From NCBI RefSeq assembly GCF_021401135.1, contig NZ_JACBFO010000001.1, positions 434,001-498,000 of the forward strand: a DNA stretch of 64,000 nt, given 5' to 3'. Positions 1 through 64,000 of this stretch are shown in pieces (position 1 is the first letter of the stretch; the number at the start of each line of letters is the position of its first letter). The translations under genes were made by a program, and so were the position numbers. The notes below the pieces were generated by a model. It was not told the origin of the DNA and searched no databases. It was given only the letters and a program-made list of their open reading frames with translations. This DNA comes from Azonexus sp. R2A61 (GTDB lineage Bacteria > Pseudomonadota > Gammaproteobacteria > Burkholderiales > Rhodocyclaceae).

Positions 1-769
1 TGCCGAGCACCCAGACGTTCTGCAATGCCGCCGACAACAGCGTGCCGCTCAGACCGGCGGCGACGCCGGCCGCCGCGTAGGTGATCGCCATGCCCAGCAC
101 GTAGGCCAGCGACAGCGCGAAGCCGCGGGCGTGCGACGCCTTGGCGCCCTGCCCGGCGATGATGCCGGAGAGGATCGGGATCATCGGGAACATACAGGGC
201 GTCAGCGACAGGCCCAGGCCGGCCACGAAAAACAGCCCGAGCACGCTCCAGAAACCGGCGTTCTTCAGCGTCTGGGCGATTTTTCCGCTGTCGTCGCCGT
301 CGACCGCAGCCGGCTCGCCGGCGGCCATCGGCGCGGCGGCCGGCGTGCTGTCCGGGTCCGGCAGGTTGACCATCACCGTCTGCGTTTGCGGCGGATAACA
401 GACACCGGCCTCGGCGCAGCCCTGCGACACCAGATCCAGCGTCAGCGGCAAGGCGCCGGAACTGTTGCGTTCCACCGGCACGCGGAACACCGCCTGCTGG
501 TGATAGACCTCGACGCGGCCGAAATTCTCGTCGTTCTTCTCCTGCCCGGCCGGCAACTGCAGCGGGCCGAGGACGATGGTTTCGTCGGCGGCGCGCACGC
601 GGAACTTGTCCTTGTACAGGTAGTAGCCGTCGGCGATCTCGTAGCGGACCTCGACCGTCCGGCCGTCGACCGCCCGCGCCGAACCCTTGAAGGCAACGGC
701 GGGATCGAGGAATTCCTGGGCCTGGGCCAGCCCGGCGAACAGCGAGAAGACGAAAAACAGGATACGCAT
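1..769 (-). CDS. dsbD: Thiol:disulfide interchange protein DsbD, N-terminal part (cut by window edge)
   Basis: The frame starts at ATG 769 and runs off the left edge after 256 codons, so only the N-terminal part is visible. A signal peptide (MRILFFVFSLFAGLAQA) is followed by the periplasmic alpha domain, with the cysteine pair in CAEAGVCYPP near residue 130, and then the first membrane segments with the TPCMFP motif. DsbD carries electrons from cytoplasmic thioredoxin across the inner membrane to periplasmic disulfide isomerases and the cytochrome c maturation thioredoxins. It starts 2 nt after the cutA stop, so the two are probably translationally coupled; cutA-dsbD neighbourhood is common in proteobacteria. 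Confidence 0.93.
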   Translation of the reverse strand, partial: MRILFFVFSLFAGLAQAQEFLDPAVAFKGSARAVDGRTVEVRYEIADGYYLYKDKFRVRAADETIVLGPLQLPAGQEKNDENFGRVEVYHQQAVFRVPVERNSSGALPLTLDLVSQGCAEAGVCYPPQTQTVMVNLPDPDSTPAAAPMAAGEPAAVDGDDSGKIAQTLKNAGFWSVLGLFFVAGLGLSLTPCMFPMIPILSGIIAGQGAKASHARGFALSLAYVLGMAITYAAAGVAAGLSGTLLSAALQNVWVLG

Positions 770-771
770 GG

Positions 772-1089
772 TCATCGGACAGTCTCCTGGGCCAGCCAGT
801 TCAGATACGCCGGCAGGCCGTGGGCGATCGGCAGCGCGACGATCTCCGGCACCGCGTGGGGATGCAGTTCGGCGAGGCGCTTTTCCAGCGCCGCGTAGCT
901 TGCTGCGGTCGACTTGATCAGCAACGGAATTTCCGACGCCGATTCGACGGCGCCCTGCCAGCGATAGACCGACTGTACGCGCGGCAGGATGTTCACGCAG
1001 GCGGCCAGCCTTTCCTCGACGAGGGCCAGCGCGATGGCGTTGGCGCAGCTTTCGTCGGGACAGTTGGTGAGGATCAGCAAGGGTTCCAT
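772..1089 (-). CDS. cutA: Divalent-cation tolerance protein CutA
   Basis: A 105-residue protein covering the whole CutA family length, with conserved TNCPD near the start, LAACVNILP, and the C-terminal HPHAVPEIVALP block. CutA proteins form PII-like trimers; a role in copper tolerance was proposed in E. coli but the biochemical function is unsettled. The ATG at 1089 is preceded by GAGGA at a good distance, whereas the frame remains open far upstream inside the permease gene, so this start was chosen. The gene lies between the ABC permease and dsbD on the same strand and probably belongs to one operon with them. Confidence 0.93.
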   Translation of the reverse strand: MEPLLILTNCPDESCANAIALALVEERLAACVNILPRVQSVYRWQGAVESASEIPLLIKSTAASYAALEKRLAELHPHAVPEIVALPIAHGLPAYLNWLAQETVR

Positions 1090-1109
1090 CGGCGAATTCC
1101 TCGGGAAAA

Positions 1110-1883
1110 TCACTTGAGCAGCCGGCGGCGCGTCAGACGCAGCGCGATGGCGAAGGCCACCGCGGCCGTCGCCAGCAGCACGCCGACGTGCAGCAGGGCA
1201 TCGGCCGGCACCTGACCGGCCAGCAACGGCCGGATCAGCGCCACGCCCTGCGCCAGCGGCAGGCACTGGCCGACGAAAGCCAGCCAGCCGGGCAACTGGT
1301 CGGTCGGGAAGAAAACGCCGGAAATCAGCGTCATCGGCGTAATGAACAGCGTGAAGTAATACATGAAGAAATCGTAGGACGGCGCCAGCGCGTTCCAGAT
1401 CAGGCCCAGCGCCGCAAAGGCCAGGCCGGTCAGCACGATGGCCGGCAGCGCCCACAACGCCAGCGGGCCGCTGGTCAGTCCCATCACGGTGATCACCAGC
1501 AGGATGGCGGCACCGGAAAACAGCGACTTGGTCGCCGCCCAGACGAGTTCCCCGGCAACCACATCGGCCAGCCCGAGCGGCGTGTTGAGGATGGCATCCC
1601 AGGTCTTCTGCACGTGCATCCGCGAGAAGGACGAATACAGCGCCTCGAAGGTCGCCGCGTTCATCGTCGACGCACACACCGTACCGGCCGCCAGGAAAGC
1701 GATGTAAGGCTGGCCGTCGATGCTCGGCAACATCGCCCCCAGCCCGTAGCCGAGGCCGAGCATGTAGATCATCGGATCGGCCAGATTGCCGAGGATGGAA
1801 GGCAGCGCAAGCTTTCGCCAGACCAGGAAATTGCGTTGCCAGACAGGAAACCAGCCGGCGGTGGCGAGCAGGGAGACGGACAT
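1110..1883 (-). CDS. ABC-2 type transporter permease (NodJ-like)
   Basis: A 257-residue inner-membrane protein with about six hydrophobic segments and the ABC-2 permease signature region (GVFFPTDQLPGWLAFVGQ, then LPLAQGVALIRPLL) near the C-terminus. Together with a NodI-type ATPase it would form an exporter of unknown substrate. The matching ATPase is not adjacent: the best candidate is at 4580-5497 on the same strand, beyond a HAD gene and an AT-rich patch. In most genomes nodI-like and nodJ-like genes touch, so the pair seems to have been split here. Downstream genes are cutA and dsbD. Confidence 0.88.
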   Translation of the reverse strand: MSVSLLATAGWFPVWQRNFLVWRKLALPSILGNLADPMIYMLGLGYGLGAMLPSIDGQPYIAFLAAGTVCASTMNAATFEALYSSFSRMHVQKTWDAILNTPLGLADVVAGELVWAATKSLFSGAAILLVITVMGLTSGPLALWALPAIVLTGLAFAALGLIWNALAPSYDFFMYYFTLFITPMTLISGVFFPTDQLPGWLAFVGQCLPLAQGVALIRPLLAGQVPADALLHVGVLLATAAVAFAIALRLTRRRLLK

Positions 1884-2208
1884 GGAGCGTGGCCGGATCA
1901 GCGAAGGAAGGCGAGCATTCTAACGCCGGGTGGGGGATGTGGGCGGTGTGGGGAGAAAGGTGGTAGTTGGGCGGCTATCGGCCAACGGCGGCCATTCAGA
2001 TGATTTCTGCAAAGGAGACGCTCAGCAAAATGCCTATTGCATGAACGGCATCGGTACAATGGCAAGCTGTCCGTTTTAATTCTCACGCCCACATGCTGCA
2101 TAAACGGATTTTTCTGAAAACGCCCAGCAGGCAAGGACTGCCGCCTGTCGCATATTCCAACTTATTGGACACTTCTGTCATCTACTACTAGTCAGGACTC
2201 ATGAACCC
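1884..2208. other. Non-coding gap, GC-rich to AT-rich transition
   Basis: There is no convincing gene in these 325 bases. Base composition drops clearly after about 2000, marking the left edge of the AT-rich patch. A short open frame on the minus strand (1898-2134) has no family features. I see no strong promoter; TTGGAC at 2164 is a possible -35 for the following gene but lacks a good -10. Confidence 0.4.
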
Positions 2209-2634
2209 ATGAAGACCATCGTTTCAGCACTGATTGTCAGCTTTATCTCATTGTCTGCCGTTGCAAACGTCACCGATTCGCCACCGTATCACCCCTTGTA
2301 CGGAAAGTGGATGTGGACCTATGCAAAGAACAACTGTCAGGAGGTGTACCACTACCGATCAGACAATACTTCCGTTGTAACTAGCGGCGAAGAAGTTGGA
2401 GAAAGTCGTTTTACTATTAGTGACAAGCACGATTTAAATGGGTTTTATCGAATGATTGATGTAGTAACGAAGAGCAACGGCCTTGCTGGCTGTGACGGCA
2501 CGCCTGGTGGAACGCCAGTAGGCGATACAGTTACGCTATACATTTTCTTCAGCCCCACAAAAAGCGAAATGGCCATATGCCAGGAGCCGTCTCTAAAAGC
2601 TTGTATGGGGCCGCTTCGCCGCATTTCGGAATGA
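2209..2634 (+). CDS. Small secreted protein of unknown function
   Basis: A 141-residue protein with a clear signal peptide (MKTIVSALIVSFISLSAVA, predicted cleavage after AVA). The mature part contains GKWMWTYAKNNCQEVYHYR, a threonine/serine-rich segment, and four cysteines that could form disulfides. It is probably periplasmic or secreted. No known function is recognised. Codon use is visibly less GC-biased than in the flanking housekeeping genes, and the stop is followed immediately by an attC-like inverted repeat, which together suggest horizontally acquired cassette DNA. No strong ribosome-binding site is seen. Confidence 0.7.
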   Translation: MKTIVSALIVSFISLSAVANVTDSPPYHPLYGKWMWTYAKNNCQEVYHYRSDNTSVVTSGEEVGESRFTISDKHDLNGFYRMIDVVTKSNGLAGCDGTPGGTPVGDTVTLYIFFSPTKSEMAICQEPSLKACMGPLRRISE

Positions 2635-2717
2635 GCCCTAACATTCTGCTCAAGGTGCGGCCTTCGATCGTTGGGCCGCCCCGCAAGCGGGCCGTCCCTT
2701 AGCTTGTACGTTGAGGC
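2635..2717 (+). repeat. attC-like integron recombination site
   Basis: Directly after the stop codon at 2634 lies an 83-bp imperfect palindrome. The outer boxes GCCCTAAC (2635-2642) and GTTGAGGC (2710-2717) pair imperfectly. After an unpaired spacer come AAGG and CGGCC on the left, matched by GGCCG and CCTT on the right. Aligned ungapped, 17 of 28 arm positions pair in the R-box, spacer, L-box order of attC sites. Outer boxes deviate by one or two bases from RYYYAAC/GTTRRRY, so the call is tentative. A covariance-model search for attC would decide it. Confidence 0.5.
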
Positions 2718-2742
2718 TTTAGAAAACCTTGTTTGGCGAAAA

Positions 2743-3204
2743 ATGACTGCGACCCAGAAAAATCCGACTTTCACAATCCATAAAAAATTAATGGTTGTAA
2801 CGACCGTTGTATTTTCACTCTCTTCGTTCTGCGTGTTTGGAGAGGAGGTGTCCGAGAAGTATGTCAACGAAACGACTGAGAAGCTTAATGGAATTTTAGA
2901 CTGCGCAGAGCTATATAAAGGAAATAATATGGAGCTTTTCGCGGGTACAAAATGCGCAATTGTAAAAGGAAATTCTGCGGGAATGGAGAATGCTGTAAAA
3001 ACTATTTGTCAGTCAGATTTTCGAGATATAGGCTGCCCTTCGCAATTGTTGCAGCTCGCATATTTTTATTCGGATAAAACTAATCCAGTAAAGAGTATTC
3101 AAAAATCAATAAGTACAATTCAAAAAATATTTTCAGAATATCCAAATTGGAATGGATTATCTGATGCAAAGGTTTTGCTTTCGGAAATAGAAAAATCACA
3201 GTAA
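2743..3204 (+). CDS. Small exported protein of unknown function
   Basis: A 153-residue protein. The frame is open from 2671, but that would overlap the attC-like site, so the ATG at 2743 after the site is preferred. It gives a basic n-region (TFTIHKK) followed by a hydrophobic stretch (LMVVTTVVFSLSSFCVFG) and a plausible signal cleavage before EEV. The mature part is mostly helical-looking and carries three cysteines. No family is recognised. Base composition is very AT-rich compared with the rest of the window, consistent with recent transfer. The ribosome-binding site is weak. Confidence 0.55.
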   Translation: MTATQKNPTFTIHKKLMVVTTVVFSLSSFCVFGEEVSEKYVNETTEKLNGILDCAELYKGNNMELFAGTKCAIVKGNSAGMENAVKTICQSDFRDIGCPSQLLQLAYFYSDKTNPVKSIQKSISTIQKIFSEYPNWNGLSDAKVLLSEIEKSQ

Positions 3205-3298
3205 ATAATTTAACTGAAGTCCAAGATCTCAATCCGCTGGATCTCCGGCAAGCTAAGCTTGTCTGCGTCCGGTTATTTTCAACGTTAAGAGATTCTCC
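3205..3298. other. Gap with short inverted repeats, possible degraded cassette boundary
   Basis: This stretch contains ATTTAAC near 3211 and CGTTAAGA near 3284, which could be the outer boxes of a second attC-like site, plus inner short palindromes (AGATC/GATCT and AAGCTAAGCTT). The arms do not pair as well as in the first site, so this is only a suggestion. Confidence 0.25.
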
Positions 3299-3355
3299 AT
3301 AGACTGCCCAAACTGCCAACAGAAAATCCCCTTCTTTTCAAAAGCGATCCATTCA

Positions 3356-3646
3356 TTGGGAAAGGTCAAAACATGCCCACATTGCACTGCTCCGATGCGC
3401 CAAGATTTTGCCTATGGAAAATTCTTCAAACTGGCGTTCGCTGTTGGCCTACCAATTAAGTTGCTTGGTGTATTTATTCCTGCCTTAGCTTTCTTAAAAT
3501 GCTCGTTGGCCACGGGACTCATCGTGGGAGTTTTCATCATGTTCAGCATGCGTTTCAAGCAGATCGAACATGAGCCCTCCAGACCTTCACTTCGTAACAT
3601 CCTGACCCAGCCGACCGTCAAAATGCTCCGCTTTTTGTCGTCGTGA
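3356..3646 (+). CDS. Zinc-ribbon membrane protein, start uncertain or lost
   Basis: From the TTG at 3356 the product has 96 residues: CPHC near residue 7, then two hydrophobic segments (AFAVGLPIKLLGVFIPALAF and ATGLIVGVFIMF) and a basic tail. The same frame is open back to 3257 and encodes a further CPNC at 3305-3316, which would complete a four-cysteine zinc ribbon. No ATG, GTG or TTG precedes that motif; the position expected for the start (3299) reads ATA. The gene may therefore be recently broken at its start codon or use a rare start. Function unknown; it belongs to the AT-rich patch. Confidence 0.45.
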   Translation: MGKVKTCPHCTAPMRQDFAYGKFFKLAFAVGLPIKLLGVFIPALAFLKCSLATGLIVGVFIMFSMRFKQIEHEPSRPSLRNILTQPTVKMLRFLSS

Positions 3647-3682
3647 GCTAGCACGTTGAATGTCCGCTTCTTCAAGCTAGCT
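3646..3682 (+). terminator. Hairpin after the zinc-ribbon gene
   Basis: An inverted repeat AGCTAGC...TTGAA / TTCAA GCTAGCT overlaps the last base of the stop codon and is followed by AATTTCCTTTT. A 12-bp stem interrupted by a 3-nt bulge fits a weak intrinsic terminator marking the right edge of the AT-rich patch. Confidence 0.45.
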
Positions 3683-3807
3683 AATTTCCTTTTGGGTTGT
3701 TTCACCCCGTTAAATCAGTACCCTTTTCAATCTCCCGCCCCAAACTTTTCGCCCTGCCCACGGTCATCACCTAAGATGACAGACGTTGCGGACAGGAGGG
3801 CGTGTCG

Positions 3808-4575
3808 ATGGAAATGCCGAATGACGTGAAGGCGGTGCTGATCGATCTGGCCGGGGTGCTGCACACCGGCGACGAGGCGCTGGCGGGGGCGGTGCCGGCG
3901 TTGAAGCGTTTGCGCGGTGCCGGGCTGGTGTTGCGCTTCCTGACCAATACCACGCGCACGCCGGGCAGCGTGTTGTTCACCAAGCTGTGCCGGATGGGTT
4001 TCGAGTTGTCGGCCGGCGAGATCCAGACCGCCGCGCTGGCGGCCCGCACGGTGGTGCGCGAGCGCGGCTTGCGGCCGCACTGGATGGTGCATCCGAACAT
4101 CGCCGGCGAGATGGGGCCGGACGCCGCCGAGCCGGATGTCGTGGTCCTCGGTGACATGGGTGAGCATTTCAGCTACGCCGGCCTCAACCGCGCCTTCCGT
4201 TTGCTGATGCAGGGCTGTCCGCTGATCGCCATGGCGCGCAACCGCTATTTCATGGAAAGCGACGGGCTGGCGCTGGACATGGGGGCTTTCGTCGCCGGGC
4301 TGGAGTATTCGGCGGGCGTCAGGGCCGAGATCGTCGGCAAGCCGGCGCCGGCCTTTTTTGCCGCGGCGCTGGCCGAGCTGGGTGTGACGGCGGATCAGGC
4401 AGTGCTGATCGGCGACGATCTGAGCGACGACATCGGCGGCGCGCAGGCGGCGGGCATCGCCGGCATTCTGTTGCGTACCGGCAAGTTCCGGCCGGGCGAC
4501 GACGCCAGTCCGGACATCCGGCCGGCGCTGACGGCGGACGATTTCGCGGCTGCGGTCGACCGGCTGGTCGGCTAG
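3808..4575 (+). CDS. HAD-superfamily hydrolase (class IIA, phospholysine/HDHD2-like)
   Basis: A 255-residue HAD phosphatase. Motif I reads DLAGVLHTGD, so the second position of DxD is alanine-glycine rather than the classic Asp, as in HDHD2/LHPP-type proteins. Motif II is FLTNTTRTP, the lysine is in IVGKPAP and motif IV is LIGDDLSDDI. The substrate is not predictable. AGGAGG at 3794-3799 sits 8 nt before ATG 3808, while the upstream GTG at 3802 is only 2 nt away, so ATG 3808 is chosen. Codon use returns to the GC-rich norm. It converges with the ABC ATPase gene, with only 4 nt between them. Confidence 0.82.
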   Translation: MEMPNDVKAVLIDLAGVLHTGDEALAGAVPALKRLRGAGLVLRFLTNTTRTPGSVLFTKLCRMGFELSAGEIQTAALAARTVVRERGLRPHWMVHPNIAGEMGPDAAEPDVVVLGDMGEHFSYAGLNRAFRLLMQGCPLIAMARNRYFMESDGLALDMGAFVAGLEYSAGVRAEIVGKPAPAFFAAALAELGVTADQAVLIGDDLSDDIGGAQAAGIAGILLRTGKFRPGDDASPDIRPALTADDFAAAVDRLVG

Positions 4576-4579
4576 AAAT

Positions 4580-5497
4580 TCAGTCGCGCAGTTCGCGGCC
4601 GGTCAGCTTGATGAAGACGTCTTCGAGGTTGGCGGCGCGGTGCATGTAGCGCAGGCCGTCTTCGTCGGCCAGCGCGGCGAGCAGCGGCGCGGCGTCGCGG
4701 CAGTAGAAGAAGGCGGTTTCGCCGCTGGCTTCGACGCGTTCGGCAAGCTGGCGGTGGTTTTCGACGAATCCGGGCAGTCGACCGCAGCTTTCGTCGAAGA
4801 CTTCGACGACTTGCGGTTCGATGTGCGTGGCGATCAGTTCGCGCGGGCTGCCTTCGGCGATCTTGCGTCCGTGGTCGACGACGATCAGCGTGTCGCACAG
4901 CCGTTCGGCTTCGTCCATGAAATGGGTGGTCAGGATCAGCGTCTTGCCGGCCGCCTTGAGTTGCTTGAGCCGTTCCCAGATCAGGTGGCGGGCCTGCGGG
5001 TCGAGGCCGGTGGTCGGTTCGTCGAGGAAGACGATGTCCGGGTTGGCGACCAGCGCGCGGGCCAGGGTCAGGCGCCGTTTCATGCCGCCGGACAGCGTGG
5101 CGATGCGCGCATCGGCCTTGCCGGAGAGGCTGGCGAATTCGAGCAGTTGCGGGATGCGGGCGCGGATTTCGGCGTCGGGCAGGCCGAAGTAGCGGCCGAA
5201 GACCAGCAGGTTTTCGGCGCAGGTGAAATCCGGATCGAGGTTGTCGAACTGCGGCACGACGCCGGCACGCGCCCGTGCCGCCTGCGCGTCCTGCGGAATG
5301 GCATGGCCGCCGAGAGTGATCCGGCCGGCGTCCGGCGCGGTCAGGCCGAGGCAGAGGCGCAGCGTGGTGGTCTTGCCGGCGCCGTTCGGGCCGAGCAGGC
5401 CGAAGCAGGTGCCGGGCTGGACGGCGAACGACAGGCCGGCGACGACTTCGCTGTCGCCGTAGGCCTTGCGCAGCGAATCGACGCTCAGTGCCGCCAT
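4580..5497 (-). CDS. ABC transporter ATP-binding protein (NodI/DrrA-like)
   Basis: A 305-residue ATPase with Walker [12 protein letters not shown]-loop VVPQFDNLD, signature LSGGMKRR, Walker B IVFLDEPT and the H-loop histidine in LTTHFMDE. The C-terminal extension (about residues 225-305) is typical of NodI/DrrA ATPases that work with ABC-2 permeases. The likely permease partner is at 1110-1883 on the same strand. The start overlaps the 3' end of the upstream hydrolase gene by 13 nt, indicating an operon. Confidence 0.9.
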
Positions 5498-6123
5498 GCG
5501 CGGGTCACGATGTCGCGGATGTGGTGCAGCCGGCGATGGAAGAAGTGGTCGGCGCCGGGCACCACGACGACCGGCAGGTCGAGCGGCTGGGCCCAGGCGA
5601 AGACGTTGTCCAGCGGCACCGTGTCGTCGGCCGAGCCGTGGATGACGATGGTGTCGTGCGGCACCGCTTCGGTGTCGTACTGGCGGCTGTTTTCGACGTA
5701 GCCGGCGGCGGTGCCGACCAGCACCAGGCGCTGCGCCGGGTGGCCGGTGTCGGCCAGCCGTTTGGCGACGCGCGTCTGGCAGTAGGCGCCGAAGGAGAAA
5801 CCGGCCAGCGCCACCGGCAGGTCGCCGCAGCGCCGTTTCGCTTCGTCGAGGACGACCAGCAGGTCGTCGGTTTCGCCGATGCCTTCATCGTGCTCGCCCT
5901 CGCTCAGGCCGACGCTGCGGAAATTCGGCCGGAAGGCGGCATAGCCGAGCGCGACGAAGGTCTTGGCCAGCGTGTAGGCGACCTTGTTGGTGTTGGCGCC
6001 GCCGCCGATCGGGTGCGGATGGGCGACCAGCGCGATGCCGCGCGGCGCGTCCGGGCGTTCCATGATCAGCTCGATCTTGCCGGCCGGGCCGTCGATCAGC
6101 AGTTTTTCCTCGATGACTTTCAT
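5485..6123 (-). CDS. Alpha/beta hydrolase (COG2945-like)
   Basis: A 212-residue small alpha/beta hydrolase. The oxyanion region reads AHPHPIGGG, the nucleophile elbow is GFSFG (serine near residue 109), the acid lies in SADDTVPLD and the histidine in GADHFFH. Members of this group are short cytosolic esterase-like enzymes of unknown substrate. The gene is followed by the ABC ATPase with a 13-nt overlap and preceded by the ferredoxin gene 3 nt upstream, so all three are probably co-transcribed. Confidence 0.85.
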
Positions 6124-6126
6124 TTT

Positions 6127-6435
6127 TCAGATTTTCAGGCGGTCGACCGGACGACCGTTGATCAGGTGTTCCTGGATGATTTCCTCGACGTCGTCGTTAT
6201 CGACGAAGGCGTACCAGGTTTCTTCGGGGTAGACGACCATCACCGGGCCCTGGTCGCAACGGCCCAGGCAGCCGGCCTTGTTGATGCGCACGGCGCCGGG
6301 GCCGTTCTTCTTCAGTTGGCCGATGCGATCCTTGGCGTAGGCGAAGGCCTCGCTGCCGCCGACACGGTCGCAGCAGGCTTCGCCGTTCGGGCGCTGGTTG
6401 GTGCAGATGAAAACGTGATGCTGGAAATAGCTCAT
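6127..6435 (-). CDS. Thioredoxin-like [2Fe-2S] ferredoxin
   Basis: A 102-residue protein with the thioredoxin-like ferredoxin pattern: FICTNQRPNGEACC near the N-terminus and NKAGCLGRCDQGP in the middle, supplying the four cluster cysteines. Such proteins resemble the NuoE C-terminal domain and Azotobacter FdI-type shethna proteins and act as small electron carriers; the partner is unknown. The start is ATG 6435, preceded by GGAGAG; an upstream in-frame ATG (MPIRTERP) lacks a site. It heads a run of three same-strand genes. Confidence 0.88.
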   Translation of the reverse strand: MSYFQHHVFICTNQRPNGEACCDRVGGSEAFAYAKDRIGQLKKNGPGAVRINKAGCLGRCDQGPVMVVYPEETWYAFVDNDDVEEIIQEHLINGRPVDRLKI

Positions 6436-6480
6436 GGGTCTCTCCGTTCGGATCGGCATTATAGTCGCCGGCCGCTGCGC

Positions 6481-7554
6481 TCAGCCGGCGCGTCCTTGCG
6501 GTCGACCGAGGGCCAGCAGCAAAAACGGCAGCGCCAGCAACGGCCACAGCGCGGCGACCAGCCGGGTTAGACCGTTGAAGTTGAGAAAGTGCCCCTGTCG
6601 CCAGGCGGCTAGCGCCGCCGCCGAATACGGATTGGCCGGTGCCAGGTTGACCAGCACGCTGCCGGCGATCAGCACCGGGACGGCCAGCCACAGCGCCAGC
6701 CGGTTCGGCAGCCAGAGCAGCAGCAGCAGCGCGATGCCGGCCACGCTCAGCCCCTGCCGCGCACCGGGCGTCAGCCAGGCCATCGCCTCGGCCGGTCCGA
6801 CCAGCACGGCGGCGCTGACCGCGCGCACGGCCAGTCCGAGCAGCAGGAAGATGGCGACAGTCGGATAGGCGGTCCACCGCCGGGCGCACAAATAACGCAG
6901 CATCAGCCCGACGGCCAGCGCGTTGCAGGCGGTGACGCCGGCCTCGACCGCGGCAAAGCTGTCTACCGAGAACGGCAGCAGCGGATCGACGGTGATCAGG
7001 TGGCGGATGTCGCCGGCGCCGAACAGCAGGATTTCCGGCGACAGCGGTACCAGCAACCACAGGCCGAGCAGCGTCAGCCCCAGTTCGGCATGCGGCACCG
7101 GCGCGATCAGCCGCTGTTCGACGGCGATCAGCCGGGCAAAGATGCGCGGGCCGACGATCTGCGCCCAGATCGCGCCGATCAGCACGCCCAGCGTGTTGCA
7201 CGCCAGGTCGAGGTTGGACGGTACGCGCGTCGGCAGCCAGTTCTGCAGCGTTTCCAGCCCCAGGCTGACAGCGCCGCCGAGCAGCGTGGCCAGGATCGGG
7301 GCGGTGTAGCGACCGGGCAGCCGACGCAGCGCGAGCGTGAAAAAGAAGCCGAGCGGCACGTAGACCGCAACATTGGCCAGCAGGTCGAAGAGCGTCCAGT
7401 AACGCGGCCAGTCGGTATTCAGGAAAGCCCACGGCGAGACACCGCTGTCGCGCCAGCCCGAGAACGGGTGCAGGCTGCCGTAGACGGTCAGCCCGAGCCA
7501 GGCGAGCGCCAGATAGCGGGCGAGAACGATGGGGCCGTTGCCAGATCGGGACAT
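6481..7554 (-). CDS. VanZ-family membrane protein
   Basis: A 357-residue polytopic inner-membrane protein. The N-terminal third matches VanZ-like proteins (SLHPFSGWR; DLLANVAVYVPLGFF; SLGLETLQNWLPTRVPSNLDLACNTLG), followed by further hydrophobic segments, giving about nine to ten in all. The founding VanZ confers low-level teicoplanin resistance, but chromosomal VanZ-like proteins of proteobacteria have no agreed role. A copy of the TGCGGTCGAC motif lies in the last codons (6497-6506). It precedes the ferredoxin gene by 45 nt. Confidence 0.85.
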   Translation of the reverse strand: MSRSGNGPIVLARYLALAWLGLTVYGSLHPFSGWRDSGVSPWAFLNTDWPRYWTLFDLLANVAVYVPLGFFFTLALRRLPGRYTAPILATLLGGAVSLGLETLQNWLPTRVPSNLDLACNTLGVLIGAIWAQIVGPRIFARLIAVEQRLIAPVPHAELGLTLLGLWLLVPLSPEILLFGAGDIRHLITVDPLLPFSVDSFAAVEAGVTACNALAVGLMLRYLCARRWTAYPTVAIFLLLGLAVRAVSAAVLVGPAEAMAWLTPGARQGLSVAGIALLLLLWLPNRLALWLAVPVLIAGSVLVNLAPANPYSAAALAAWRQGHFLNFNGLTRLVAALWPLLALPFLLLALGRPQGRAG

Positions 7555-7618
7555 GCCCCGATTTTAGGGCCTGCCGCCGGATACGTCAGCCGTTGCCCGC
7601 CACAATGTCTCGGAAAGC

Positions 7619-9118
7619 TCAGCCGTGATGGTGCGGATGCTGGCCGACATGGTGGGTTTCCGCCGCCGCGCGGTGATGCAGCGCCTCGTGGATGTCCTCG
7701 ACCGGCGTCGGCCGGCCGACCCACTGCGGCAGCAGCGAGCCGGCGATCATCCCGGACAGGCTGACGGCGAGGCCGATCAGTTGCGGCGGCACCAGGCTGG
7801 CCTCGCCGACCAGGAACTCGATCAGCAGCCACGAGGCAACGCCGCCGATGGTGGCGAACAGCGCTCCCTGCGTGGTGGCGCGCGTCCAGAAGGCGCCGAG
7901 GAAGAGCGGTACGAAAGCACCGGCCAGCGTCACCTTGTAGGCGTTCTCGACCATGTGGAAGATGCTCGATTCCGAATTCAGCGCAAAGGCCAGCACCGCC
8001 GCCGTGAAGCAGACGATGGTGATGCGCATGACGCGCAGGAACTCGCGGTCGCCCATGTGCGGCAGGAAGCCGCGGACGATGTTCTCGGCGAAGGCGACCG
8101 ATGGCGCCAGCAGCGTTGCCGACGAACAGCTCATGATCGCCGCCAGCACGGCGCCGAAGAAGATGGCCTGGGCGAATACCGGCGTATGTTCGAGGACCAG
8201 CGTCGGCAGCACCAGTTGCGTGTCCTGGGCCATCAGCGCGTGGTATTGCTCGGGGTTGATCAGTGTTGCCGAGTAGGCGATGAACATCGGCACGAAGGTG
8301 AAGCAGAAGTAGATCGTCGCGCCGATGATCGATCCCCACAGCGCGATCGTCGCGGTACGGGCCGAGGTGATGCGCTGGAACACGTCCTGTTGCGGGATCG
8401 AGCCGAGCATCATGGTCATGCCGGCGCCGAGGAAGGCGATCCATTGCCAGAGGTCCGCTTCCGGGAAGAACTGGAGCTTGCCGGCCGCCGCCGCGTGTTC
8501 GATGACCGGCATGACGCCGCCGGTCTGGCCGGAAATCAGCCAGCCGATGAACAGCATGCCGCCGATGATCACGCCCATCTGCACGAAGTCGAGGATGGCG
8601 ACCGACAGCATGCCGCCGAGCGTGGTGTAGGTGAGCACGATCAGTGCGCCGAGCACCATCCCGGCTTCCTGGCTGATCGCGCCGCTGGTGACGACGCTGA
8701 AGATCAGCCCGAGCGCCTTGATCTGGGCGGCGACCCAGCCGAGGTAGGCGAGCACGATGCAGATCGTCGTCAGCACCTCGACCGTCCGGTTGTAGCGCAG
8801 CCGGAAATAGTCGCCCAGGGTCAGCACGTTGAGTTTGTACAGTTTGCGCGAGAAGAAGATGCCGCCGATGATCAGGCACAGCGAGGCGCCGAAAGGATCG
8901 GCGACGACGCCGCGCAGGCCTTCCTTCACGAAGGTCGACGAAACGCCGAAGATGGCTTCGGCGCCGAACCAGGTGGCGAACACGGTGGCGGTGACCACCG
9001 GCAGCGGCAGGTGGCGGCCGGCGACGGCGAAGTCCTTGGTGCTATGTACGCGTGTAGCGGCAAGCAGACCGATGCCGATGGAAACGAGCAGGTAGAGGGC
9101 AACGAACCAGATCAGCAT
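7619..9118 (-). CDS. Sodium:solute symporter (SSS family) with His-rich tail
   Basis: A 499-residue secondary transporter with about 13 membrane segments. SSS features include TKDFAVAGRHLPLP after TM1, ATWFGAEAIFG, LTYTTLGGMLSVAILDFVQM and AAIMSCSSATLLAPSV. It would import a solute with sodium; members of this subgroup take up organic acids, amino acids or similar compounds and the substrate cannot be read here. The last 20 residues hold eight histidines (ending in HHVGQHPHHHG), a possible metal-binding tail. It stands alone, 42 nt upstream of the pseudouridine synthase stop region. Confidence 0.88.
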   Translation of the reverse strand: MLIWFVALYLLVSIGIGLLAATRVHSTKDFAVAGRHLPLPVVTATVFATWFGAEAIFGVSSTFVKEGLRGVVADPFGASLCLIIGGIFFSRKLYKLNVLTLGDYFRLRYNRTVEVLTTICIVLAYLGWVAAQIKALGLIFSVVTSGAISQEAGMVLGALIVLTYTTLGGMLSVAILDFVQMGVIIGGMLFIGWLISGQTGGVMPVIEHAAAAGKLQFFPEADLWQWIAFLGAGMTMMLGSIPQQDVFQRITSARTATIALWGSIIGATIYFCFTFVPMFIAYSATLINPEQYHALMAQDTQLVLPTLVLEHTPVFAQAIFFGAVLAAIMSCSSATLLAPSVAFAENIVRGFLPHMGDREFLRVMRITIVCFTAAVLAFALNSESSIFHMVENAYKVTLAGAFVPLFLGAFWTRATTQGALFATIGGVASWLLIEFLVGEASLVPPQLIGLAVSLSGMIAGSLLPQWVGRPTPVEDIHEALHHRAAAETHHVGQHPHHHG

Positions 9119-9160
9119 GGTGGGTGTCCGCCCGCGGGCAAGGGGTTGTAAACGCGCGGA

Positions 9161-9850
9161 TTATAAGGGTATTGGCGGTTGTTGCGCCGCAGCAGCCGGG
9201 GAAAAAGGCGGCGGGCTGGAAATTTCGAGGCGGGCTGCGGTCGACGGGTGGATGAAGGCAATTTTTGCCGCATGCAGCAGCAGGCGTTCGGCTCGGGTGG
9301 TTGCCTCGCCGCCGTACAGGTCGTCGCCGAGGATGGGATGGCCGAGCGAGGCCAGGTGCACGCGCAATTGATGCGAACGGCCGGTGACCGGTTCCAGTTC
9401 GACCAGCGTGCATTGCCGCGCCGGACAGCGCTCCAGGATGCGGAAACGGGTCAGCGACGGCTTGCCGATGCTGTGGTCGACTTTCTGCCGGGGGCGATTC
9501 GGCCAGTCGCAGATCAGCGGCAGGTCGATCTCCCCGGCCTCGACGGCCGGCAGGCCGTCGACCACCGCGATGTAGCGCTTGTCCACCAGTCGCTCGCGAA
9601 ACAGCCGGGACAGTTCGCTGTGCATCGCCTTGCCGCGCGCCAGCACCAGCAGGCCGGAGGTGGACATGTCGAGCCGGTGCACGGCGAGTGCGTCGGGATA
9701 AGCGACCTGGACGCGCGACAGCAGGCAATCCTGCTTGTCGTCGCCGCGGCCGGGCACCGACAGCAGGCCGGACGGCTTGTCGACGATCAGCAGGTCGGCG
9801 TCGACATGGCGGATCGCCGGTTGCTCCGGGGGCGGCAGGTAGGCGCTCAT
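9161..9850 (-). CDS. RluA-family pseudouridine synthase
   Basis: A 229-residue single-domain pseudouridine synthase without an S4 domain. The catalytic motif is HRLDMSTSGLL (Asp near residue 64), with DLLIVDKPSGLLSVPG upstream and GRSHQLRVHLASLGHPILGDDLYG downstream. Size and motifs fit RluA itself (23S rRNA U746 and tRNA U32), though RluA paralogues cannot be excluded. ATG 9850 overlaps the stop of the small upstream gene as ATGA, which fixes the start. A TGCGGTCGAC copy lies in the C-terminal codons (9236-9245). Confidence 0.88.
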   Translation of the reverse strand: MSAYLPPPEQPAIRHVDADLLIVDKPSGLLSVPGRGDDKQDCLLSRVQVAYPDALAVHRLDMSTSGLLVLARGKAMHSELSRLFRERLVDKRYIAVVDGLPAVEAGEIDLPLICDWPNRPRQKVDHSIGKPSLTRFRILERCPARQCTLVELEPVTGRSHQLRVHLASLGHPILGDDLYGGEATTRAERLLLHAAKIAFIHPSTAARLEISSPPPFSPAAAAQQPPIPL

Positions 9851-10047
9851 CGCCGCCGTTCGTCCGGGATGCTGCAGCGGGCGTCGCGATAGGCAAAGCT
9901 GACCCGCGTCCAGCCCTTGCCGGGGCTGGTCTGGCTGCATACCCGCGTGTCGTCGCGTTGCCCGGCCCACCAGTACCATGGGGCCGGGGCGCCGGCGGCA
10001 AGGCCGCTGGCCAGTAACAGGAGCAATGCGGTCAGGCGATTGAACAT
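9847..10047 (-). CDS. Small exported protein, coupled to the pseudouridine synthase
   Basis: A 66-residue product with a signal peptide (MFNRLTALLLLLASGLAAGA) and a short tryptophan-rich mature part (APWYWWAGQRDD) containing two cysteines. No family is recognised. Its stop overlaps the start of the RluA-type gene (ATGA). The start at 10047 lies only 9 nt from the LexA box at 10057-10076, so its transcription may be DNA-damage controlled. An upstream in-frame extension to 10182 would run through that operator and is rejected. Confidence 0.6.
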   Translation of the reverse strand: MFNRLTALLLLLASGLAAGAPAPWYWWAGQRDDTRVCSQTSPGKGWTRVSFAYRDARCSIPDERRR

Positions 10048-10076
10048 CGGTCGGAATACTGTATAGTTGTCCAGTA
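10040..10076 (+). promoter_or_regulatory. recA promoter with overlapping LexA (SOS) box
   Basis: TTGAAC (10040-10045), a 16-nt spacer and TATAGT (10062-10067) form a sigma-70 type promoter reading towards recA. TACTGTATAGTTGTCCAGTA at 10057-10076 matches the E. coli LexA consensus (CTG-N10-CAG with TACTGTATA) and covers the -10. Binding would block recA and the divergent small gene. The recA leader would then be about 175 nt long. Confidence 0.8.
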
Positions 10077-10250
10077 TGTGATGACGGGTCGGCGGGGTGC
10101 GAAGCATATACCGATCGGCACGCAATCTTCCGTAAAATCGGGAGTTGCCAATGGCATATTGTCGATGGGCGACATCTGTCATGCCAAAAGCAACTTCTGT
10201 TCCATCATTTGGCCATGTGCCATAATCCGCTCAACGTTTCGAGGTAAATC

Positions 10251-11279
10251 ATGGACGACAACAAGGCAAAGGCGCTCGCCGCAGCGCTGCAACAGATCGA
10301 AAAGCAGTTCGGCAAGGGCTCCATCATGAAGATGGGCGATGCCGAGATCGACGAAGGGCTGCAGGTCGTATCGACCGGCTCGCTCGGTCTGGACATCGCG
10401 CTGGGCGTCGGCGGTCTGCCGCGCGGCCGTGTCGTCGAGATCTACGGTCCGGAATCCTCGGGCAAGACCACGCTCTGTCTGCAGGTCGTCGCCGAAATGC
10501 AGAAGCTCGGCGGTACCGCCGCCTTCATCGACGCCGAACACGCGCTCGATCCGCAATATGCGCAGAAGCTCGGGGTCAACGTCGGCGATCTGCTGATTTC
10601 GCAGCCGGATACCGGCGAGCAGGCGCTGGAAATCGCCGACATGCTGGTCCGTTCCGGCTCGGTCGACATCATCGTCGTCGACTCGGTCGCCGCGCTGACG
10701 CCGCGCGCCGAAATCGAAGGCGAGATGGGCGACCAGATGGTCGGCCTGCACGCCCGCCTGATGTCGCAGGCGCTGCGCAAGCTGACCGCCAACATCAAGA
10801 AGACCAACACGCTGGTCATCTTCATCAACCAGATCCGCATGAAGATCGGCGTCATGTTCGGTTCGCCGGAAACCACCACCGGCGGCAACGCGCTGAAGTT
10901 CTACGCCTCGGTGCGCATGGATATCCGGCGCATCGGCGGCATCAAGAAGGGCGACGAGGTGATCGGCAACGAAACCAAGGTCAAGGTCGTCAAGAACAAG
11001 GTGTCGCCGCCGTTCCGCGAAGCCATCTTCGACATCCTGTACGGCGAGGGCATCTCGCGCGAAGGCGAGATCGTCGAGATGGGGGTCGCCCACAAGCTGA
11101 TCGACAAGTCCGGGGCCTGGTATGCCTACAACGGCGAGAAGATCGGCCAGGGCAAGGACAACGCCCGCGAATTCCTCCGGTCGCACCCGGAAATCGCCCA
11201 GGAGCTTGAAGCCAAGATCCGCGAGGCGGCTGCGACCACCGTCATCAAGCCGACCAAGTCGGCGCCGGCGAGTGCCTGA
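10251..11279 (+). CDS. recA: Recombinase RecA
   Basis: A 342-residue RecA. Visible motifs are Walker [10 protein letters not shown], the catalytic region ALDPQYA, Walker [11 protein letters not shown], loop L1 [18 protein letters not shown] and loop L2 [20 protein letters not shown]. It forms the ATP-dependent filament on single-stranded DNA for recombination and stimulates LexA self-cleavage. The SOS promoter lies upstream at 10040-10076. The recX start overlaps its end by 8 nt. Length and sequence are entirely typical of proteobacteria. Confidence 0.99.
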
Positions 11280-11706
11280 CCTGCGGGTCCGCGCGCTGCA
11301 GTTGTTGGCCCGGCGCGATCACAGCCGGGCCGAACTGCGTGCCAAACTGGCCGTCCATGCCGAGTCGGCCGATGAAGTCGAGTCCGTACTCGATACCCTG
11401 CAGGCCGAGCGCCTGCTCTCCGATCATCGTTATGCCAGCCAGCGCGTCGCGGCACGCGCCGGCCGCTACGGCAATGCCCGGTTGCGTCTGGAACTGAAGC
11501 AGCAGGGTGTGGCCGAGGAAGACATCGACGCCGCCCTGCCGGAAGCCGGCGACGAGGTCGAACGCTGCCGTTCGATCTGGGCAAAAAAGTTCGGTCAGCC
11601 GCCGTTGACCGCAGAAGCGCGTGCAAAACAGATGCGTTTCCTGCAGTATCGCGGCTTTTCCGCAGACGCCATCCGCCAGACACTGCGTGGAGCCGAAGAC
11701 GAATGA
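11272..11706 (+). CDS. recX: Regulatory protein RecX
   Basis: A 144-residue RecX with the usual three-helix repeats: [36 protein letters not shown], and the C-terminal [16 protein letters not shown]. RecX caps or inhibits RecA filaments. The GTG at 11272 overlaps the recA stop and gives the standard RecX length; an open extension further upstream lies inside recA in another frame. It ends in an ATGA overlap with lptB, so recA-recX-lptB are arranged for co-translation. Confidence 0.93.
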
Positions 11707-12437
11707 CCCTGCCGCCAGCCACCCTGACCGCCAGCCACCTGAAGAAACGCTATAAATCGCGTACCGTCGTCGAGGACGTTTCGTTCGCCGTCAAATCCGG
11801 CGAGGTGGTCGGGCTGCTCGGACCCAACGGCGCCGGCAAGACCACCTGTTTCTACATGATCGTCGGCCTGGTTGCCGCTGACGGCGGCGATGTGCACATC
11901 GACGACGAGCGGCTGACCCATCAACCGATCCACGCCCGGGCGCGCCTCGGCCTGTCCTACCTGCCGCAGGAAGCGTCGGTGTTCCGCAAGCTCAACGTCG
12001 AGGAAAACATCCTCGCCGTGCTCGAACTGCTCGGCCTGCCCAAGAGCGAACTGCAGGAACGTCTGGAAACCCTGCTCAGCGAACTGCACATCGGCCATGT
12101 CCGGCATGTCAATGCGGCGGCGCTGTCGGGCGGCGAGCGGCGGCGCGTCGAAATCGCCCGTGCCCTGGCCACCGATCCGCGTTTCATCCTGCTCGACGAA
12201 CCGTTTGCCGGGGTCGACCCGATTGCCGTGCTGGAAATCCAGAAGATCATCCGCTTCCTCAAGGAGCGCGGCATCGGTGTGCTGATCACCGATCACAACG
12301 TGCGCGAGACGCTCGGCATCTGCGATCACGCCTGGATCATCAATGCCGGCAAAGTCCTGGCGGCTGGACGGCCGGACGAAATCGTCGATAATGAAAGCGT
12401 ACGCAGGGTTTATCTCGGCGAGAACTTCAAGCTCTGA
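11703..12437 (+). CDS. lptB: LPS export ABC transporter ATPase LptB
   Basis: A 244-residue ATPase with Walker [12 protein letters not shown]-loop [11 protein letters not shown] (the LptB-specific form), signature LSGGERRR, Walker [14 protein letters not shown] and H-loop ITDHNV. LptB drives lipopolysaccharide extraction from the inner membrane with LptFG and LptC. The usual upstream partners lptC and lptA are missing here; the gene instead overlaps recX (ATGA). rpoN follows after 24 nt, the common lptB-rpoN order. Confidence 0.97.
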
Positions 12438-12461
12438 CCGGGCAGCAAAACGACCCCACCG

Positions 12462-13928
12462 ATGAAACCGGCACTCCAGCTCAAACTTTCCCAGCACCTC
12501 GCCCTGACGCCTCAGCTGCAGCAGTCGATCAAGCTGTTGCAGTTGTCGACCGTCGAAATGCAGCAGGAAATCGAGCGTTACCTGCTCGAGAACCCGATGC
12601 TGGAGCGGGAAGACGACAACGGCGGCGAATCCTTCTCGTCGGCCCAGCAGTTCGACTCGCCGGCCAGCAACAACGAACGCGAGCGCGAGCGTGAGGAGCC
12701 GACCGGTGCCCAGGCCGACGATCGCGATGGCGAAGCCCCGGCGACGCCATCCGAAATCGATGACGACCGGTGGACCAGCGATGCCGGCACGTACAGCGGT
12801 GCCGGGCGTGACGATGACGACGACAGCGACGCGCACGACACCCACGCGGCCAACGTCAGTCTGCGCGAACATCTTGGCTGGCAGCTCGGCATGACGCAGA
12901 TGTCGGAGCGCGACCGCAGCCTGGTGCGCTTCCTGATCGAAGCGCTGGACGACGACGGCTACCTGTCGACGCCGCTGCTCGAACTGTGGGAAACCCTGCC
13001 GCCCGAGTACGAGATCGAGCCGGAAGAGCTGGAAATCGCCCTGCGCCATATCCAGAATTTCGATCCTACCGGTATCGGTGCGCGCAACTTGCAGGAATGC
13101 CTGCTACTGCAGCTGAAGGCGCTGAACGACGAAATCGACGGGCCGCTGGCCATGGTCATCGTCGACAAGCACCTCGAACTCCTGGCGGCCCGCGATTTCA
13201 CCAAGATCAAGCGGCTCACCGGCTGCGACGACGAAGACCTGAAAGCCGCCCAGGCCCTGATCACCAGCCTCAATCCGCGGCCGGCGGCCGGTTATGCCCA
13301 GCTCGATGCACGCTACATCACGCCCGACGTGATCGTGAAGAAGCTGAAAGGCAAATGGACCGCCTACATCAATCCGGACGCCTATCCCCGTCTGCGCATC
13401 AACCGCCTGTATGCCGACATCCTGGCCAAACAGCGGCGCGGCAACGGCAACCTGTCGGCCCAGCTGCAGGAAGCGCGCTGGCTGATCAAGAATGTCCAGC
13501 AACGTTTCGACACCATCCACCGCGTGACGCAGGCCATCGTCGATCGCCAGCGCCAGTTCTTCGAGCACGGCGAAGTCGCCATGCGGCCGCTGGTGCTGCG
13601 CGAGATTGCCGACATCCTCGGCCTGCATGAATCGACCGTGTCGCGGGTGACCAGCCAGAAATACATGGCCACGCCGCGCGGCATCTTCGAACTGAAGTAT
13701 TTCTTCGGCAGTCATGTCGCCACCGATACCGGTGGCGCCTGTTCCGCCACTGCCATCCGGGCGTTGATCAAGCAGTTGATCGCCGCCGAGGACGGCAAGA
13801 AACCCTTGTCGGATAGTCAATTATCCGAAATACTAGGCCAGCAGGGAATCGTGGTTGCCCGACGCACGGTTGCCAAATACCGTGAATCGCTCAACATCCC
13901 GCCGGTCAATTTACGTAAGACCCTGTAG
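12462..13928 (+). CDS. rpoN: RNA polymerase sigma-54 factor RpoN
   Basis: A 488-residue sigma-54. The N-terminal glutamine-rich activator region (LTPQLQQSIKLLQLS) is followed by an acidic linker (about residues 50-130), the core-binding domain, a helix-turn-helix (LGLHESTVSRVTSQK) and the RpoN box ARRTVAKYRESL. It directs transcription of nitrogen, motility and other enhancer-dependent genes. hpf and ptsN follow in the standard order. Confidence 0.98.
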   Translation: MKPALQLKLSQHLALTPQLQQSIKLLQLSTVEMQQEIERYLLENPMLEREDDNGGESFSSAQQFDSPASNNEREREREEPTGAQADDRDGEAPATPSEIDDDRWTSDAGTYSGAGRDDDDDSDAHDTHAANVSLREHLGWQLGMTQMSERDRSLVRFLIEALDDDGYLSTPLLELWETLPPEYEIEPEELEIALRHIQNFDPTGIGARNLQECLLLQLKALNDEIDGPLAMVIVDKHLELLAARDFTKIKRLTGCDDEDLKAAQALITSLNPRPAAGYAQLDARYITPDVIVKKLKGKWTAYINPDAYPRLRINRLYADILAKQRRGNGNLSAQLQEARWLIKNVQQRFDTIHRVTQAIVDRQRQFFEHGEVAMRPLVLREIADILGLHESTVSRVTSQKYMATPRGIFELKYFFGSHVATDTGGACSATAIRALIKQLIAAEDGKKPLSDSQLSEILGQQGIVVARRTVAKYRESLNIPPVNLRKTL

Positions 13929-13942
13929 AGAGAGGAGAAAAA

Positions 13943-14266
13943 ATGAACCTGCAGATCAGTGGCCACCATATCGAAGTTACCCCGGCACTCCGCGAGTATG
14001 TCGAGAGCAAGCTGGATCCTGTGCTGCGCCACTTCGACAAGGTAACTGGGGTCAACGTCGTGTTGTCCGTCGAAAAGCTCAAGCAGCAGGCCGAAGTCAC
14101 CGTGCATGTGCCGGGCAAGGACCTGCATGTCGAGGAAGCGGCCGACGACCTGTATGCCGCCATCGACGCCATGTTCGACAAGTTGGACCGCCAGGTCCAG
14201 AAGCACAAGCAGAAGCTTCAGGACCACCACCGCGGCGACAAGGCAGCGAATCACATCGCCGATTGA
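13943..14266 (+). CDS. hpf: Ribosome hibernation-promoting factor (HPF/RaiA family)
   Basis: A 107-residue short-type HPF beginning MNLQISGHHIEVTPALREYV, with the conserved basic face around HKQKLQDHHRG. It binds the 30S A and P sites and promotes 100S ribosome dimers in stationary phase. A strong GAGAGGAG site lies just before the ATG. It sits 14 nt after rpoN, with an intrinsic terminator immediately downstream at 14277. Confidence 0.95.
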   Translation: MNLQISGHHIEVTPALREYVESKLDPVLRHFDKVTGVNVVLSVEKLKQQAEVTVHVPGKDLHVEEAADDLYAAIDAMFDKLDRQVQKHKQKLQDHHRGDKAANHIAD

Positions 14267-14276
14267 TTGCCGTTCG

Positions 14277-14302
14277 GGGACAGCCTTTGGGCTGTCCCTT
14301 TT
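14277..14302 (+). terminator. Intrinsic terminator between hpf and ptsN
   Basis: GGGACAGCC (14277-14285), loop TTTG and GGCTGTCCC (14290-14298) form a perfect 9-bp GC-rich stem followed by TTTT. It should end or attenuate rpoN-hpf transcription before ptsN-hprK, making their expression partly separate. Confidence 0.85.
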
Positions 14303-14317
14303 CGCATCCATTTCCCC

Positions 14318-14764
14318 ATGAACCCACTCATCAACATTCTGTCCGTCGAACAGGTGCTTCTCGACCTGGACGCCGGCAGCAAGAAACGGGTTTTCGAGCA
14401 GGCCGGCATGCTTTTCGAAGCACGTCTCGGCGTTGCCCGTTCCGTCATTTTCGATAGCCTGTTCGCGCGCGAAAAGCTTGGTTCGACCGGGCTGGGCCAG
14501 GGCGTTGCCATTCCGCATGGCCGCATCAAGGGCCTCAAGCAGGCTGCCGGTGCCGTCATTCGCCTGGCGTCGCCGATTCCCTTCGATTCGCCGGACGGGC
14601 GTCCGGTCACGCTGTTGTTCGTGTTGCTGGTGCCGGAACAGGCGACCGAGGAACATCTGCAGATTCTTTCCGAGCTGGCCCAGCGCTTTTCCGACCGCAA
14701 TTTCCGGGAATCCCTGCAGGCCGCACCCGATGCCGACTCGGTGATCGCCCTGTTCAAGGCCTGA
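14318..14764 (+). CDS. ptsN: Nitrogen-regulatory PTS protein EIIA-Ntr
   Basis: A 148-residue PTS EIIA type-2 domain; the phosphorylated histidine is His67 in GVAIPHGRIKG. It receives phosphate from HPr and regulates nitrogen and potassium physiology by protein contacts rather than by transport. The start MNPLINILS at 14318 follows the terminator hairpin and removes a 17-residue extension that would be encoded by the hairpin itself. The EI and HPr that would feed it lie at 57.4-59.5 kb; hprK follows after 9 nt. Confidence 0.95.
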   Translation: MNPLINILSVEQVLLDLDAGSKKRVFEQAGMLFEARLGVARSVIFDSLFAREKLGSTGLGQGVAIPHGRIKGLKQAAGAVIRLASPIPFDSPDGRPVTLLFVLLVPEQATEEHLQILSELAQRFSDRNFRESLQAAPDADSVIALFKA

Positions 14765-14773
14765 GTCTCGCCC

Positions 14774-15709
14774 GTGCGCCACATCAGCCTGCAGCAGCTG
14801 TTCGAGGATAACCGCGAGAAACTGCTGCTGACCTGCCTGTCTGGCGATCCTGCCGGGCGACGTATCGAGCTCAGGGTGGCCAGTACCTACGGGGCCGACG
14901 TCGTCGGGCACATCAACATCATCCACCCCGAACGCCTGCAGGTCATGGGGCTTGCCGAATACGAGTGGGCGACACGGATCGGCGAACGCCGGTTCTCCCA
15001 GTTGTTTTCCGATCTGCTGGCCGCCAATACGCCGGCCGTGATCATTGCCGACGGACTCAAGCCTCCTGAAGTGCTGGTCGACGCATGCCGGGCGGCCGGG
15101 ACGCCCTTGATCCAGTCGCCCAAGCCCTGCTCGGCGGTGATCGACTACCTGCGCATCTACCTGTCGGCGCGTCTGGCGGATACTGTCAACCTGCATGGTG
15201 TGTTCATGGACGTGCTCGGCATGGGCGTGCTGATTACCGGCGATTCCGGGGTCGGCAAGTCGGAACTCGCACTGGAACTGATTTCCCGCGGCCATGGCCT
15301 GGTGGCCGACGACGTCGTCGAAATGGCCCGGATAGCGCCAACCACCGTCGAAGGCCGTTGTCCCGGGATGTTGCGGGATTTTCTCGAAGTACGCGGCCTG
15401 GGCCTGCTGAACATTCGCACCATCTTCGGCGAGACCGCTTCCCGCCGGAAGATGAAGCTGAAGTTGATCGTCCATCTGCAGCGGGTCACCACCGCACCCG
15501 ATGCGCCCCGTCTGCCGCTCGATGCGCAGACCCAGGAAATCCTCGGCGTGCCGGTCCGCAAGGTGGTGATCCCGGTTGCCGCCGGCCGCAATCTGGCCGT
15601 GTTGCTCGAAGCGGCAGTGCGCAACACCATCCTGCAGTTGCGTGGCATCGACAGCATGCAGGATTTTGTCGACCGCCAGCAGCGTATGATGCTCGACGAG
15701 GATGCATAA
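14774..15709 (+). CDS. hprK: HPr kinase/phosphorylase
   Basis: A 311-residue bifunctional enzyme that phosphorylates and dephosphorylates Ser46 of HPr. The P-loop is GDSGVGKSELAL (about residue 154), preceded by the HGVFMDVLGMGVL stretch and followed by ADDVVEM and the HprK signature EVRGLGLLNIRTIFG. It starts with GTG at 14774. The target serine is present in the HPr encoded at 59182-59451 (AKSIMGVMML). In betaproteobacteria it works in a regulatory, non-sugar PTS. Confidence 0.95.
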   Translation: MRHISLQQLFEDNREKLLLTCLSGDPAGRRIELRVASTYGADVVGHINIIHPERLQVMGLAEYEWATRIGERRFSQLFSDLLAANTPAVIIADGLKPPEVLVDACRAAGTPLIQSPKPCSAVIDYLRIYLSARLADTVNLHGVFMDVLGMGVLITGDSGVGKSELALELISRGHGLVADDVVEMARIAPTTVEGRCPGMLRDFLEVRGLGLLNIRTIFGETASRRKMKLKLIVHLQRVTTAPDAPRLPLDAQTQEILGVPVRKVVIPVAAGRNLAVLLEAAVRNTILQLRGIDSMQDFVDRQQRMMLDEDA

Positions 15710-15742
15710 GGCATTCCCGATGACTCTCAACTGGAGATTGGT

Positions 15743-16093
15743 ATGAGCAAATACGTCGTGATGTTGATCGCTGCGCTGATTGGCAATGCCGCCATGGCCG
15801 CGGATGATTGCGAAGCCCGGGCCGCCGAGAAGAAACTGGCCGGTGCGGCCAAAACCTCGTTCCTGAAGAAGTGCCAGGCCGACGCTCCCGCAGCCGGCAA
15901 CGACTGTGAAGCGAAGGCGGACGGCAAGAAACTGGCCGGTGCCGCGCGCAACAGCTTCGTCAAGAAATGCACGGCCGATGCCGGCAAGGCTTCGGCAGCG
16001 GCAGGCTGTGAAACCACGGCTGCCGAGAAGAAGCTGGCCGGCGCGGCAAAGAACAGTTTCGTGAAGAAGTGCGTGGCCGACGCGGCAAAATAA
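15743..16093 (+). CDS. PsiF-repeat periplasmic protein
   Basis: A 116-residue protein with a signal peptide (MSKYVVMLIAALIGNAAMA) and three PsiF-type repeats of the form C(E)...KKLAGAA(K/R)xSF(V/L)KKC, starting near residues 23, 54 and 83. Each repeat carries a cysteine at both ends. PsiF is induced by phosphate starvation in E. coli but its function is unknown. GGAG lies upstream of the ATG. It faces the cyclase gene, sharing a hairpin terminator. Confidence 0.88.
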   Translation: MSKYVVMLIAALIGNAAMAADDCEARAAEKKLAGAAKTSFLKKCQADAPAAGNDCEAKADGKKLAGAARNSFVKKCTADAGKASAAAGCETTAAEKKLAGAAKNSFVKKCVADAAK

Positions 16094-16105
16094 GCCGGAA
16101 TTGCG

Positions 16106-16148
16106 GGTCGACCGCAGCAGGATGGCCGTCTTCGGACGGCCATCCTGC
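16106..16148. terminator. Bidirectional hairpin with an iterated-palindrome half-site
   Basis: GCAGGATGGCCGTC (16117-16130), a TTCG tetraloop and its perfect complement (16135-16148) form a 14-bp stem between convergent genes, 2 nt from the cyclase stop. The arm is abutted on the left by GGTCGACCGCA (16106-16116), one of the window-wide palindrome half-sites. Confidence 0.75.
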
Positions 16149-16150
16149 GT

Positions 16151-17029
16151 TTACAGGTGTTCGTATTCGATCCGGTCGGCGCCTGGATCGTTGGCCGAAC
16201 TGCCGAAGCAGATCGTGCCTTTTTCCTCGAGCAGCACCTCGTGCTTGCGGACGAGGATTTCCTGCCGGCCGCCGATGGTCACGAAACTGCCGTTGGTGCT
16301 GGTGTCGATCAGGTGATAGCCGTTGTGCCGGCGTTCGATGCGGCCATGCTGCCGCGACGCCTTGCGGTCCTCGATCACCAGCTTGCTGGCCGGGTCGCGG
16401 CCGAGCGTGAGCACCGGCGATTTATCGTCGAGCAGATAGGCCTTGCCACGATAACGGATGCACAGCCGATCGAGCGCCATGGCGGACAGCGGGCCGAACA
16501 TCGAATGCAATTGCGAATTTTCGTTCTTGGCGGGCCAGTGCAACAGGCAGACGCCCTGTGCCGCCGTGCCTTCCCCGAACTGCCCGAGGTCCGGCCGGGG
16601 GATGGTGTTCAGCAGACCGCTGGCCGGCAAGGCATCGACCAGCGACTGGCTGCACAGGATCTGATCGGCGCGGGCCATGCCGCCAACCCGGGCGACATCG
16701 GTGAACAGGGCCTCGGGCGTCGCATCGCCGCAATGAAGCCCGATGCGGATGCTGAGCTTGTGGCCGGACACCGGCGGCAGGTCGGCCAGCCGCTGATGCA
16801 TGTCGATGGCGGCCTGACAGGCCGATTCGCCATTATCGAAGGCGGCCAGCAATTCATCGCTGACTTGCTGCACGATGCGCCCCCGGTAAGCTTCGACCGA
16901 ACGGATCATCCGTTTCAGACAGCGATCGACGGTATGGGCGGCCTCCCGTTCGCTGAGTTTTTCGTAAAGGCCGGCACTGCCGGCAATGTCGGCGACCATG
17001 ACGAAAGAACGGTTGGGCGAGGCACTCAT
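16151..17029 (-). CDS. Adenylate/guanylate cyclase-like domain plus FHA domain protein
   Basis: A 292-residue protein. Residues about 5-165 form a class III nucleotide cyclase-like domain with both metal-binding aspartates (Asp14 in VADIAG and Asp58 in VSDELLAAF). The region corresponding to the transition-state Asn/Arg motif reads RVGGMARA rather than VNxAAR, so the Asn is missing and activity is doubtful. Residues about 205-275 form an FHA domain (LGRDP, SRQHGRI, TNGSFV), which binds phosphothreonine peptides. It may be a signalling scaffold. The gene is monocistronic and convergent with the PsiF-like gene. Confidence 0.82.
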   Translation of the reverse strand: MSASPNRSFVMVADIAGSAGLYEKLSEREAAHTVDRCLKRMIRSVEAYRGRIVQQVSDELLAAFDNGESACQAAIDMHQRLADLPPVSGHKLSIRIGLHCGDATPEALFTDVARVGGMARADQILCSQSLVDALPASGLLNTIPRPDLGQFGEGTAAQGVCLLHWPAKNENSQLHSMFGPLSAMALDRLCIRYRGKAYLLDDKSPVLTLGRDPASKLVIEDRKASRQHGRIERRHNGYHLIDTSTNGSFVTIGGRQEILVRKHEVLLEEKGTICFGSSANDPGADRIEYEHL

Positions 17030-17089
17030 CGGGGGTGCGGGGCTAAATGATTGAGGGCCCGATTATAAGTCGAAGCCGGGTTTCCCGCA

Positions 17090-17953
17090 TTATGCCGTAT
17101 GGCTTATCGGGATCATGCCGACAATCGGCATCTCCGGGGCGTCGAACACGATGTCGCCTTCGGCGACTTCCGTCTCCAGCGTCAGGCCGCGGAAATCGAA
17201 CAGATCGTTGTCGGCCAGATGCGACGGCACGATGTTCTGCATCGCCGTGAATACCGATTCGGTGCGGCCGGGATAGCGTTTGTCCCAGTCGGCCATCATT
17301 TCCTTGATTTTCTGGCGCTGCAGATTTTCCTGGGAGCCGCACAGATTGCACGGAATGATCGGGAATTCCATGCCGCGGGCAAACTTGGCGATGTCGGCCT
17401 CGGAACAGTAGGCCAGTGGCCTGATCACCACGTGCGCCTTGTCGTCGGTAACCAGCTTGGGCGGCATGCCCTTCATCTTGCCGCCGAACAGCAGGTTCAG
17501 GAACAGCGTGTGCACCATGTCGTCGCGGTGGTGGCCGAGGGCGATCTTGTTGGCGCCGAGTTCCTTGGCGGTACGGTAGATGATGCCGCGGCGCAGGCGC
17601 GAGCACAGCGAGCAGGTAGTCTTGCCCTCGGGAATTTTGTCCTTGACGATCGAGTAGGTGTCGGCCTCGACGATACGATATTCGATGCCGATCGACTGGA
17701 AATACGCCGGCAGCACGTCTTCGGGGAAACCCGGTTGTTTCTGGTCGAGGTTCATCGCGATCAGCCTGAACTTGACCGGCGCCCTCTTCTGCAGTGCCAT
17801 CAGCATGGCCAGCAGCGTGTACGAATCCTTGCCGCCGGAGCAGCACACCAATACGGTATCGCCGTCCTCGATCATGTTGTAGTCCATGATGGCCTTGCCG
17901 GTGCGGCCTTCGAGGAATTTGCGGAGTTTCTGCAGGTTGTGCGAACTGTTCAT
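17090..17953 (-). CDS. ttcA: tRNA 2-thiocytidine(32) synthetase TtcA
   Basis: A 287-residue PP-loop ATPase with [10 protein letters not shown] and two Fe-S-ligating CxxC motifs ([10 protein letters not shown] and [11 protein letters not shown]). TtcA thiolates C32 of certain tRNAs using a [4Fe-4S] cluster. ATG 17953 ([10 protein letters not shown]) is the usual start; the frame extends upstream through the palindrome at 17974-17987 but has no conserved sequence there. Confidence 0.95.
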
Positions 17954-17973
17954 GGCGAAAAATGGGCAAAGAC

Positions 17974-17987
17974 TGCGGTCGACCGCA
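17974..17987. repeat. Iterated palindrome, full 14-bp copy
   Basis: TGCGGTCGACCGCA sits between the divergent ttcA and methyltransferase genes, 21 nt from the ttcA start. This is a perfect copy of the dispersed palindrome described in the findings. Confidence 0.8.
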
Positions 17988-18060
17988 AGAGGCGGCAAGT
18001 TTACACGCATCGTCCGCCGACGCGGCGGCTGACGCTAAAATGCAGCCTTTTGCCCGAACC

Positions 18061-19221
18061 ATGAGCGCCCTGCCCCGCCCTTCCGAAGACGCGCTCGCGC
18101 ACAGCCGTCGCCTGCAGGCCCACATTGCCGAGGATATCGCGGCCGCCGGCGGCTGGATTTCCTTCGCGCGTTACATGGAACTGGCGCTCTACGCGCCCGC
18201 GCTGGGCTATTACGCGGCCGGGGCGCGCAAATTCGGCAGTGCCGGCGATTTCGTCACGGCGCCGGAAATGAGTCCGCTGTTCGGCCAGGCGCTGGCGCGG
18301 CAGGTGGCGGAAGCGATGCGGCTGTCGGCCGCCGAAGTGCTGGAAGTCGGTGCCGGTTCCGGGCGTCTGGCCGCCGATCTGTTGCTGGCGCTGGAGGCTG
18401 GCGGCGAGTTGCCCGAACGCTACGCCATCCTCGACCTGTCGGCCGACCTGCGTGAGCGCCAGCGGGAGACGATCGCCCGGGCGGCGCCGCACCTGCTGTC
18501 CCGCGTTGTCTGGCTGGATCGTCTGCCGGAACGTTTCGCCGGTGTCGTCGTCGCCAACGAGCTGCTCGACGCGTTGCCGGTGAATCTGGTGCGCTGGCGG
18601 GCCGAAGGGATCGCCGAACGCGGCGTGACACTGGCCGCCGACGGCCAGTTCGCCTGGCAGGATGTTCCGGCGGTCGGTGCCGTGCTGGCGGCGGCGCAGC
18701 GGATCGCCGGGGAGTGTCCGATGGCCGACGGCCATCTCAGCGAAATCGGACTGGCCGCCGAGGCCTGGGCGGCAGAATGGGGCCATCGGTTGAGTTGCGG
18801 GGTGTTGCTGCTGATCGACTATGGCTTTCCCCGGCACGAGTTCTATCATCCGCAGCGCGACCAGGGGACGCTGATGTGTCATTACCGCCACCACGCCCAC
18901 GGCGAACCCTTTTACCTGCCCGGTCTGCAGGACATCACCGCGCACGTCGATTTCACGGCGATCATCGCTGCGGCTTTCGAGCGCGGGCTGGAACTGCTGG
19001 GTTATACCGCGCAGGGGCAGTTCCTGCTCAATTGCGGCATCCTCAAGCGACTGGCCGGGATTCCCGGTGATACGCCGGACTATGTCCGGGCGGCGGCGGC
19101 CGTCGCCAAGCTGACGATGCCGCACGAGATGGGCGAGTTGTTCAAGGTGATCGCCATCGGCCGGGGGCTGGCCCAACCGCTGAGCGGCTTCGCCAGCGGC
19201 GACCGCAGCCACCGTCTGTGA
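18061..19221 (+). CDS. SAM-dependent methyltransferase, MidA/NDUFAF7 family
   Basis: About 386 residues from ATG 18061; an ATG at 18040 would add seven residues and neither has a clear ribosome-binding site. The SAM-binding glycine motif is VLEVGAGSGRLA, followed by ANELLDALPVNLV and LIDYGFPRHEFYHPQRDQGT, all typical of the family. The mitochondrial homologue dimethylates an arginine of the complex I subunit NDUFS2; bacterial members are assumed to methylate a protein arginine. The gene is divergent from ttcA. Confidence 0.9.
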   Translation: MSALPRPSEDALAHSRRLQAHIAEDIAAAGGWISFARYMELALYAPALGYYAAGARKFGSAGDFVTAPEMSPLFGQALARQVAEAMRLSAAEVLEVGAGSGRLAADLLLALEAGGELPERYAILDLSADLRERQRETIARAAPHLLSRVVWLDRLPERFAGVVVANELLDALPVNLVRWRAEGIAERGVTLAADGQFAWQDVPAVGAVLAAAQRIAGECPMADGHLSEIGLAAEAWAAEWGHRLSCGVLLLIDYGFPRHEFYHPQRDQGTLMCHYRHHAHGEPFYLPGLQDITAHVDFTAIIAAAFERGLELLGYTAQGQFLLNCGILKRLAGIPGDTPDYVRAAAAVAKLTMPHEMGELFKVIAIGRGLAQPLSGFASGDRSHRL

Positions 19222-19283
19222 TTGCCTTCGCCAGCGAAAGGTCTACACTGGCGTCATCGATCATCCTTCAACCGGGTACTCAC

Positions 19284-19472
19284 ATGGACGTTTCCGCCGT
19301 TGCCAGCGCCGTCAGTTCCGCCACTCAGGCGCGGACCGGTGATGCGGTCAACACGCTGGTGCTGAAAAAAGCCATGGACATCCAGGCTCAGACCGCCGCC
19401 CAGTTGCTGCAGGCGCTGCCGCAGGCAAGCAATCCTCCACATCTGGGCAACAGCATCGACGTGAAGGCCTAG
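19284..19472 (+). CDS. YjfB-family putative motility protein
   Basis: A 62-residue protein starting MDVSAVASAVSSATQARTGD, with VLKKAMDIQAQTAAQLLQAL in the middle, which fits the small YjfB family found in flagellated bacteria. No molecular function is established. It follows the methyltransferase gene by 62 nt and converges with the hydrolase gene, whose stop is 4 nt away. Confidence 0.8.
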   Translation: MDVSAVASAVSSATQARTGDAVNTLVLKKAMDIQAQTAAQLLQALPQASNPPHLGNSIDVKA

Positions 19473-19476
19473 CCGT

Positions 19477-20292
19477 TCAGTCCAGGCTGTCCAGCCACCC
19501 CGTCAGAATGGCCGCCGCGTGCGGCCATTCCTTTTCATGGGTGATCGTGTGGCCCATGCCGTGCAGGATGTGCGCCGACAGGCCGTAGGTCTGTGCCGTG
19601 CTCTGGACCAGGAAGGGCGGGACCAGCATGTCGTGTTCGGCGCCGACGATCAGCATCGGTGGGCGGCGCATCAGGAAGGGATTGGGCAGGTTGAACATCG
19701 ACATGTCCCAGATTGCTCGGTGCGATTCCGGTTGCATCCGGGTCAACCAGCCGTTGAGCATGGTTTCGTCGACCGGGCTGAAGAACAGCGCATCGCGCAG
19801 CGTGTCGATGTCGGTGTAATGGCCGTCCATGATCCGGTTGATTTCCAGAAACAGCTGCGGTTTCTGCAGCAGCAGATGGAATTGCGAAGCGATCAGGCCT
19901 TGCGGCGGTACCGAACAGAGCAGCGCCGCTGCGTGCGCATCGTGCCTTTCCAGGTATTTCTGGACGACGAAGCCGCCCATCGAATGGCCGATCAGGATCG
20001 GCGCGGCATCCAGCGTTTCGACCACACTGCGCAAGTCGGCGACATAGTCGGCGATGGCGTACCAGTCGATCTGCTCGCGCCCGGCGCTGCCGCCGTGCCC
20101 GCTCAGCGACAATGCGTGGCTGGTATAGCCGGCGCTGGCCAGGTAGGGCATGAAGGTCTCGGTCCACATCCAGGCGCCGGCAAAGGCGCCGTGGATCAGC
20201 ACCAGCGGCGGCCGGTCGTCCGGTTTGGCGGCCCGACAGGAAAAGACTTCGAGATTGCCGATCTGCCGGCGGGCGATTTTCGGTGATGACAT
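19477..20292 (-). CDS. Alpha/beta hydrolase
   Basis: A 271-residue hydrolase with oxyanion motif LIHGAFAGAWMW, nucleophile elbow GHSMGGF (serine near residue 106), acid in GAEHDMLV and catalytic histidine in GMGHTI. The fold is that of MhpC/lysophospholipase-like esterases; the substrate is unknown. It is a single gene, divergent from the DUF2905 gene. Confidence 0.85.
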   Translation of the reverse strand: MSSPKIARRQIGNLEVFSCRAAKPDDRPPLVLIHGAFAGAWMWTETFMPYLASAGYTSHALSLSGHGGSAGREQIDWYAIADYVADLRSVVETLDAAPILIGHSMGGFVVQKYLERHDAHAAALLCSVPPQGLIASQFHLLLQKPQLFLEINRIMDGHYTDIDTLRDALFFSPVDETMLNGWLTRMQPESHRAIWDMSMFNLPNPFLMRRPPMLIVGAEHDMLVPPFLVQSTAQTYGLSAHILHGMGHTITHEKEWPHAAAILTGWLDSLD

Positions 20293-20336
20293 GTCGGGGC
20301 GTGATTTAATTCGGGTTTTCGATCGGGAACGCGGCC

Positions 20337-20534
20337 GTGCTGAAATGGATTCTGACCCTGGTGCTGGCGATCTTCCTTCTCGGGATCGTCTCGCCGCATC
20401 TGGCGCGCTTCATCCGCTTCGGTCAACTGCCCGGCGACTTCGCTTTTCGCCTGCGCGGCAGGGTCTATCGATTTCCCTTCGTCAGCGTGGTCATCCTGTC
20501 AGCCCTGCTCTGGCTGATCGGCCGGCTCATTTAG
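20337..20534 (+). CDS. DUF2905 family small membrane protein
   Basis: A 65-residue protein with two hydrophobic segments separated by the family signature FGQLPGDFAFRLRGRVYRFPF. It begins with GTG at 20337. No function is known. Its 3' end overlaps the convergent cca gene by 36 bp. Confidence 0.85.
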   Translation: MLKWILTLVLAIFLLGIVSPHLARFIRFGQLPGDFAFRLRGRVYRFPFVSVVILSALLWLIGRLI

Positions 20535-21737
20535 CAGCTGCCGGACGGCCTGGATGCGGGCCCGTCGGATGCGTTCCGGGATGTTGCCGCGGTCGACGCT
20601 CTCGGCGGCGATTTTCCCCGCATTGACGCGGTTGACCGCAGCCAGCGCCGCGAGCAGCAGCACGGGCGGCGTGTAGTCGCGCTCCTCCCAGCCCTGTCGG
20701 CCGGTGTAGTCGCAGCGACAGGTGTCGAGCAAGGCCTGGAAGCGTTCCGGCCGGCGCAGGGCATCGCATTTCTCCAGCAGATCGACGATGGTGGCGGCAC
20801 GCAGGTCGGCGGCGCGATGGATGTTGCCATGGTGACGCGCCATCAGCAGTGCCAGATCGCGACAATCGCCCGGTACCCGCAGTCGTTCGCCGAGCGCCTG
20901 GCTGAGCGTTGCGCTGCGCCCTTCGTGGCCGATATGGCGCGGCAGGATGTCGGCCGGCGTGGTGGCCTTGCCGAGATCGTGGCACAGCGCGGCGTAGCGG
21001 ACGGTCAACGGGTAGCCGCGGCGGGCCGCCTGGTCGATGACCATCAGGGTGTGGATGCCGGCGTCGATCTCGGGATGGTAGTCGGCGCGTTGCGGCACGC
21101 CGAACAGTGCATCGACCTCGGGCAGGATGACGGCCAGTGCGCCGCATTCGCGCAGGATTTCGAACATCCGCGATGGACGGGCTTCCATCAGGCCCTTGGC
21201 CAGTTCCTGCCAGACCCGCTCGGCCACCAGGTGGGCGACCTCGCCGGCGGCCACCATCTGCCGCATCAATGCGAGGGTTTCCGGCGCCACCGTGAAATCG
21301 GTGAAGCGCGCGGCGAAGCGCGCCAGACGCAGGATGCGCACCGGATCTTCGGCAAAGGCCGGGCCGACGTGCCGCAGGATTTTGCCGTGCAGATCGCGTT
21401 GACCGTGGAAAGGGTCGATCAGCGTGCCATCGGCGTCGCGGGCGATAGCGTTGATGGTCAGGTCGCGGCGCGCCAGATCCTCTTCGAGCGTCACCGCCGG
21501 CGCTGCGTGGAAGGCGAAGCCGTGGTAGCCGTGACCGGTCTTGCGTTCGGTGCGGGCGAGCGCGTATTCCTCATGCGTCTGCGGATGCAGGAAGACGGGG
21601 AAATCGCGGCCAACCGGCTGGTAGCCGGCGGCCAGCATTGCCTCCGGGGTGGCGCCGACGACCACATAATCCCGATCCGCGACCGGCCGCCCGAGCAGCT
21701 CGTCGCGGACGGCGCCGCCAACCAGATAGACGCGCAC
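20499..21737 (-). CDS. cca: Multifunctional CCA protein (tRNA nucleotidyltransferase with HD domain)
   Basis: A 412-residue class II CCA-adding enzyme. The nucleotidyltransferase signature is LVGGAVRDELLGRPVADRD with the metal aspartates, followed by RRDLTINAIA and EDPVRILRLARFAARF. A C-terminal HD phosphohydrolase domain carries CHDLGKAT and MARHHGN. It builds and repairs the 3' CCA of tRNAs, and would also finish the acceptor end of the permuted tmRNA in this window. GTG 21737 is the chosen start, 17 nt after the stop of the reductase gene; GAGGC lies upstream. Confidence 0.94.
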   Translation of the reverse strand: MRVYLVGGAVRDELLGRPVADRDYVVVGATPEAMLAAGYQPVGRDFPVFLHPQTHEEYALARTERKTGHGYHGFAFHAAPAVTLEEDLARRDLTINAIARDADGTLIDPFHGQRDLHGKILRHVGPAFAEDPVRILRLARFAARFTDFTVAPETLALMRQMVAAGEVAHLVAERVWQELAKGLMEARPSRMFEILRECGALAVILPEVDALFGVPQRADYHPEIDAGIHTLMVIDQAARRGYPLTVRYAALCHDLGKATTPADILPRHIGHEGRSATLSQALGERLRVPGDCRDLALLMARHHGNIHRAADLRAATIVDLLEKCDALRRPERFQALLDTCRCDYTGRQGWEERDYTPPVLLLAALAAVNRVNAGKIAAESVDRGNIPERIRRARIQAVRQLLNEPADQPEQG

Positions 21738-21753
21738 GCTGCCGGTAGCCGCC

Positions 21754-22713
21754 TCAGCGGCCGGCGCGCAGGCGGAAGCCGTCAAGTTTGCCCTTCGGCG
21801 TATTGCCGGCGATGTAGGTCGGGGCGATCGCTTCGAGCGCGGTCGGTTGCCAGCCAGCCGGCCGCAGGCCGCCGTCGGCGACACTGTCGACCTGCATCGA
21901 GCGCAGGTTGTCCGGCGACAGCATGGGATTCGGTGCCAGCCACATCAGTCCGGCCTGCAGGTAGGCCCAGCCTTCGGACAGCGCGATCACGCGGGCCTTG
22001 CTGCCGGTCAGTTCCCTGGTGTAATCGACCAGGTCACGCAGCGTGTAGACGTTCGGACCGACCAGTTCGTAGGCCTGGCCGAAGGTGGACGTGTCGCTCA
22101 GGCTGTCCACGAAGGCGTCGGCCACGTCGGCGACCCACACCGGCTGGAAGCGGGCCTGGCCAAAACCGAGCGGGAAGAACGGCGCTTTCTTCAGCACGCA
22201 GGCAAAGGTGTTGAGGAAGGCATCGCCCAGCCCGAAGATGACCGACGGACGGAAAACGGTGACATCGAGTTCGCCCTGTGCGGCGAGCACGATCGCTTCG
22301 CCATCGCCCTTCGAGGCGAGGTATTCGGAGGGGCCCTTGGGATCGGCCTTCAGCGCGCTCATGTGCACCAGACGACGGACGCCGGCGGCCTTGCAGGCGG
22401 CGACGATCTTCTTCGGCAGTTCGACGTGAGCCTGCGCGAAGTCGCGGCTGTACGGCAGCTGGACGTCGCGGCTGTGCAGGATGCCGACCAAGTTGATCAC
22501 CGCATCGTGAGCGGCGACCAGTTCGCCGAGCGTCTGCTCGCAGTTGATGTCGGCTTCGATCATCTCGACGCCGGCCTGCATGATCAGCGCCTTGGTCCGT
22601 TCCCGGCGACGGGTCGGCACGGTGACTTCGATGCCGCGTTGCGACAGGCGATTGGCGATATAGGTACCGACGAAACCGCTGCCACCGAGCAGCAGGACTT
22701 TCTTGATGGTCAT
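21754..22713 (-). CDS. NAD(P)-binding protein, complex I NDUFA9-like (atypical SDR)
   Basis: A 319-residue atypical short-chain dehydrogenase. The nucleotide-binding motif is LLGGSGFVGTYIANRL, followed by INLVGILHSR, HMSALKADP and FRPSVIFGLGDAFLN, matching the NDUFA9 subgroup of NAD-dependent epimerase proteins. In eukaryotes NDUFA9 is an accessory subunit of complex I; in bacteria it is often linked to quinone or respiratory functions, without a defined reaction. GGAG precedes ATG 22713. It is upstream of cca and probably co-transcribed. Confidence 0.87.
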   Translation of the reverse strand: MTIKKVLLLGGSGFVGTYIANRLSQRGIEVTVPTRRRERTKALIMQAGVEMIEADINCEQTLGELVAAHDAVINLVGILHSRDVQLPYSRDFAQAHVELPKKIVAACKAAGVRRLVHMSALKADPKGPSEYLASKGDGEAIVLAAQGELDVTVFRPSVIFGLGDAFLNTFACVLKKAPFFPLGFGQARFQPVWVADVADAFVDSLSDTSTFGQAYELVGPNVYTLRDLVDYTRELTGSKARVIALSEGWAYLQAGLMWLAPNPMLSPDNLRSMQVDSVADGGLRPAGWQPTALEAIAPTYIAGNTPKGKLDGFRLRAGR

Positions 22714-22783
22714 CTCGGACTCCGCAGAGCGTTGGGCGAAAACCGCAATTTTAAGGCCAAACCGGGGCCGGCGTGCAGGTCGT

Positions 22784-24865
22784 CTACGCTGGGCCCATCC
22801 GCTCGACCGCGGCACGGCTGGTGCGCTCGAACAGGCCGGGACGGTCGAGGAAACGGGCGGCACCATCCTTGAGCTGTGCCTCGAGCAGGCGCGGGTGGAT
22901 GGCCAGCGCGAACGGCAAGGCCGGGTCGAACAGCAGACAGCGGCCACTGGCACTGATTTCGCACACCGTGGCCTGGATCGACAGCGCCTCGTCCACGGCC
23001 ACCGCGAGCCAGTCTCCGATGCGGACGTCGGCGGCGCGTTCGGTGGCCGCATTGTCGTCGAGGTCGAGCGTATGCAGGACACAATCACCTTCGCTCAGGC
23101 GGCCGCGAACCGGTTCGCCGCTGGCGGGCTGCGTTGCCCGAGCGGCTTCCGGCGCGGCGGTCTCGGCATTGCCGGCCGGACGCATCGCCCGGGTCTGCAG
23201 TTCGAAGCAGTGATCGAGCAATTCGCTCTGCACGTTCTGCGACAGCTGGAGTTGCTCCATGCCTTGCTTGAGCGTGTTGAGAATCTCGGGCAACTGCCGG
23301 GCCAGTCGTTTGCGCTCATCGGCATCGGCTTTCGGGCGGAATGACCACAACAGCGCTTCGACGACGCTGGCCGTCCTTTTCCAGTCAGCCCCCTGCTCTC
23401 CGCCGGCCAGCCAGGCCTGTTCGAGCAGGCGCTGCCACGGGCCGGTGAAGAACTGGCGGATTGGCGCGCTTTGGCCGGCCAGGCCGGCGCGGGCATACAG
23501 CGCCTCGATGGCCGGTTTTGCCTCGTTCCTGCGGTCGACCGCAAGAAACAGCGAAAGACAGGGTGCCGCGGCGCTGGCGATCCGGTTGCGACGCTCGGCG
23601 AGCAGTGCATCGAGCTGTTCGCCGACATCGTTGATCGTCGCTTCGTCGCCACTGAAGTTGCTGCGCAGGGGGGCGACGAGTTCGTTCAGGCGCTGGCCCA
23701 GGGTTTCCTGCTCGTTGCCCGGGCGGGTGCCGAAAAAGGCTTCTTCCAGCCGGTCCAGCAAGGACTGCATCGGATGTCCCGGCGACGTAAACAGGGCTGA
23801 GTCGCGGAGTGCCACCTTGACCAGGGCGATCTGCAGTCCCGAAATCAGTTGCTTGAGCGGATCGGGCAGGTCCGGATCGGCCAGCAGGGCCTCGCAGAGC
23901 AAACCGACGGCGTCGATCACCGGGCCCTCCGCGGCACCCGGCATGATGCCCAGTTCCGCGGCCTTGAGCGGCGGCATGCCTTTGGCTGCCGGCGTCTGGT
24001 CGGTGAACAGTCCCGGCAGCAGCGATGCCAGATCGGGCGAGGTCGCTTTCAGGAAATCCGTTTCCCCGCGCCGGGTCTGCTTGTACTGGATGTCATCGAG
24101 ACGCGAAAACAGGGCATCCAGCGTGGCCTGATTGAGCAGTGCATGGGCGAAACCACCCGGAGACGGCGTGCTTCTGTCGTCCGTCGGTGTGCCGCCAAGG
24201 CGACCGATCAGCACGCTCCCCGGCGTCGGTGCGCTATGGGCCGTCGGTGTATTGACACCGCCGAAAGTCGCACTGTTCGGCAAACGACTTTCGGTTGCCG
24301 AAACGATCATGGGCGGTGCGGCTTCGACGCGCGAATGCTCGAGATAATCGTTGATCCGTGCGTAAAGCGGGGGCAAGCCTTCGCGCAACAGACCTTCGAT
24401 GCGCTCCAGCAGGGCCAGCTTCTGGTCCAGCGTGTCGGCCGCTGCTGCCTGGAACATCTTGTCCAGGCCGCGGGCGACGGCTTTCGGGCCGACCGGGTTG
24501 TCGTTTTTCGGCAGTTCCGGGCGGCTGAGCAGCGTGATGAAGCGGAGATGGATTTTCCACAGATCGTTCGCCGTGGTCTCGAACAGCCGGGCGCTCAGTT
24601 CATCCAGGCGGATGCCGAGTTCCAGATCGTCCTCGCCGACCAGCGTGATGTGCGACGAAGTCAGTCCGCTGGCCTCTTCCTTGAAGCTGCCGGTGCCGCG
24701 GCTGTTCAGGATGCCGTCGAAATAGCCGCCGGCACCCTCGCAGATGGCGCGGGCACCGGCCTCGGAAACCGTGCCGCTACTCAGCAGAAGCTTGCGCAGA
24801 TCGTCCAGAAACAGTGTGCGACAGCCGAGGGTGACGTCGAAACGGTCGAACGGGGTGGCGTCCAT
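22784..24865 (-). CDS. Large cytoplasmic protein, DUF1631-like
   Basis: A 693-residue protein without signal peptide or membrane segments. It is mostly predicted helical, with a low-complexity central part (about residues 180-240) and a C-terminal beta-rich region (about 595-690: GDCVLHTLDLDDN, WLAVAVDEALS). Size and layout resemble DUF1631 proteins of beta- and gammaproteobacteria; function is unknown. A full TGCGGTCGACCGCA copy is embedded in frame at 23530-23543, reading A-V-D-R-R. It lies 71 nt after the start-proximal end of nothing conserved and probably forms its own unit. Confidence 0.65.
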   Translation of the reverse strand: MDATPFDRFDVTLGCRTLFLDDLRKLLLSSGTVSEAGARAICEGAGGYFDGILNSRGTGSFKEEASGLTSSHITLVGEDDLELGIRLDELSARLFETTANDLWKIHLRFITLLSRPELPKNDNPVGPKAVARGLDKMFQAAAADTLDQKLALLERIEGLLREGLPPLYARINDYLEHSRVEAAPPMIVSATESRLPNSATFGGVNTPTAHSAPTPGSVLIGRLGGTPTDDRSTPSPGGFAHALLNQATLDALFSRLDDIQYKQTRRGETDFLKATSPDLASLLPGLFTDQTPAAKGMPPLKAAELGIMPGAAEGPVIDAVGLLCEALLADPDLPDPLKQLISGLQIALVKVALRDSALFTSPGHPMQSLLDRLEEAFFGTRPGNEQETLGQRLNELVAPLRSNFSGDEATINDVGEQLDALLAERRNRIASAAAPCLSLFLAVDRRNEAKPAIEALYARAGLAGQSAPIRQFFTGPWQRLLEQAWLAGGEQGADWKRTASVVEALLWSFRPKADADERKRLARQLPEILNTLKQGMEQLQLSQNVQSELLDHCFELQTRAMRPAGNAETAAPEAARATQPASGEPVRGRLSEGDCVLHTLDLDDNAATERAADVRIGDWLAVAVDEALSIQATVCEISASGRCLLFDPALPFALAIHPRLLEAQLKDGAARFLDRPGLFERTSRAAVERMGPA
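23530..23543. repeat. Iterated palindrome, full 14-bp copy inside a coding region
   Basis: A perfect TGCGGTCGACCGCA inside the DUF1631-like gene. It is tolerated because it reads as A-V-D-R in this frame. Confidence 0.75.
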
Positions 24866-24936
24866 AAATCAAAGTGCTTTTGAAAACAATGTTTCAGTTT
24901 AGCCCTTTCCGACGCGGTTTTGTCGATTGACGTCGA

Positions 24937-26868
24937 TTATGGCAGATCGGGATCCTTCATCGTCTGGCTGGCGGCCGGCTGAACGGTACCGAGCCGGGTC
25001 TTCAGCGAATCCGGCTTGCCGTTGAACAGGGCCGAGTAGTACACGGCGTTGCTCATCACTTTTTTGACGTAGTCGCGGGTCTCGCTGAACGGAATGGTTT
25101 CGGCATAGATAGCCCCCTCGAGCGGGCGCGCGCCGCGCCATTGCTTGGCTCGGCCCGGGCCGGCGTTGTAGGCGGCCGAGGCGAGTACCGGATGGTTGTC
25201 GAGATTTTCCATGACCAGGCGCATGTAGGACGTGCCCAGCAGGACATTGACGTCGGTTTCGTTGACCCGGCCGGGGTGGTAGTCGCGCAGGCCGATCTTC
25301 TTGGCGACCCAGCGGGCGGTTGCCGGCATCAGTTGCATCAGGCCGGAAGCGCCGACGTTCGAGCGGGCATTGGTGATGAAACGGCTTTCCTGGCGCATCA
25401 ACCCATATACCCATGCGTCGTCGAGCGATTGCTCGCGTGCTGCCGGGCGTACCTGATCCCCGTAGGGGGCGAGGAAACGCAGCGAATAATCGTGCTCGGC
25501 TTTCGTGCGGTCGGCGGTATTGATCGCCCGGTCCCAGATCTGGCGGCTGCTTGCCAGTTGCGCGGCGGCCAGCAATTCGCGGTCATCCATGCCGCGCAGC
25601 GACCAGTTCCATTCGCGCACCGCTTCGGTCCGCATGTCCAGCCGGAACAGGGTCAGGGCGCGTTGCAGCCCGGGGGTTTCGCGGGCGCGCCGGTTTTCTT
25701 CGGCGGTCGGTGCTGCGGCGATGGGCGGCGGTTGCACGCTGCCGCCGAGTTCCTCCTGCGCCAGATTGCCGTAGAAATTGGCCTGGTCGGCGATTTTCCG
25801 AAACAGTTTGTCGGCGTCGGTGGTTCGGCCGCCGGCCTTGTAGGCGCGTCCCAGCCAGTACACCCATTCCGGGCGGCCAGCCAGATCGGCCGGCATCGCT
25901 TCGATGGCCTGGCGAACGGTGCCCCAGGCCTGCTCGCGCAGCGCCGAGCGTACCTTCCATTGATGGTTTTCCTCGCTCAGCGGCGTGTCGCCGGCCTTGG
26001 CATACCAGCCGAGCGCTTCCGGCTGCAGCTTGCGCGCCGACTGGAGCGCGATCTGGCTCCACGCCCATCGGCTTTCGTCGGCCTGGAGGGCGCTCCGCCG
26101 ACGTTCCAGTTCGGCGGCGGCGAAGGACGGATCGTTGGCCGCCGCGTAACGGACGGCAAAGGCCACCAGTTCGCGCCCAGAACGCGACGCCGGCACCGCC
26201 GACAGGCGGGCCAGCCAGGGGGCGGCGTTCTTTGTCGCCGCTTCGAAGGATTTCGCGTCGGGCGGATCGGTCAGGTAGGCGAGCGTCTGGCGGGCGTTGG
26301 CCGGGCGGTTGGCTTCGATCTGCAGGCGGGCCCGGGCCCAGATGGCGTTGGCGTCGATCCGGCCGCTGGCGACCAGCTGGTCGAGCAGCGAGCGGCAGGC
26401 TTCGCCCGGTTCCAGCTGGGTTTGCCAGTAGGTCAGGGCGGTGTCGTAGGCGCTGCGTTCGCCGCGGGCGATGCGGGCGAGTTGCGCATAACAGCTCTGC
26501 TCGGCTTCAGGGGCGATCAGTTTCGGGTATTCGCGGTCGACGATGTTCCACAGGGCGCGTTTTCCCGCCCAGCGCAGCCAGTCGGCGCGGAGTTTTTCCG
26601 CGACGTAACTGCCTTCGTTGCGGGCCAGGAAATCGGGAATGCCGCTGTCGTCGTCGCGGGCGAGCAGGTTGCGCAGCCGGTAATTCTCGGCGTAGCTGGC
26701 CAGCGGATGGTTGCCGACGCCGGCCACCGCCTGTTCGAGGCGTTTCAGGTCGCCGGCGCGGAAAGCGTCGCGGGCGGCGAGGAAAGTGGCGTCGCCGGCC
26801 TCCTGGGCCGTGGCGACGACGGTGCCGATCGACAGTGCGGCGGCAGCGAGGAAAATGCGGAACTTCAT
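24937..26868 (-). CDS. Soluble lytic murein transglycosylase (Slt70-like)
   Basis: A 643-residue periplasmic enzyme: signal peptide (MKFRIFLAAAALSIGTVVATA), a long helical U-domain and linker, and a C-terminal lysozyme-like domain with the catalytic glutamate in GLMRQESRF, then SNVGASGLMQLMPATA and ASAAYNAGPGR. It cleaves peptidoglycan to 1,6-anhydromuropeptides. ATG 26868 is used because it starts the signal peptide; the open frame extends 30 codons further with no conserved sequence. It is divergent from the folate cyclo-ligase gene, with 14 nt between starts. Confidence 0.93.
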   Translation of the reverse strand: MKFRIFLAAAALSIGTVVATAQEAGDATFLAARDAFRAGDLKRLEQAVAGVGNHPLASYAENYRLRNLLARDDDSGIPDFLARNEGSYVAEKLRADWLRWAGKRALWNIVDREYPKLIAPEAEQSCYAQLARIARGERSAYDTALTYWQTQLEPGEACRSLLDQLVASGRIDANAIWARARLQIEANRPANARQTLAYLTDPPDAKSFEAATKNAAPWLARLSAVPASRSGRELVAFAVRYAAANDPSFAAAELERRRSALQADESRWAWSQIALQSARKLQPEALGWYAKAGDTPLSEENHQWKVRSALREQAWGTVRQAIEAMPADLAGRPEWVYWLGRAYKAGGRTTDADKLFRKIADQANFYGNLAQEELGGSVQPPPIAAAPTAEENRRARETPGLQRALTLFRLDMRTEAVREWNWSLRGMDDRELLAAAQLASSRQIWDRAINTADRTKAEHDYSLRFLAPYGDQVRPAAREQSLDDAWVYGLMRQESRFITNARSNVGASGLMQLMPATARWVAKKIGLRDYHPGRVNETDVNVLLGTSYMRLVMENLDNHPVLASAAYNAGPGRAKQWRGARPLEGAIYAETIPFSETRDYVKKVMSNAVYYSALFNGKPDSLKTRLGTVQPAASQTMKDPDLP

Positions 26869-26882
26869 GCTAGATTGCTTTG

Positions 26883-27458
26883 ATGACAGGTCGAATCGAG
26901 GATAACACGGCATGGCGCCGTGATTTGCGGCGCAACATGCTGGCTCGGCGGATGGCATTGAGCGCGGCCGAGCATGCCAGACTCAGTGAACGCATCGCGG
27001 CGCATCTGGCTGACCTGCCGGTGCCAAAAATCTGCGCCTTTTGCTGGCCGATCAAGAACGAGCCGGATATCCGCGTAGCGATCGAGCGCTGGCGTGCCGC
27101 CGGCAGCCGCATCTGCCTGCCGGTCGTCGTCGAGCCGGATGCCCCCCTGCGCTTTCGCGCCTGGGCAGTGGATGAGCCGCTGCAGCCCGACCGCTACGGC
27201 ATTCCGACCCCGATTGCCGGCGACTGGCTGACCCCGGACTTGATCCTGATGCCACTCAACGGTTTCGATGCCGCCGGTTATCGCCTGGGTTACGGCGGTG
27301 GCTATTTCGACCGTACGCTGGCGGCTTTGCAGCCACGTCCGCTGGCGGTCGGCGTCGGTTTCGAGTGCAATCGCGTCGCGTCGATCCGGCCGGCGGCGCA
27401 CGATCAGCGCCTCGACTGGTTGTTCACCGAAAACGGCGGATTCAGGATCGCCGGGTAA
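26883..27458 (+). CDS. 5-formyltetrahydrofolate cyclo-ligase
   Basis: A 191-residue enzyme with the basic N-terminal region (RRDLRRNMLARR), the middle motif GIPTPIAGDWL and the diagnostic GYRLGYGGGYFDRTLA. It converts 5-formyl-THF to 5,10-methenyl-THF using ATP. In gammaproteobacteria it often follows 6S RNA; no such RNA was recognised here. It is divergent from slt and overlaps the 3' end of the convergent small membrane gene by 17 bp. Confidence 0.92.
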   Translation: MTGRIEDNTAWRRDLRRNMLARRMALSAAEHARLSERIAAHLADLPVPKICAFCWPIKNEPDIRVAIERWRAAGSRICLPVVVEPDAPLRFRAWAVDEPLQPDRYGIPTPIAGDWLTPDLILMPLNGFDAAGYRLGYGGGYFDRTLAALQPRPLAVGVGFECNRVASIRPAAHDQRLDWLFTENGGFRIAG

Positions 27459-27720
27459 GGGCGAGCACGGCCAGGCCCTGCAGCAGGCCGGCCAGGCCGC
27501 CGAGCAAGGCGGCGCGGAAATCGTAGATGCCGGTTTTCAGGGCCATTTCGATGGTGTAACCGTGGTTCAGCCCGAGCAGCAGCGCGCCGAGGGCGATGGC
27601 GAACCACAGCAGTTTTCCCTGCTGGACGCGTAGCCCGTACTCGAAGGCCATGCCGCTGGCCAGCGCCTGACCGAGCAGGCCGGCGACCAGCGCGCCAATG
27701 CTGATCAGGTAAGGGTTCAT
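27442..27720 (-). CDS. Small membrane protein of unknown function
   Basis: A 92-residue protein with three predicted membrane segments (ISIGALVAGLLGQALASG; LLWFAIALGALLLGLNHG; ALLGGLAGLLQGLAVLAL). No family is recognised. Its start overlaps the patB stop (ATGA), so it is the third gene of a cysK-patB operon. A role linked to sulfur compounds is only a guess from context. Confidence 0.75.
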   Translation of the reverse strand: MNPYLISIGALVAGLLGQALASGMAFEYGLRVQQGKLLWFAIALGALLLGLNHGYTIEMALKTGIYDFRAALLGGLAGLLQGLAVLALTRRS

Positions 27721-28859
27721 CGGCGGACGGTCCGTACCGCCTGTGCGAGGCGGGCCAGCCCTTCGTCCAGCGTGGCCGGCGGACAGCCGAAATTGAGCCG
27801 CAGCCAGCCGGGCGTGCCGAAAGCGGCGCCGTCGGACAGGCCGAGAGCGTGATTTTCGACATGCGCGGCCGGGTCGGCCAGCCCCAGTTCGCGGACGTCG
27901 AGCCAGGCCAGGTAGGTGGCTTCGACGTGCTGCATTTTTACCCCGTCGAGCTGGTCGACCGCAGCTTCGACCCGATCGCGGTTGGCGGCCAGGGTGGCGA
28001 TCAGTTCGCGGTGCCAGTCGGCGCCGTCGCGATAGGCCGCTTCGGTGGCAACCAGGCCGAGCACGTTGACGTCCGGCACGATGCCGGCCATCGCCTGGCG
28101 GAAACGCTTGCGCAGCGCGCGGTCGGGAATCAGCGCAAAGGCGCAGCCGAGGCCGGGAATGTTGAAGGTCTTGGACGGCGCCATCAGCGTGATGCTGCGC
28201 TGGGCGGCATCTCCGGACAGGCTGGCGAAGGGGATGTGTCGCCGGTCGGCATCGAGGATCAGGCCGCAGTGGATTTCGTCCGAGCAGACGACCATGTTGT
28301 GGCGGCGGGCGAACTCGGCCAGGTCGAGCAGTTCGTCGCGCGTCCAGCAACGGCCGACCGGGTTGTGCGGATGGCAGAGCAGGAACAGCCCTGCGGTCGA
28401 CGCCGATTCCAGCGCGGTTTTGTCCCAGCGCCAGCCGTCGACCGCAAGATCGAGCGGCGCGCGCAGCAACTGCCGGCCGGCCAGGCCCGGTGCGCTGAGG
28501 AAAGGCGGATAGATCGGCGTGCCGGTCAGCACATCGCCGTCCACGCTGCGGCAGGCGACGTTGAGGCCGCTGACCAGGCCGGGTAGCCAGACCAGCCAGT
28601 CGGCCTCGATCTGCCAGTCGTATTCGCCGGCGAGATGCCCGATCACCGCCTCGGTCAGCGACGGCCAGGGATGGCTGTAGCCGAAGACGCCGTGCGTGAT
28701 GCGTTTTTCCAGCGCCGCGAGGACCGCCGGCGGGGCCGCGAAATCCATGTCGGCGACCCACATCGGCAGCACGTCACGACCGGCGTATTTTGCCCATTTG
28801 ATCGAGTCGGATTGCCGCCGGTCGGGGGCGCTGGAAAACCGATTCACGCCAAGACTCAA
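27717..28859 (-). CDS. patB: MalY/PatB-type aminotransferase, probable cystathionine beta-lyase
   Basis: A 380-residue fold-type I PLP enzyme. The N-terminus has the MalY/PatB pattern [16 protein letters not shown], the substrate/PLP region is [19 protein letters not shown] holds the PLP aspartate, and the Schiff-base lysine is in [11 protein letters not shown]. Such enzymes cleave C-S bonds in cystathionine or cysteine. Its stop overlaps the downstream small gene and its start overlaps the cysK stop (ATGA at both ends), tying it to cysteine metabolism. Three palindrome half-sites fall within it (27954, 28392, 28437). Confidence 0.9.
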
Positions 28860-29788
28860 ACCGCCAGATGCTCGTAGAGCGCCGTCGACAGATAGCGTTC
28901 GCCGAACGACGGAATGATCACGACGATCAGCTTGCCGGCGTTTTCCGGACGCTTGGCGAGTTCCAGCGCGGCCCAGGTGGCGGCGCCGGACGAAATGCCG
29001 ACGAGCAGGCCTTCTTCGGTCGCCATGCGGCGGGCGACGGCAAAGGCATCGTCGTTCTTCACCCGGATCACTTCGTCGTAGACGCCGGTATTGAGCACGC
29101 CCGGCACGAAGCCGGCGCCGATGCCCTGGATCGGGTGCGGGCCTTTCGCGCCGCCGGAGAGCACCGGCGAGGCATCGGGTTCGACAGCAACGATCTGCAC
29201 GCCCGGCTTCTTCGCCTTGAGCACTTCGCCGACGCCGGTGACGGTGCCGCCGGTGCCGACGCCGGCAACGAAGATGTCGACCTGGCCGTCGGTATCGCGC
29301 CAGATTTCCTCGGCCGTCGTGCTGCGGTGAACCGCCGGATTGGCCGGATTTTCAAACTGCTGCGGGATGAAGTATTTGCTGTCGGCTTCGGCCAGCGCCT
29401 TGGCCTTGGCGATCGCGCCGCCCATGCCTTCCGGACCCGGCGTCAGGATCAGTTCGGCGCCGTAGGCCTTCAACAGCAGCTTGCGCTCGCGGCTCATCGT
29501 TTCCGGCATGACGAAGGCGGCCTTGATGCCGCGCGCGGCGCAGACCATGGCCAGGCCGATGCCGGTGTTGCCCGAGGTCGGTTCGAGGACGACGGTGTCG
29601 GGGCCGATCTTGCCGGCGGCGATGGCGGCGTCGAGCATGGCGACCGCGATGCGGTCCTTGACGCTGTGGCCGGGGTTGAAGAATTCCAGCTTGGCGACGA
29701 CGCGGGCGCCGACGCCGGCAGTGACGCGGTTGAGTTGCACCAGCGGCGTGTTGCCGACCAGTTCGGTGACGTTATTGGCGATGTTCAT
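28856..29788 (-). CDS. cysK: Cysteine synthase A (O-acetylserine sulfhydrylase)
   Basis: A 310-residue fold-type II PLP enzyme with the PLP lysine Lys44 in [11 protein letters not shown], the substrate loop [12 protein letters not shown] and phosphate-binding [13 protein letters not shown]. It makes cysteine from O-acetylserine and sulfide. It is the first gene of the cysK-patB unit; an inverted repeat 47 nt upstream may be an operator. GGAG lies before the ATG. Confidence 0.95.
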
Positions 29789-29834
29789 GGTTTTCTCCGG
29801 AAGCGTGATGCGGACAGTCTAGGGGCCACGTTCA

Positions 29835-29850
29835 TCATTCAAAAGAATGA
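29835..29850. promoter_or_regulatory. Inverted repeat upstream of cysK (candidate operator)
   Basis: TCATTC-AAAA-GAATGA is a perfect 6-bp inverted repeat in the 90-nt gap between ilvA and cysK, in an AT-rich stretch. Position and composition would suit a LysR-type regulator such as CysB, but no consensus was demonstrated; it could also be a weak hairpin behind ilvA. Confidence 0.35.
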
Positions 29851-29878
29851 AATCGCAATTTCTTATTGCTTTTCGTCA

Positions 29879-31411
29879 TTAACCAAGAAAACGCTTGTAG
29901 ACTGGATTGTCGCTTTCGTCCCAGTGCGCGTAGCCCAGCGTTTTCAGGAAGGTCCGGAAAGCCGTCATCTCGCCGGCCGGCACCTGCATGCCGACCAGCA
30001 CCCGGCCGTAGTCGGCACCGTGGTTGCGGTAATGGAACAGGCTGATGTTCCAGCCGGCGCTCATCTGCGTCAGGAAATTCATCAAGGCGCCCGGTCGTTC
30101 CGGAAATTCGAAGCGATAGACCAGTTCTTTCATGCCCTCGCTGCAGACCTGTGGCGCGTGGCCGCCGACCATGTGGCGGACATGGTTCTTGGCCAGATCG
30201 TCGTCGGTCAGGTCGAGTGTCGGATAGCCGTGCTTCTGCAGGCTGTCGACCAGTTTTGCCGCTTCCTTGCGGTCGACCACCTGAACGCCGACATAAACGT
30301 GGGCTTCGCTGGCCGAGTGGTAGCGATAATTGAATTCGGTGACGTTGCGCTTGCCGATCAGCGACAGGAACTTCTTGTAGGCGCCGGGCTTCTCCGGCAG
30401 CGTGACGGCGAACACTGCCTCGCGCTGCTCGCCGAACTCGGCGCGTTCGGCGACGAAGCGCAGCCGGTCGAAGTTCATGTTGGCGCCGGAAGTCACGGCA
30501 ACCAGGTTTTTGTCCTTGAGCTTGTGTTGCCGGGCGTATTCCTTGGCGCCGGCGACGGCGAGCGCGCCCGAGGGCTCGAGGATCGAACGGGTGTCCTCGA
30601 AGACATCCTTGATCGCCGCGCAGATCGCGTCGGTATCGACCAGGATGACCTCGTCCAGATATTCCCGGCACAGCCGGAAGGTTTCCTCGCCGACCAGCTT
30701 GACTGCCGTGCCGTCGGCAAACAGTCCGACCTGCGGCAGGCGCACGCGCTTGCCGGCGGCGATCGACTGTTTCATTGCGTCGGCGTCGAAGGTCTCGACG
30801 CCGATCACCTTGATTTCCGGCCGCAGGCGCTTGATGTAAGCGGCCACACCGGCCGCCAGCCCGCCACCGCCGATGGCGCAGAACACCGCGTGGATCGGGC
30901 CGCTGTGGCGCGAGTGCTGGCGCAGGATTTCCATGCCGATCGTGCCCTGGCCGGCGATCACGTCGGGATCGTCGAAGGGATGTACGAAAGTCAGCTTTTC
31001 CTTCTTCTCCAGTTCCAGCGCGTGGGCGTAGGCTTCGTCGAACGAATCGCCGTGCAGCACGACTTCGCCGCCGCGCCGGCGGACCGCATCGACCTTGATG
31101 CCGGGCGTCGATTCCGGCATCACGATGACCGCACGAATAGCCAACTGCTTCGCCGACAAGGCCACCCCTTGCGCATGATTGCCGGCGGAGGCGCAGATCA
31201 CGCCGCGCTTCAGCTTCTCGGCCGACAGGTTGGCGATCTTGTTGTAGGCGCCGCGCAGCTTGAACGAGAACACCGGCTGCATGTCCTCGCGCTTGAGCCA
31301 GATCCGGTTGTTAACCCGGGCCGACAGGTTGCCGGCCAGGTCGAGCGGCGTTTCCACCGCCACATCGTAGACCTGGGCGTTGAGGACTTTTTCGAGATAA
31401 TCCGGGTGCAT
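29879..31411 (-). CDS. ilvA: Threonine ammonia-lyase, biosynthetic
   Basis: A 510-residue enzyme: N-terminal PLP domain (lysine in FSFKLRGAYNKI, then CASAGNHAQGVA and CAIGGGGLAAG) and two C-terminal ACT-like regulatory domains (about 325-400 and 420-505: FAVTLPEKPGAYKKF and RFEFPERPGALMNFL). It converts threonine to 2-oxobutanoate, the first step of isoleucine synthesis; the two ACT domains imply isoleucine/valine control. ATG 31411 is chosen over an upstream TTG. The same pathway appears at the right edge (ilvE). Confidence 0.95.
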   Translation of the reverse strand: MHPDYLEKVLNAQVYDVAVETPLDLAGNLSARVNNRIWLKREDMQPVFSFKLRGAYNKIANLSAEKLKRGVICASAGNHAQGVALSAKQLAIRAVIVMPESTPGIKVDAVRRRGGEVVLHGDSFDEAYAHALELEKKEKLTFVHPFDDPDVIAGQGTIGMEILRQHSRHSGPIHAVFCAIGGGGLAAGVAAYIKRLRPEIKVIGVETFDADAMKQSIAAGKRVRLPQVGLFADGTAVKLVGEETFRLCREYLDEVILVDTDAICAAIKDVFEDTRSILEPSGALAVAGAKEYARQHKLKDKNLVAVTSGANMNFDRLRFVAERAEFGEQREAVFAVTLPEKPGAYKKFLSLIGKRNVTEFNYRYHSASEAHVYVGVQVVDRKEAAKLVDSLQKHGYPTLDLTDDDLAKNHVRHMVGGHAPQVCSEGMKELVYRFEFPERPGALMNFLTQMSAGWNISLFHYRNHGADYGRVLVGMQVPAGEMTAFRTFLKTLGYAHWDESDNPVYKRFLG

Positions 31412-31449
31412 CGCGCGCAACTCATTCAGGCAAAAAGGGGATTCTACGG

Positions 31450-31866
31450 GTGGAGTGGCTAAACGTCACGGCGGAACAGGGGCTGGGCGGCCTGTTTCTG
31501 GCCAGTTTCCTGGCGTCGACCGTACTGCCGGGCGGGTCGGAAGCGGCACTATGGGCCTTCCTGAAATTTCATCCCGAACAGGCGTCGACCGCACTATGGC
31601 TGGCGACGCTGGGCAACACGCTGGGCGGCATGACATCGTGGGCCTGCGGCCGCTTCCTGCCCCGCTGGCGGCGCCTCGACGATCTGCCGCAACGCGCCCG
31701 GGTCGAGCGCTGGGGGGCGCCGATCCTGCTGTTCTCCTGGCTGCCGCTGGTCGGCGATGCGCTGTGCGTGGCGGCCGGCTGGTTGCGCCTGCAACCGCTG
31801 CCTTGCGCGCTGTTCATGGCGCTCGGCAAGTTCGCCCGCTATGCGTTGATTGCCTGGGCGGTTTGA
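31450..31866 (+). CDS. YqaA/DedA-type small membrane protein
   Basis: A 138-residue inner-membrane protein of the YqaA (SNARE-associated/DedA-like) family, with FLASTVLPGGSEAALWAF near the start, NTLGGMTSWACGRFLPR and the C-terminal LVGDALCVAAGWLRL. Related DedA proteins act in lipid flipping or membrane homeostasis; YqaA itself is uncharacterised. GTG start at 31450. It is divergent from ilvA, with 38 nt between. Confidence 0.85.
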   Translation: MEWLNVTAEQGLGGLFLASFLASTVLPGGSEAALWAFLKFHPEQASTALWLATLGNTLGGMTSWACGRFLPRWRRLDDLPQRARVERWGAPILLFSWLPLVGDALCVAAGWLRLQPLPCALFMALGKFARYALIAWAV

Positions 31867-32054
31867 TGCGACGGCGGAGTTACCGTCTGCCGGCTTGATC
31901 GCCGACGAGCGGATGGCGGACGGGGCGCAGGGCGTCGGGTATGCGACGGGCCGGCCCATCGGCTGAACCTTTGTCGATCGATGCCGGTCTACCCGCCCCG
32001 CGAGTTGTTGCTCAATACGCTAAAATCCACCTTTTGACGGACCTGGCTGCTTAC

Positions 32055-35000
32055 ATGACTGCCCGCCTGCGCGAAATTCCCTACAACTACACCTCGTTCT
32101 CCGACCGCGAGATCGTCATCCGTCTGCTCGGCGCCGACAACTGGGCAGTACTCGACGAACTGCGCGGCGAACGCGTCACCGGCCGTTCGGCGCGGATGCT
32201 CTACGAGGTGCTCGGGGATATCTGGGTCGTTCAGCGCAATCCTTACCTCGAAGACGATCTGCTGCATAACCGCGGCCGGCGCGATGCGCTGGTCGAGGCG
32301 CTGCGTCACCGTTTGCGCGAGGTCGAGAAGCGGCGTGCGGAAAGCGAGGGGGAAGATCGGGAACGCTCGGCCAAGGTCAAACGCCTGGTCGAGGCGGCGC
32401 ACGAGGCGGTCAACCGCTTCGAGGCGCGTTTCGGCGAAACCCTGGACCTGCGCCGCAAGGTGCTGAAATATCTCGGCAAGCACACGCGCAAGGACAACAT
32501 CGCCTTCGACGGCCTGGCCCGCGTCTCGCACGTCACCGATGCCACCGACTGGCGTGTCGAATACCCCTTCGTCGTCCTCTATCCCGACACCGAGGAAGAG
32601 ATCGGCCACCTCGTGCGTGGCTGCATCGAGGCCGGCCTGACCATCATCCCGCGTGGCGGTGGTACCGGCTATACCGGCGGCGCCGTGCCGCTGACGCCGC
32701 ATTCGGCGGTGATCAACACCGAGAAGCTGATCGACATCGGCCCGGTCGAGGAACTGGTGCTGGCCGGCCACGAAACGCCGTACGCGACGATTCGTACCGG
32801 CGCCGGGGTTGTCACCGAGCGCGTTGCCGAAGCCGCCAGCGCGGCCGGTCGCGTCTTTGCCGTCGACCCGACCTCGGCTTCCGCCTCCTGCATCGGCGGC
32901 AACATCGCCATGAACGCCGGCGGCAAGAAGGCCGTGCTGTGGGGTACCGCGCTCGACAACCTGGCCTGGTGGAAGATGGTCGACCCGGACGGCAACTGGC
33001 TGGAAGTCGAACGCGTCAATCACAACTACGGCAAGATCCACGAGCAGGAGAACGTCGAATTCCGCGTCAAGCGTTTCGATCCTTCCGGCAAGAAATTCCT
33101 CGGCGAGGAAATCCTGGTCATGCCCGGCGCTGCCTGCCGCAAGATCGGGCTGGGCAAGGACGTCACCGACAAGTTCCTCGGCGGCATTCCCGGCGTGCAG
33201 AAGGAAGGCACCGATGGCATCATCGTCGCCGCCCGCTGGGTGCTGCACAAGATGCCGCCGGTGACGCGGACCGTCTGCCTGGAATTTTTCGGCCAGGTGC
33301 GCGAAGCGGTGCCGGCGATCGTCGAGATCACCGACTACTTCAAGCCGGGCGGTGCCGGTAACGCTGCCGGCGTCCAGCTGGCCGGCCTCGAACACCTCGA
33401 CGAGCGCTATGTGAAGGCGGTCGGCTACGCGACCAAGGCCAAGCGCCACGGCCGCCCGAAGATGGTGTTGATCGGCGACATCGTCGGTCACGACGAGAAG
33501 GCGGTGATGGCCGCCGCCTCGGAGGTCGTGCGCATGTGCAACCTGCGCGCCGCCGAAGGCTTCATTGCGGTCGACGCCGAAACGCGCAAGAAATTCTGGC
33601 TCGACCGTTCGCGCACCGCAGCGATCTCGCGCCACACCAACGCCTTCAAGGTCAATGAAGACGTGGTCATTCCACTGCCGCGCATGGGCGAATACTGCGA
33701 CGGCATCGAGCGCATCAACATCGAGCTGTCGACGCAGAACAAGCTGGCGCTGTGCGATGCGCTGGCCGACTTCCTCAAGGGCGACCTGCCGCTGCACTCG
33801 GGCGACGCCAATCTCGACAAGGACGTGCTGATCGGCGACCGCCGGCAGGCTGCCCTGGACTATGTCGAGGCCGTCCGCCTGCGCTGGGAATGGCTGCTGG
33901 AGAACCTCGACCTGCCGCTGGCCGAAGCCGAGTCGCGCTTCGCGTCTTACGGCGTGGTCGCCGGCGAACTGAGCAACAAGGCCGCCAATCCCACCCTCTT
34001 CCACCGGCTGCAGGATTATTCCGTGCGCACCTCGTGGAAGCAGGAGCTGAAGGCGCGCCTGGCCAAGATCTTCGACGGCACGATCTATCGGCCGATCCTC
34101 GAGCGGATCGAGGCAATCCACAAGGAAGTCCTGCGCGGCCGCGTCTTCGTCGCGCTGCACATGCATGCCGGCGACGGCAACGTGCACACCAACATCCCGG
34201 TCAACTCCGACAACTACGCGATGTTGCAGACGGCCAACAAGGCGGTCGAACGCATCATGCACCTGGCGCGTGGCCTGGACGGCGTGATTTCCGGCGAGCA
34301 CGGCATCGGCATCACCAAGCTGGAATTCCTGACCGACGAGGAAATTGGCCCCTTCCGCGCCTACAAGCAGAAGGTCGACCCGCACGGTCGCTTCAACAAG
34401 GGCAAGCTGATGCACGGTGGCGACCTGAGCAACGCCTACACGCCGTCGTTCAGCCTGCTCGGCACCGAATCGCTGATCATGGAGCAATCCGAGATCGGCA
34501 AGATTTCCGAGATGGTCAAGGACTGCCTGCGCTGCGGCAAGTGCAAGCCGGTCTGCTCGACCCACGTGCCGCGCGCCAACCTGCTCTACAGCCCGCGCAA
34601 CAAGATTCTCGCCACCTCGCTGCTGGTCGAGGCCTTCCTTTATGAAGAGCAGACCCGGCGCGGCATTTCGCTCAAGCACTTCGACGAGTTCAACGACGTC
34701 GCCGACCATTGCACGATCTGCCATCGCTGTTTCAAGCCTTGCCCGGTCGACATCGATTTCGGCGATGTTTCGGTGGCGATGCGCAACTTCCTGCGCAAAC
34801 AGGACAAGAAGCGCTTCAGTCCGGGCACTGCGGCGGCGATGACCTACCTGAACCTGAAGGACCCGGCGACCATCAAGCTGATGCGCGGCGTCATGATGGA
34901 CTTCGGCTTCAAGGCCCAGCGTCTGGCGCACAAGGCGGCCAAGGCGCTGCACCTGGTCCAGGACACGCGCAAGCATCCGCCGGCCTCGCTCGGCGCGCCG

Positions 35001-35930
35001 ACGGTCAAGACCCAGGTCATCCACTTCCTCAACCGGCCGATGCCGGGCAACCTGCCCAAGCGCACCTCGCGTGCGCTGCTCGACATCGAGGACGACAAGG
35101 TCATCCCGGTGATCCGCAACCCGAAGAAGACGACCGAGGAGTCGGATGCCGTCTTCTACTTCCCGGGCTGCGGCTCCGAGCGCCTGTTCTCGCAGGTCGG
35201 CCTGGCGACGCAGGCGATGCTTTACGAAGTCGGTGCCACCACCGTGCTGCCGCCGGGTTACCTGTGCTGTGGCTATCCGCAGACCTCCTCCGGCGACGAC
35301 GACAAGGGCCAGAAGATCACCACCGATAACCGCGTGCTCTTCCATCGTCTGGCGACGACGCTGAACTATCTCGACATCAAGACGGTGATCGTCTCCTGCG
35401 GTACCTGCATGGATCAGCTGCAGAAGTACCAGTTCGAGAAGATATTCCCCGGCTGCCGCCTGCTCGACATCCACGAATACCTGATGGAAAAGGGGCTGAA
35501 GCTGGAAGGTGTCGAAGGGACGCGCTACATGTACCACGACCCCTGCCACACGCCGATGAAGGCCTACAACCCGCTGGCCGTGACCAAGACGCTGATGGGC
35601 CAGGACGTGCCGCTGACCGACCGCTGTTGCGGCGACTCCGGTTCCTTCGCCTATTCGCGGCCGGATATCGCCACCCAGGTGAAGTTCCGCAAGCAGCAGG
35701 AAATCGAGAAAGGCGCCGAAAAGTTGCGTGCCGACGGCTTCCAGGGCGACGTCAAGATCCTGACCTCCTGCCCGGCCTGCCTGCAGGGGCTTTCCCGTTA
35801 CGACGACGATGCCGGGACGAAGGCGGACTACATCGTCGTCGAGATGGCGAAGTACCTGCTTGGCGACAACTGGATGGCCGACTACGTCGGCAAGGCCAAT
35901 TCCGGCGGCATCGAACGCGTCCTGCTCTGA
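32055..35930 (+). CDS. Giant FAD/Fe-S oxidoreductase (D-lactate dehydrogenase-like, DUF3683)
   Basis: A 1291-residue cytosolic or membrane-associated protein. In order: an N-terminal DUF3683-type region (about 1-130), an FAD-binding PCMH domain (about 180-400, with [15 protein letters not shown]), an FAD-oxidase C-terminal domain (with [14 protein letters not shown]), two [4Fe-4S] motifs ([11 protein letters not shown] near 824 and [12 protein letters not shown] near 886) and two CCG domains (CCGYP near 1071; DPCHTP and CCGDSGSF near 1163-1195). It fuses a D-2-hydroxyacid dehydrogenase to its electron-transfer module, as in GlcD-GlcF or Dld-II proteins. A 44-nt hairpin follows the stop directly. 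Confidence 0.9.
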
Positions 35931-35974
35931 ATTTTTGCGGATTTCCGCGGTCGACCGTGGAAATCTGCGAAAAT
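35931..35974 (+). repeat. 44-nt self-complementary hairpin built around the iterated palindrome
   Basis: The element begins at the base after the TGA of the FAD/Fe-S gene. Its two 22-nt arms meet at GGTCGACC (35949-35956). The arms differ at only three positions, each giving a G-U pair in RNA, so the transcript can form an uninterrupted 22-bp helix. There is no U-tract after it; the outermost bases are ATTTT/AAAAT. It may act as a 3'-end stabiliser or terminator. Confidence 0.8.
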
Positions 35975-36034
35975 CCCTTTCCCGTTTGTGGAATCGGGGC
36001 GCTTGCCGCCCCGGCCGATCAGGAGCGTGGCTGA

Positions 36035-36469
36035 ATGAGCAGCAGCTGTGAACTTTGCGCGAATCCGGGTGGTGTCGTGCTGTGGCAGGGGGCCGATTAC
36101 CGTATCGTCAGGGTTGTGGACGCCCACTACGCCGGCTTTTACCGGGTCATCTGGAATGCCCACGTGCGCGAGATGAGCGACCTCGCCGCCGACCGTCAAT
36201 GGCCGCTGCTGCGCGCCGTGCTGGCGGTCGAACAGGCGGTCCGCCGGCACTATGCGCCGGACAAGATCAACCTGGCCAGCTTCGGAAATGTTGTTCCACA
36301 TCTCCATTGGCATATCATTGCACGCTGGCAGGATGACCGGCATTTTCCCGAACCGGTCTGGGGTAGTGTTCAGCGCCCCGCGGCACCGAGGCGCGCCGAC
36401 GTCAGCGACGCTGCCATGCTGGCCACATTGAGGGAATTATTGCCGGAGATGGAGGAGGAAGGGGCATGA
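36035..36469 (+). CDS. HIT-family protein
   Basis: A 144-residue histidine-triad protein with the active-site motif HLHWHII near residue 88 preceded by INLASFGNVVP. The N-terminus CELCANPGGVVLW resembles other HIT hydrolases. These enzymes act on nucleoside phosphoramidates or dinucleoside polyphosphates; the substrate here is unknown. AGGAG precedes the ATG. The stop overlaps the next gene (ATGA). Confidence 0.88.
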   Translation: MSSSCELCANPGGVVLWQGADYRIVRVVDAHYAGFYRVIWNAHVREMSDLAADRQWPLLRAVLAVEQAVRRHYAPDKINLASFGNVVPHLHWHIIARWQDDRHFPEPVWGSVQRPAAPRRADVSDAAMLATLRELLPEMEEEGA

Positions 36470-38076
36470 ACGATACGCGCCAGCGCAATGCAGTGGTGAT
36501 CAGGACCCTCGACGAAGGCCTGGCTTACCTCAGTTCGCTCAAGCTGGCCAATCCGCTTGCCGCAGAGCGACAACTGCAGGATTTTCTCGATGCCCTGCTG
36601 CTGGCGCCGCCCGATCCCGGCGTGCTTTATCAACTGCTCGAACAGGCACGGGCACCGTTGTCCTTCGTCGAAGAGGAAATCGCCCGGCGCTATCACAACA
36701 AGCCGGTACCGCTCACCGACGAGGAAGAGTCCTGTTTCCAGCAGGTCGTCTCGGTCTGGCGCAAGCTGGGCAAGGCGTACGCATTGTGCGCGCGGCTGGA
36801 AAATCCCGCTGCCGAGAACCCTGACTACCTGACCCTGGTGGCGACCATTCTGCATCGCTGCCTGTACTACACGGGCATGGTCATCGTCGAACATTACCGG
36901 GCCCGCCGGGAACTGCCGGAGGGCATCTGGCTCGATCTGCACGGCTATTACGCGACGGCCGAGGAATGGGGCGTTGCCTGCACGCCGGTGGTCGATCCGC
37001 TGGAAAGCAGCAACCTGCAGGCGACCCATTGCACTGCCGCTTACGTCGCCCTGCTGCTGGTCGACGTTGCCGGTCCCTATAGCAACAGCGTGCGCAATCA
37101 AAGTCTGATCCGTCGCTGGGCGACGATGTGGGCGCCGCTGGTGTCGGTGCACCCGCTCGACGACGATCTGGCCGTGCCGCCCTACATCGTCGAATTCATG
37201 AAGGATGCGCCGCTGCACCCGGGTTCGCCGATCGAAGGACCGACCAGCGACGTGCGGCGGATCGATACCACTCGTCTGAGCCTGCAGATCAATCACGTGC
37301 TGACCCAGCTGCGCATGCGCATCACACCGTCGCAACTGGGATTGGGGGAAGAAACCTCGGGCCATGTCGTGCAACTGCTGGAACAGCTTGCGCGCCCATG
37401 GAGTCAGGCCGCCTCGCCGCGTCGTTTCCGGCGTTTTGCCAGCGAAGGGACGGCGCGCCTGGCCACCGGTTTCGAAGCAATGTTCTTCTTCGTCAGCGGC
37501 GAGGCTTTTCTGCAGCCGGACAGCGCGTCGGCCTACTCGCGCAGCGATTTCGACGCCCTGTTCACCTTCCGCGACCGCGCCGAACCGGGCCAGGCGCTGG
37601 TCATCAAGCCGACCGTCAGTTTCCCGCACGAGGAATGGTCGGTGATCAATCATTCGGCCAGCGGCTTCCGGATGGCGCGCTCGGTGGTCGGCGGCAAGAT
37701 TCAGCATGCCCAGTTGCTGGCGATCTGCCCGCACGACGGCGAGCAGTTCCTGATCGGTTACGTCGCCTGGTTGATGGAGGAAGCCGGCGGCGGGCTGATC
37801 GCCGGCATCGCCACCCTGCCCGGACTGCCGCGCGGTATCGGCGTCCGGCCGTTGGACGGGGATGGTACGCCGACCGTCGATCGTTACGTTCCCGGCTTCC
37901 TGCTGCCGCCGCTGCCGGCGATCCAGGAGGAAAGCTCACTGGTCGTTCCCTCCGGTTTCTACCAGGCAGGACGCAACCTGCAGTTCTTTTCCGGCGATTT
38001 CGTCCAGCGTGCGCGGATGAATCACATCCTTTACCGGGGCAGCGATTTCGACCGGATCAGCTACATCCCGTTGTGA
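36466..38076 (+). CDS. Conserved protein of unknown function, possible PilZ-like region
   Basis: A 536-residue soluble protein, mostly helical in its first 300 residues (many LLxxL patterns) and more beta-rich afterwards. I do not recognise a family with certainty. R319-R-F-R-R323 followed by N395-H-S-A-S-G400 resembles the RxxxR and (D/N)xSxxG motifs of c-di-GMP-binding PilZ domains, but the 72-residue spacing is longer than usual. It overlaps the HIT gene by 4 nt and is followed by DUF971 and ubiE, so the cluster may be co-expressed. Codon use is normal for the window. Confidence 0.7.
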   Translation: MNDTRQRNAVVIRTLDEGLAYLSSLKLANPLAAERQLQDFLDALLLAPPDPGVLYQLLEQARAPLSFVEEEIARRYHNKPVPLTDEEESCFQQVVSVWRKLGKAYALCARLENPAAENPDYLTLVATILHRCLYYTGMVIVEHYRARRELPEGIWLDLHGYYATAEEWGVACTPVVDPLESSNLQATHCTAAYVALLLVDVAGPYSNSVRNQSLIRRWATMWAPLVSVHPLDDDLAVPPYIVEFMKDAPLHPGSPIEGPTSDVRRIDTTRLSLQINHVLTQLRMRITPSQLGLGEETSGHVVQLLEQLARPWSQAASPRRFRRFASEGTARLATGFEAMFFFVSGEAFLQPDSASAYSRSDFDALFTFRDRAEPGQALVIKPTVSFPHEEWSVINHSASGFRMARSVVGGKIQHAQLLAICPHDGEQFLIGYVAWLMEEAGGGLIAGIATLPGLPRGIGVRPLDGDGTPTVDRYVPGFLLPPLPAIQEESSLVVPSGFYQAGRNLQFFSGDFVQRARMNHILYRGSDFDRISYIPL

Positions 38077-38113
38077 GTCGGGTAAACTAGCTGCCTTCGC
38101 AAGGAGGACAGGC

Positions 38114-38533
38114 ATGGCCGGCATGGAAAAGGATACTCCGCTACCCGAGGAGATCAGGTTGCATCAGAAATCGCGGGTGCTGGAACTGGTCTACGACGGT
38201 AAAGCTTATCGGCTCGACGCGGAGTACCTGCGCGTCTTCACCCCTTCGGCCGAAGCGCGCGGTCATGCGCCGGGCCAGGAAATCCTGCAGACCGGCAAGC
38301 GCCAGGTCGAACTGCTCGGCGTCGAACCGGTCGGGACCTACGCCCTCAAGCTGGTTTTTTCGGATGGTCATGACAGCGGTCTCTATACCTGGGACCTGCT
38401 GCACAATCTGGCGATCCATCGCGATGCGCTGTGGCAGGAATATCTTGATCAACTGGCACGCCAGGGCGCTTCGCGCGACATCGACAGCACTTCGCGGCCG
38501 CCTGCCGCCCACGCTTGCGGTCAACATCACTGA
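38114..38533 (+). CDS. DUF971 (gamma-butyrobetaine hydroxylase-like N-terminal domain) protein
   Basis: A 139-residue protein with the DUF971 pattern: IRLHQKSRVLELVYDGKAY, LDAEYLRVFTPSAE, GTYALKLVFSDGHDSGLYTWD. Related domains bind zinc or form the N-terminus of gamma-butyrobetaine hydroxylases; stand-alone copies are uncharacterised and often lie next to ubiE, as here. An AAGGAGGA site precedes the ATG. The stop is followed immediately by the ubiE ATG. Confidence 0.88.
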   Translation: MAGMEKDTPLPEEIRLHQKSRVLELVYDGKAYRLDAEYLRVFTPSAEARGHAPGQEILQTGKRQVELLGVEPVGTYALKLVFSDGHDSGLYTWDLLHNLAIHRDALWQEYLDQLARQGASRDIDSTSRPPAAHACGQHH

Positions 38534-39274
38534 ATGATGAAAAACGAAACCACCCATTTTGGCTACGAAACGGTGGCCGAGCAGGAAAAGGCCCGCCGCG
38601 TGCGGGGCGTCTTCGATTCCGTCGCCAATCGTTACGATGTGATGAACGATCTGATGTCGGGCGGCATGCACCGGTTGTGGAAAGCCTTCGCGATCGATCG
38701 CGCCGGTGTCCGCGAAGGATCGCGTGTGCTCGATGTGGCCGGCGGTACGGGCGATCTGTCGCTGGCATTTGCCAAGCGCGTCGGCAAATCCGGCCAGGTC
38801 TGGCTGACCGACATCAACAACGCGATGCTGGCCCGCGGACGCGATCGCCTGATGGACAAGGGCTATCTGCTGCCGGTCGCGCAATGCGATGCCGAAAAGC
38901 TGCCTTTCCCGGACAACTGGTTCGACTGTGTCACGGTCGCCTTCGGATTGCGCAACATGACGCACAAGGACGGCGCGCTGGCCGAAATGCTGCGTGTGCT
39001 GCGTCCGGGCGGTCGCTTGCTGGTCCTCGAATTTTCCAAGGTCTGGGCGCCGCTGGCGCCGATCTATGATTTCTATTCCTTCCAGATCATTCCCCGGGTT
39101 GGCCAGCTGGTCACCAACGATTCGGACAGTTATCGTTATCTGTCCGAATCGATCCGCATGCACCCGGGGCAGGAAGAACTGAAGGCCATGATGGAGCAGG
39201 TCGGTTTCGAGCGCGTCGAATACTTCAATCTGGCGCTCGGCGTCGTTGCGCTGCACCGCGGCTTCAAGTTCTGA
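38534..39274 (+). CDS. ubiE: Ubiquinone/menaquinone biosynthesis C-methyltransferase UbiE
   Basis: A 246-residue SAM methyltransferase with [15 protein letters not shown], the UbiE signature [20 protein letters not shown] motif [15 protein letters not shown] and [18 protein letters not shown]. It methylates the quinone ring in ubiquinone (and menaquinone) synthesis. ATG 38534 abuts the DUF971 stop; a second ATG follows directly at 38537 and could also be used. Confidence 0.96.
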
Positions 39275-39276
39275 CC

Positions 39277-39849
39277 ATGGCGCTGTCCGAACGGCTGCTG
39301 TTGCCGCTGCTCAACCACCTGCTCGACGATGCGCCATGGGCGACTGAACGCTTGCGTCCGCATGCCGGCGCGCATCTGGCGTTGTTTGCCGGGGCTTTCC
39401 GGGTGCATCTGGGTATTGCCGGCGACGGACGGTTCTCGGTGGCGGAGACCTCTGCCACGCCGGACGTCACGATCGTGCTGCCCGACGATTTTGCGGCCCG
39501 GGCGATGGTCGACCGCGACAGCCTGCTGGGCGAGGCCCGTTTGAGCGGCTCGGCCGATCTGACGGAAGTGCTGGCCTTCGTATTCCGCAATCTGCGCTGG
39601 GATGCCGAGGCTGACCTGGCGCGTCTGGTTGGCGACATGGCTGCCCGGCGACTGCACCAGGGGGCGCTGGTTGCCGGCGCCGCCTTGCGGGAAGCCGGAC
39701 ATCGTCTGGGGGCCAATCTTGGCGAGTATCTGTCGGAGGAAAACAACGGCGTGACGGCGAATCGTCATGCCGTACAGGCTTTCGTCATCGACGTCGATCG
39801 TCTGCGGGACGATCTGGCGCGCCTGGAAAAGCGCATCGACCGGCTGTAA
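39277..39849 (+). CDS. ubiJ: Ubiquinone biosynthesis accessory factor UbiJ (SCP2 domain)
   Basis: A 190-residue protein with an SCP2-type lipid-binding domain (about 25-110: VTIVLPDDFAARAMVDRDS, ARLSGSADLTEVLAFVFRNL) and a C-terminal coiled coil (about 150-190). UbiJ binds the hydrophobic ubiquinone intermediates and organises the Ubi metabolon. It is 2 nt after ubiE. The usual third gene ubiB is not here; a terminator follows. Confidence 0.88.
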   Translation: MALSERLLLPLLNHLLDDAPWATERLRPHAGAHLALFAGAFRVHLGIAGDGRFSVAETSATPDVTIVLPDDFAARAMVDRDSLLGEARLSGSADLTEVLAFVFRNLRWDAEADLARLVGDMAARRLHQGALVAGAALREAGHRLGANLGEYLSEENNGVTANRHAVQAFVIDVDRLRDDLARLEKRIDRL

Positions 39850-39868
39850 ACGAAGGTCGCGACAAATG

Positions 39869-39898
39869 AAAAAAGGCAGCCGGTTGGCTGCCTTTTTT
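39869..39898. terminator. Bidirectional terminator between ubiJ and atpC
   Basis: AAAAAA, GGCAGCC (39875-39881), loop GGTT, GGCTGCC (39886-39892) and TTTTTT form a symmetrical intrinsic terminator with T-runs on both strands, serving the ubiE-ubiJ and atp operons that converge here. Confidence 0.92.
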
Positions 39899-39913
39899 GC
39901 TGGGCGTTTCCGC

Positions 39914-40339
39914 TCAGTGGGTGTGCTTGCGCAGACGCTGAATTGCTTGCAGCTGGGCGATGGCTTCGGCCAGCTCGGCTTCCGCCGCGGCGTAATCCAT
40001 CTCCGCCTGGCGATTGGCGAGCACTTCCTCGGCATGCTTTTTGGCTTCGAGAGCCTTGGCTTCGTCGAGGTCATGGGCACGAATCGCGGTATCAGCCAGC
40101 ACGGTGATCGTGTCGGGCTGGACTTCCAGCATGCCACCGGAGACATACACCAGCTCGAACTCGCTCTGGTCCGGCACCTTCAGACGAATGGTGCCGGGCT
40201 TGATGCGGGTCAACAGCGGGGTATGTTGCGGCAGGATGCCGAGTTCCCCGGCTTCGCCGGGGAACACCGCGATTTCGACCAAGCCGGAGAAGATCGATTC
40301 TTCGGCACTGACGACATCGCAATGAACGGTCATAACCAT
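39914..40339 (-). CDS. atpC: ATP synthase epsilon subunit
   Basis: A 141-residue epsilon subunit with the N-terminal beta-barrel ([35 protein letters not shown]) and the C-terminal helical hairpin ([20 protein letters not shown]). It belongs to the F1 central stalk and regulates ATP hydrolysis. It is the last gene of the atp operon, ending before the shared terminator. Confidence 0.97.
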
Positions 40340-40364
40340 TACTGGCTCCTATGCTGAGGCCGCA

Positions 40365-41804
<1,440 letters not shown>

Positions 41805-42668
41805 TCAGACTGCGGCGGCGCCGCTGACGATTTCCGAGAGTTCCTTGGTAATCGCGGCCTGACGGGCCTTGTTATAGACCAGCTTCAATTCACCGATGAC
41901 GTTCTTGGCGTTGTCGGAAGCAGACTTCATGGCAACCATCCGGGCCGATTGCTCGGAGGCCATGTTTTCCGCAACGGCCTGGTAAATCAAGGCTTCGACG
42001 TAACGGAGCAGCAGGTCGTCGATAACAGGCTGGGCTTCCGGCTCGTAGACATAGTCCCAGCCCGGCTGATGATCGGTCTTGACGACGTCGTCGGCCAGCG
42101 GGAGCAGCTTTTCGAAAACCGGTTCCTGCTTCATCGTGTTGATGAAGCGGGTGTAGCCGATATACAGCGCGTCGATTTCGCCCTTCATGTAGGCGTCGAG
42201 CTGAACCTTCAGCGGCCCGATCAGCTTTTCCAGGTGCGGGGTGTCACCCAACGCGACGACGTGCGAAACGATCTTCGCACCGGCGCGCTGCATGAAGCCC
42301 AGCCCCTTGTTGCCGACACAGGTCGCCTGGAACTTGATCTGCTGGCTGTCGAATTCCTTCATCTTGCCCAGTACCAGGCGCAAGACGTTGGAATTCAGAC
42401 CGCCGCACAGACCTTTGTCCGACGTGACCAGGACGATACCCACGGCCTTCGGCTCGCGCTTTTCCAGGAACGGATGCTTGTACTCGGTCAAAGCATGCGA
42501 GAGGTTGCTTGCCACGCGCCGGATCTTTTCGCCATAGGGACGAGCAGCCCGCATCCGATCCTGCGCCTTGCGCATTTTGGATGCGGCCACCATCTCCATG
42601 GCCTTGGTGATCTTGCGCGTGTTCTCGACGCTTTTGATCTTGTTGCGAATTTCCTTGCCGCTAGGCAT
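41805..42668 (-). CDS. atpG: ATP synthase gamma subunit
   Basis: A 287-residue rotor-shaft subunit, with the N-terminal helix [21 protein letters not shown] shortened here to its recognisable part [11 protein letters not shown], middle [11 protein letters not shown] and C-terminal [15 protein letters not shown]. The two terminal helices form the coiled coil that turns inside the alpha-beta ring. Confidence 0.97.
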
Positions 42669-42682
42669 GGCGTTCTCCTAGA

Positions 42683-44221
42683 TCAGGCCCAGGTGCTCTT
42701 GAAAGCCTGGATGCCGGCAGCCAGTGCCTTTTCCGAGTCGCCGGACAGATCGGCGGACGACTCCATGGTGCTCAGAACGTCGGCATGGTTGGATTTCAGG
42801 TAGCTGATCATCGCCTTTTCGCATTCGAGCGCGCGCTTGACTTCGACATCGTCGAAGTAGCCCTTGTCGGCAGCGTACAGCGTGACGGCCATCTCGGAGA
42901 TGCTCATCGGGGAGTATTGCGCCTGCTTCATCAGTTCGGTGACCAGACGGCCGCGTTCCAGCTGCTTGCGGGTCGCTTCGTCGAGATCGGAAGCAAACTG
43001 GGCAAAGGCTGCGAGTTCACGGTACTGAGCCAGGGCCAGACGAACACCGCCACCAAGCTTCTTGATCAGCTTGGTCTGGGCTGCACCGCCGACGCGGGAC
43101 ACCGAGATACCGGCGTTGATCGCGGGACGGATGCCGGCGTTGAACAGGTCGGTTTCCAGGAAGATCTGACCGTCGGTAATCGAGATGACGTTGGTCGGAA
43201 CGAAGGCGGAAACGTCACCGGCCTGCGTTTCGATCACCGGCAATGCGGTCAGCGAACCGGTCTTGCCCTTGATCTCGCCGTTGGTGAACTTCTCGACCCA
43301 CTCTTCGGAAACGCGAGCAGCACGCTCGAGCAGACGGGAGTGCAGGTAGAAAACGTCGCCCGGGTAGGCTTCACGGCCCGGCGGACGGCGCAGCAGCAGG
43401 GAAACCTGACGGTAGCCCCAGGCCTGCTTGGTCAGATCGTCGTAAATGATCAGGGCGTCCTGGCCGCGGTCGCGGAAATACTCACCCATCGTGCAGCCGG
43501 CATACGGTGCCAGGTATTGCAGTGCGGCGGATTCCGAGGCGGAGGCAGCGACGACGATGGTGTATTCCAGCGCACCGTGCTCTTCGAGCTTGCGCACGAC
43601 GTTGGCGATGGTGGAAGCCTTCTGGCCGACGGCGACATAAACGCAGAGGAGGTTCTTGCCCTTCTGGTTGATGATCGTGTCGACAGCGACGGCGGTCTTG
43701 CCGGTCTGGCGGTCGCCGATGATCAGTTCGCGCTGGCCCCGGCCAACCGGAACCATCGAGTCGACGCACTTCAGGCCGGTTTGCACCGGTTGCGAAACCG
43801 ATTTGCGCCAGATCACGCCGGGGGCGACCTTTTCGATCTTGTCGGTCAGCTTGGCGTTGATCGGGCCCTTGCCGTCGATCGGCTGACCGAGGGTGTTGAC
43901 CACGCGGCCGAGCAGTTCCGGGCCAACCGGCACTTCCAGGATGCGGCCGGTCGTCTTGACCGTGTCGCCTTCCGAGATGTGCTCGTATTCGCCCAGGATG
44001 ACGGCGCCGACGGAGTCGCGCTCGAGGTTGAGCGCCATGCCGATGGTGTTGCCGGGGAATTCCAGCATTTCACCTTGCATGACGTCCTGCAAGCCATGCA
44101 CGCGGCAGATACCGTCGGTGACGGAAACCACGGTGCCCTGCGTACGCACTTCCGATGCGCCTTGCAGGTTCTGGATCTTGCTCTTGATCAGTTCAGAAAT
44201 TTCGGAAGGATTCAACTGCAT
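42683..44221 (-). CDS. atpA: ATP synthase alpha subunit
   Basis: A 512-residue non-catalytic nucleotide-binding subunit with P-loop [13 protein letters not shown], signature [12 protein letters not shown] equivalent ([16 protein letters not shown]) and [14 protein letters not shown]. It alternates with beta in the F1 hexamer. It lies between atpH and atpG in the usual order. Confidence 0.98.
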
Positions 44222-44230
44222 GAAAATCTC

Positions 44231-44764
44231 CTAGTTGTTCAGTGCCACGGCCATGGCATCGAGTTTGCCGCGGACTGAAGCATCCAGCATCTGGTCACCG
44301 ACGGTGACCCGCACACCACCGATCAGGCTCGGGTCGATCTCGACGCGAGCGGTCAGGCGGGTTCCGAAACGGGGTTCCAGTTGCTGCAGCAGGGCAGAGA
44401 CCTGGGCTTCGTCAATCGGGAATGCGGAGTACACCACCGCCTCCTGGACCCCTTCTTCCTGGCTGCGGGCCAGTTCGAAAAGCCGGGAAACCTCCGGCAG
44501 GAGTGCGAGACGCCGGTTTTCTGCGAGGGTACGAACGAAATTGCCGAACACGGTATCGCTGTCATCGGACAGCGAGATGAAGAGTTCGGCAACCTGTTCA
44601 GCGGAGAGCCGGGGGTTGCCCATGAGCTGAGCCATTTCCCCATCCTGGGCGATCAGCGCCAGCTTCTGCAGGCGCTGCGACCAGGTGCCCTGAGCCCCGG
44701 TTTCCTTGGCCAGCTTGTAGGCGGCTTCGGCGTAGGGGCGAGCGATGGTGACGGATTCGGCCAT
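44231..44764 (-). CDS. atpH: ATP synthase delta subunit
   Basis: A 177-residue peripheral-stalk subunit: N-terminal helical domain (TIARPYAEAAYKLAKE) and C-terminal region DPSLIGGVRVTVGDQMLDASV, the family signature. It links F1 alpha to the b dimer of Fo. Confidence 0.95.
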   Translation of the reverse strand: MAESVTIARPYAEAAYKLAKETGAQGTWSQRLQKLALIAQDGEMAQLMGNPRLSAEQVAELFISLSDDSDTVFGNFVRTLAENRRLALLPEVSRLFELARSQEEGVQEAVVYSAFPIDEAQVSALLQQLEPRFGTRLTARVEIDPSLIGGVRVTVGDQMLDASVRGKLDAMAVALNN

Positions 44765-44767
44765 GGG

Positions 44768-45238
44768 TTACAGATCCTGTTTGATCTGGGCCAGAATGTC
44801 GGAATGAGCCTGGGCGTTGATCTCGCGACGCAGAATCTGCTCGGCGCCGGTAACCACCAGAGCGGCAACCTGTTCGCGCAGTTGCTCCTTGGCACGGACG
44901 GCCTCCTGCTCGATTTCGGCCTTGGCACCGGCGACGATGCGGTCGGCTTCGGCCTTGGCGTTTGCCTTGGCTTCCTCGATCAGTTGGGTGCCGCGCTTTT
45001 CAGCGTTGGCGATCAGTTCTGCTGCCTTTTCCTTGCCTTCGCGGAGCGCTTCCGTCGAACGCTTGGTGGCCAGTTCGAGATCCTGCTTGCCGCGTTCGGC
45101 GGCAGCCAGACCATCCGCGATCTTCTTCGCACGCTCGTCGAGCGCCTTCACAATGGGCGGCCACACGAATTGCATCGTGAACCACGCCAGAATGAAGAAC
45201 ACAACCAGCTGTGCGAACAGCGTTGCGTTCAGATTCAC
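44768..45238 (-). CDS. atpF: ATP synthase b subunit
   Basis: A 156-residue protein with one N-terminal membrane segment ([19 protein letters not shown]) and a long charged helix (about 30-140) that forms the peripheral-stalk dimer. The stop is 3 nt from the atpH start. Confidence 0.96.
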
Positions 45239-45278
45239 GGTTCTATCCTCTTCTAAAGGTTGGTCGGAAGAGGATCGA

Positions 45279-45539
<261 letters not shown>

Positions 45540-45580
45540 CTAAGTTAAGAAATAAAAAGGTTGGGGTACGACATTAAAAA

Positions 45581-46447
45581 TCAGTGAGCTTCGTGAGCCT
45601 GGCCGACATACACCAGCGTCAACATCATGAAGATGAAGGCTTGCAGTGCGACGATCAGGATGTGGAAGATGGCCCAGATCGACCCGGCGATGACGTGGCC
45701 GGCGAACAGGAAGACGCCCGTTGCGGTACCGGCCCAGGCGGCGCCCATCAGCGCGATCAGCATGAACACCAGCTCGCCGGCGTACATGTTGCCGAACAGC
45801 CGCATGCCGTGGGAGACGGTCTTGGCCAGGAACTCGATCATCTGCATGGCGAAGTTGATCGGGTAGAGAACCGGATGGCTGCCGAACGGCGCGGTGAAGA
45901 GTTCATGCACCCAGCCACCGAAGCCCTTGATCTTCACGTTGTAGTACAGACAGATCAGCAGGACACCGATCGACATGCCCAGGGTCCCGTTAAGGTCGGC
46001 ACTCGGCACGACGCGCAGGTAGGCATGGTGGTCGCCGGAAACGGTTTGCCAGAGCATCGGCAACAGATCGACCGGCAGGAAGTCCATCGAGTTCATCAGG
46101 AAGATCCAGATGAACACGGTGAGGGCCAGCGGGCCGACGAACTTGCGCGATTCGGCGCTATGCACGATGCCCTTGGCCTGGTCATTGACCATTTCGAGGA
46201 CGATTTCGACCGCCGCCTGCATGCGACCCGGCACGCCGGAGGTGGCGCTCTTGGCGACGCGCCACATCACGAACAGACCAAGCACGCCCATCAGGACGGA
46301 AAAGATCAGCGTATCGATGTTGAGTACGGAGAAGTCGACAATCGACGTCTGGGCGTGACCGGTGGTATTCCAGTGGGTCAGGTGGTGAACGATGTATTCG
46401 CCTGCAGTAGGCGCGTTCTCTGCTGCTTCGTGGCCTGCGGTAGACAT
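45581..46447 (-). CDS. atpB: ATP synthase a subunit
   Basis: A 288-residue Fo channel subunit with about five to six membrane helices. The essential arginine lies in TVSHGMRLFGNMYAGELVF. ATG 46447 (MSTAGHEAAEN) is chosen; an extension of six codons upstream has no support and would overlap atpI. It sits 2 nt after the atpI stop. Confidence 0.96.
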   Translation of the reverse strand: MSTAGHEAAENAPTAGEYIVHHLTHWNTTGHAQTSIVDFSVLNIDTLIFSVLMGVLGLFVMWRVAKSATSGVPGRMQAAVEIVLEMVNDQAKGIVHSAESRKFVGPLALTVFIWIFLMNSMDFLPVDLLPMLWQTVSGDHHAYLRVVPSADLNGTLGMSIGVLLICLYYNVKIKGFGGWVHELFTAPFGSHPVLYPINFAMQMIEFLAKTVSHGMRLFGNMYAGELVFMLIALMGAAWAGTATGVFLFAGHVIAGSIWAIFHILIVALQAFIFMMLTLVYVGQAHEAH

Positions 46448-46449
46448 GG

Positions 46450-46791
46450 TCAGGATTTCTTCCAAAACGCTAAAAAACCGGCATGTAACACAATCGCCAG
46501 ACCGATCAGCAAACTCGGCCAGTGCATCTCGGGATATCCCTTGATGGCGATTGCCAAAATTCCCACGGTGGCTGCGATCTTCAGGAATTCACCAATGAAG
46601 AAGTTCGCTGCGTACGACGCATCCGGGCGCGCTTTGAGCATCGTCAGCCGGATGGCGAAGAACAGGTTGGGAAGAATGGCGGCCAGTGCCGCGACTCCTA
46701 CCGAAACGAACCCCCGAATTCCAATCATCGCGCCGGCCACGATGGCTGTTATCGCTGCTGCACCACACTGCAGATAAATTGCCTTGAACAT
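46450..46791 (-). CDS. atpI: ATP synthase assembly protein AtpI-like
   Basis: A 113-residue protein with four membrane segments (TAIVAGAMIGIRGFVSVG; AALAAILPNLFFAI; KIAATVGILAIAI; LLIGLAIVLHAGFLAF), at the head of the atp operon where AtpI is found. AtpI assists c-ring assembly. ATG 46791 (MFKAIYLQC) is used; the promoter at 46834-46863 lies just upstream and excludes the longer open frame. Confidence 0.87.
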   Translation of the reverse strand: MFKAIYLQCGAAAITAIVAGAMIGIRGFVSVGVAALAAILPNLFFAIRLTMLKARPDASYAANFFIGEFLKIAATVGILAIAIKGYPEMHWPSLLIGLAIVLHAGFLAFWKKS

Positions 46792-46833
46792 GGTGCCTTG
46801 CAATCGTTGACCGGCTTTGCCACACAGACCTAA

Positions 46834-46863
46834 ATGATACAAGACTTGAAAAAACACCGTCAA
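46834..46863 (-). promoter_or_regulatory. Sigma-70 promoter of the atp operon
   Basis: Read on the minus strand: TTGACG (46863-46858), an 18-nt T-rich spacer and TATCAT (46839-46834). It lies about 43 nt upstream of the atpI start in the parB-atpI gap, the only long non-coding stretch in the cluster, and should drive atpIBEFHAGDC. Confidence 0.7.
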
Positions 46864-46921
46864 TGAAAATTAAGGGTTTACCGCAATGCAGCAACCCCGG
46901 CGCGGCGGTGTTGTCCCGTGT

Positions 46922-47782
46922 TTATCCTGCATGGCGCAGACGGCCGAGAATGCCTTCCAGTTGATCGAGGTCGCCGAATTCGATGGTGATCTTGCCGGCG
47001 CCTTTGCGGTTGCTGCGAATGGCGACCGCTGCGCCGACCGCATCGGCAATTTCTTCCTGCAAGCGCAGCAGGTCGCGGTCGACCGGTGCCGGTGCCGATT
47101 TCTTCGGCGGATGCGTGATCTGGTGGACCAGTCGTTCGGCCTCGCGGACCGACAGGTTTTTCTGCACGATGCGCTGGGCCACGGCAATCTGTTGTGCGCC
47201 GGGCAGCGGCAGCAGGGCGCGGGCATGGCCCATGTCCAGCTTGCCGGCCATCAACAGTTCCTGGACGGCTGCGGTCAACTGCAATAAACGCAACAAATTG
47301 GACGCGGCGGGACGCGAACGGCCGACGGCATCGGCGGCCTGCTGGTGGGTCAGGCCGAATTCGTCGATCAGCCGTTGCAGGCCCTGCGCTTCTTCCAGCG
47401 GATTGAGATTTTCGCGCTGGATGTTCTCGATCAGTGCCATCGCCAGCGCCTGCTCGTCCGGAATGCTGCGCACCAGTACCGGTACTTCGGCCAGGCCGGC
47501 CTGCTGGGCGGCGCGCCAACGGCGTTCGCCGGCGACGATCTCGTAGCGCTCGGCGCCCGGCGTGTGTTCGACGGCGCGTACCAGGATCGGCTGCATGACG
47601 CCCTGGGCCTTGATCGAGGCGGCCAGTTCGGCCAGCGATGCCGGGTCCATCTGCGTGCGCGGCTGGTATTTTCCGGGTTTCAGCCGGTCGACCGGAAGAT
47701 TGCGCAGTTCGTCCTCGGCCTTGGCGTCGCTGCCGGCGAGCAGCGCGTCCAGACCCCGTCCCAATCCCTTGAATCTGCTCAT
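46922..47782 (-). CDS. parB: Chromosome partitioning protein ParB
   Basis: A 286-residue ParB/Spo0J. The N-terminus (FKGLGRGLDALLAG) is the ParA-interacting segment, followed by the CTPase/ParB motif ERRWRAAQQAG (GERRWRA), ALIENIQRENLNPLEEA, a helix-turn-helix (LTHQQAADAVGRSRPAASN) and a C-terminal dimerisation domain. It loads on parS near the origin. No parS (TGTTTCACGTGAAACA) was found in the window. Its start overlaps the parA stop. Confidence 0.96.
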   Translation of the reverse strand: MSRFKGLGRGLDALLAGSDAKAEDELRNLPVDRLKPGKYQPRTQMDPASLAELAASIKAQGVMQPILVRAVEHTPGAERYEIVAGERRWRAAQQAGLAEVPVLVRSIPDEQALAMALIENIQRENLNPLEEAQGLQRLIDEFGLTHQQAADAVGRSRPAASNLLRLLQLTAAVQELLMAGKLDMGHARALLPLPGAQQIAVAQRIVQKNLSVREAERLVHQITHPPKKSAPAPVDRDLLRLQEEIADAVGAAVAIRSNRKGAGKITIEFGDLDQLEGILGRLRHAG

Positions 47783-48540
47783 TTGGTGGCCCTTTCGAGG
47801 ATTTCACCGGCGAGCGAGGCATAGGCCTGCGCGCCCTTCGAGTGCTTGTCGAATGCGATGACCGGCTTGCCGTAGGACGGTGCCTCGGCCAGCCGTACGT
47901 TACGCGGTACGATGGTGCGGTAGACCTTGTCGCCGAAGTGATTTTCCAGCTCGTTCGACACCTGCTGGGTCAGCGTGCTCTGGCCGTTATACATGGTGCG
48001 CAGCAGGCCTTCGATCTCCAGTCGCGGATTCAGGTGATGGCGCACCTTGCGCAGCGTCTCGACGAGGTCGGACAGACCTTCCAGCGCGTAGTACTCGCAC
48101 TGCATCGGGATCAGCACCGAATCGGCGGCGACCAGCGCATTGACCGTCAGCATGTTGAGCGCCGGCGGGCAGTCGATCAGCACGAAATCGTATTCGTCGT
48201 GGTTCTGCTGCAATGCATTCTTGAGTCGGTATTCGCGCTGCTCGAGTTCGATCATTTCGACCTCGGCGCCGGCCAGTTCGCGATTGGCCGGCAGCACGTC
48301 GAAGGTGAATTCGGTCTTGATGCACACCTCGACCAGCGAGGCGGCGCCGATCAGCAGCTGATAGACGGTCGGCAGCGCATCTTTTTTGGTGATGCCGGCG
48401 CCGGTCGTCGCGTTGCCCTGCGGATCCATGTCGATCAGCAGCACGCGCTGGCCCTCGGCGCCGAGTGAGGCGGCGAGATTGACGGCGGTCGTCGTCTTGC
48501 CGACGCCGCCCTTCTGGTTGGTGATGGCGAGGACTTTCAT
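47779..48540 (-). CDS. parA: Chromosome partitioning ATPase ParA (Soj)
   Basis: A 253-residue deviant-Walker ATPase: [19 protein letters not shown], switch [13 protein letters not shown] and [15 protein letters not shown]. It works with ParB to segregate the origin region. It overlaps rsmG at its start and parB at its end (ATGA in both cases). Confidence 0.97.
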
Positions 48541-49154
48541 TGGCCCGCTTTCAGGATGATCAGGTGTCTTTCGGCGTCCAGCCCGGGTACGGCTAGCGGG
48601 ACGATGCGGTCGACGGTGATGTCGGCCGGCAAGGCGGCGATTTCGTCGTCGGGACGGACGCCCTTCATCGCCAGCCAGCGGCCGCCGGGCGCCAGCAGAT
48701 GGCGGGTCAGCTCGACGAACAGCCCAAGCTCGGCGAAGGCGCGCGAACTGATCTGGGCGTACTGGCCGGTCAATTCCTCGACCCGGGCGTGGTCGACCGC
48801 GACATTCTTCAGGCCGAGCTGGATCGCCGCCTGCTGCAGGAAGGTCGCTTTCTTCTGCACCGTGTCGACCATGCGTACCGCCAGTTGCGGCCGGGCGATG
48901 GCCAGCGGGATGCCGGGCAGGCCGCCGCCGGCGCCGACGTCGAGCAGGGCGCCGTCATTGACATGCGGCAGGATCGCCAGCGAGTCGAGCAGGTGGTGCG
49001 AAACGGCTTGTTCTGGATCGCGCAGTGCGGTCAGGTTGTAGGTCTTGTTCCACTTGAGCAGCAGGTCGCGGAAGGCGAGCAGTTGCTGCTGCGCGGCGTC
49101 GGGCAGGTCGAGGCCGAGTGCGGCCAGGCCGCTGGCGAGGGTGATCGCGCTCAT
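48537..49154 (-). CDS. rsmG: 16S rRNA (guanine527-N7)-methyltransferase RsmG
   Basis: A 205-residue methyltransferase (GidB) with SAM motif [18 protein letters not shown] and [15 protein letters not shown]. It methylates G527 of 16S rRNA; loss gives low-level streptomycin resistance. It overlaps mnmG and parA by 4 nt each, so mnmG-rsmG-parA-parB are tightly coupled. Confidence 0.97.
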
Positions 49155-51049
49155 GCGGCTTGCGACAGCTTGAAACGTTTGAGGTGAATCAGCAGCAGCG
49201 AGATCGCCGCCGGCGTGATGCCCTGGATGCGCGAGGCCTGACCGATGGTCTGCGGCCTGTGCTGATTGAGCTTCTGCTTGACCTCGTTGGACAGGCCGGC
49301 GACCGTGCCGTAATCGATATCGACGGGCAGCACGGTGTTTTCGTAGCTGGCCGACTTGGCGACTTCCTCGGCCTGGCGGTCGATATAGCCCTGGTACTTG
49401 GCGGAGATTTCGAGCTGTTCGATCACCGCTTCGTCAATCTCCGGCAGTTCCTGCGGTCGACCGTCGATTTCCAGCGAAATCAGGCTGCCGTAGGTGACTT
49501 CCGGCCGGCGCAGCAGCTCGAACAGGTTGTACTCGTGGTCGATGGCCTTGCCGAGCACGCGCTGGCAATCGTCGGCGGCGACGATCTTCGGGTTGATCCA
49601 GGTCGATTTCAGGCGTTCCTGCTCGCCGGCGATCGCGTCACGCTTGCGGCAGAAGGCGTCCCAGCGCACGTCGTCGACCAGGCCGAGCGCCCTGCCCTGC
49701 TCGGTCAGGCGCAGGTCGGCGTTGTCTTCGCGCAGACTCAGGCGATATTCGGCGCGGCTGGTGAACATCCGGTAGGGATCGGAGACGCCGCGCGTGATCA
49801 GATCGTCGACCAGCACGCCGAGGTAGGCCTCGTTGCGCTTCGGGCACCAGCCGTCGCGGCCGCGCACGTAATTCACCGCGTTGATGCCGGCGAGCAGGCC
49901 CTGCGCGGCGGCTTCCTCGTAGCCGGTGGTGCCGTTGATCTGGCCGGCGAAGAAGAGGCCGTTGATCGCCTTGGTTTCCAGCGTGTCCTTGAGGCCGCGC
50001 GGATCGTAGAAGTCGTATTCGATGGCGTAGCCCGGGCGCAGGATGTGGCAGTTTTCCAGCCCCTTGATCGAGCGTACCAGCGCCAGCTGGATGTCGAAGG
50101 GCAGGCTGGTCGATACGCCGTTCGGGTAGATTTCGTGCGTGGTCAGGCCTTCCGGTTCGAGGAAGACGTTGTGCTGGTTCTTGTCGGCGAAGCGGTGGAT
50201 CTTGTCCTCGATCGACGGGCAGTAGCGCGGGCCGACGCCTTCGATGACGCCGGTGTACATCGGCGAGCGATCCAGGCCGCTGCGGATGATATCGTGCGTC
50301 TTCTCGTTGGTTTCGGTGATCCAGCACGGCAGTTGTTTCGGGTGCTGCGCCGCGTTGCCGAGGAAGGAAAACACCGGCAGCGGATCGTCCGAGTGCTGCT
50401 CTTCCATCACCGAGAAGTCGATGGTCTTGCCGTCCAGGCGCGGCGGCGTGCCGGTTTTCAGGCGGCCTTGCGGCAGGTTCAGTTCCTTGAGGCGGGCGGC
50501 CAGCGACACCGATGGCGGATCGCCCATGCGCCCGCCGGTGTAATTCTCCAGCCCGACGTGGATCTTGCCGTTGAGGAAGGTGCCTGCGGTCAACACCACG
50601 GAATCGGCCAAAAAGCGGATGCCGAGCTGGGTGACCGCGCCGCACACCTGGTCGCCCTCGACGATCAGGTCGTCGCAGGCCTGGGCGAAAATGGTCAGGT
50701 TCGGCTGATTTTCCAGACGCGTGCGGATCGCCTGCTTGTACAGCACGCGGTCGGCCTGGGCGCGGGTGGCGCGTACCGCCGGGCCCTTCGAGGCATTGAG
50801 GATGCGGAACTGGATGCCGGCTTCGTCGGTCGCCGCCGCCATGGCGCCGCCCAGCGCGTCGACCTCGCGCACCAGGTGGCCCTTGCCGATGCCGCCGATG
50901 GACGGGTTGCAGCTCATCGCGCCGAGCGTGTCGAGGTTGTGCGTCAGCAGCAGCGTACTCGCCCCGGCCCGCGCCGCGGCGAGCGCGGCTTCGGTGCCGG
51001 CGTGGCCGCCGCCGACGACGATGACATCGAAACGGGTGGGATAAAGCAT
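49151..51049 (-). CDS. mnmG: tRNA uridine-5-carboxymethylaminomethyl modification enzyme MnmG
   Basis: A 632-residue FAD protein (GidA) with the dinucleotide motif [45 protein letters not shown] and the C-terminal [15 protein letters not shown]. With MnmE it modifies the wobble uridine of several tRNAs. ATG 51049 (MLYPTRFDV) gives the standard length; the longer open frame upstream crosses an iterated palindrome and is rejected. Location with rsmG-parAB is typical of origin-proximal DNA. Confidence 0.97.
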
Positions 51050-51124
51050 GGAATTCGGCCTTGCTGCAGTGCGGTAGCGGACCGCGGATTTTACGTCAGG
51101 TGGCTGAAAAATCACAGGTTTAGC

Positions 51125-51137
51125 GCGGTCGACCGCA
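51125..51137. repeat. Iterated palindrome in the mnmG/response-regulator gap
   Basis: GCGGTCGACCGCA lies in the 115-nt gap between the divergent mnmG and response-regulator genes. It matches 13 of the 14 bases of the dispersed palindrome. Confidence 0.75.
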
Positions 51138-51164
51138 GAAGCCGCGGGGTTTTTCTTGCCGGCC

Positions 51165-52901
51165 ATGACGATCTCAAGTAATTTTCCGGAAATGAATCTC
51201 TCCGCAGCCCAGGGCGCCGGCCCGCTCGACAACGAGGAAATGCTCCTCGTCCTGCATCAGTCGCTGACCAAGAAACGCGTCCTGATCGTCGATCGTCATT
51301 CGCCGGCCCGCGAATCGCTGCGTCTGATGCTGAGTGCGCTTGGGGTGACGATGGTGCACGGCGCGGGAAATTCGGCCGAGGTGATTCGCCAGGTCAAGAG
51401 CAACCGCTTCGACATCATCCTGTCCGATTTCGTGCTCGACGACGGGCGCGACGGCCAGCAATTGCTCGAAGAACTGCGCCATGCCCACCTGATCGCGCCC
51501 AGCACGGTCTACGTGATCATCACCAGCGAACGTGGCTACACCAACGTCGTGTCGCTGGCCGAACTGACGCCGGACGATTACCTGATCAAGCCGTTTACCG
51601 CCGAGCAACTGCAAGCCAGGCTGGTACGTGCGATCTACAAGAAGCATGTGCTGCGCAAGATCTACGAACAGATCGAGCGCGGTGCGCTGGAAGAGGCAAT
51701 CGACGCCTGTGACCGGGTGATCCGCCAGCAGCCGGCCTATACCTACGACGCTTTGCGGTTCAAGGGTGAACTGCTGCTGCAGTTGGGTCATGTTGATGAA
51801 GCCGAAAGCCTGTTCCGCAAGGTACTTGAGGGGCGTATCGCGCCCTGGGCGCGGATGGGGCTGGCAATGGCGTTGCGTGATCGCGGGGCGCTCGATGAGT
51901 CGGCGGCGCTCGCCGAACAGGTGCTGGCCGATGCGCCGGAATACCTGTCGGCCTACGATTTCCTGGCTGCCGTGCATGAAGCCCAGGGGCGCTTGCAGGA
52001 TGCGCAGGCGGTATTGCAGAAAGCCGCCGAAGCCTCGCCGCACAACACCCTGCGGCAGCGCATGGTGGGCGACGTGGCGGCGCGCAATTACGATCTGCTG
52101 GTCGCCGAAAAGGCCTACGGCAAGGTGATCGAGCGCAGCAAGGGATCGACGCTGCGCAGCGTCGACGATTACGCCAACCTGGCGCGCGTGCTGGTCGAGC
52201 GCGGCGACGTCGATGCATCGCGCAAGATTGCCGCCAACCTCAAGCGCGAATGGCGCGGCGACAAGCAGGCGGAACTGGCCGTGCTGCTCAACGAAAGCCT
52301 CTGTCTGGCCGCCGAGGGCGCCCCGGAAAAAGCCAAACCCTACGTCGAACAGGCGTTGACGCTGCAGCGCGAGGTCGAGGAAGAAAACGCCCTGGCCGGC
52401 AAGCATGTCTCGCAGCGTCTGGCCGTCGATCTGGCGCATGCCTGTTACGCGACCGGCATGGACGAGCAGGCGCAGCAGATCATGCGTCAGGTTGCCGTCG
52501 AGAATCACGGCGACAACCAACTGATTCACCACATCTCCAGCGTGTTCGAGAAAACCGGGCGTCAGGAGGCGGGCAACACCATGCTCGACCAGATCGGCCG
52601 GCAGGTCGGCGACCTCAACGAGCGCGGCAAGGCGGCGGCCCGCAGCGGCGATCTCGAGGCGGCGGCGCGCTTGCTGGTCGAAGCGGCCGAACAGGTACCG
52701 AGCATGCAGTTCCTGCTCGATGCCGCCAAGGCCGTTTACAGCCTGATGGATCATCGCGGCTGGGATGTCGATCTGGCCGAGCGCGCGCAGGATTACCTGC
52801 AACGGGCGCAGCGCAAGGACCGCAAGAATCCGCGCGTCGTCGCGTTGCGTCAGCAGTACATGGCGGTGGCGCGCAAGTACGGCATCGATACCGAGGCCTG
52901 A
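51165..52901 (+). CDS. Response regulator receiver domain with TPR repeats
   Basis: A protein of about 578 residues. After a short tail, residues about 35-160 form a CheY-like receiver domain: [19 protein letters not shown], phosphoacceptor aspartate in [18 protein letters not shown] and the lysine in [11 protein letters not shown]. The rest (about 170-580) is a series of TPR-like helical repeats ([37 protein letters not shown]). Output is probably protein-protein contact rather than DNA binding. No kinase gene is nearby. The start is uncertain between 51165 and 51192; neither has a clear ribosome-binding site. Confidence 0.85.
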
Positions 52902-52926
52902 TCATCCTTCTGCGGCGGCGTCGGCC

Positions 52927-52936
52927 TGCGGTCGAC
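52927..52936. repeat. Palindrome half-site upstream of ribE
   Basis: TGCGGTCGAC in the 70-nt gap between the response-regulator stop and the riboflavin synthase start. Confidence 0.6.
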
Positions 52937-52971
52937 GTGATAAAGTCCCCATTTTTTGCACGGGGTTTCGC

Positions 52972-53568
52972 ATGTTCTCTGGCATCGTCGCGGCAGTCGG
53001 CCGCATCACCCACCTGACGCCGCGGGAAGTCGGCTACCGGCTGACCGTCGAAGCCGGCAAACTGGACATCGACGATGTCGCGCTCGGCGATTCGATCGCC
53101 CACAACGGCGTCTGCCTCACCGTCGTCGGCAAGGCAGGCGCTGCCTTCCAGGTCGACGTGTCGCCGGAAACCCTGTCGTGTACCGTCGGCCTCGACGCGC
53201 CCGGTCCGGTCAACCTGGAAAAGGCGCTGCGTCTCAACGACGTGATCGGCGGCCATCTGGTGTCGGGGCACGTCGACGGCGTCGGCGAAGTGTTGCGCTT
53301 CGACCCGGTTGGTGACAACCGACTGCTGGAAATCCGGGCGCCGAAGGAAATCGCCAAGTTCATCGCGCGCAAGGGCTCGATCGTCGTCGATGGCACCAGC
53401 CTGACGACCAACGAGGTCAAGGGAACCGACTTCACCATCAACCTGATTCCGCACACGCTGGAAAACACCACGCTGAACCGCCTGCAGTCCGGCAGCAAGG
53501 TCAATCTCGAAGTCGACCTGATCGCCCGCTATTGCGAGCGTCTGCTGAGCGCCGAACGCGAGGGCTGA
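52972..53568 (+). CDS. ribE: Riboflavin synthase (alpha subunit type)
   Basis: A 198-residue protein made of two lumazine-binding barrels: MFSGIVAAVGRI...HNGVCLTV and a second half with GGHLVSGHVDGVGEV and SIVVDGTSLTTNEV. It dismutates two 6,7-dimethyl-8-ribityllumazines to riboflavin. ATG 52972 gives the canonical MFSGIV start. No FMN riboswitch is recognisable in the short leader. Confidence 0.94.
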   Translation: MFSGIVAAVGRITHLTPREVGYRLTVEAGKLDIDDVALGDSIAHNGVCLTVVGKAGAAFQVDVSPETLSCTVGLDAPGPVNLEKALRLNDVIGGHLVSGHVDGVGEVLRFDPVGDNRLLEIRAPKEIAKFIARKGSIVVDGTSLTTNEVKGTDFTINLIPHTLENTTLNRLQSGSKVNLEVDLIARYCERLLSAEREG

Positions 53569-53570
53569 CC

Positions 53571-54092
53571 TTGCCGGCACGCCTGGTCCTGCTGCTCAGT
53601 CTGTGGCTCGCCGCCTGCGCGAGCTACGACGGCCGCGGGCTGGAACCCGGCCGTGCCGACACGGCCGAGGCCGAAGCGCTGATGGGGGCTCCGGCCGTAC
53701 GCTGGCGCGAAGCCGATGGCGGCGAAACCCTGGTCTATCCGCGCGGCCCGCAGGGCATCCACACCTGGTTTCTGCGCTTCGATGCGGCGGGTCGTCTGCT
53801 GCAGCGGGAAAACGTTCTGGATACAAGGCATTTCGCCCGCATCCGGCCGGACATGACGCCCGACGAGGTGGTGCGCATCCTCGGTCCGTCGGTTGCCCAT
53901 TGGACCATCCGCTACGAAGCGCGCAACGAACTGGTCTGGGAATGGCGTTATTGCGACGACTGGAACGAACCGGCCCGCTTCAACGTGCTGTTCGATGCGA
54001 CGACCTTGCGCGTCCGTTCGACCGCGGCCGCCACCGAGGCTCTGCGCGGGGTCGACGGCATCGGCTGGTTCCGCGACTACTGCAGCCGCTAG
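53571..54092 (+). CDS. Outer-membrane lipoprotein, BamE/SmpA-like
   Basis: About 173 residues from TTG 53571, 2 nt after the ribE stop. The signal sequence ends in a lipobox (LWLAAC), so the mature N-terminal cysteine would be acylated. The rest (RADTAEAEALMGAPAVRW; RPDMTPDEVVRILGPS) has two repeats of a BamE/SmpA-like fold in which a helix precedes (M/L)GxP. No specific role is assigned. It is the last gene before ssrA. Confidence 0.75.
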   Translation: MPARLVLLLSLWLAACASYDGRGLEPGRADTAEAEALMGAPAVRWREADGGETLVYPRGPQGIHTWFLRFDAAGRLLQRENVLDTRHFARIRPDMTPDEVVRILGPSVAHWTIRYEARNELVWEWRYCDDWNEPARFNVLFDATTLRVRSTAAATEALRGVDGIGWFRDYCSR

Positions 54093-54114
54093 GCGGCGCT
54101 GCGGCCCGCCCGGC

Positions 54115-54143
54115 TTGAAAAACCCCGGTGACGCCCCCATAAT
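54115..54143 (+). promoter_or_regulatory. Sigma-70 promoter of ssrA
   Basis: TTGAAA (54115-54120), a 17-nt spacer and CATAAT (54138-54143) give a near-consensus promoter. Transcription would begin near 54150, leaving about 63 nt of acceptor piece before the T-arm end at 54212. Confidence 0.75.
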
Positions 54144-54149
54144 CCACGG

Positions 54150-54425
54150 CATGGTTGTAATTCCGGCAATCTGGAGGCGTTCTGGACAGGGGTTCGATTC
54201 CCCTCACCTCCACCCAAGGGCATTCACCGAGTGTCCTTGCGATGGGGGTGTACTGGTTTCGACAGGGCGGGCAAAGGTGCGCAGGCAACCCGAAAGGTGA
54301 CGGACGTAATCCGCACAAATCCATAAACGCCAACGATGAGCGTTTCGCTGTTGCCGCCTAATCGGCATAGCTGGGGCCGCTGAAGCCTTATTACCCAAGA
54401 CAGCCGGCGGGGACTTCGGTCCCCG
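54150..54425 (+). ncRNA. ssrA: Permuted two-piece tmRNA
   Basis: The 3' tRNA-like part comes first: T-stem AGGGG (54188), loop TTCGATT, CCCCT, then acceptor CACCTCC and discriminator A (54205-54212). A hairpin spacer follows: CAAGGGCATTC/GAGTGTCCTTG (54215-54239), an 11-bp stem with loop ACC. The 5' part starts at GGGGGTG (54244), pairing with CACCTCC and creating the G3-U70 pair read by alanyl-tRNA synthetase, then TGGTTTCGACA. The tag frame (54329-54361) encodes ANDERFAVAA and a stop. A GGGGAC-TTCG-GTCCCC hairpin (about 54408-54425) ends the gene. Permuted tmRNAs are known in alphaproteobacteria, cyanobacteria and some betaproteobacteria. The exact ends are inferred. Confidence 0.92.
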
Positions 54426-54454
54426 TCGTCACATCCGTCGCACGCTTTTCTTCC

Positions 54455-55057
54455 TCAGTGGGCGTAGCCGTCGTTTTCCCGCAGGCAGTAGCCGCGAGTC
54501 GCATGCACGCCGTCGATCTTCGTTGCCACCAGGATGCCGCTGCGTTCCAGTTGCTTGACGATACGCGAGATGGTTTCGAAGCGCAGGTCGGTGATGTCGG
54601 CGATATCGTGTCGGGTGGGTAATACGACGCGGCCGGCACCATCGGCGAGCAGTCGGGCCAGACCGAGCACGCGATCGACGGCCTGGCCGCCGCGCAGTGC
54701 GATGACCTCGGCGGCCCGTTGCTGGGCCTGTGCCAGCGAGGCCAGCAGGGAATCGCCGCTGGTCGCCGATTCGCCTTCCGGCCAGGGGCGCAGTTCGCAA
54801 TGCGTCAAGGCGCTGGCCGTGAAGGTGTAGGCGCCGAACAGCAGGGTTTCGCAGCCGAGGATGTCGCCGGCGATCGCCAGGCTGGCGAAACGGCGCTCGC
54901 CATCGGGTGTGCCCGTGTCCAGGCGGACGACGCCTTTGCCGACGCGCCAGGCCAGGCCGGTGTTGCCGCTCCGGTAGATCTCCTCGCCGGCACCGTGTTC
55001 GCGGTTGGCCCGTGTCGGTCCGGATTTCCTGCGGTCGACCGTGGAAAAGAAGCCCAT
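54455..55057 (-). CDS. Crp/Fnr-family transcriptional regulator
   Basis: A 200-residue regulator: a cyclic-nucleotide-binding-like domain (about 25-100, GEEIYRSGNTG; ASLAIAGDILGCETLL) and a C-terminal winged HTH with recognition helix DLRFETISRIVKQLE (E-SR pattern of FNR-type proteins). No N-terminal cysteine cluster is present, so oxygen sensing through [4Fe-4S] is unlikely; DNR/NnrR-like NO sensing is possible but unproven. AGGAG lies 8 nt before ATG 55057. A palindrome copy lies over codons 6-10. It follows the copper-receptor gene after 74 nt on the same strand. Confidence 0.87.
   Translation of the reverse strand: MGFFSTVDRRKSGPTRANREHGAGEEIYRSGNTGLAWRVGKGVVRLDTGTPDGERRFASLAIAGDILGCETLLFGAYTFTASALTHCELRPWPEGESATSGDSLLASLAQAQQRAAEVIALRGGQAVDRVLGLARLLADGAGRVVLPTRHDIADITDLRFETISRIVKQLERSGILVATKIDGVHATRGYCLRENDGYAH
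55030..55042. repeat. Iterated palindrome at the 5' end of the Crp/Fnr gene
   Basis: TGCGGTCGACCGT within the first codons, flanked by TTTCC and GGAAA so that the mRNA can form a stem of about 12 bp with two G-U pairs and one mismatch, just inside the coding region. Confidence 0.65.
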
Positions 55058-55131
55058 TTCAATTCTCCTGTGCCGGAAACGCAAAAACCCCGGCGCGCTG
55101 GCCGGGGTGGATACGGATCGGGGTCGCCGGG

Positions 55132-57303
55132 TCAGAACCTGACATTCAGGCCGGCGTAGAAAGTCCGCCCCATGCCGGGAACGCCGATGCCCGGGGCGAT
55201 GCTGTTGATGCCCATGGTCGTGCCCTGGCCGGTGTAAGTACCGCCGGTCGGCTGGTAGTAGAGCTTGTCGAACAGGTTCTCGACGCCGGCGTCGACGCGG
55301 ATGTTGCGCCAGGTGTAGCTGGTGCGCAGGTTGAACAGCGCATAACCCGGCGTTCTGACTTCGTTGCGGGCATCCGAAACCTTGTTCTTGGCCCGGGCGG
55401 CAACCATTTCGACGGCATTGTTCCAGCCGCCCAGTTCGTGCGTCAGGCTGAGGCGGGTGTTCAGCGGCATGATGTTGTACAGATCGTCGCCGGTGTCCAG
55501 ATTCTTGCCGTTGGTGTAGTTGACCAGGCCCCGGGCGGCGAACTGGCCGAGCGCGGTATTGCCCAGCGGCATCCGGCCCGACAGGTCGAGGCCGAACAGG
55601 CGGGCGGTCTGGTTGGTGTAGCGCAGCACGTTGAAGCCGGCGTTGTTGGTCAGGCGCACGGCATCGATGTAATCGGTGACGCGGGTGTAGAACGGCGTTG
55701 CCTTGAGTTCCCAGCGGCGGTCGGCGGCGTGCCAGTCGAAGGTGGCGGACAAGGTGTTGGCCTTTTCCGCCTTCAGATCGGGATCGCCGACATAGCCGTT
55801 GCCGTCGCCGACGGTATTGTTCATCACGGCGGCCATGGCCCAGGTCGACCAGGTGTAGCGCTCGTAGAGGTTGGGCGAGCGGGTCTTGTGGGCGAAGCCG
55901 AATTCGACGTCGATGGCCTGGCTGGGGGCGTAACGGGCCAGTGCGGTCAGATCCCAGTTGTTGTCGGTCTTTTTGTGTTCGCGGGCGTTGAAGGCGGCGG
56001 CGTCGACCAGTTGGTTGCCCATTGCGTTGCCATAGCCGTGGACGTCGCCGGCGTCGGTGGTCACGCGCTCGTAGCGCAGGCCGAGCTGCGTCGTCCATTG
56101 CGGGCTGAAGCGCTTTTCCCATTCGCCGAACAGGCCGGCGCGGTCGCGGCTGCCATCGGCGATGTTTTCGAAGGTACCCGGCGACATGCCGCCGGTGCCC
56201 GAGGGCGGCCACCAGTCGCGCAGCGTGTAGTGCTGGTACAGCGCGCCCAGACGCAGCAGACTGCTGTCGGCCAGATCGATCTCGGCCTTCGTCTCGACGC
56301 CGGTGGTCCGTCCGCGGCTGTACATCGGCATGCCGTTGACCGCCGTGCCGTAGACCAACTGCTTGTCCATCCCGAAGTTCATGTAGTGATCGACCGCTTC
56401 GTGATAGACGCGGGCTTCCGCGCGGCCCCAGTCGAACTGCCCGAGCCAGCGCAGGTTGGCCCGCTTCTGTTCGTTGTCCAGCATGTCCATGCGCTGGTTG
56501 GCGTACAACTGGTAAGGCAGGTCCTGGTAGCCGAGTTTCAGTTCGACCAGATGGTTGCCGCCGCGCAAGGCGAAGCCGAGCGTGTGGTTGCGCGTGTCGT
56601 AGGCGCTGGAGCCGACTTCGTTGCGGGCCAGTTCGTTGCCACGGCCGGTTGCCGTGAAGTTCTTGAATTCGCCGCCGGCCTTGTAATTGTCGGCCTTGGC
56701 CAGGGCGCCCGAGTAGCTCAGGCTGAGGTTTTCGCTGGCGACCGTGGCCGACAGGTTGATGCCGCGCTGATCGCCGTTGCTGCGATAGTAGGTGCCAACT
56801 TCGCCTTTGGTCAGCAGCCCCTGGCCGGGCTGGGCGAAATCGGGGCCGCGCGTTTCGGCGACGATACTGCCGCCGATGCTGTCGCCGCCGACCGAGACCG
56901 GCGTGATCCCGGCATAGACCTTGATCGACTTGAGATTGCTCGGGTCGACATAGGACAGCGGCGGATTCATGTGATTCGGGCAGGAGGCGATCAGGTCCAT
57001 GCCGTCCAGCCGGATGCGCAGGCGATCGTCGGCCAGGCCGTGGATGACCGGCAGGCTGGAAACGCCGCCGGCGCCGTACAGGCTGACGCCGGGCTGTTCG
57101 CGCAACAGGCTGGCGGTGTCGCTGGTGGCGGCGCGCAGGCGCTCGAGTTCGCCGGCCGTGGGGGCGGCGGCGCCCGGCAGGTCGCGCTCGCGCGTGGCTT
57201 CGACGACGACTTCGTCGAGCGTCCGGAGCGGCGTCTGGGCGACGGCCGGGATGGCGAATGCGACGGCGATGGAGGCCGCCAGCGGCTGCAAGCGGATACG
57301 CAT
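55132..57303 (-). CDS. TonB-dependent receptor, OprC/NosA-like (probable copper uptake)
   Basis: A 723-residue outer-membrane receptor: signal peptide (ending AVAQT), a plug domain (about 30-160) and a 22-strand-type barrel ending in aromatic phenylalanine (VRF). The plug has Cys108-P-N-H-Met112 and the barrel has His306-Y-Met308. This matches the CxxxM and HxM copper ligands reported for OprC of Pseudomonas aeruginosa. It would import copper, possibly for cuproenzymes such as nitrous oxide reductase. The Crp/Fnr gene follows. A palindromic candidate operator lies 63 nt upstream (57367-57383). Confidence 0.85.
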   Translation of the reverse strand: MRIRLQPLAASIAVAFAIPAVAQTPLRTLDEVVVEATRERDLPGAAAPTAGELERLRAATSDTASLLREQPGVSLYGAGGVSSLPVIHGLADDRLRIRLDGMDLIASCPNHMNPPLSYVDPSNLKSIKVYAGITPVSVGGDSIGGSIVAETRGPDFAQPGQGLLTKGEVGTYYRSNGDQRGINLSATVASENLSLSYSGALAKADNYKAGGEFKNFTATGRGNELARNEVGSSAYDTRNHTLGFALRGGNHLVELKLGYQDLPYQLYANQRMDMLDNEQKRANLRWLGQFDWGRAEARVYHEAVDHYMNFGMDKQLVYGTAVNGMPMYSRGRTTGVETKAEIDLADSSLLRLGALYQHYTLRDWWPPSGTGGMSPGTFENIADGSRDRAGLFGEWEKRFSPQWTTQLGLRYERVTTDAGDVHGYGNAMGNQLVDAAAFNAREHKKTDNNWDLTALARYAPSQAIDVEFGFAHKTRSPNLYERYTWSTWAMAAVMNNTVGDGNGYVGDPDLKAEKANTLSATFDWHAADRRWELKATPFYTRVTDYIDAVRLTNNAGFNVLRYTNQTARLFGLDLSGRMPLGNTALGQFAARGLVNYTNGKNLDTGDDLYNIMPLNTRLSLTHELGGWNNAVEMVAARAKNKVSDARNEVRTPGYALFNLRTSYTWRNIRVDAGVENLFDKLYYQPTGGTYTGQGTTMGINSIAPGIGVPGMGRTFYAGLNVRF

Positions 57304-57366
57304 GAGTGCCCCTGAAGTTCTGGTTCTTGAAGGGCGAATTGTCGCGGCCGGGCGGGGCGAGCGGAA

Positions 57367-57383
57367 TGCGACAGATTGTCGCA
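57367..57383. promoter_or_regulatory. Perfect palindrome upstream of the copper receptor gene (candidate operator)
   Basis: TGCGACA-GAT-TGTCGCA is a perfect 7-bp inverted repeat with a 3-nt centre, 63 nt upstream of the receptor ATG. The position suits a regulator, perhaps the neighbouring Crp/Fnr protein, although FNR and CRP sites have different half-sites and spacing. Confidence 0.5.
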
Positions 57384-57387
57384 CCCC

Positions 57388-57430
57388 TGCGGTCGACGGG
57401 AATTTCTGCCGGTTTTTGCGGTCGACCGCG
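57388..57430. repeat. Paired copies of the iterated palindrome between ptsI and the receptor gene
   Basis: TGCGGTCGAC at 57388-57397 and TGCGGTCGACCGC at 57417-57429 lie 29 nt apart in the same orientation, 5 nt beyond the ptsI stop, followed by the candidate operator. This is the densest cluster of the motif in the window. Confidence 0.7.
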
Positions 57431-57434
57431 CCGC

Positions 57435-59177
<1,743 letters not shown>

Positions 59178-59181
59178 CGCA

Positions 59182-59451
59182 TCATTCTCCTTCGCCGAAA
59201 TAATCGGCGATCAGCGCCAGCAGGGCATCCATGGCCTCGGCTTCGTCGGCGCCATTGGTTTCGATCGTCACTTTCGAGCCCTTGCCGGCAGCCAGCATCA
59301 TGACGCCCATGATGCTCTTGGCGTTGACCCGGCGCTCGCCCTTGCTCATCCAGACTTCGCACTGGAACTTGCCGGCGGTCTGGGTCAGTTTGGCGGAAGC
59401 GCGGGCGTGCAGGCCGAGCTTGTTGATGATTTCGGTTTCGCGGGTCAGCAT
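59182..59451 (-). CDS. ptsH: Phosphocarrier protein HPr
   Basis: An 89-residue HPr with His15 in LGLHARASAKL for EI and Ser46 in AKSIMGVMML for HPr kinase, both intact, matching the hprK gene in this window. It starts at ATG 59451 and is 4 nt upstream of ptsI; further upstream in-frame codons belong to the intergenic gap. Confidence 0.97.
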   Translation of the reverse strand: MLTRETEIINKLGLHARASAKLTQTAGKFQCEVWMSKGERRVNAKSIMGVMMLAAGKGSKVTIETNGADEAEAMDALLALIADYFGEGE

Positions 59452-59467
59452 GAAATTCTCGTGGGGA

Positions 59468-59857
59468 TCAGTGATGAAGCATGTCGAGGATGCCGTCGCG
59501 GCCGCCATCGCGGGCACGGACGAGCAGGGTGGAGAGATCGCGGTCGCGGTAGTTCAGCGCGCGCAGCAACATCGGCAGATTGACCCCGGTCAGCCCCTCG
59601 ACGCGGCCCGGGTCGAGCAGCTTGAGCGCCAGGTTGGCCGGTGTCGCACCGAAGATGTCGGTCAGGATCAACGTGCCCGCCGCGTCGGTGACCGAGGTCA
59701 GCAATTCGCGGGCGAGCGGCAGCATGTCCAGCGGGTCGTCCTGCGCTGTCACCCCGAGCTGGGCGACCCGTTCCGGACGCCGGTTCAGCACATGGCAGGC
59801 GTTGTGCAACAGCGCCTCGCCGAAGCTGCCATGGGTGATGAGGAGGATGCCGATCAT
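59468..59857 (-). CDS. PTS EIIA component, mannose family
   Basis: A 129-residue EIIA-Man domain with the phosphorylated His9 in MIGILLITHGSFGE and the TDIFGATPANLALKL segment. Alone with HPr and EI, as here, it is a regulatory phosphoacceptor rather than part of a permease. ATG 59857 gives the canonical start; ATG 59866 three codons upstream is possible. Confidence 0.92.
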   Translation of the reverse strand: MIGILLITHGSFGEALLHNACHVLNRRPERVAQLGVTAQDDPLDMLPLARELLTSVTDAAGTLILTDIFGATPANLALKLLDPGRVEGLTGVNLPMLLRALNYRDRDLSTLLVRARDGGRDGILDMLHH

Positions 59858-59882
59858 GCGGGCCATTCTAACCCGCATGCCT

Positions 59883-60770
59883 TCATTTACGGCTGACGAT
59901 CAGGATCCCCGCGATGACCAGCGCCGCGCCAGTCGCCTGGGCGGCCGAGATGTGTTCTGCGAGCAGCCACCAGCCGAAGCCGATGGTCAGGATCGGTCCG
60001 ACCATCCCGTACAGCGAGGCCGGGCCGGCACCCAGCTGACGGATGGCCGCCGACTGCGCAAATACCGGAATGATCGTCGCGAACAACGCCATCGCCGCCC
60101 CCCAGCCGTAAACCGGCAGCGGCTGGACGAATGCGGTCAACGGCTGGCTGAGCGAAAAATGCAGCAGCGTCACGGCGGTGGAGACCAGCATAGCCAGCGC
60201 CGAGAAACGCATCGCGCCGAGACGGGCGATCATGTCGGCGCTGCCGGCCAGATACAGGGCGTAGGACACGCTGGAGGCAAAGACCAGCGCGCCGCCGATC
60301 AGCACCGAGCGCGCATCGCCCAGGCCGAGGTCGTGGACGAACGCGAAGCCGATGCCGACATAGCACAGCGTCACCGCCAGCAACTGGCGACGGGTGAAGG
60401 ACTTGCCCTGGAACAGGACGCCGATCAGCAAGGTCAGCGTCGGATAAGTGAACAGAATCAGTCGTTCCAGGCCGGCCGAAATGTAGGCCAGTCCCCAGAA
60501 ATCGAGAATGCTGGCGCCGTAGTAGCCGAGGCAGCCGAGTACCGCCAGGCGCAGCCAGTCGGCGCCACCCAGCCGTACTGCCGAAGCCTGGCGACGCAAG
60601 CCGAACCACAGGAAGACCGGTAGCGCCATGCCCATGCGCAGTGCGAGCAGTGTGATCGCGTCGACGCCGTACGGATAGGCCAGCTTGACGAAGATCGCCT
60701 TCATCGAGAAGCCCAGCGCGGCAAGCAGCGCGAGCAGGATGCCGAGGGAACGGCTACCGTCCATGGGCAT
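59883..60770 (-). CDS. EamA/DMT-family transporter
   Basis: A 295-residue protein with ten membrane segments arranged as two EamA repeats (FSMKAIFVKLAYPYG...; FATIIPVFAQSAAIRQLG...). Members export metabolites such as amino acids; the substrate is unknown. It starts with an ATG overlapping the MFS stop by one base (TGATG), so both are one transcript. Confidence 0.88.
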   Translation of the reverse strand: MPMDGSRSLGILLALLAALGFSMKAIFVKLAYPYGVDAITLLALRMGMALPVFLWFGLRRQASAVRLGGADWLRLAVLGCLGYYGASILDFWGLAYISAGLERLILFTYPTLTLLIGVLFQGKSFTRRQLLAVTLCYVGIGFAFVHDLGLGDARSVLIGGALVFASSVSYALYLAGSADMIARLGAMRFSALAMLVSTAVTLLHFSLSQPLTAFVQPLPVYGWGAAMALFATIIPVFAQSAAIRQLGAGPASLYGMVGPILTIGFGWWLLAEHISAAQATGAALVIAGILIVSRK

Positions 60771-61963
60771 CAATCCCCGGCCAGCCGGCGCAGGCGCAGC
60801 GCAACGCCGCATACCAGCCCGGCACAGGCCAGCAGCGCCGCCGCCACGCCCGGCCAGCCGCCGTGGCTCCACGCCCAGCCAGTGGCGGTCCCGACCACGC
60901 TGCCGCCCAGGTAATAGCTCGACAGGTAGAGCGCCGAGACCAGCCCGCGGCGCGGCCCGGCGCGATGGCCGACCCAGGCGCTGGCGACCGAATGCACGGC
61001 GAAGAAACCGAAGGTGAACACCGCCAGCCCGGCGACGATCAGCCACAACGGGGTGAGCAGCGTGACGGCGATACCGGCCACGGCGAGCAGCGACATGGCC
61101 AGCAGCATCCGCTGCCGGCCGCGACGCGCCACCTGACGGCCGGCCCAGGCCGACGACCAGGTTCCGACCGAATACAGCAGGAAGATGCCGCCGATCCACG
61201 CCGGCCCCAGCGCGTAAGGCGCGGCAACCAGCCGGAACGGCAGGTAGTTGTACATGCCGACGAAGGCGCCCATGCTCAGGAAGGCGGTGGTGAATAACCA
61301 GGGCAGGCCGGGATCGGCATAGATGCGGCGGATGTCGGCGAACAGCAGGCCGGGCTGCAGCGAGCGCGGCTCGAAGTGGCGGGCCGGCGGCAGCAGGCGC
61401 CAGAAGACGACGGCCACCGCCAGGCCGACCAGCCCGAGTGCGGCCAGTCCGTAATGCCATGAACCGCCGAGATCGCTGACGACGGCCGAAATCAACCGGC
61501 CAGCCATGCCGCCGAGGGCGTTGGTAGCGATGTACAGACCCATCACCCGGGCCCGCGCGGCGACCGGCAGTTCCTCGCCGAGGTGGGCCATCGCCGCCGC
61601 CGGCACGCCGGCGATGCAGGCACCGAGCAGTGCGCGGGTGACGACCAGCAGGAAGAAGTCGGGCGCCCACGCCGAGCTCAGCGCGAACACGGCGGCGCCG
61701 AGCAGGCCCAGGCGCATCAGGCGTTCGCGGCCCCAGCGATCGGCGACCAGGCTGAGCGGGATCAACAGCAGGGCCATCACGCCGGTGCTCACCGTCACGC
61801 TCAGGCTGGCCGTCCCCGGTGCGATGGCGAAGGCCTCGCTCAGTTGCGGCAGCAGCGGTTGCGTGCCGTAGAGCAGCACGAAGCAGGAAAAGCCGGCCAG
61901 GCAGACGGCGATGGTGATGCGCCGCGTGTGCGCGCGGTCTTCGTCTTCGGCAACGGCAGTCAA
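60770..61963 (-). CDS. Major facilitator superfamily transporter
   Basis: About 397 residues from TTG 61963, with 12 predicted membrane segments and the MFS loop motif LVADRWGRERLMRLG. Family resemblance is to YnfM/Bcr-type efflux proteins. The start is uncertain: no ATG or GTG with a good site lies before TM1, and the open frame extends across the LysR start to 62077. It is divergent from the LysR gene, which probably regulates it, and is followed by an EamA gene. Confidence 0.85.
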   Translation of the reverse strand: MTAVAEDEDRAHTRRITIAVCLAGFSCFVLLYGTQPLLPQLSEAFAIAPGTASLSVTVSTGVMALLLIPLSLVADRWGRERLMRLGLLGAAVFALSSAWAPDFFLLVVTRALLGACIAGVPAAAMAHLGEELPVAARARVMGLYIATNALGGMAGRLISAVVSDLGGSWHYGLAALGLVGLAVAVVFWRLLPPARHFEPRSLQPGLLFADIRRIYADPGLPWLFTTAFLSMGAFVGMYNYLPFRLVAAPYALGPAWIGGIFLLYSVGTWSSAWAGRQVARRGRQRMLLAMSLLAVAGIAVTLLTPLWLIVAGLAVFTFGFFAVHSVASAWVGHRAGPRRGLVSALYLSSYYLGGSVVGTATGWAWSHGGWPGVAAALLACAGLVCGVALRLRRLAGD

Positions 61964-62071
61964 GGGAATCTCGGGCGTTCTGGCGTGGGTGGCGAGAGGT
62001 GGATTGAAACGCCGGCGGCAGCGGCTGGCAATTGGTATTATCGAAAGCGAGCGTTCGAACCAGACGAAACC

Positions 62072-62965
62072 ATGCATTACGACCTACCCGACCTGCGGCT
62101 CGTTGCCGCGATTGCCGACAGCGGCAGCCTGACGCGTGCCGCGGAGCGCGTGCACCTCGCGCCGTCGTCGGCCAGCCATCGCCTGTCGCAGCTCGAAGCG
62201 GCGCTCGGCGTGGCCTTGTTCGAACGCCATGCGCGCGGCCTGACGCCGACCGCTGCCGGCGAATCGCTGCACCGCCATGCCCGCCAGGTGTTCGCCCAGC
62301 TCGAACAGATGCATGCCGACCTGGCGCCCTACGCCAGCGGTGTCAACGCCCAGGTCACCGTGTTCGCCAACACCAACGCGATCAACTGCTTCCTGCCCGG
62401 CGATCTCGGCGATTTCCTGCGCGAACATCCGAACATCCGGGTCAGCCTGGAAGAACAACCCAGCCCGGCGATCGTCCGCGCCGTCGCCGCCGGCCAGGTG
62501 GACATCGGCGTGGTTGCCGCCGAGGGCGATTTCGGCGAACTGCAGGCGACGCCCTACCGGCGCGACCGGCTGGTGCTGATCGTTGCGGTCGACCACCCGC
62601 TGGCGGCAAAAAGCGAAATCGCCTTCGCCGAGGTGTTGACCGAAGCCTTCGTCTGTCTGCACGCCGGCAGCGCCATTCACACCTTCATGATGAACCATGC
62701 CGCGCTGCTCGGCGGCCGGCTCGACGTGCGTATCCAGGTGCGCAGCTTCGCCGCCGTCTGCCGGATGGTCGCCGCCGGGGTCGGCATCGGCATGGTGCCG
62801 CGCTCGTCGGTACTGGCGGTCGACGCGTTGAAGATCGTCGAAATCAGCGATCCCTGGGCGCCGCGCGACCTGCAACTGTGCGTGCGTTCGCCGGCGGCGC
62901 TGAGTGCGGCGGCGGCGGCCTTGCTGGCGCATCTGTCGGGCAAGGCGGAGGCCGCCCCGGGCTAG
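62072..62965 (+). CDS. LysR-family transcriptional regulator
   Basis: A 297-residue LysR regulator with N-terminal winged HTH (AAIADSGSLTRAAERVHLAP and SSASHRLSQLEAALG) and a periplasmic-binding-like effector domain (about 90-290). It is divergent from the MFS-EamA pair and likely controls it; the 108-nt divergent gap is the place for its operator, but no clear T-N11-A site is singled out. It ends before the palindrome at 62996. Confidence 0.92.
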   Translation: MHYDLPDLRLVAAIADSGSLTRAAERVHLAPSSASHRLSQLEAALGVALFERHARGLTPTAAGESLHRHARQVFAQLEQMHADLAPYASGVNAQVTVFANTNAINCFLPGDLGDFLREHPNIRVSLEEQPSPAIVRAVAAGQVDIGVVAAEGDFGELQATPYRRDRLVLIVAVDHPLAAKSEIAFAEVLTEAFVCLHAGSAIHTFMMNHAALLGGRLDVRIQVRSFAAVCRMVAAGVGIGMVPRSSVLAVDALKIVEISDPWAPRDLQLCVRSPAALSAAAAALLAHLSGKAEAAPG

Positions 62966-62995
62966 CCTCGCCGTCCGGCAAAAATCGCGTTTTGC

Positions 62996-63009
62996 TGCGG
63001 TCGACCGCA
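62996..63009. repeat. Iterated palindrome, full 14-bp copy
   Basis: TGCGGTCGACCGCA in the gap between the convergent LysR and MazG-like genes, flanked by TTTTGC and GGCAACC so the arms extend imperfectly. Confidence 0.8.
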
Positions 63010-63035
63010 GGCAACCGGAAAAAACGGTCCGCTGC

Positions 63036-63410
63036 TCAGCCGTTGTCGCGGGCGGCGAATTCGGCAGCCAGCGCCGCCTTCTGCTCACGCTTGATGTCGT
63101 CCCAGGCGCGTCCCGCTTCGAGGCCGGACAGCCGCGTTTCGAACTTGCGGCAGGCGCGGGCCACTACCGATTCGAGCGTTACCTCGCCGCCCTTCTGCAG
63201 CGCGACGATGGCGTTCAGGCAGTTCCACAGCAGATCGCCGAGTTCGTCCTCGAGATAGCAGCCGCGTTGGCGGGCAATTTCTTCGAGCACCTCGTCGACC
63301 TCGTCCTTGAGGCCGGCCAGGTAGCTTTGCGGGCCGGCGTACCAGGGGTTGTTGCGGTCGTAGGCCGACTTGCGGCGGACGATGTCCAGCAGGGTGTCGA
63401 AGTTTTCCAT
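63036..63410 (-). CDS. MazG-like nucleotide pyrophosphohydrolase
   Basis: A 124-residue all-helical protein with the MazG metal-binding motifs EVDEVLEE and EDELGDLLW. It is a single-domain relative of MazG; such proteins hydrolyse nucleoside triphosphates to monophosphates. The substrate is not predictable. The gene stands between the LysR gene and ilvE. Confidence 0.87.
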   Translation of the reverse strand: MENFDTLLDIVRRKSAYDRNNPWYAGPQSYLAGLKDEVDEVLEEIARQRGCYLEDELGDLLWNCLNAIVALQKGGEVTLESVVARACRKFETRLSGLEAGRAWDDIKREQKAALAAEFAARDNG

Positions 63411-63481
63411 GGGGCGGTCGTTCCGGGTGGTCGGCCGCGTTCGGCCGCTGGCGGTCCATCATGCCAGCGGCCGGGCGGCGG

Positions 63482-64000
63482 TCAAGCGTCGGTTCGGCTG
63501 AGCCAGTGCGCATAGGCCGGCAGGCGCCCGTGTACGCAATCGAAGTAACGCGCCTGCAGGCTGCGGGTCAGCGGGCCGGGACGGCCGTCGCCGATGCGCC
63601 GGCCGTCGATGTCGACCACCGGCGTCAGTTCGGCGGCGGTGCCGGTCAGGAAGACCTCGTCGGCGCAGTACAGTTCGTCGCGAGTCAGTCGCTTGCCGCG
63701 TACCGTCAGGCCGAGATCGACGGCCAGCGTACGCACGCTGCGCCGGGTGATGCCGTCGAGCGCGGTGACGATTTCCGGTTCGATCAGCTCGCCGTCGCGG
63801 ACCAGGAACAGGTTGGCGCTCGACGCCTCGGCGACATAGCCCTCGCTGTCGAGCAGGATCGCTTCGTCGTAACCGTCGCGACGCGCTTCGCGCACCGCGA
63901 GGATCGAGTTGGCGTAGGCGGAGATCGCCTTGGCGCGGCACATCTGCACGTTCGGATGGTGCCGGGCGTAGGAAGCGACGCGGGCGCGGATGCCGCGGCT
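63482..64000 (-). CDS. ilvE: Branched-chain amino acid aminotransferase, C-terminal part (cut by window edge)
   Basis: The frame enters from the right edge; 172 C-terminal residues are visible. SYARHHPNV, the PLP-lysine region MCRAKAISAYANSILA, GYVAEASSANLFLV and the TGTAAELTPV loop identify a class IV BCAT. It makes valine, leucine and isoleucine from their oxo acids, complementing ilvA at 29.9 kb. Confidence 0.93.
   Translation of the reverse strand, partial: SRGIRARVASYARHHPNVQMCRAKAISAYANSILAVREARRDGYDEAILLDSEGYVAEASSANLFLVRDGELIEPEIVTALDGITRRSVRTLAVDLGLTVRGKRLTRDELYCADEVFLTGTAAELTPVVDIDGRRIGDGRPGPLTRSLQARYFDCVHGRLPAYAHWLSRTDA

Follow-up and report, generated by a model that had tools for sequence, protein, structure and literature searches.

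A candidate USS-type DNA-uptake signal in the Azonexus lineage

Haemophilus-type bacteria know their own DNA by uptake signals; to our knowledge, no such signal has been known in the bacterial family of Azonexus. In Pasteurellaceae, the USS includes the Hin-type (AAGTGCGGT) and the Apl-type (ACAAGCGGT) and carries two A/T segments on the 3' side of its core. In Neisseriaceae, the corresponding DUS is GCCGTCTGAA, with ComP as its receptor. HIP1 of cyanobacteria is GCGATCGC, and alternate HIPs also exist; PMC4390886 describes HIPs as symmetric short palindromes tied to methyltransferases. The element analyzed here is quite likely a DNA-uptake signal of the USS type that has accumulated in the Azonexus lineage.

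Abundance and architecture of the motif

An earlier note on the window (the whole 64-kb stretch of DNA analyzed) had listed 24 start positions of a dispersed palindrome, all of which proved correct in a scan of both strands. The scan retrieved TGCGGTCGAC 27 times at only 24 places because three places (17974, 23530, and 62996) are the complete 14-mer, a number also given in the note, and match both strands. Chance would yield 0.26 copies per window by dinucleotide shuffles or 0.9 by a third-order Markov model, in keeping with the note's estimate of under one. Genome-wide (3.73 Mb), 1256 copies (647+609) were counted, compared with 12 (5+7) for the mirrored-pattern control in the same genome, which confirms a highly iterated element. 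As the note had also supposed, no described equivalent of the core appeared among the literature matches listed.

The motif extends beyond the spelling TGCGGTCGAC and includes variant cores. Within 464 kb, TGCGGTCGAC (160 copies) is 24.9-fold over-represented, and TGCGGTCAAC (48 copies), which has a non-palindromic center, is equally so at 24.0-fold; GGTCGACC alone is merely 2.2-fold above expectation. Both results argue against a HIP-like element, in which GGTCGACC would be the palindrome that a DNA methyltransferase modifies and, together with mismatch repair, maintains, a model proposed for HIP1 and alternate HIPs (Elhai 2015; PMC4390886). High iteration and the palindromic GTCGAC inside the motif would suit this explanation, as would sporadic presence within one genus, which the same paper describes for alternate HIPs, but we consider it improbable.

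The oriented unit is asymmetric and two-part, consisting of the core TGCGGTCRAC, ~15 bp, and an A/T block that is strong on one side only, a further point against a HIP-like element. Four A/T bases occupy +25..+28 on the 3' side of 72% of 208 exact TGCGGTCRAC cores, whereas the share with four A/T bases exceeds 15% at no other offset between -40 and +59 (neighboring offsets 23-27 set aside). At +26, the A/T share is 97% in DNA of 63% G+C. The block lies about two helical turns downstream of the core, as described for USS (PMC12616744), and weaker A/T spots recur at ~10-bp steps, i.e., in helical phase. The HIP1-like palindrome of the earlier note is thus part of a longer, one-directional motif; its complete form arises because two oppositely oriented sites share GTCGAC, and such overlapping +/- pairs occur at 50 places.

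A weight matrix, trained on the same 464-kb sequence that it scanned, retrieved 374 oriented sites and 5 for the mirror control, a site density of ~0.8 per kb (~1 per 1.2 kb). Both orientations are common, with 984 forward and 896 reverse occurrences of GGTCRAC-N15-WWWW in the whole genome. In one 400-kb stretch (replication origin not located), the strand split was 170 + versus 141 -; this lack of strong skew disfavors a KOPS- or Chi-like polar signal in that stretch.

Between 35.98 and 48.6 kb, only the exact 10-mer is missing, as the earlier note had stated; matrix sites lie there at 38516, 39488, 47270, and 47667 (scores 21.8-30.8), as do weaker matches at 41422, 43836, 47074, 47683, and 47916 (scores 12.9-16.9). 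The sites of the window are given below by coordinates, strand, description, and weight-matrix score, each spanning 30 bp from core to A/T block; the long gene at 31941-35930(+) is, judging from its length, presumably purL.

279..308 (-), oriented site, 31.7; outside predicted CDS
904..933 (+), oriented site, 28.0
4551..4580 (+), oriented site, 24.0
4757..4786 (-), oriented site, 28.0; within CDS 4580-5497(-)
6122..6151 (-), oriented site, variant core, 24.8
6497..6526 (+), oriented site, 23.2
7340..7369 (-), oriented site, variant core, 21.9
9220..9249 (-), oriented site, 15.7; double site with 9236
9236..9265 (+), oriented site, 30.0; double site with 9220
10571..10600 (+), oriented site, variant core, 22.0
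11584..11613 (-), oriented site, TGCGGTCAAC, 22.2
12209..12238 (+), oriented site, variant core, 18.3
14047..14076 (+), weak oriented site, 17.2
16087..16116 (-), oriented site, 26.5
17958..17987 (-), oriented site, 33.1; half of full 14-mer double site
17974..18003 (+), oriented site, 27.9; half of full 14-mer double site
19343..19372 (+), oriented site, TGCGGTCAAC, 18.3
20588..20617 (+), weak oriented site, 17.6
20611..20640 (-), oriented site, TGCGGTCAAC, 32.9
21378..21407 (-), oriented site, variant core, 22.0
23514..23543 (-), oriented site, 32.5; half of full 14-mer double site
23530..23559 (+), oriented site, 28.3; half of full 14-mer double site
27934..27963 (-), oriented site, 28.2
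28392..28421 (+), oriented site, 22.4
28417..28446 (-), oriented site, 26.8
29323..29352 (+), oriented site, variant core, 20.7
30252..30281 (-), oriented site, 23.0; double site
30268..30297 (+), oriented site, 30.0; double site
31495..31524 (-), weak oriented site, 15.3
31564..31593 (-), oriented site, 21.8
33566..33595 (+), oriented site, 23.5; inside long gene 31941-35930(+)
34196..34225 (+), oriented site, variant core, 18.8
34742..34771 (+), weak oriented site, 17.6
35930..35959 (-), oriented site, 34.2; double site at stop codon of purL-like gene
35946..35975 (+), oriented site, 32.2; double site 3' of purL-like gene
38516..38545 (+), oriented site, TGCGGTCAAC, 21.8
39488..39517 (-), oriented site, CGCGGTCGAC, 22.5
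41422..41451 (-), weak oriented site, 16.6
43836..43865 (-), weakest site listed, 12.9
47074..47103 (+), weak oriented site, 16.3
47270..47299 (+), oriented site, TGCGGTCAAC, 30.8
47667..47696 (-), oriented site, 30.1; double site
47683..47712 (+), weak oriented site, 16.9; double site
47916..47945 (+), weak oriented site, 16.3
48605..48634 (+), weak oriented site, 15.5; exact core, poor A/T block
48772..48801 (-), oriented site, 25.2
49436..49465 (-), oriented site, 20.8; double site
49452..49481 (+), oriented site, 23.6; double site
50585..50614 (+), oriented site, TGCGGTCAAC, 25.7
51108..51137 (-), oriented site, 30.2; double site
51124..51153 (+), oriented site, 23.6; double site
52927..52956 (+), oriented site, 19.6
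55014..55043 (-), weak oriented site, 13.3; double site
55030..55059 (+), oriented site, 21.7; double site
57388..57417 (+), oriented site, 26.1
57401..57430 (-), oriented site, 27.6; double site
57417..57446 (+), oriented site, 18.8; double site
60132..60161 (+), oriented site, TGCGGTCAAC, 23.6
62584..62613 (+), oriented site, 26.1
62615..62644 (-), weak oriented site, 17.6
62815..62844 (+), oriented site, 19.1
62980..63009 (-), oriented site, 34.1; half of full 14-mer double site
62996..63025 (+), oriented site, 34.4; half of full 14-mer double site

Genes, gaps, and hairpins

By our own rough gene prediction, non-coding preference is absent (0.84 sites per kb non-coding versus 0.80 coding); the earlier note had placed copies in gaps, near gene ends, and in coding frames. 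USS and DUS, in contrast, are reported as intergenically enriched and regularly spaced; here, spacing is no more regular than random (coefficient of variation [CV] 0.98 versus 0.996 expected, with three atypical regions left out). Site numbers are low in low-G+C 10-kb bins (17 sites in 6 bins versus 294 in the other 34). A Mu-like prophage stretch is likewise poor in sites, yet some remain (9 in 31 kb versus ~25 at average density). Both shortages favor the uptake-signal reading, whereas the sites left in the prophage count against it.

Cores in genes favor certain frames, with 128 of 162 same-strand sites sharing one, as would be expected if codon usage or protein motifs (A-V-D, V-D-R, and S-T-A) produced the motif. 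Weak matrix matches do owe part of their number to protein context (score of at least 12: 283 observed versus 94 after synonymous shuffling). Codon bias, raised in the earlier note as a potential full explanation, is nevertheless insufficient, because synonymous shuffling within 344 predicted genes leaves only 9-17 exact cores (10 shuffles) of the 166 observed. Similarly, 181 sites scoring at least 20 were observed versus a mean of 16.9 after shuffling (20 shuffles). The equal density in non-coding DNA and the fixed distance of the A/T block point the same way, and codon usage or protein motifs alone, contradicted by the shuffling results, have next to no probability.

Closely spaced inverted pairs after genes resemble terminators in their predicted folding, and PMC1852404 and PMC13020248 describe such pairs as a habit of USS and DUS. 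At the purL-like gene, the stop-codon double site (35930..35975) forms a 20-bp hairpin of -29.7 kcal/mol. Hairpin folding is predicted for all four intergenic pairs picked by hand (z -2.7 to -6.5) but for neither of two intragenic ones, also hand-picked (z -0.6 and -0.7). Hairpins in gaps would also be expected of a transposable or RAYT/REP-type repeat spreading by insertion. However, genes and gaps are equally dense in sites, with no intergenic confinement, and constant sequence stops at the motif edges, none being found in the flanks of matrix sites; we regard such a repeat as highly improbable.

Distribution in the genus and origin of sites

Across 76 Azonexus/Dechloromonas genomes (source genome included), the distribution is bimodal: 40 carry the motif, and in the other 36 it is absent or nearly so. 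No enrichment was found in the other sampled genera of the same family and order. In a PurL tree covering 21 genomes, carriers lie scattered, and their state is no more clustered than when labels are shuffled (equally low values in 320 of 500 shuffles). Variation between species affects the 5' bases of the core, which lie beyond any recognition site built on GTCGAC; this again speaks against a HIP-like element. The center is constant. Dialects are mainly GCGGTCRAC in 27 carriers and mainly ACGGTCRAC in 13; the GC dialect, that of the source genome (G000), has GCGG, and AC dialects have ACGG instead. The general form is 5' dialect bases, GGTCRAC, ~15 bp, and AAWWT. In one genome (G371), the dialect, read by eye from 33 sites, is yACGGTCAACCGGAAAAAAnGCCAAAATTGAAA.

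These data also bear on whether the sites serve an abundant chromosome-organizing or nucleoid-associated protein, or a KOPS/Chi-like polar signal, with the A/T block aiding bending. Genome-wide spread over genes and gaps alike and helically phased A/T spots fit a bending protein. Absence in 36 of 76 genomes, together with dialects, would be odd for a core chromosome protein, and the pairs found where genes end are a typical feature of uptake sequences; we therefore view this explanation as unlikely, though less so than the other alternatives.

Among 25 carrier/non-carrier site alignments from one 20-kb region, 15 are gap-free, no single gap exceeds 6 bases (the longest seen), and no insertion of motif length occurs, contrary to expectation for a RAYT/REP-type repeat. 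In this small sample, sites thus differ from non-sites by substitution rather than insertion, a pattern that agrees with the origin of USS by mutation (PMC1626085). In seven motif-free relatives, GGTCRAC is retained in 7 of 72 aligned sites versus 24.5 expected, a shortfall in favor of the uptake-signal reading. In motif-bearing relatives, cores are no better conserved than matched 7-mers (46 of 132 versus 44.9 expected), which counts against it.

The uptake-signal reading and known systems

The uptake-signal reading is favored because the Pasteurellaceae USS has a matching core, A/T block position, and density, as well as dialects and terminator-like pairs. By this comparison, the candidate is most likely the third such system known. 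We lean toward an independent origin outside Neisseriaceae and Pasteurellaceae, either converging on USS or inheriting a USS-related receptor.

A ComEC domain is present in 71 of the 76 genomes, and the source genome encodes 11 pilin-type N-termini. Carriers (33/40) and non-carriers (24/36) do not differ significantly in having a long comEC frame (p = 0.12). In incomplete pilin lists from nine genomes, no group tracks carrier state or dialect, giving no receptor candidate, and no report of competence in the genus appeared among the literature matches listed (the best 15 of 917 and the best 15 of 722). Spacing regularity, intergenic preference, and comEC add no support for the uptake reading.

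Under the proposed mechanism, a type IV pilus surface receptor would bind double-stranded DNA arriving from outside at GGTCRAC and the dialect bases, with the A/T block aiding duplex bending or melting during the pull through the secretin. Site-bearing DNA would be imported and recombined more often, so that alleles with sites would spread and sites build up to ~1 per kb; conspecific DNA would be favored through its sites. Loss or change of receptor specificity would remove this drive and let sites erode, yielding motif-free species, while a receptor of changed specificity could establish a new dialect. Double sites arranged head to head behind stop codons may also serve as terminator-like hairpins.

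If correct, this reading predicts natural transformability of carrier species; an independently arisen third system would imply that USS architecture is set by the uptake machine, not by one family's history. A third case would allow the reason for A/T segments in uptake signals to be tested independently. It would also show that self-recognizing transformation is not restricted to mucosal bacteria, the Azonexus carriers being, we presume, environmental. With its 40 carriers and 36 non-carriers among the genomes analyzed and its several dialects, Azonexus would be a natural experiment for a receptor hunt, and comparison of gain, loss, and dialect change may reveal the still unproven USS receptor.

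Like HIP1 and alternate HIPs, the Azonexus motif is highly iterated, palindromic in look, and sporadically replaced between species; unlike them, it is not symmetric and carries an A/T block distal to its core. With DUS, it shares density, dialects, terminator-like pairs, and a host in Betaproteobacteria. However, DUS is without flanking motifs (PMC1626085), and its core is unrelated (CTG).

Compared with USS, the constant part GGTCRAC reaches past GCGGT on the 3' side, a few more bases separate the main A/T block from the core than in published USS oligonucleotides, and a palindrome can form where two sites overlap on GTCGAC. Moreover, the host belongs to a G+C-rich betaproteobacterial lineage, and sites are irregularly spaced without intergenic preference. 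The likenesses to USS are nonetheless extensive: GCGG(T), containing the USS inner core GCGG, lies inside the GC-dialect core; A/T segments are one-sided, 3' of the core, and helically spaced; sites occur at ~1 per kb in both orientations; dialects and inverted pairs at gene ends are present; and sites are made by substitution (small sample). The G371 dialect further shares CGGTCAA, GCC, and AAAATT with the published synthetic Apl USS.

Enrichment and anatomy of the repeated unit

All 24 places at which an earlier note located the 10-mer TGCGGTCGAC in the window are valid; they comprise 27 strand-specific matches, including three complete 14-mers. Dinucleotide shuffles predicted 0.26 matches in the window. 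The enrichment was upheld against a third-order Markov model (27 observed versus 0.9 expected) and genome-wide, with 1256 matches in the source genome (G000; 3.73 Mb in 13 contigs) versus 12 for the mirrored control. The gap described over the atp operon proved to be an artefact of demanding the exact 10-mer.

The note had taken a palindrome as the iterated element. In 464 kb of the source genome (the window together with 400 kb from contig C5, out of 3727 kb), the over-represented unit is instead one-sided. Among single-base variants of the 10-mer in this sample, only the eighth base was fully tolerant (24.9-fold enrichment with G, 24.0-fold with A); variants at the first two bases were slightly over-represented (4.1- and 5.7-fold), and the excess of a few others was based on 3 or 4 copies each. 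When 208 exact TGCGGTCRAC sites were aligned, positions +25 to +28 were A/T in 82%, 97%, 95%, and 91% of cases in DNA of 63% G+C. All four positions were A/T in 72% of these sites, compared with at most 15% elsewhere between -40 and +59 (neighbors 23 to 27 set aside). Weaker A/T enrichment occurred near -13, -4, and +16/+17, the intervals being approximately one helical turn. An iterated weight matrix (52 positions, ∼23 bits), for which the same 464 of 3727 kb served for both training and counting, retrieved 374 of these oriented sites (core, ∼15 bp, and a one-sided A/T block) and 5 from the mirrored sequence. In the window, 63 such sites fall at 52 places. Spacing of sites in the genome sample showed no extra regularity over random.

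The palindrome arises because sites on the + and - strands overlap head to head in exact register, with GTCGAC in common, at 50 places in the 464 kb. A HIP-type reading (a highly iterated palindrome or methylation target) was examined and rejected as very unlikely on these grounds: the unit is asymmetric and the palindrome is two overlapping sites. Several of the double sites, located directly 3' of stop codons, fold as hairpins. Four examples of this kind, chosen by hand, gave hairpins of -26.0 to -40.2 kcal/mol (z, -2.7 to -6.5), while two hand-picked intragenic doubles gave none (z, -0.6 and -0.7). One such element lies in the window:

35930-35975, + and - strands, hairpin-forming double site 3' of a purL-like gene

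Origin and turnover of the sites

Site density was 0.80 per kb within predicted genes and 0.84 per kb outside them, according to our own rough gene prediction; no intergenic preference was therefore present. Codon bias, which the note had raised as a possible full explanation if gaps held no excess, was ruled out by this similar density together with synonymous shuffling within 344 genes, which reduced exact cores from 166 to between 9 and 17. Sites scoring at least 20 on the weight matrix numbered 181 before shuffling and 16.9 on average after it. At a score of at least 12, a mean of 94 of 283 sites survived; thus, weak sites depend more on protein context. Dispersal as RAYT/REP elements was rejected because density is equal in genes and gaps and because none of 25 alignments of carrier (motif-bearing) sites with non-carrier (motif-free) sequences contained a motif-length insertion; 15 were gap-free, and the longest single gap was 6 bases. 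A KOPS- or Chi-type role was also examined and rejected as unlikely, strand skew being weak in the 400-kb stretch (170 + and 141 - sites).

The note had further suggested looking for conserved positions in relatives. Using window sites scoring at least 18 in one 20-kb region (PurL) and 20 of 75 relatives, we found that 13 motif-bearing relatives retain GGTCRAC in 46 of 132 aligned cases, where matched 7-mers predict 44.9, and that 7 motif-free relatives retain it in 7 of 72, where 24.5 are predicted; these cases are not independent, as the same sites recur across relatives. Thus, single sites in carriers are not conserved above average, and those in non-carriers were lost or never made.

Sites are sparse in low-G+C 10-kb bins (2.8 versus 8.6 in the remaining bins). 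An O-antigen-type region falls in these bins, as does, more surprisingly, the pilQ/pilO region. The latter (C5, ∼90 to 101.5 kb; L013 and L014) carries pilQ (secretin), pilO, and an aroB-like gene at 52.5% G+C versus 63% for the sample, with zero motif sites. Given this composition and the lack of sites, the pilus secretin operon of Azonexus sp. R2A61 looks recently acquired. A Mu-like prophage stretch (C5, ∼147.5 to 178.8 kb, the extent of its phage-like genes; L016 and L017) is site-poor, yet not site-free, with 9 sites where ∼25 were expected. It encodes a Mu portal, protein F, terminase small subunit, transposition protein, head protease, and tape-measure protein. Separately, ARAGORN marked a tmRNA gene at 54123-54452 of the window (tag ANDERFAVAA) as tmRNA*, the asterisk presumably denoting a permuted two-piece form.

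Distribution and dialects in the genus

GCGGTCRAC-N15-WWWW occurs 1367 times in the source genome and at most 13 times in 285 sampled genomes of the family's other genera (G225; control, 11). The dialect-free form GGTCRAC-N15-WWWW is bimodal among the 76 genomes of the genus (Azonexus/Dechloromonas; presumably GTDB Azonexus, family Rhodocyclaceae), source genome included, several of which are only 70 to 90% complete. Forty carriers hold 423 to 1880 matches, exceeding the mirrored control 11.8- to 72-fold; the other 36 genomes hold 18 to 189, a ratio to the control of 0.8 to 5.0. Carriers were defined by a threshold of 400 matches, zero genomes falling between 189 and 423; the upper end of the lower group looks like relics. 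G008 is a carrier; in G355 the motif has almost disappeared. Elsewhere in the order, a sample of 393 genomes from other genera gave no count above 85 (G645; control, 41). In a tree of PurL proteins from 21 genomes, which represents one gene, itself possibly transferred, motif state requires 6 changes, close sisters differ, and motif presence does not cluster beyond shuffled labels.

Genome-wide, the main form was GCGGTCRAC in 27 of the 40 carriers and ACGGTCRAC in 13. A dialect consensus, given at 8 sites or more, was obtained for 8 of 19 carrier samples; none of five non-carrier samples contained more than one site. The bases 5' of GGTCRAC are tGC in G000, aC in G031, gC in G352, CAC in G206, cGC in G030, and aC/yAC in G371, and the downstream A/T block, by which these sites were selected, is present in all six genomes. 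By word counts, the top words were CACGGTCRAC in G206 and AGCGGTCGAC in G352. In 120 kb of another genome, G350, no related word was found, with 10 matrix matches versus 4 in the control. The G371 motif has two A/T segments (yACGGTCAACCGGAAAAAAnGCCAAAATTGAAA); this form (GGTCAACCGGAAAAAANGCCAAAATTGAAA) is longer and more constant than the other sampled dialects (L165-L169, L072).

Pilus genes and comparison with known uptake sequences

The source genome encodes 11 pilins, and ComEC was found in 71 of the 76 genomes, without significant association between comEC and carrier state (frames cut by contig ends were counted short). Near-identical positions in the comEC domain are split by ∼33 kb in G002 (C33, ∼109 to 144 kb) and G374 (C1, ∼2218 to 2252 kb), and the domain lies in two frames in G035 (C1, ∼1959 kb); an element may integrate in comEC. 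A FimT/FimU-like protein was matched in 73 of 76 genomes and was dropped as a receptor lead, being too divergent among the best matches listed (27 to 58% identity outside the source genome). Most matches of the pilins in NCBIfam and the PDB were to pilins in general; one PilV model exceeded its cutoff, and one PDB match was to 4noa, a P. aeruginosa-type PilE.

Grouping of the 93 pilin-like proteins listed from 9 genomes yielded no group confined to carriers. Operons of the fimU/T-pilV-pilW type (e.g., L042 8955-15101, L182, L187, and L204) differ strongly even between close genomes, suggesting that minor-pilin operons undergo swapping. G352 and G353 (94.8% identity over 19.5 kb) share the same type of dialect, yet their minor-pilin operons belong to different groups; this operon is therefore unlikely to set the dialect.

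Published occurrences of the core sequence, in 15 papers, appear unrelated, judging by titles and abstracts. Searches that paired uptake sequences with Dechloromonas, Azonexus, Rhodocyclaceae, or Betaproteobacteria returned no such system among the top-ranked 15 to 40 of 42 to 917 papers, bioRxiv and most subscription journals lying outside their scope. PMC12616744 names Neisseriaceae and Pasteurellaceae as the sole families known to use such motifs, and PMC13020248 reports uptake motifs of both within terminators. The Azonexus motif resembles the uptake signal sequence (USS) of Pasteurellaceae in its fixed core, followed at helical spacing by a distal A/T segment on one side only; in its density of ∼1 site per kb in both orientations and its dialects among sister species; and in being lost sporadically, arising by substitution, and forming inverted pairs downstream of genes. 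From this combined likeness we infer a putative uptake signal, read by a candidate surface receptor of the type IV pilus, and we regard a USS-type signal as quite probably the best account of the motif. Four results count against this account or are neutral to it: spacing is no more regular than random, intergenic DNA is not preferred, comEC shows no significant association, and none of the pilins compared tracks the trait. As described in PMC1626085, PMC7811141, and PMC12616744, the Pasteurellaceae USS has a core with GCGG and downstream A/T segments and exists in Hin and Apl types. The Apl type has strong words in common with the Azonexus motif in its G371 form (CGGTCAA, GCC, and AAAATT), although the spacing differs by several bases.
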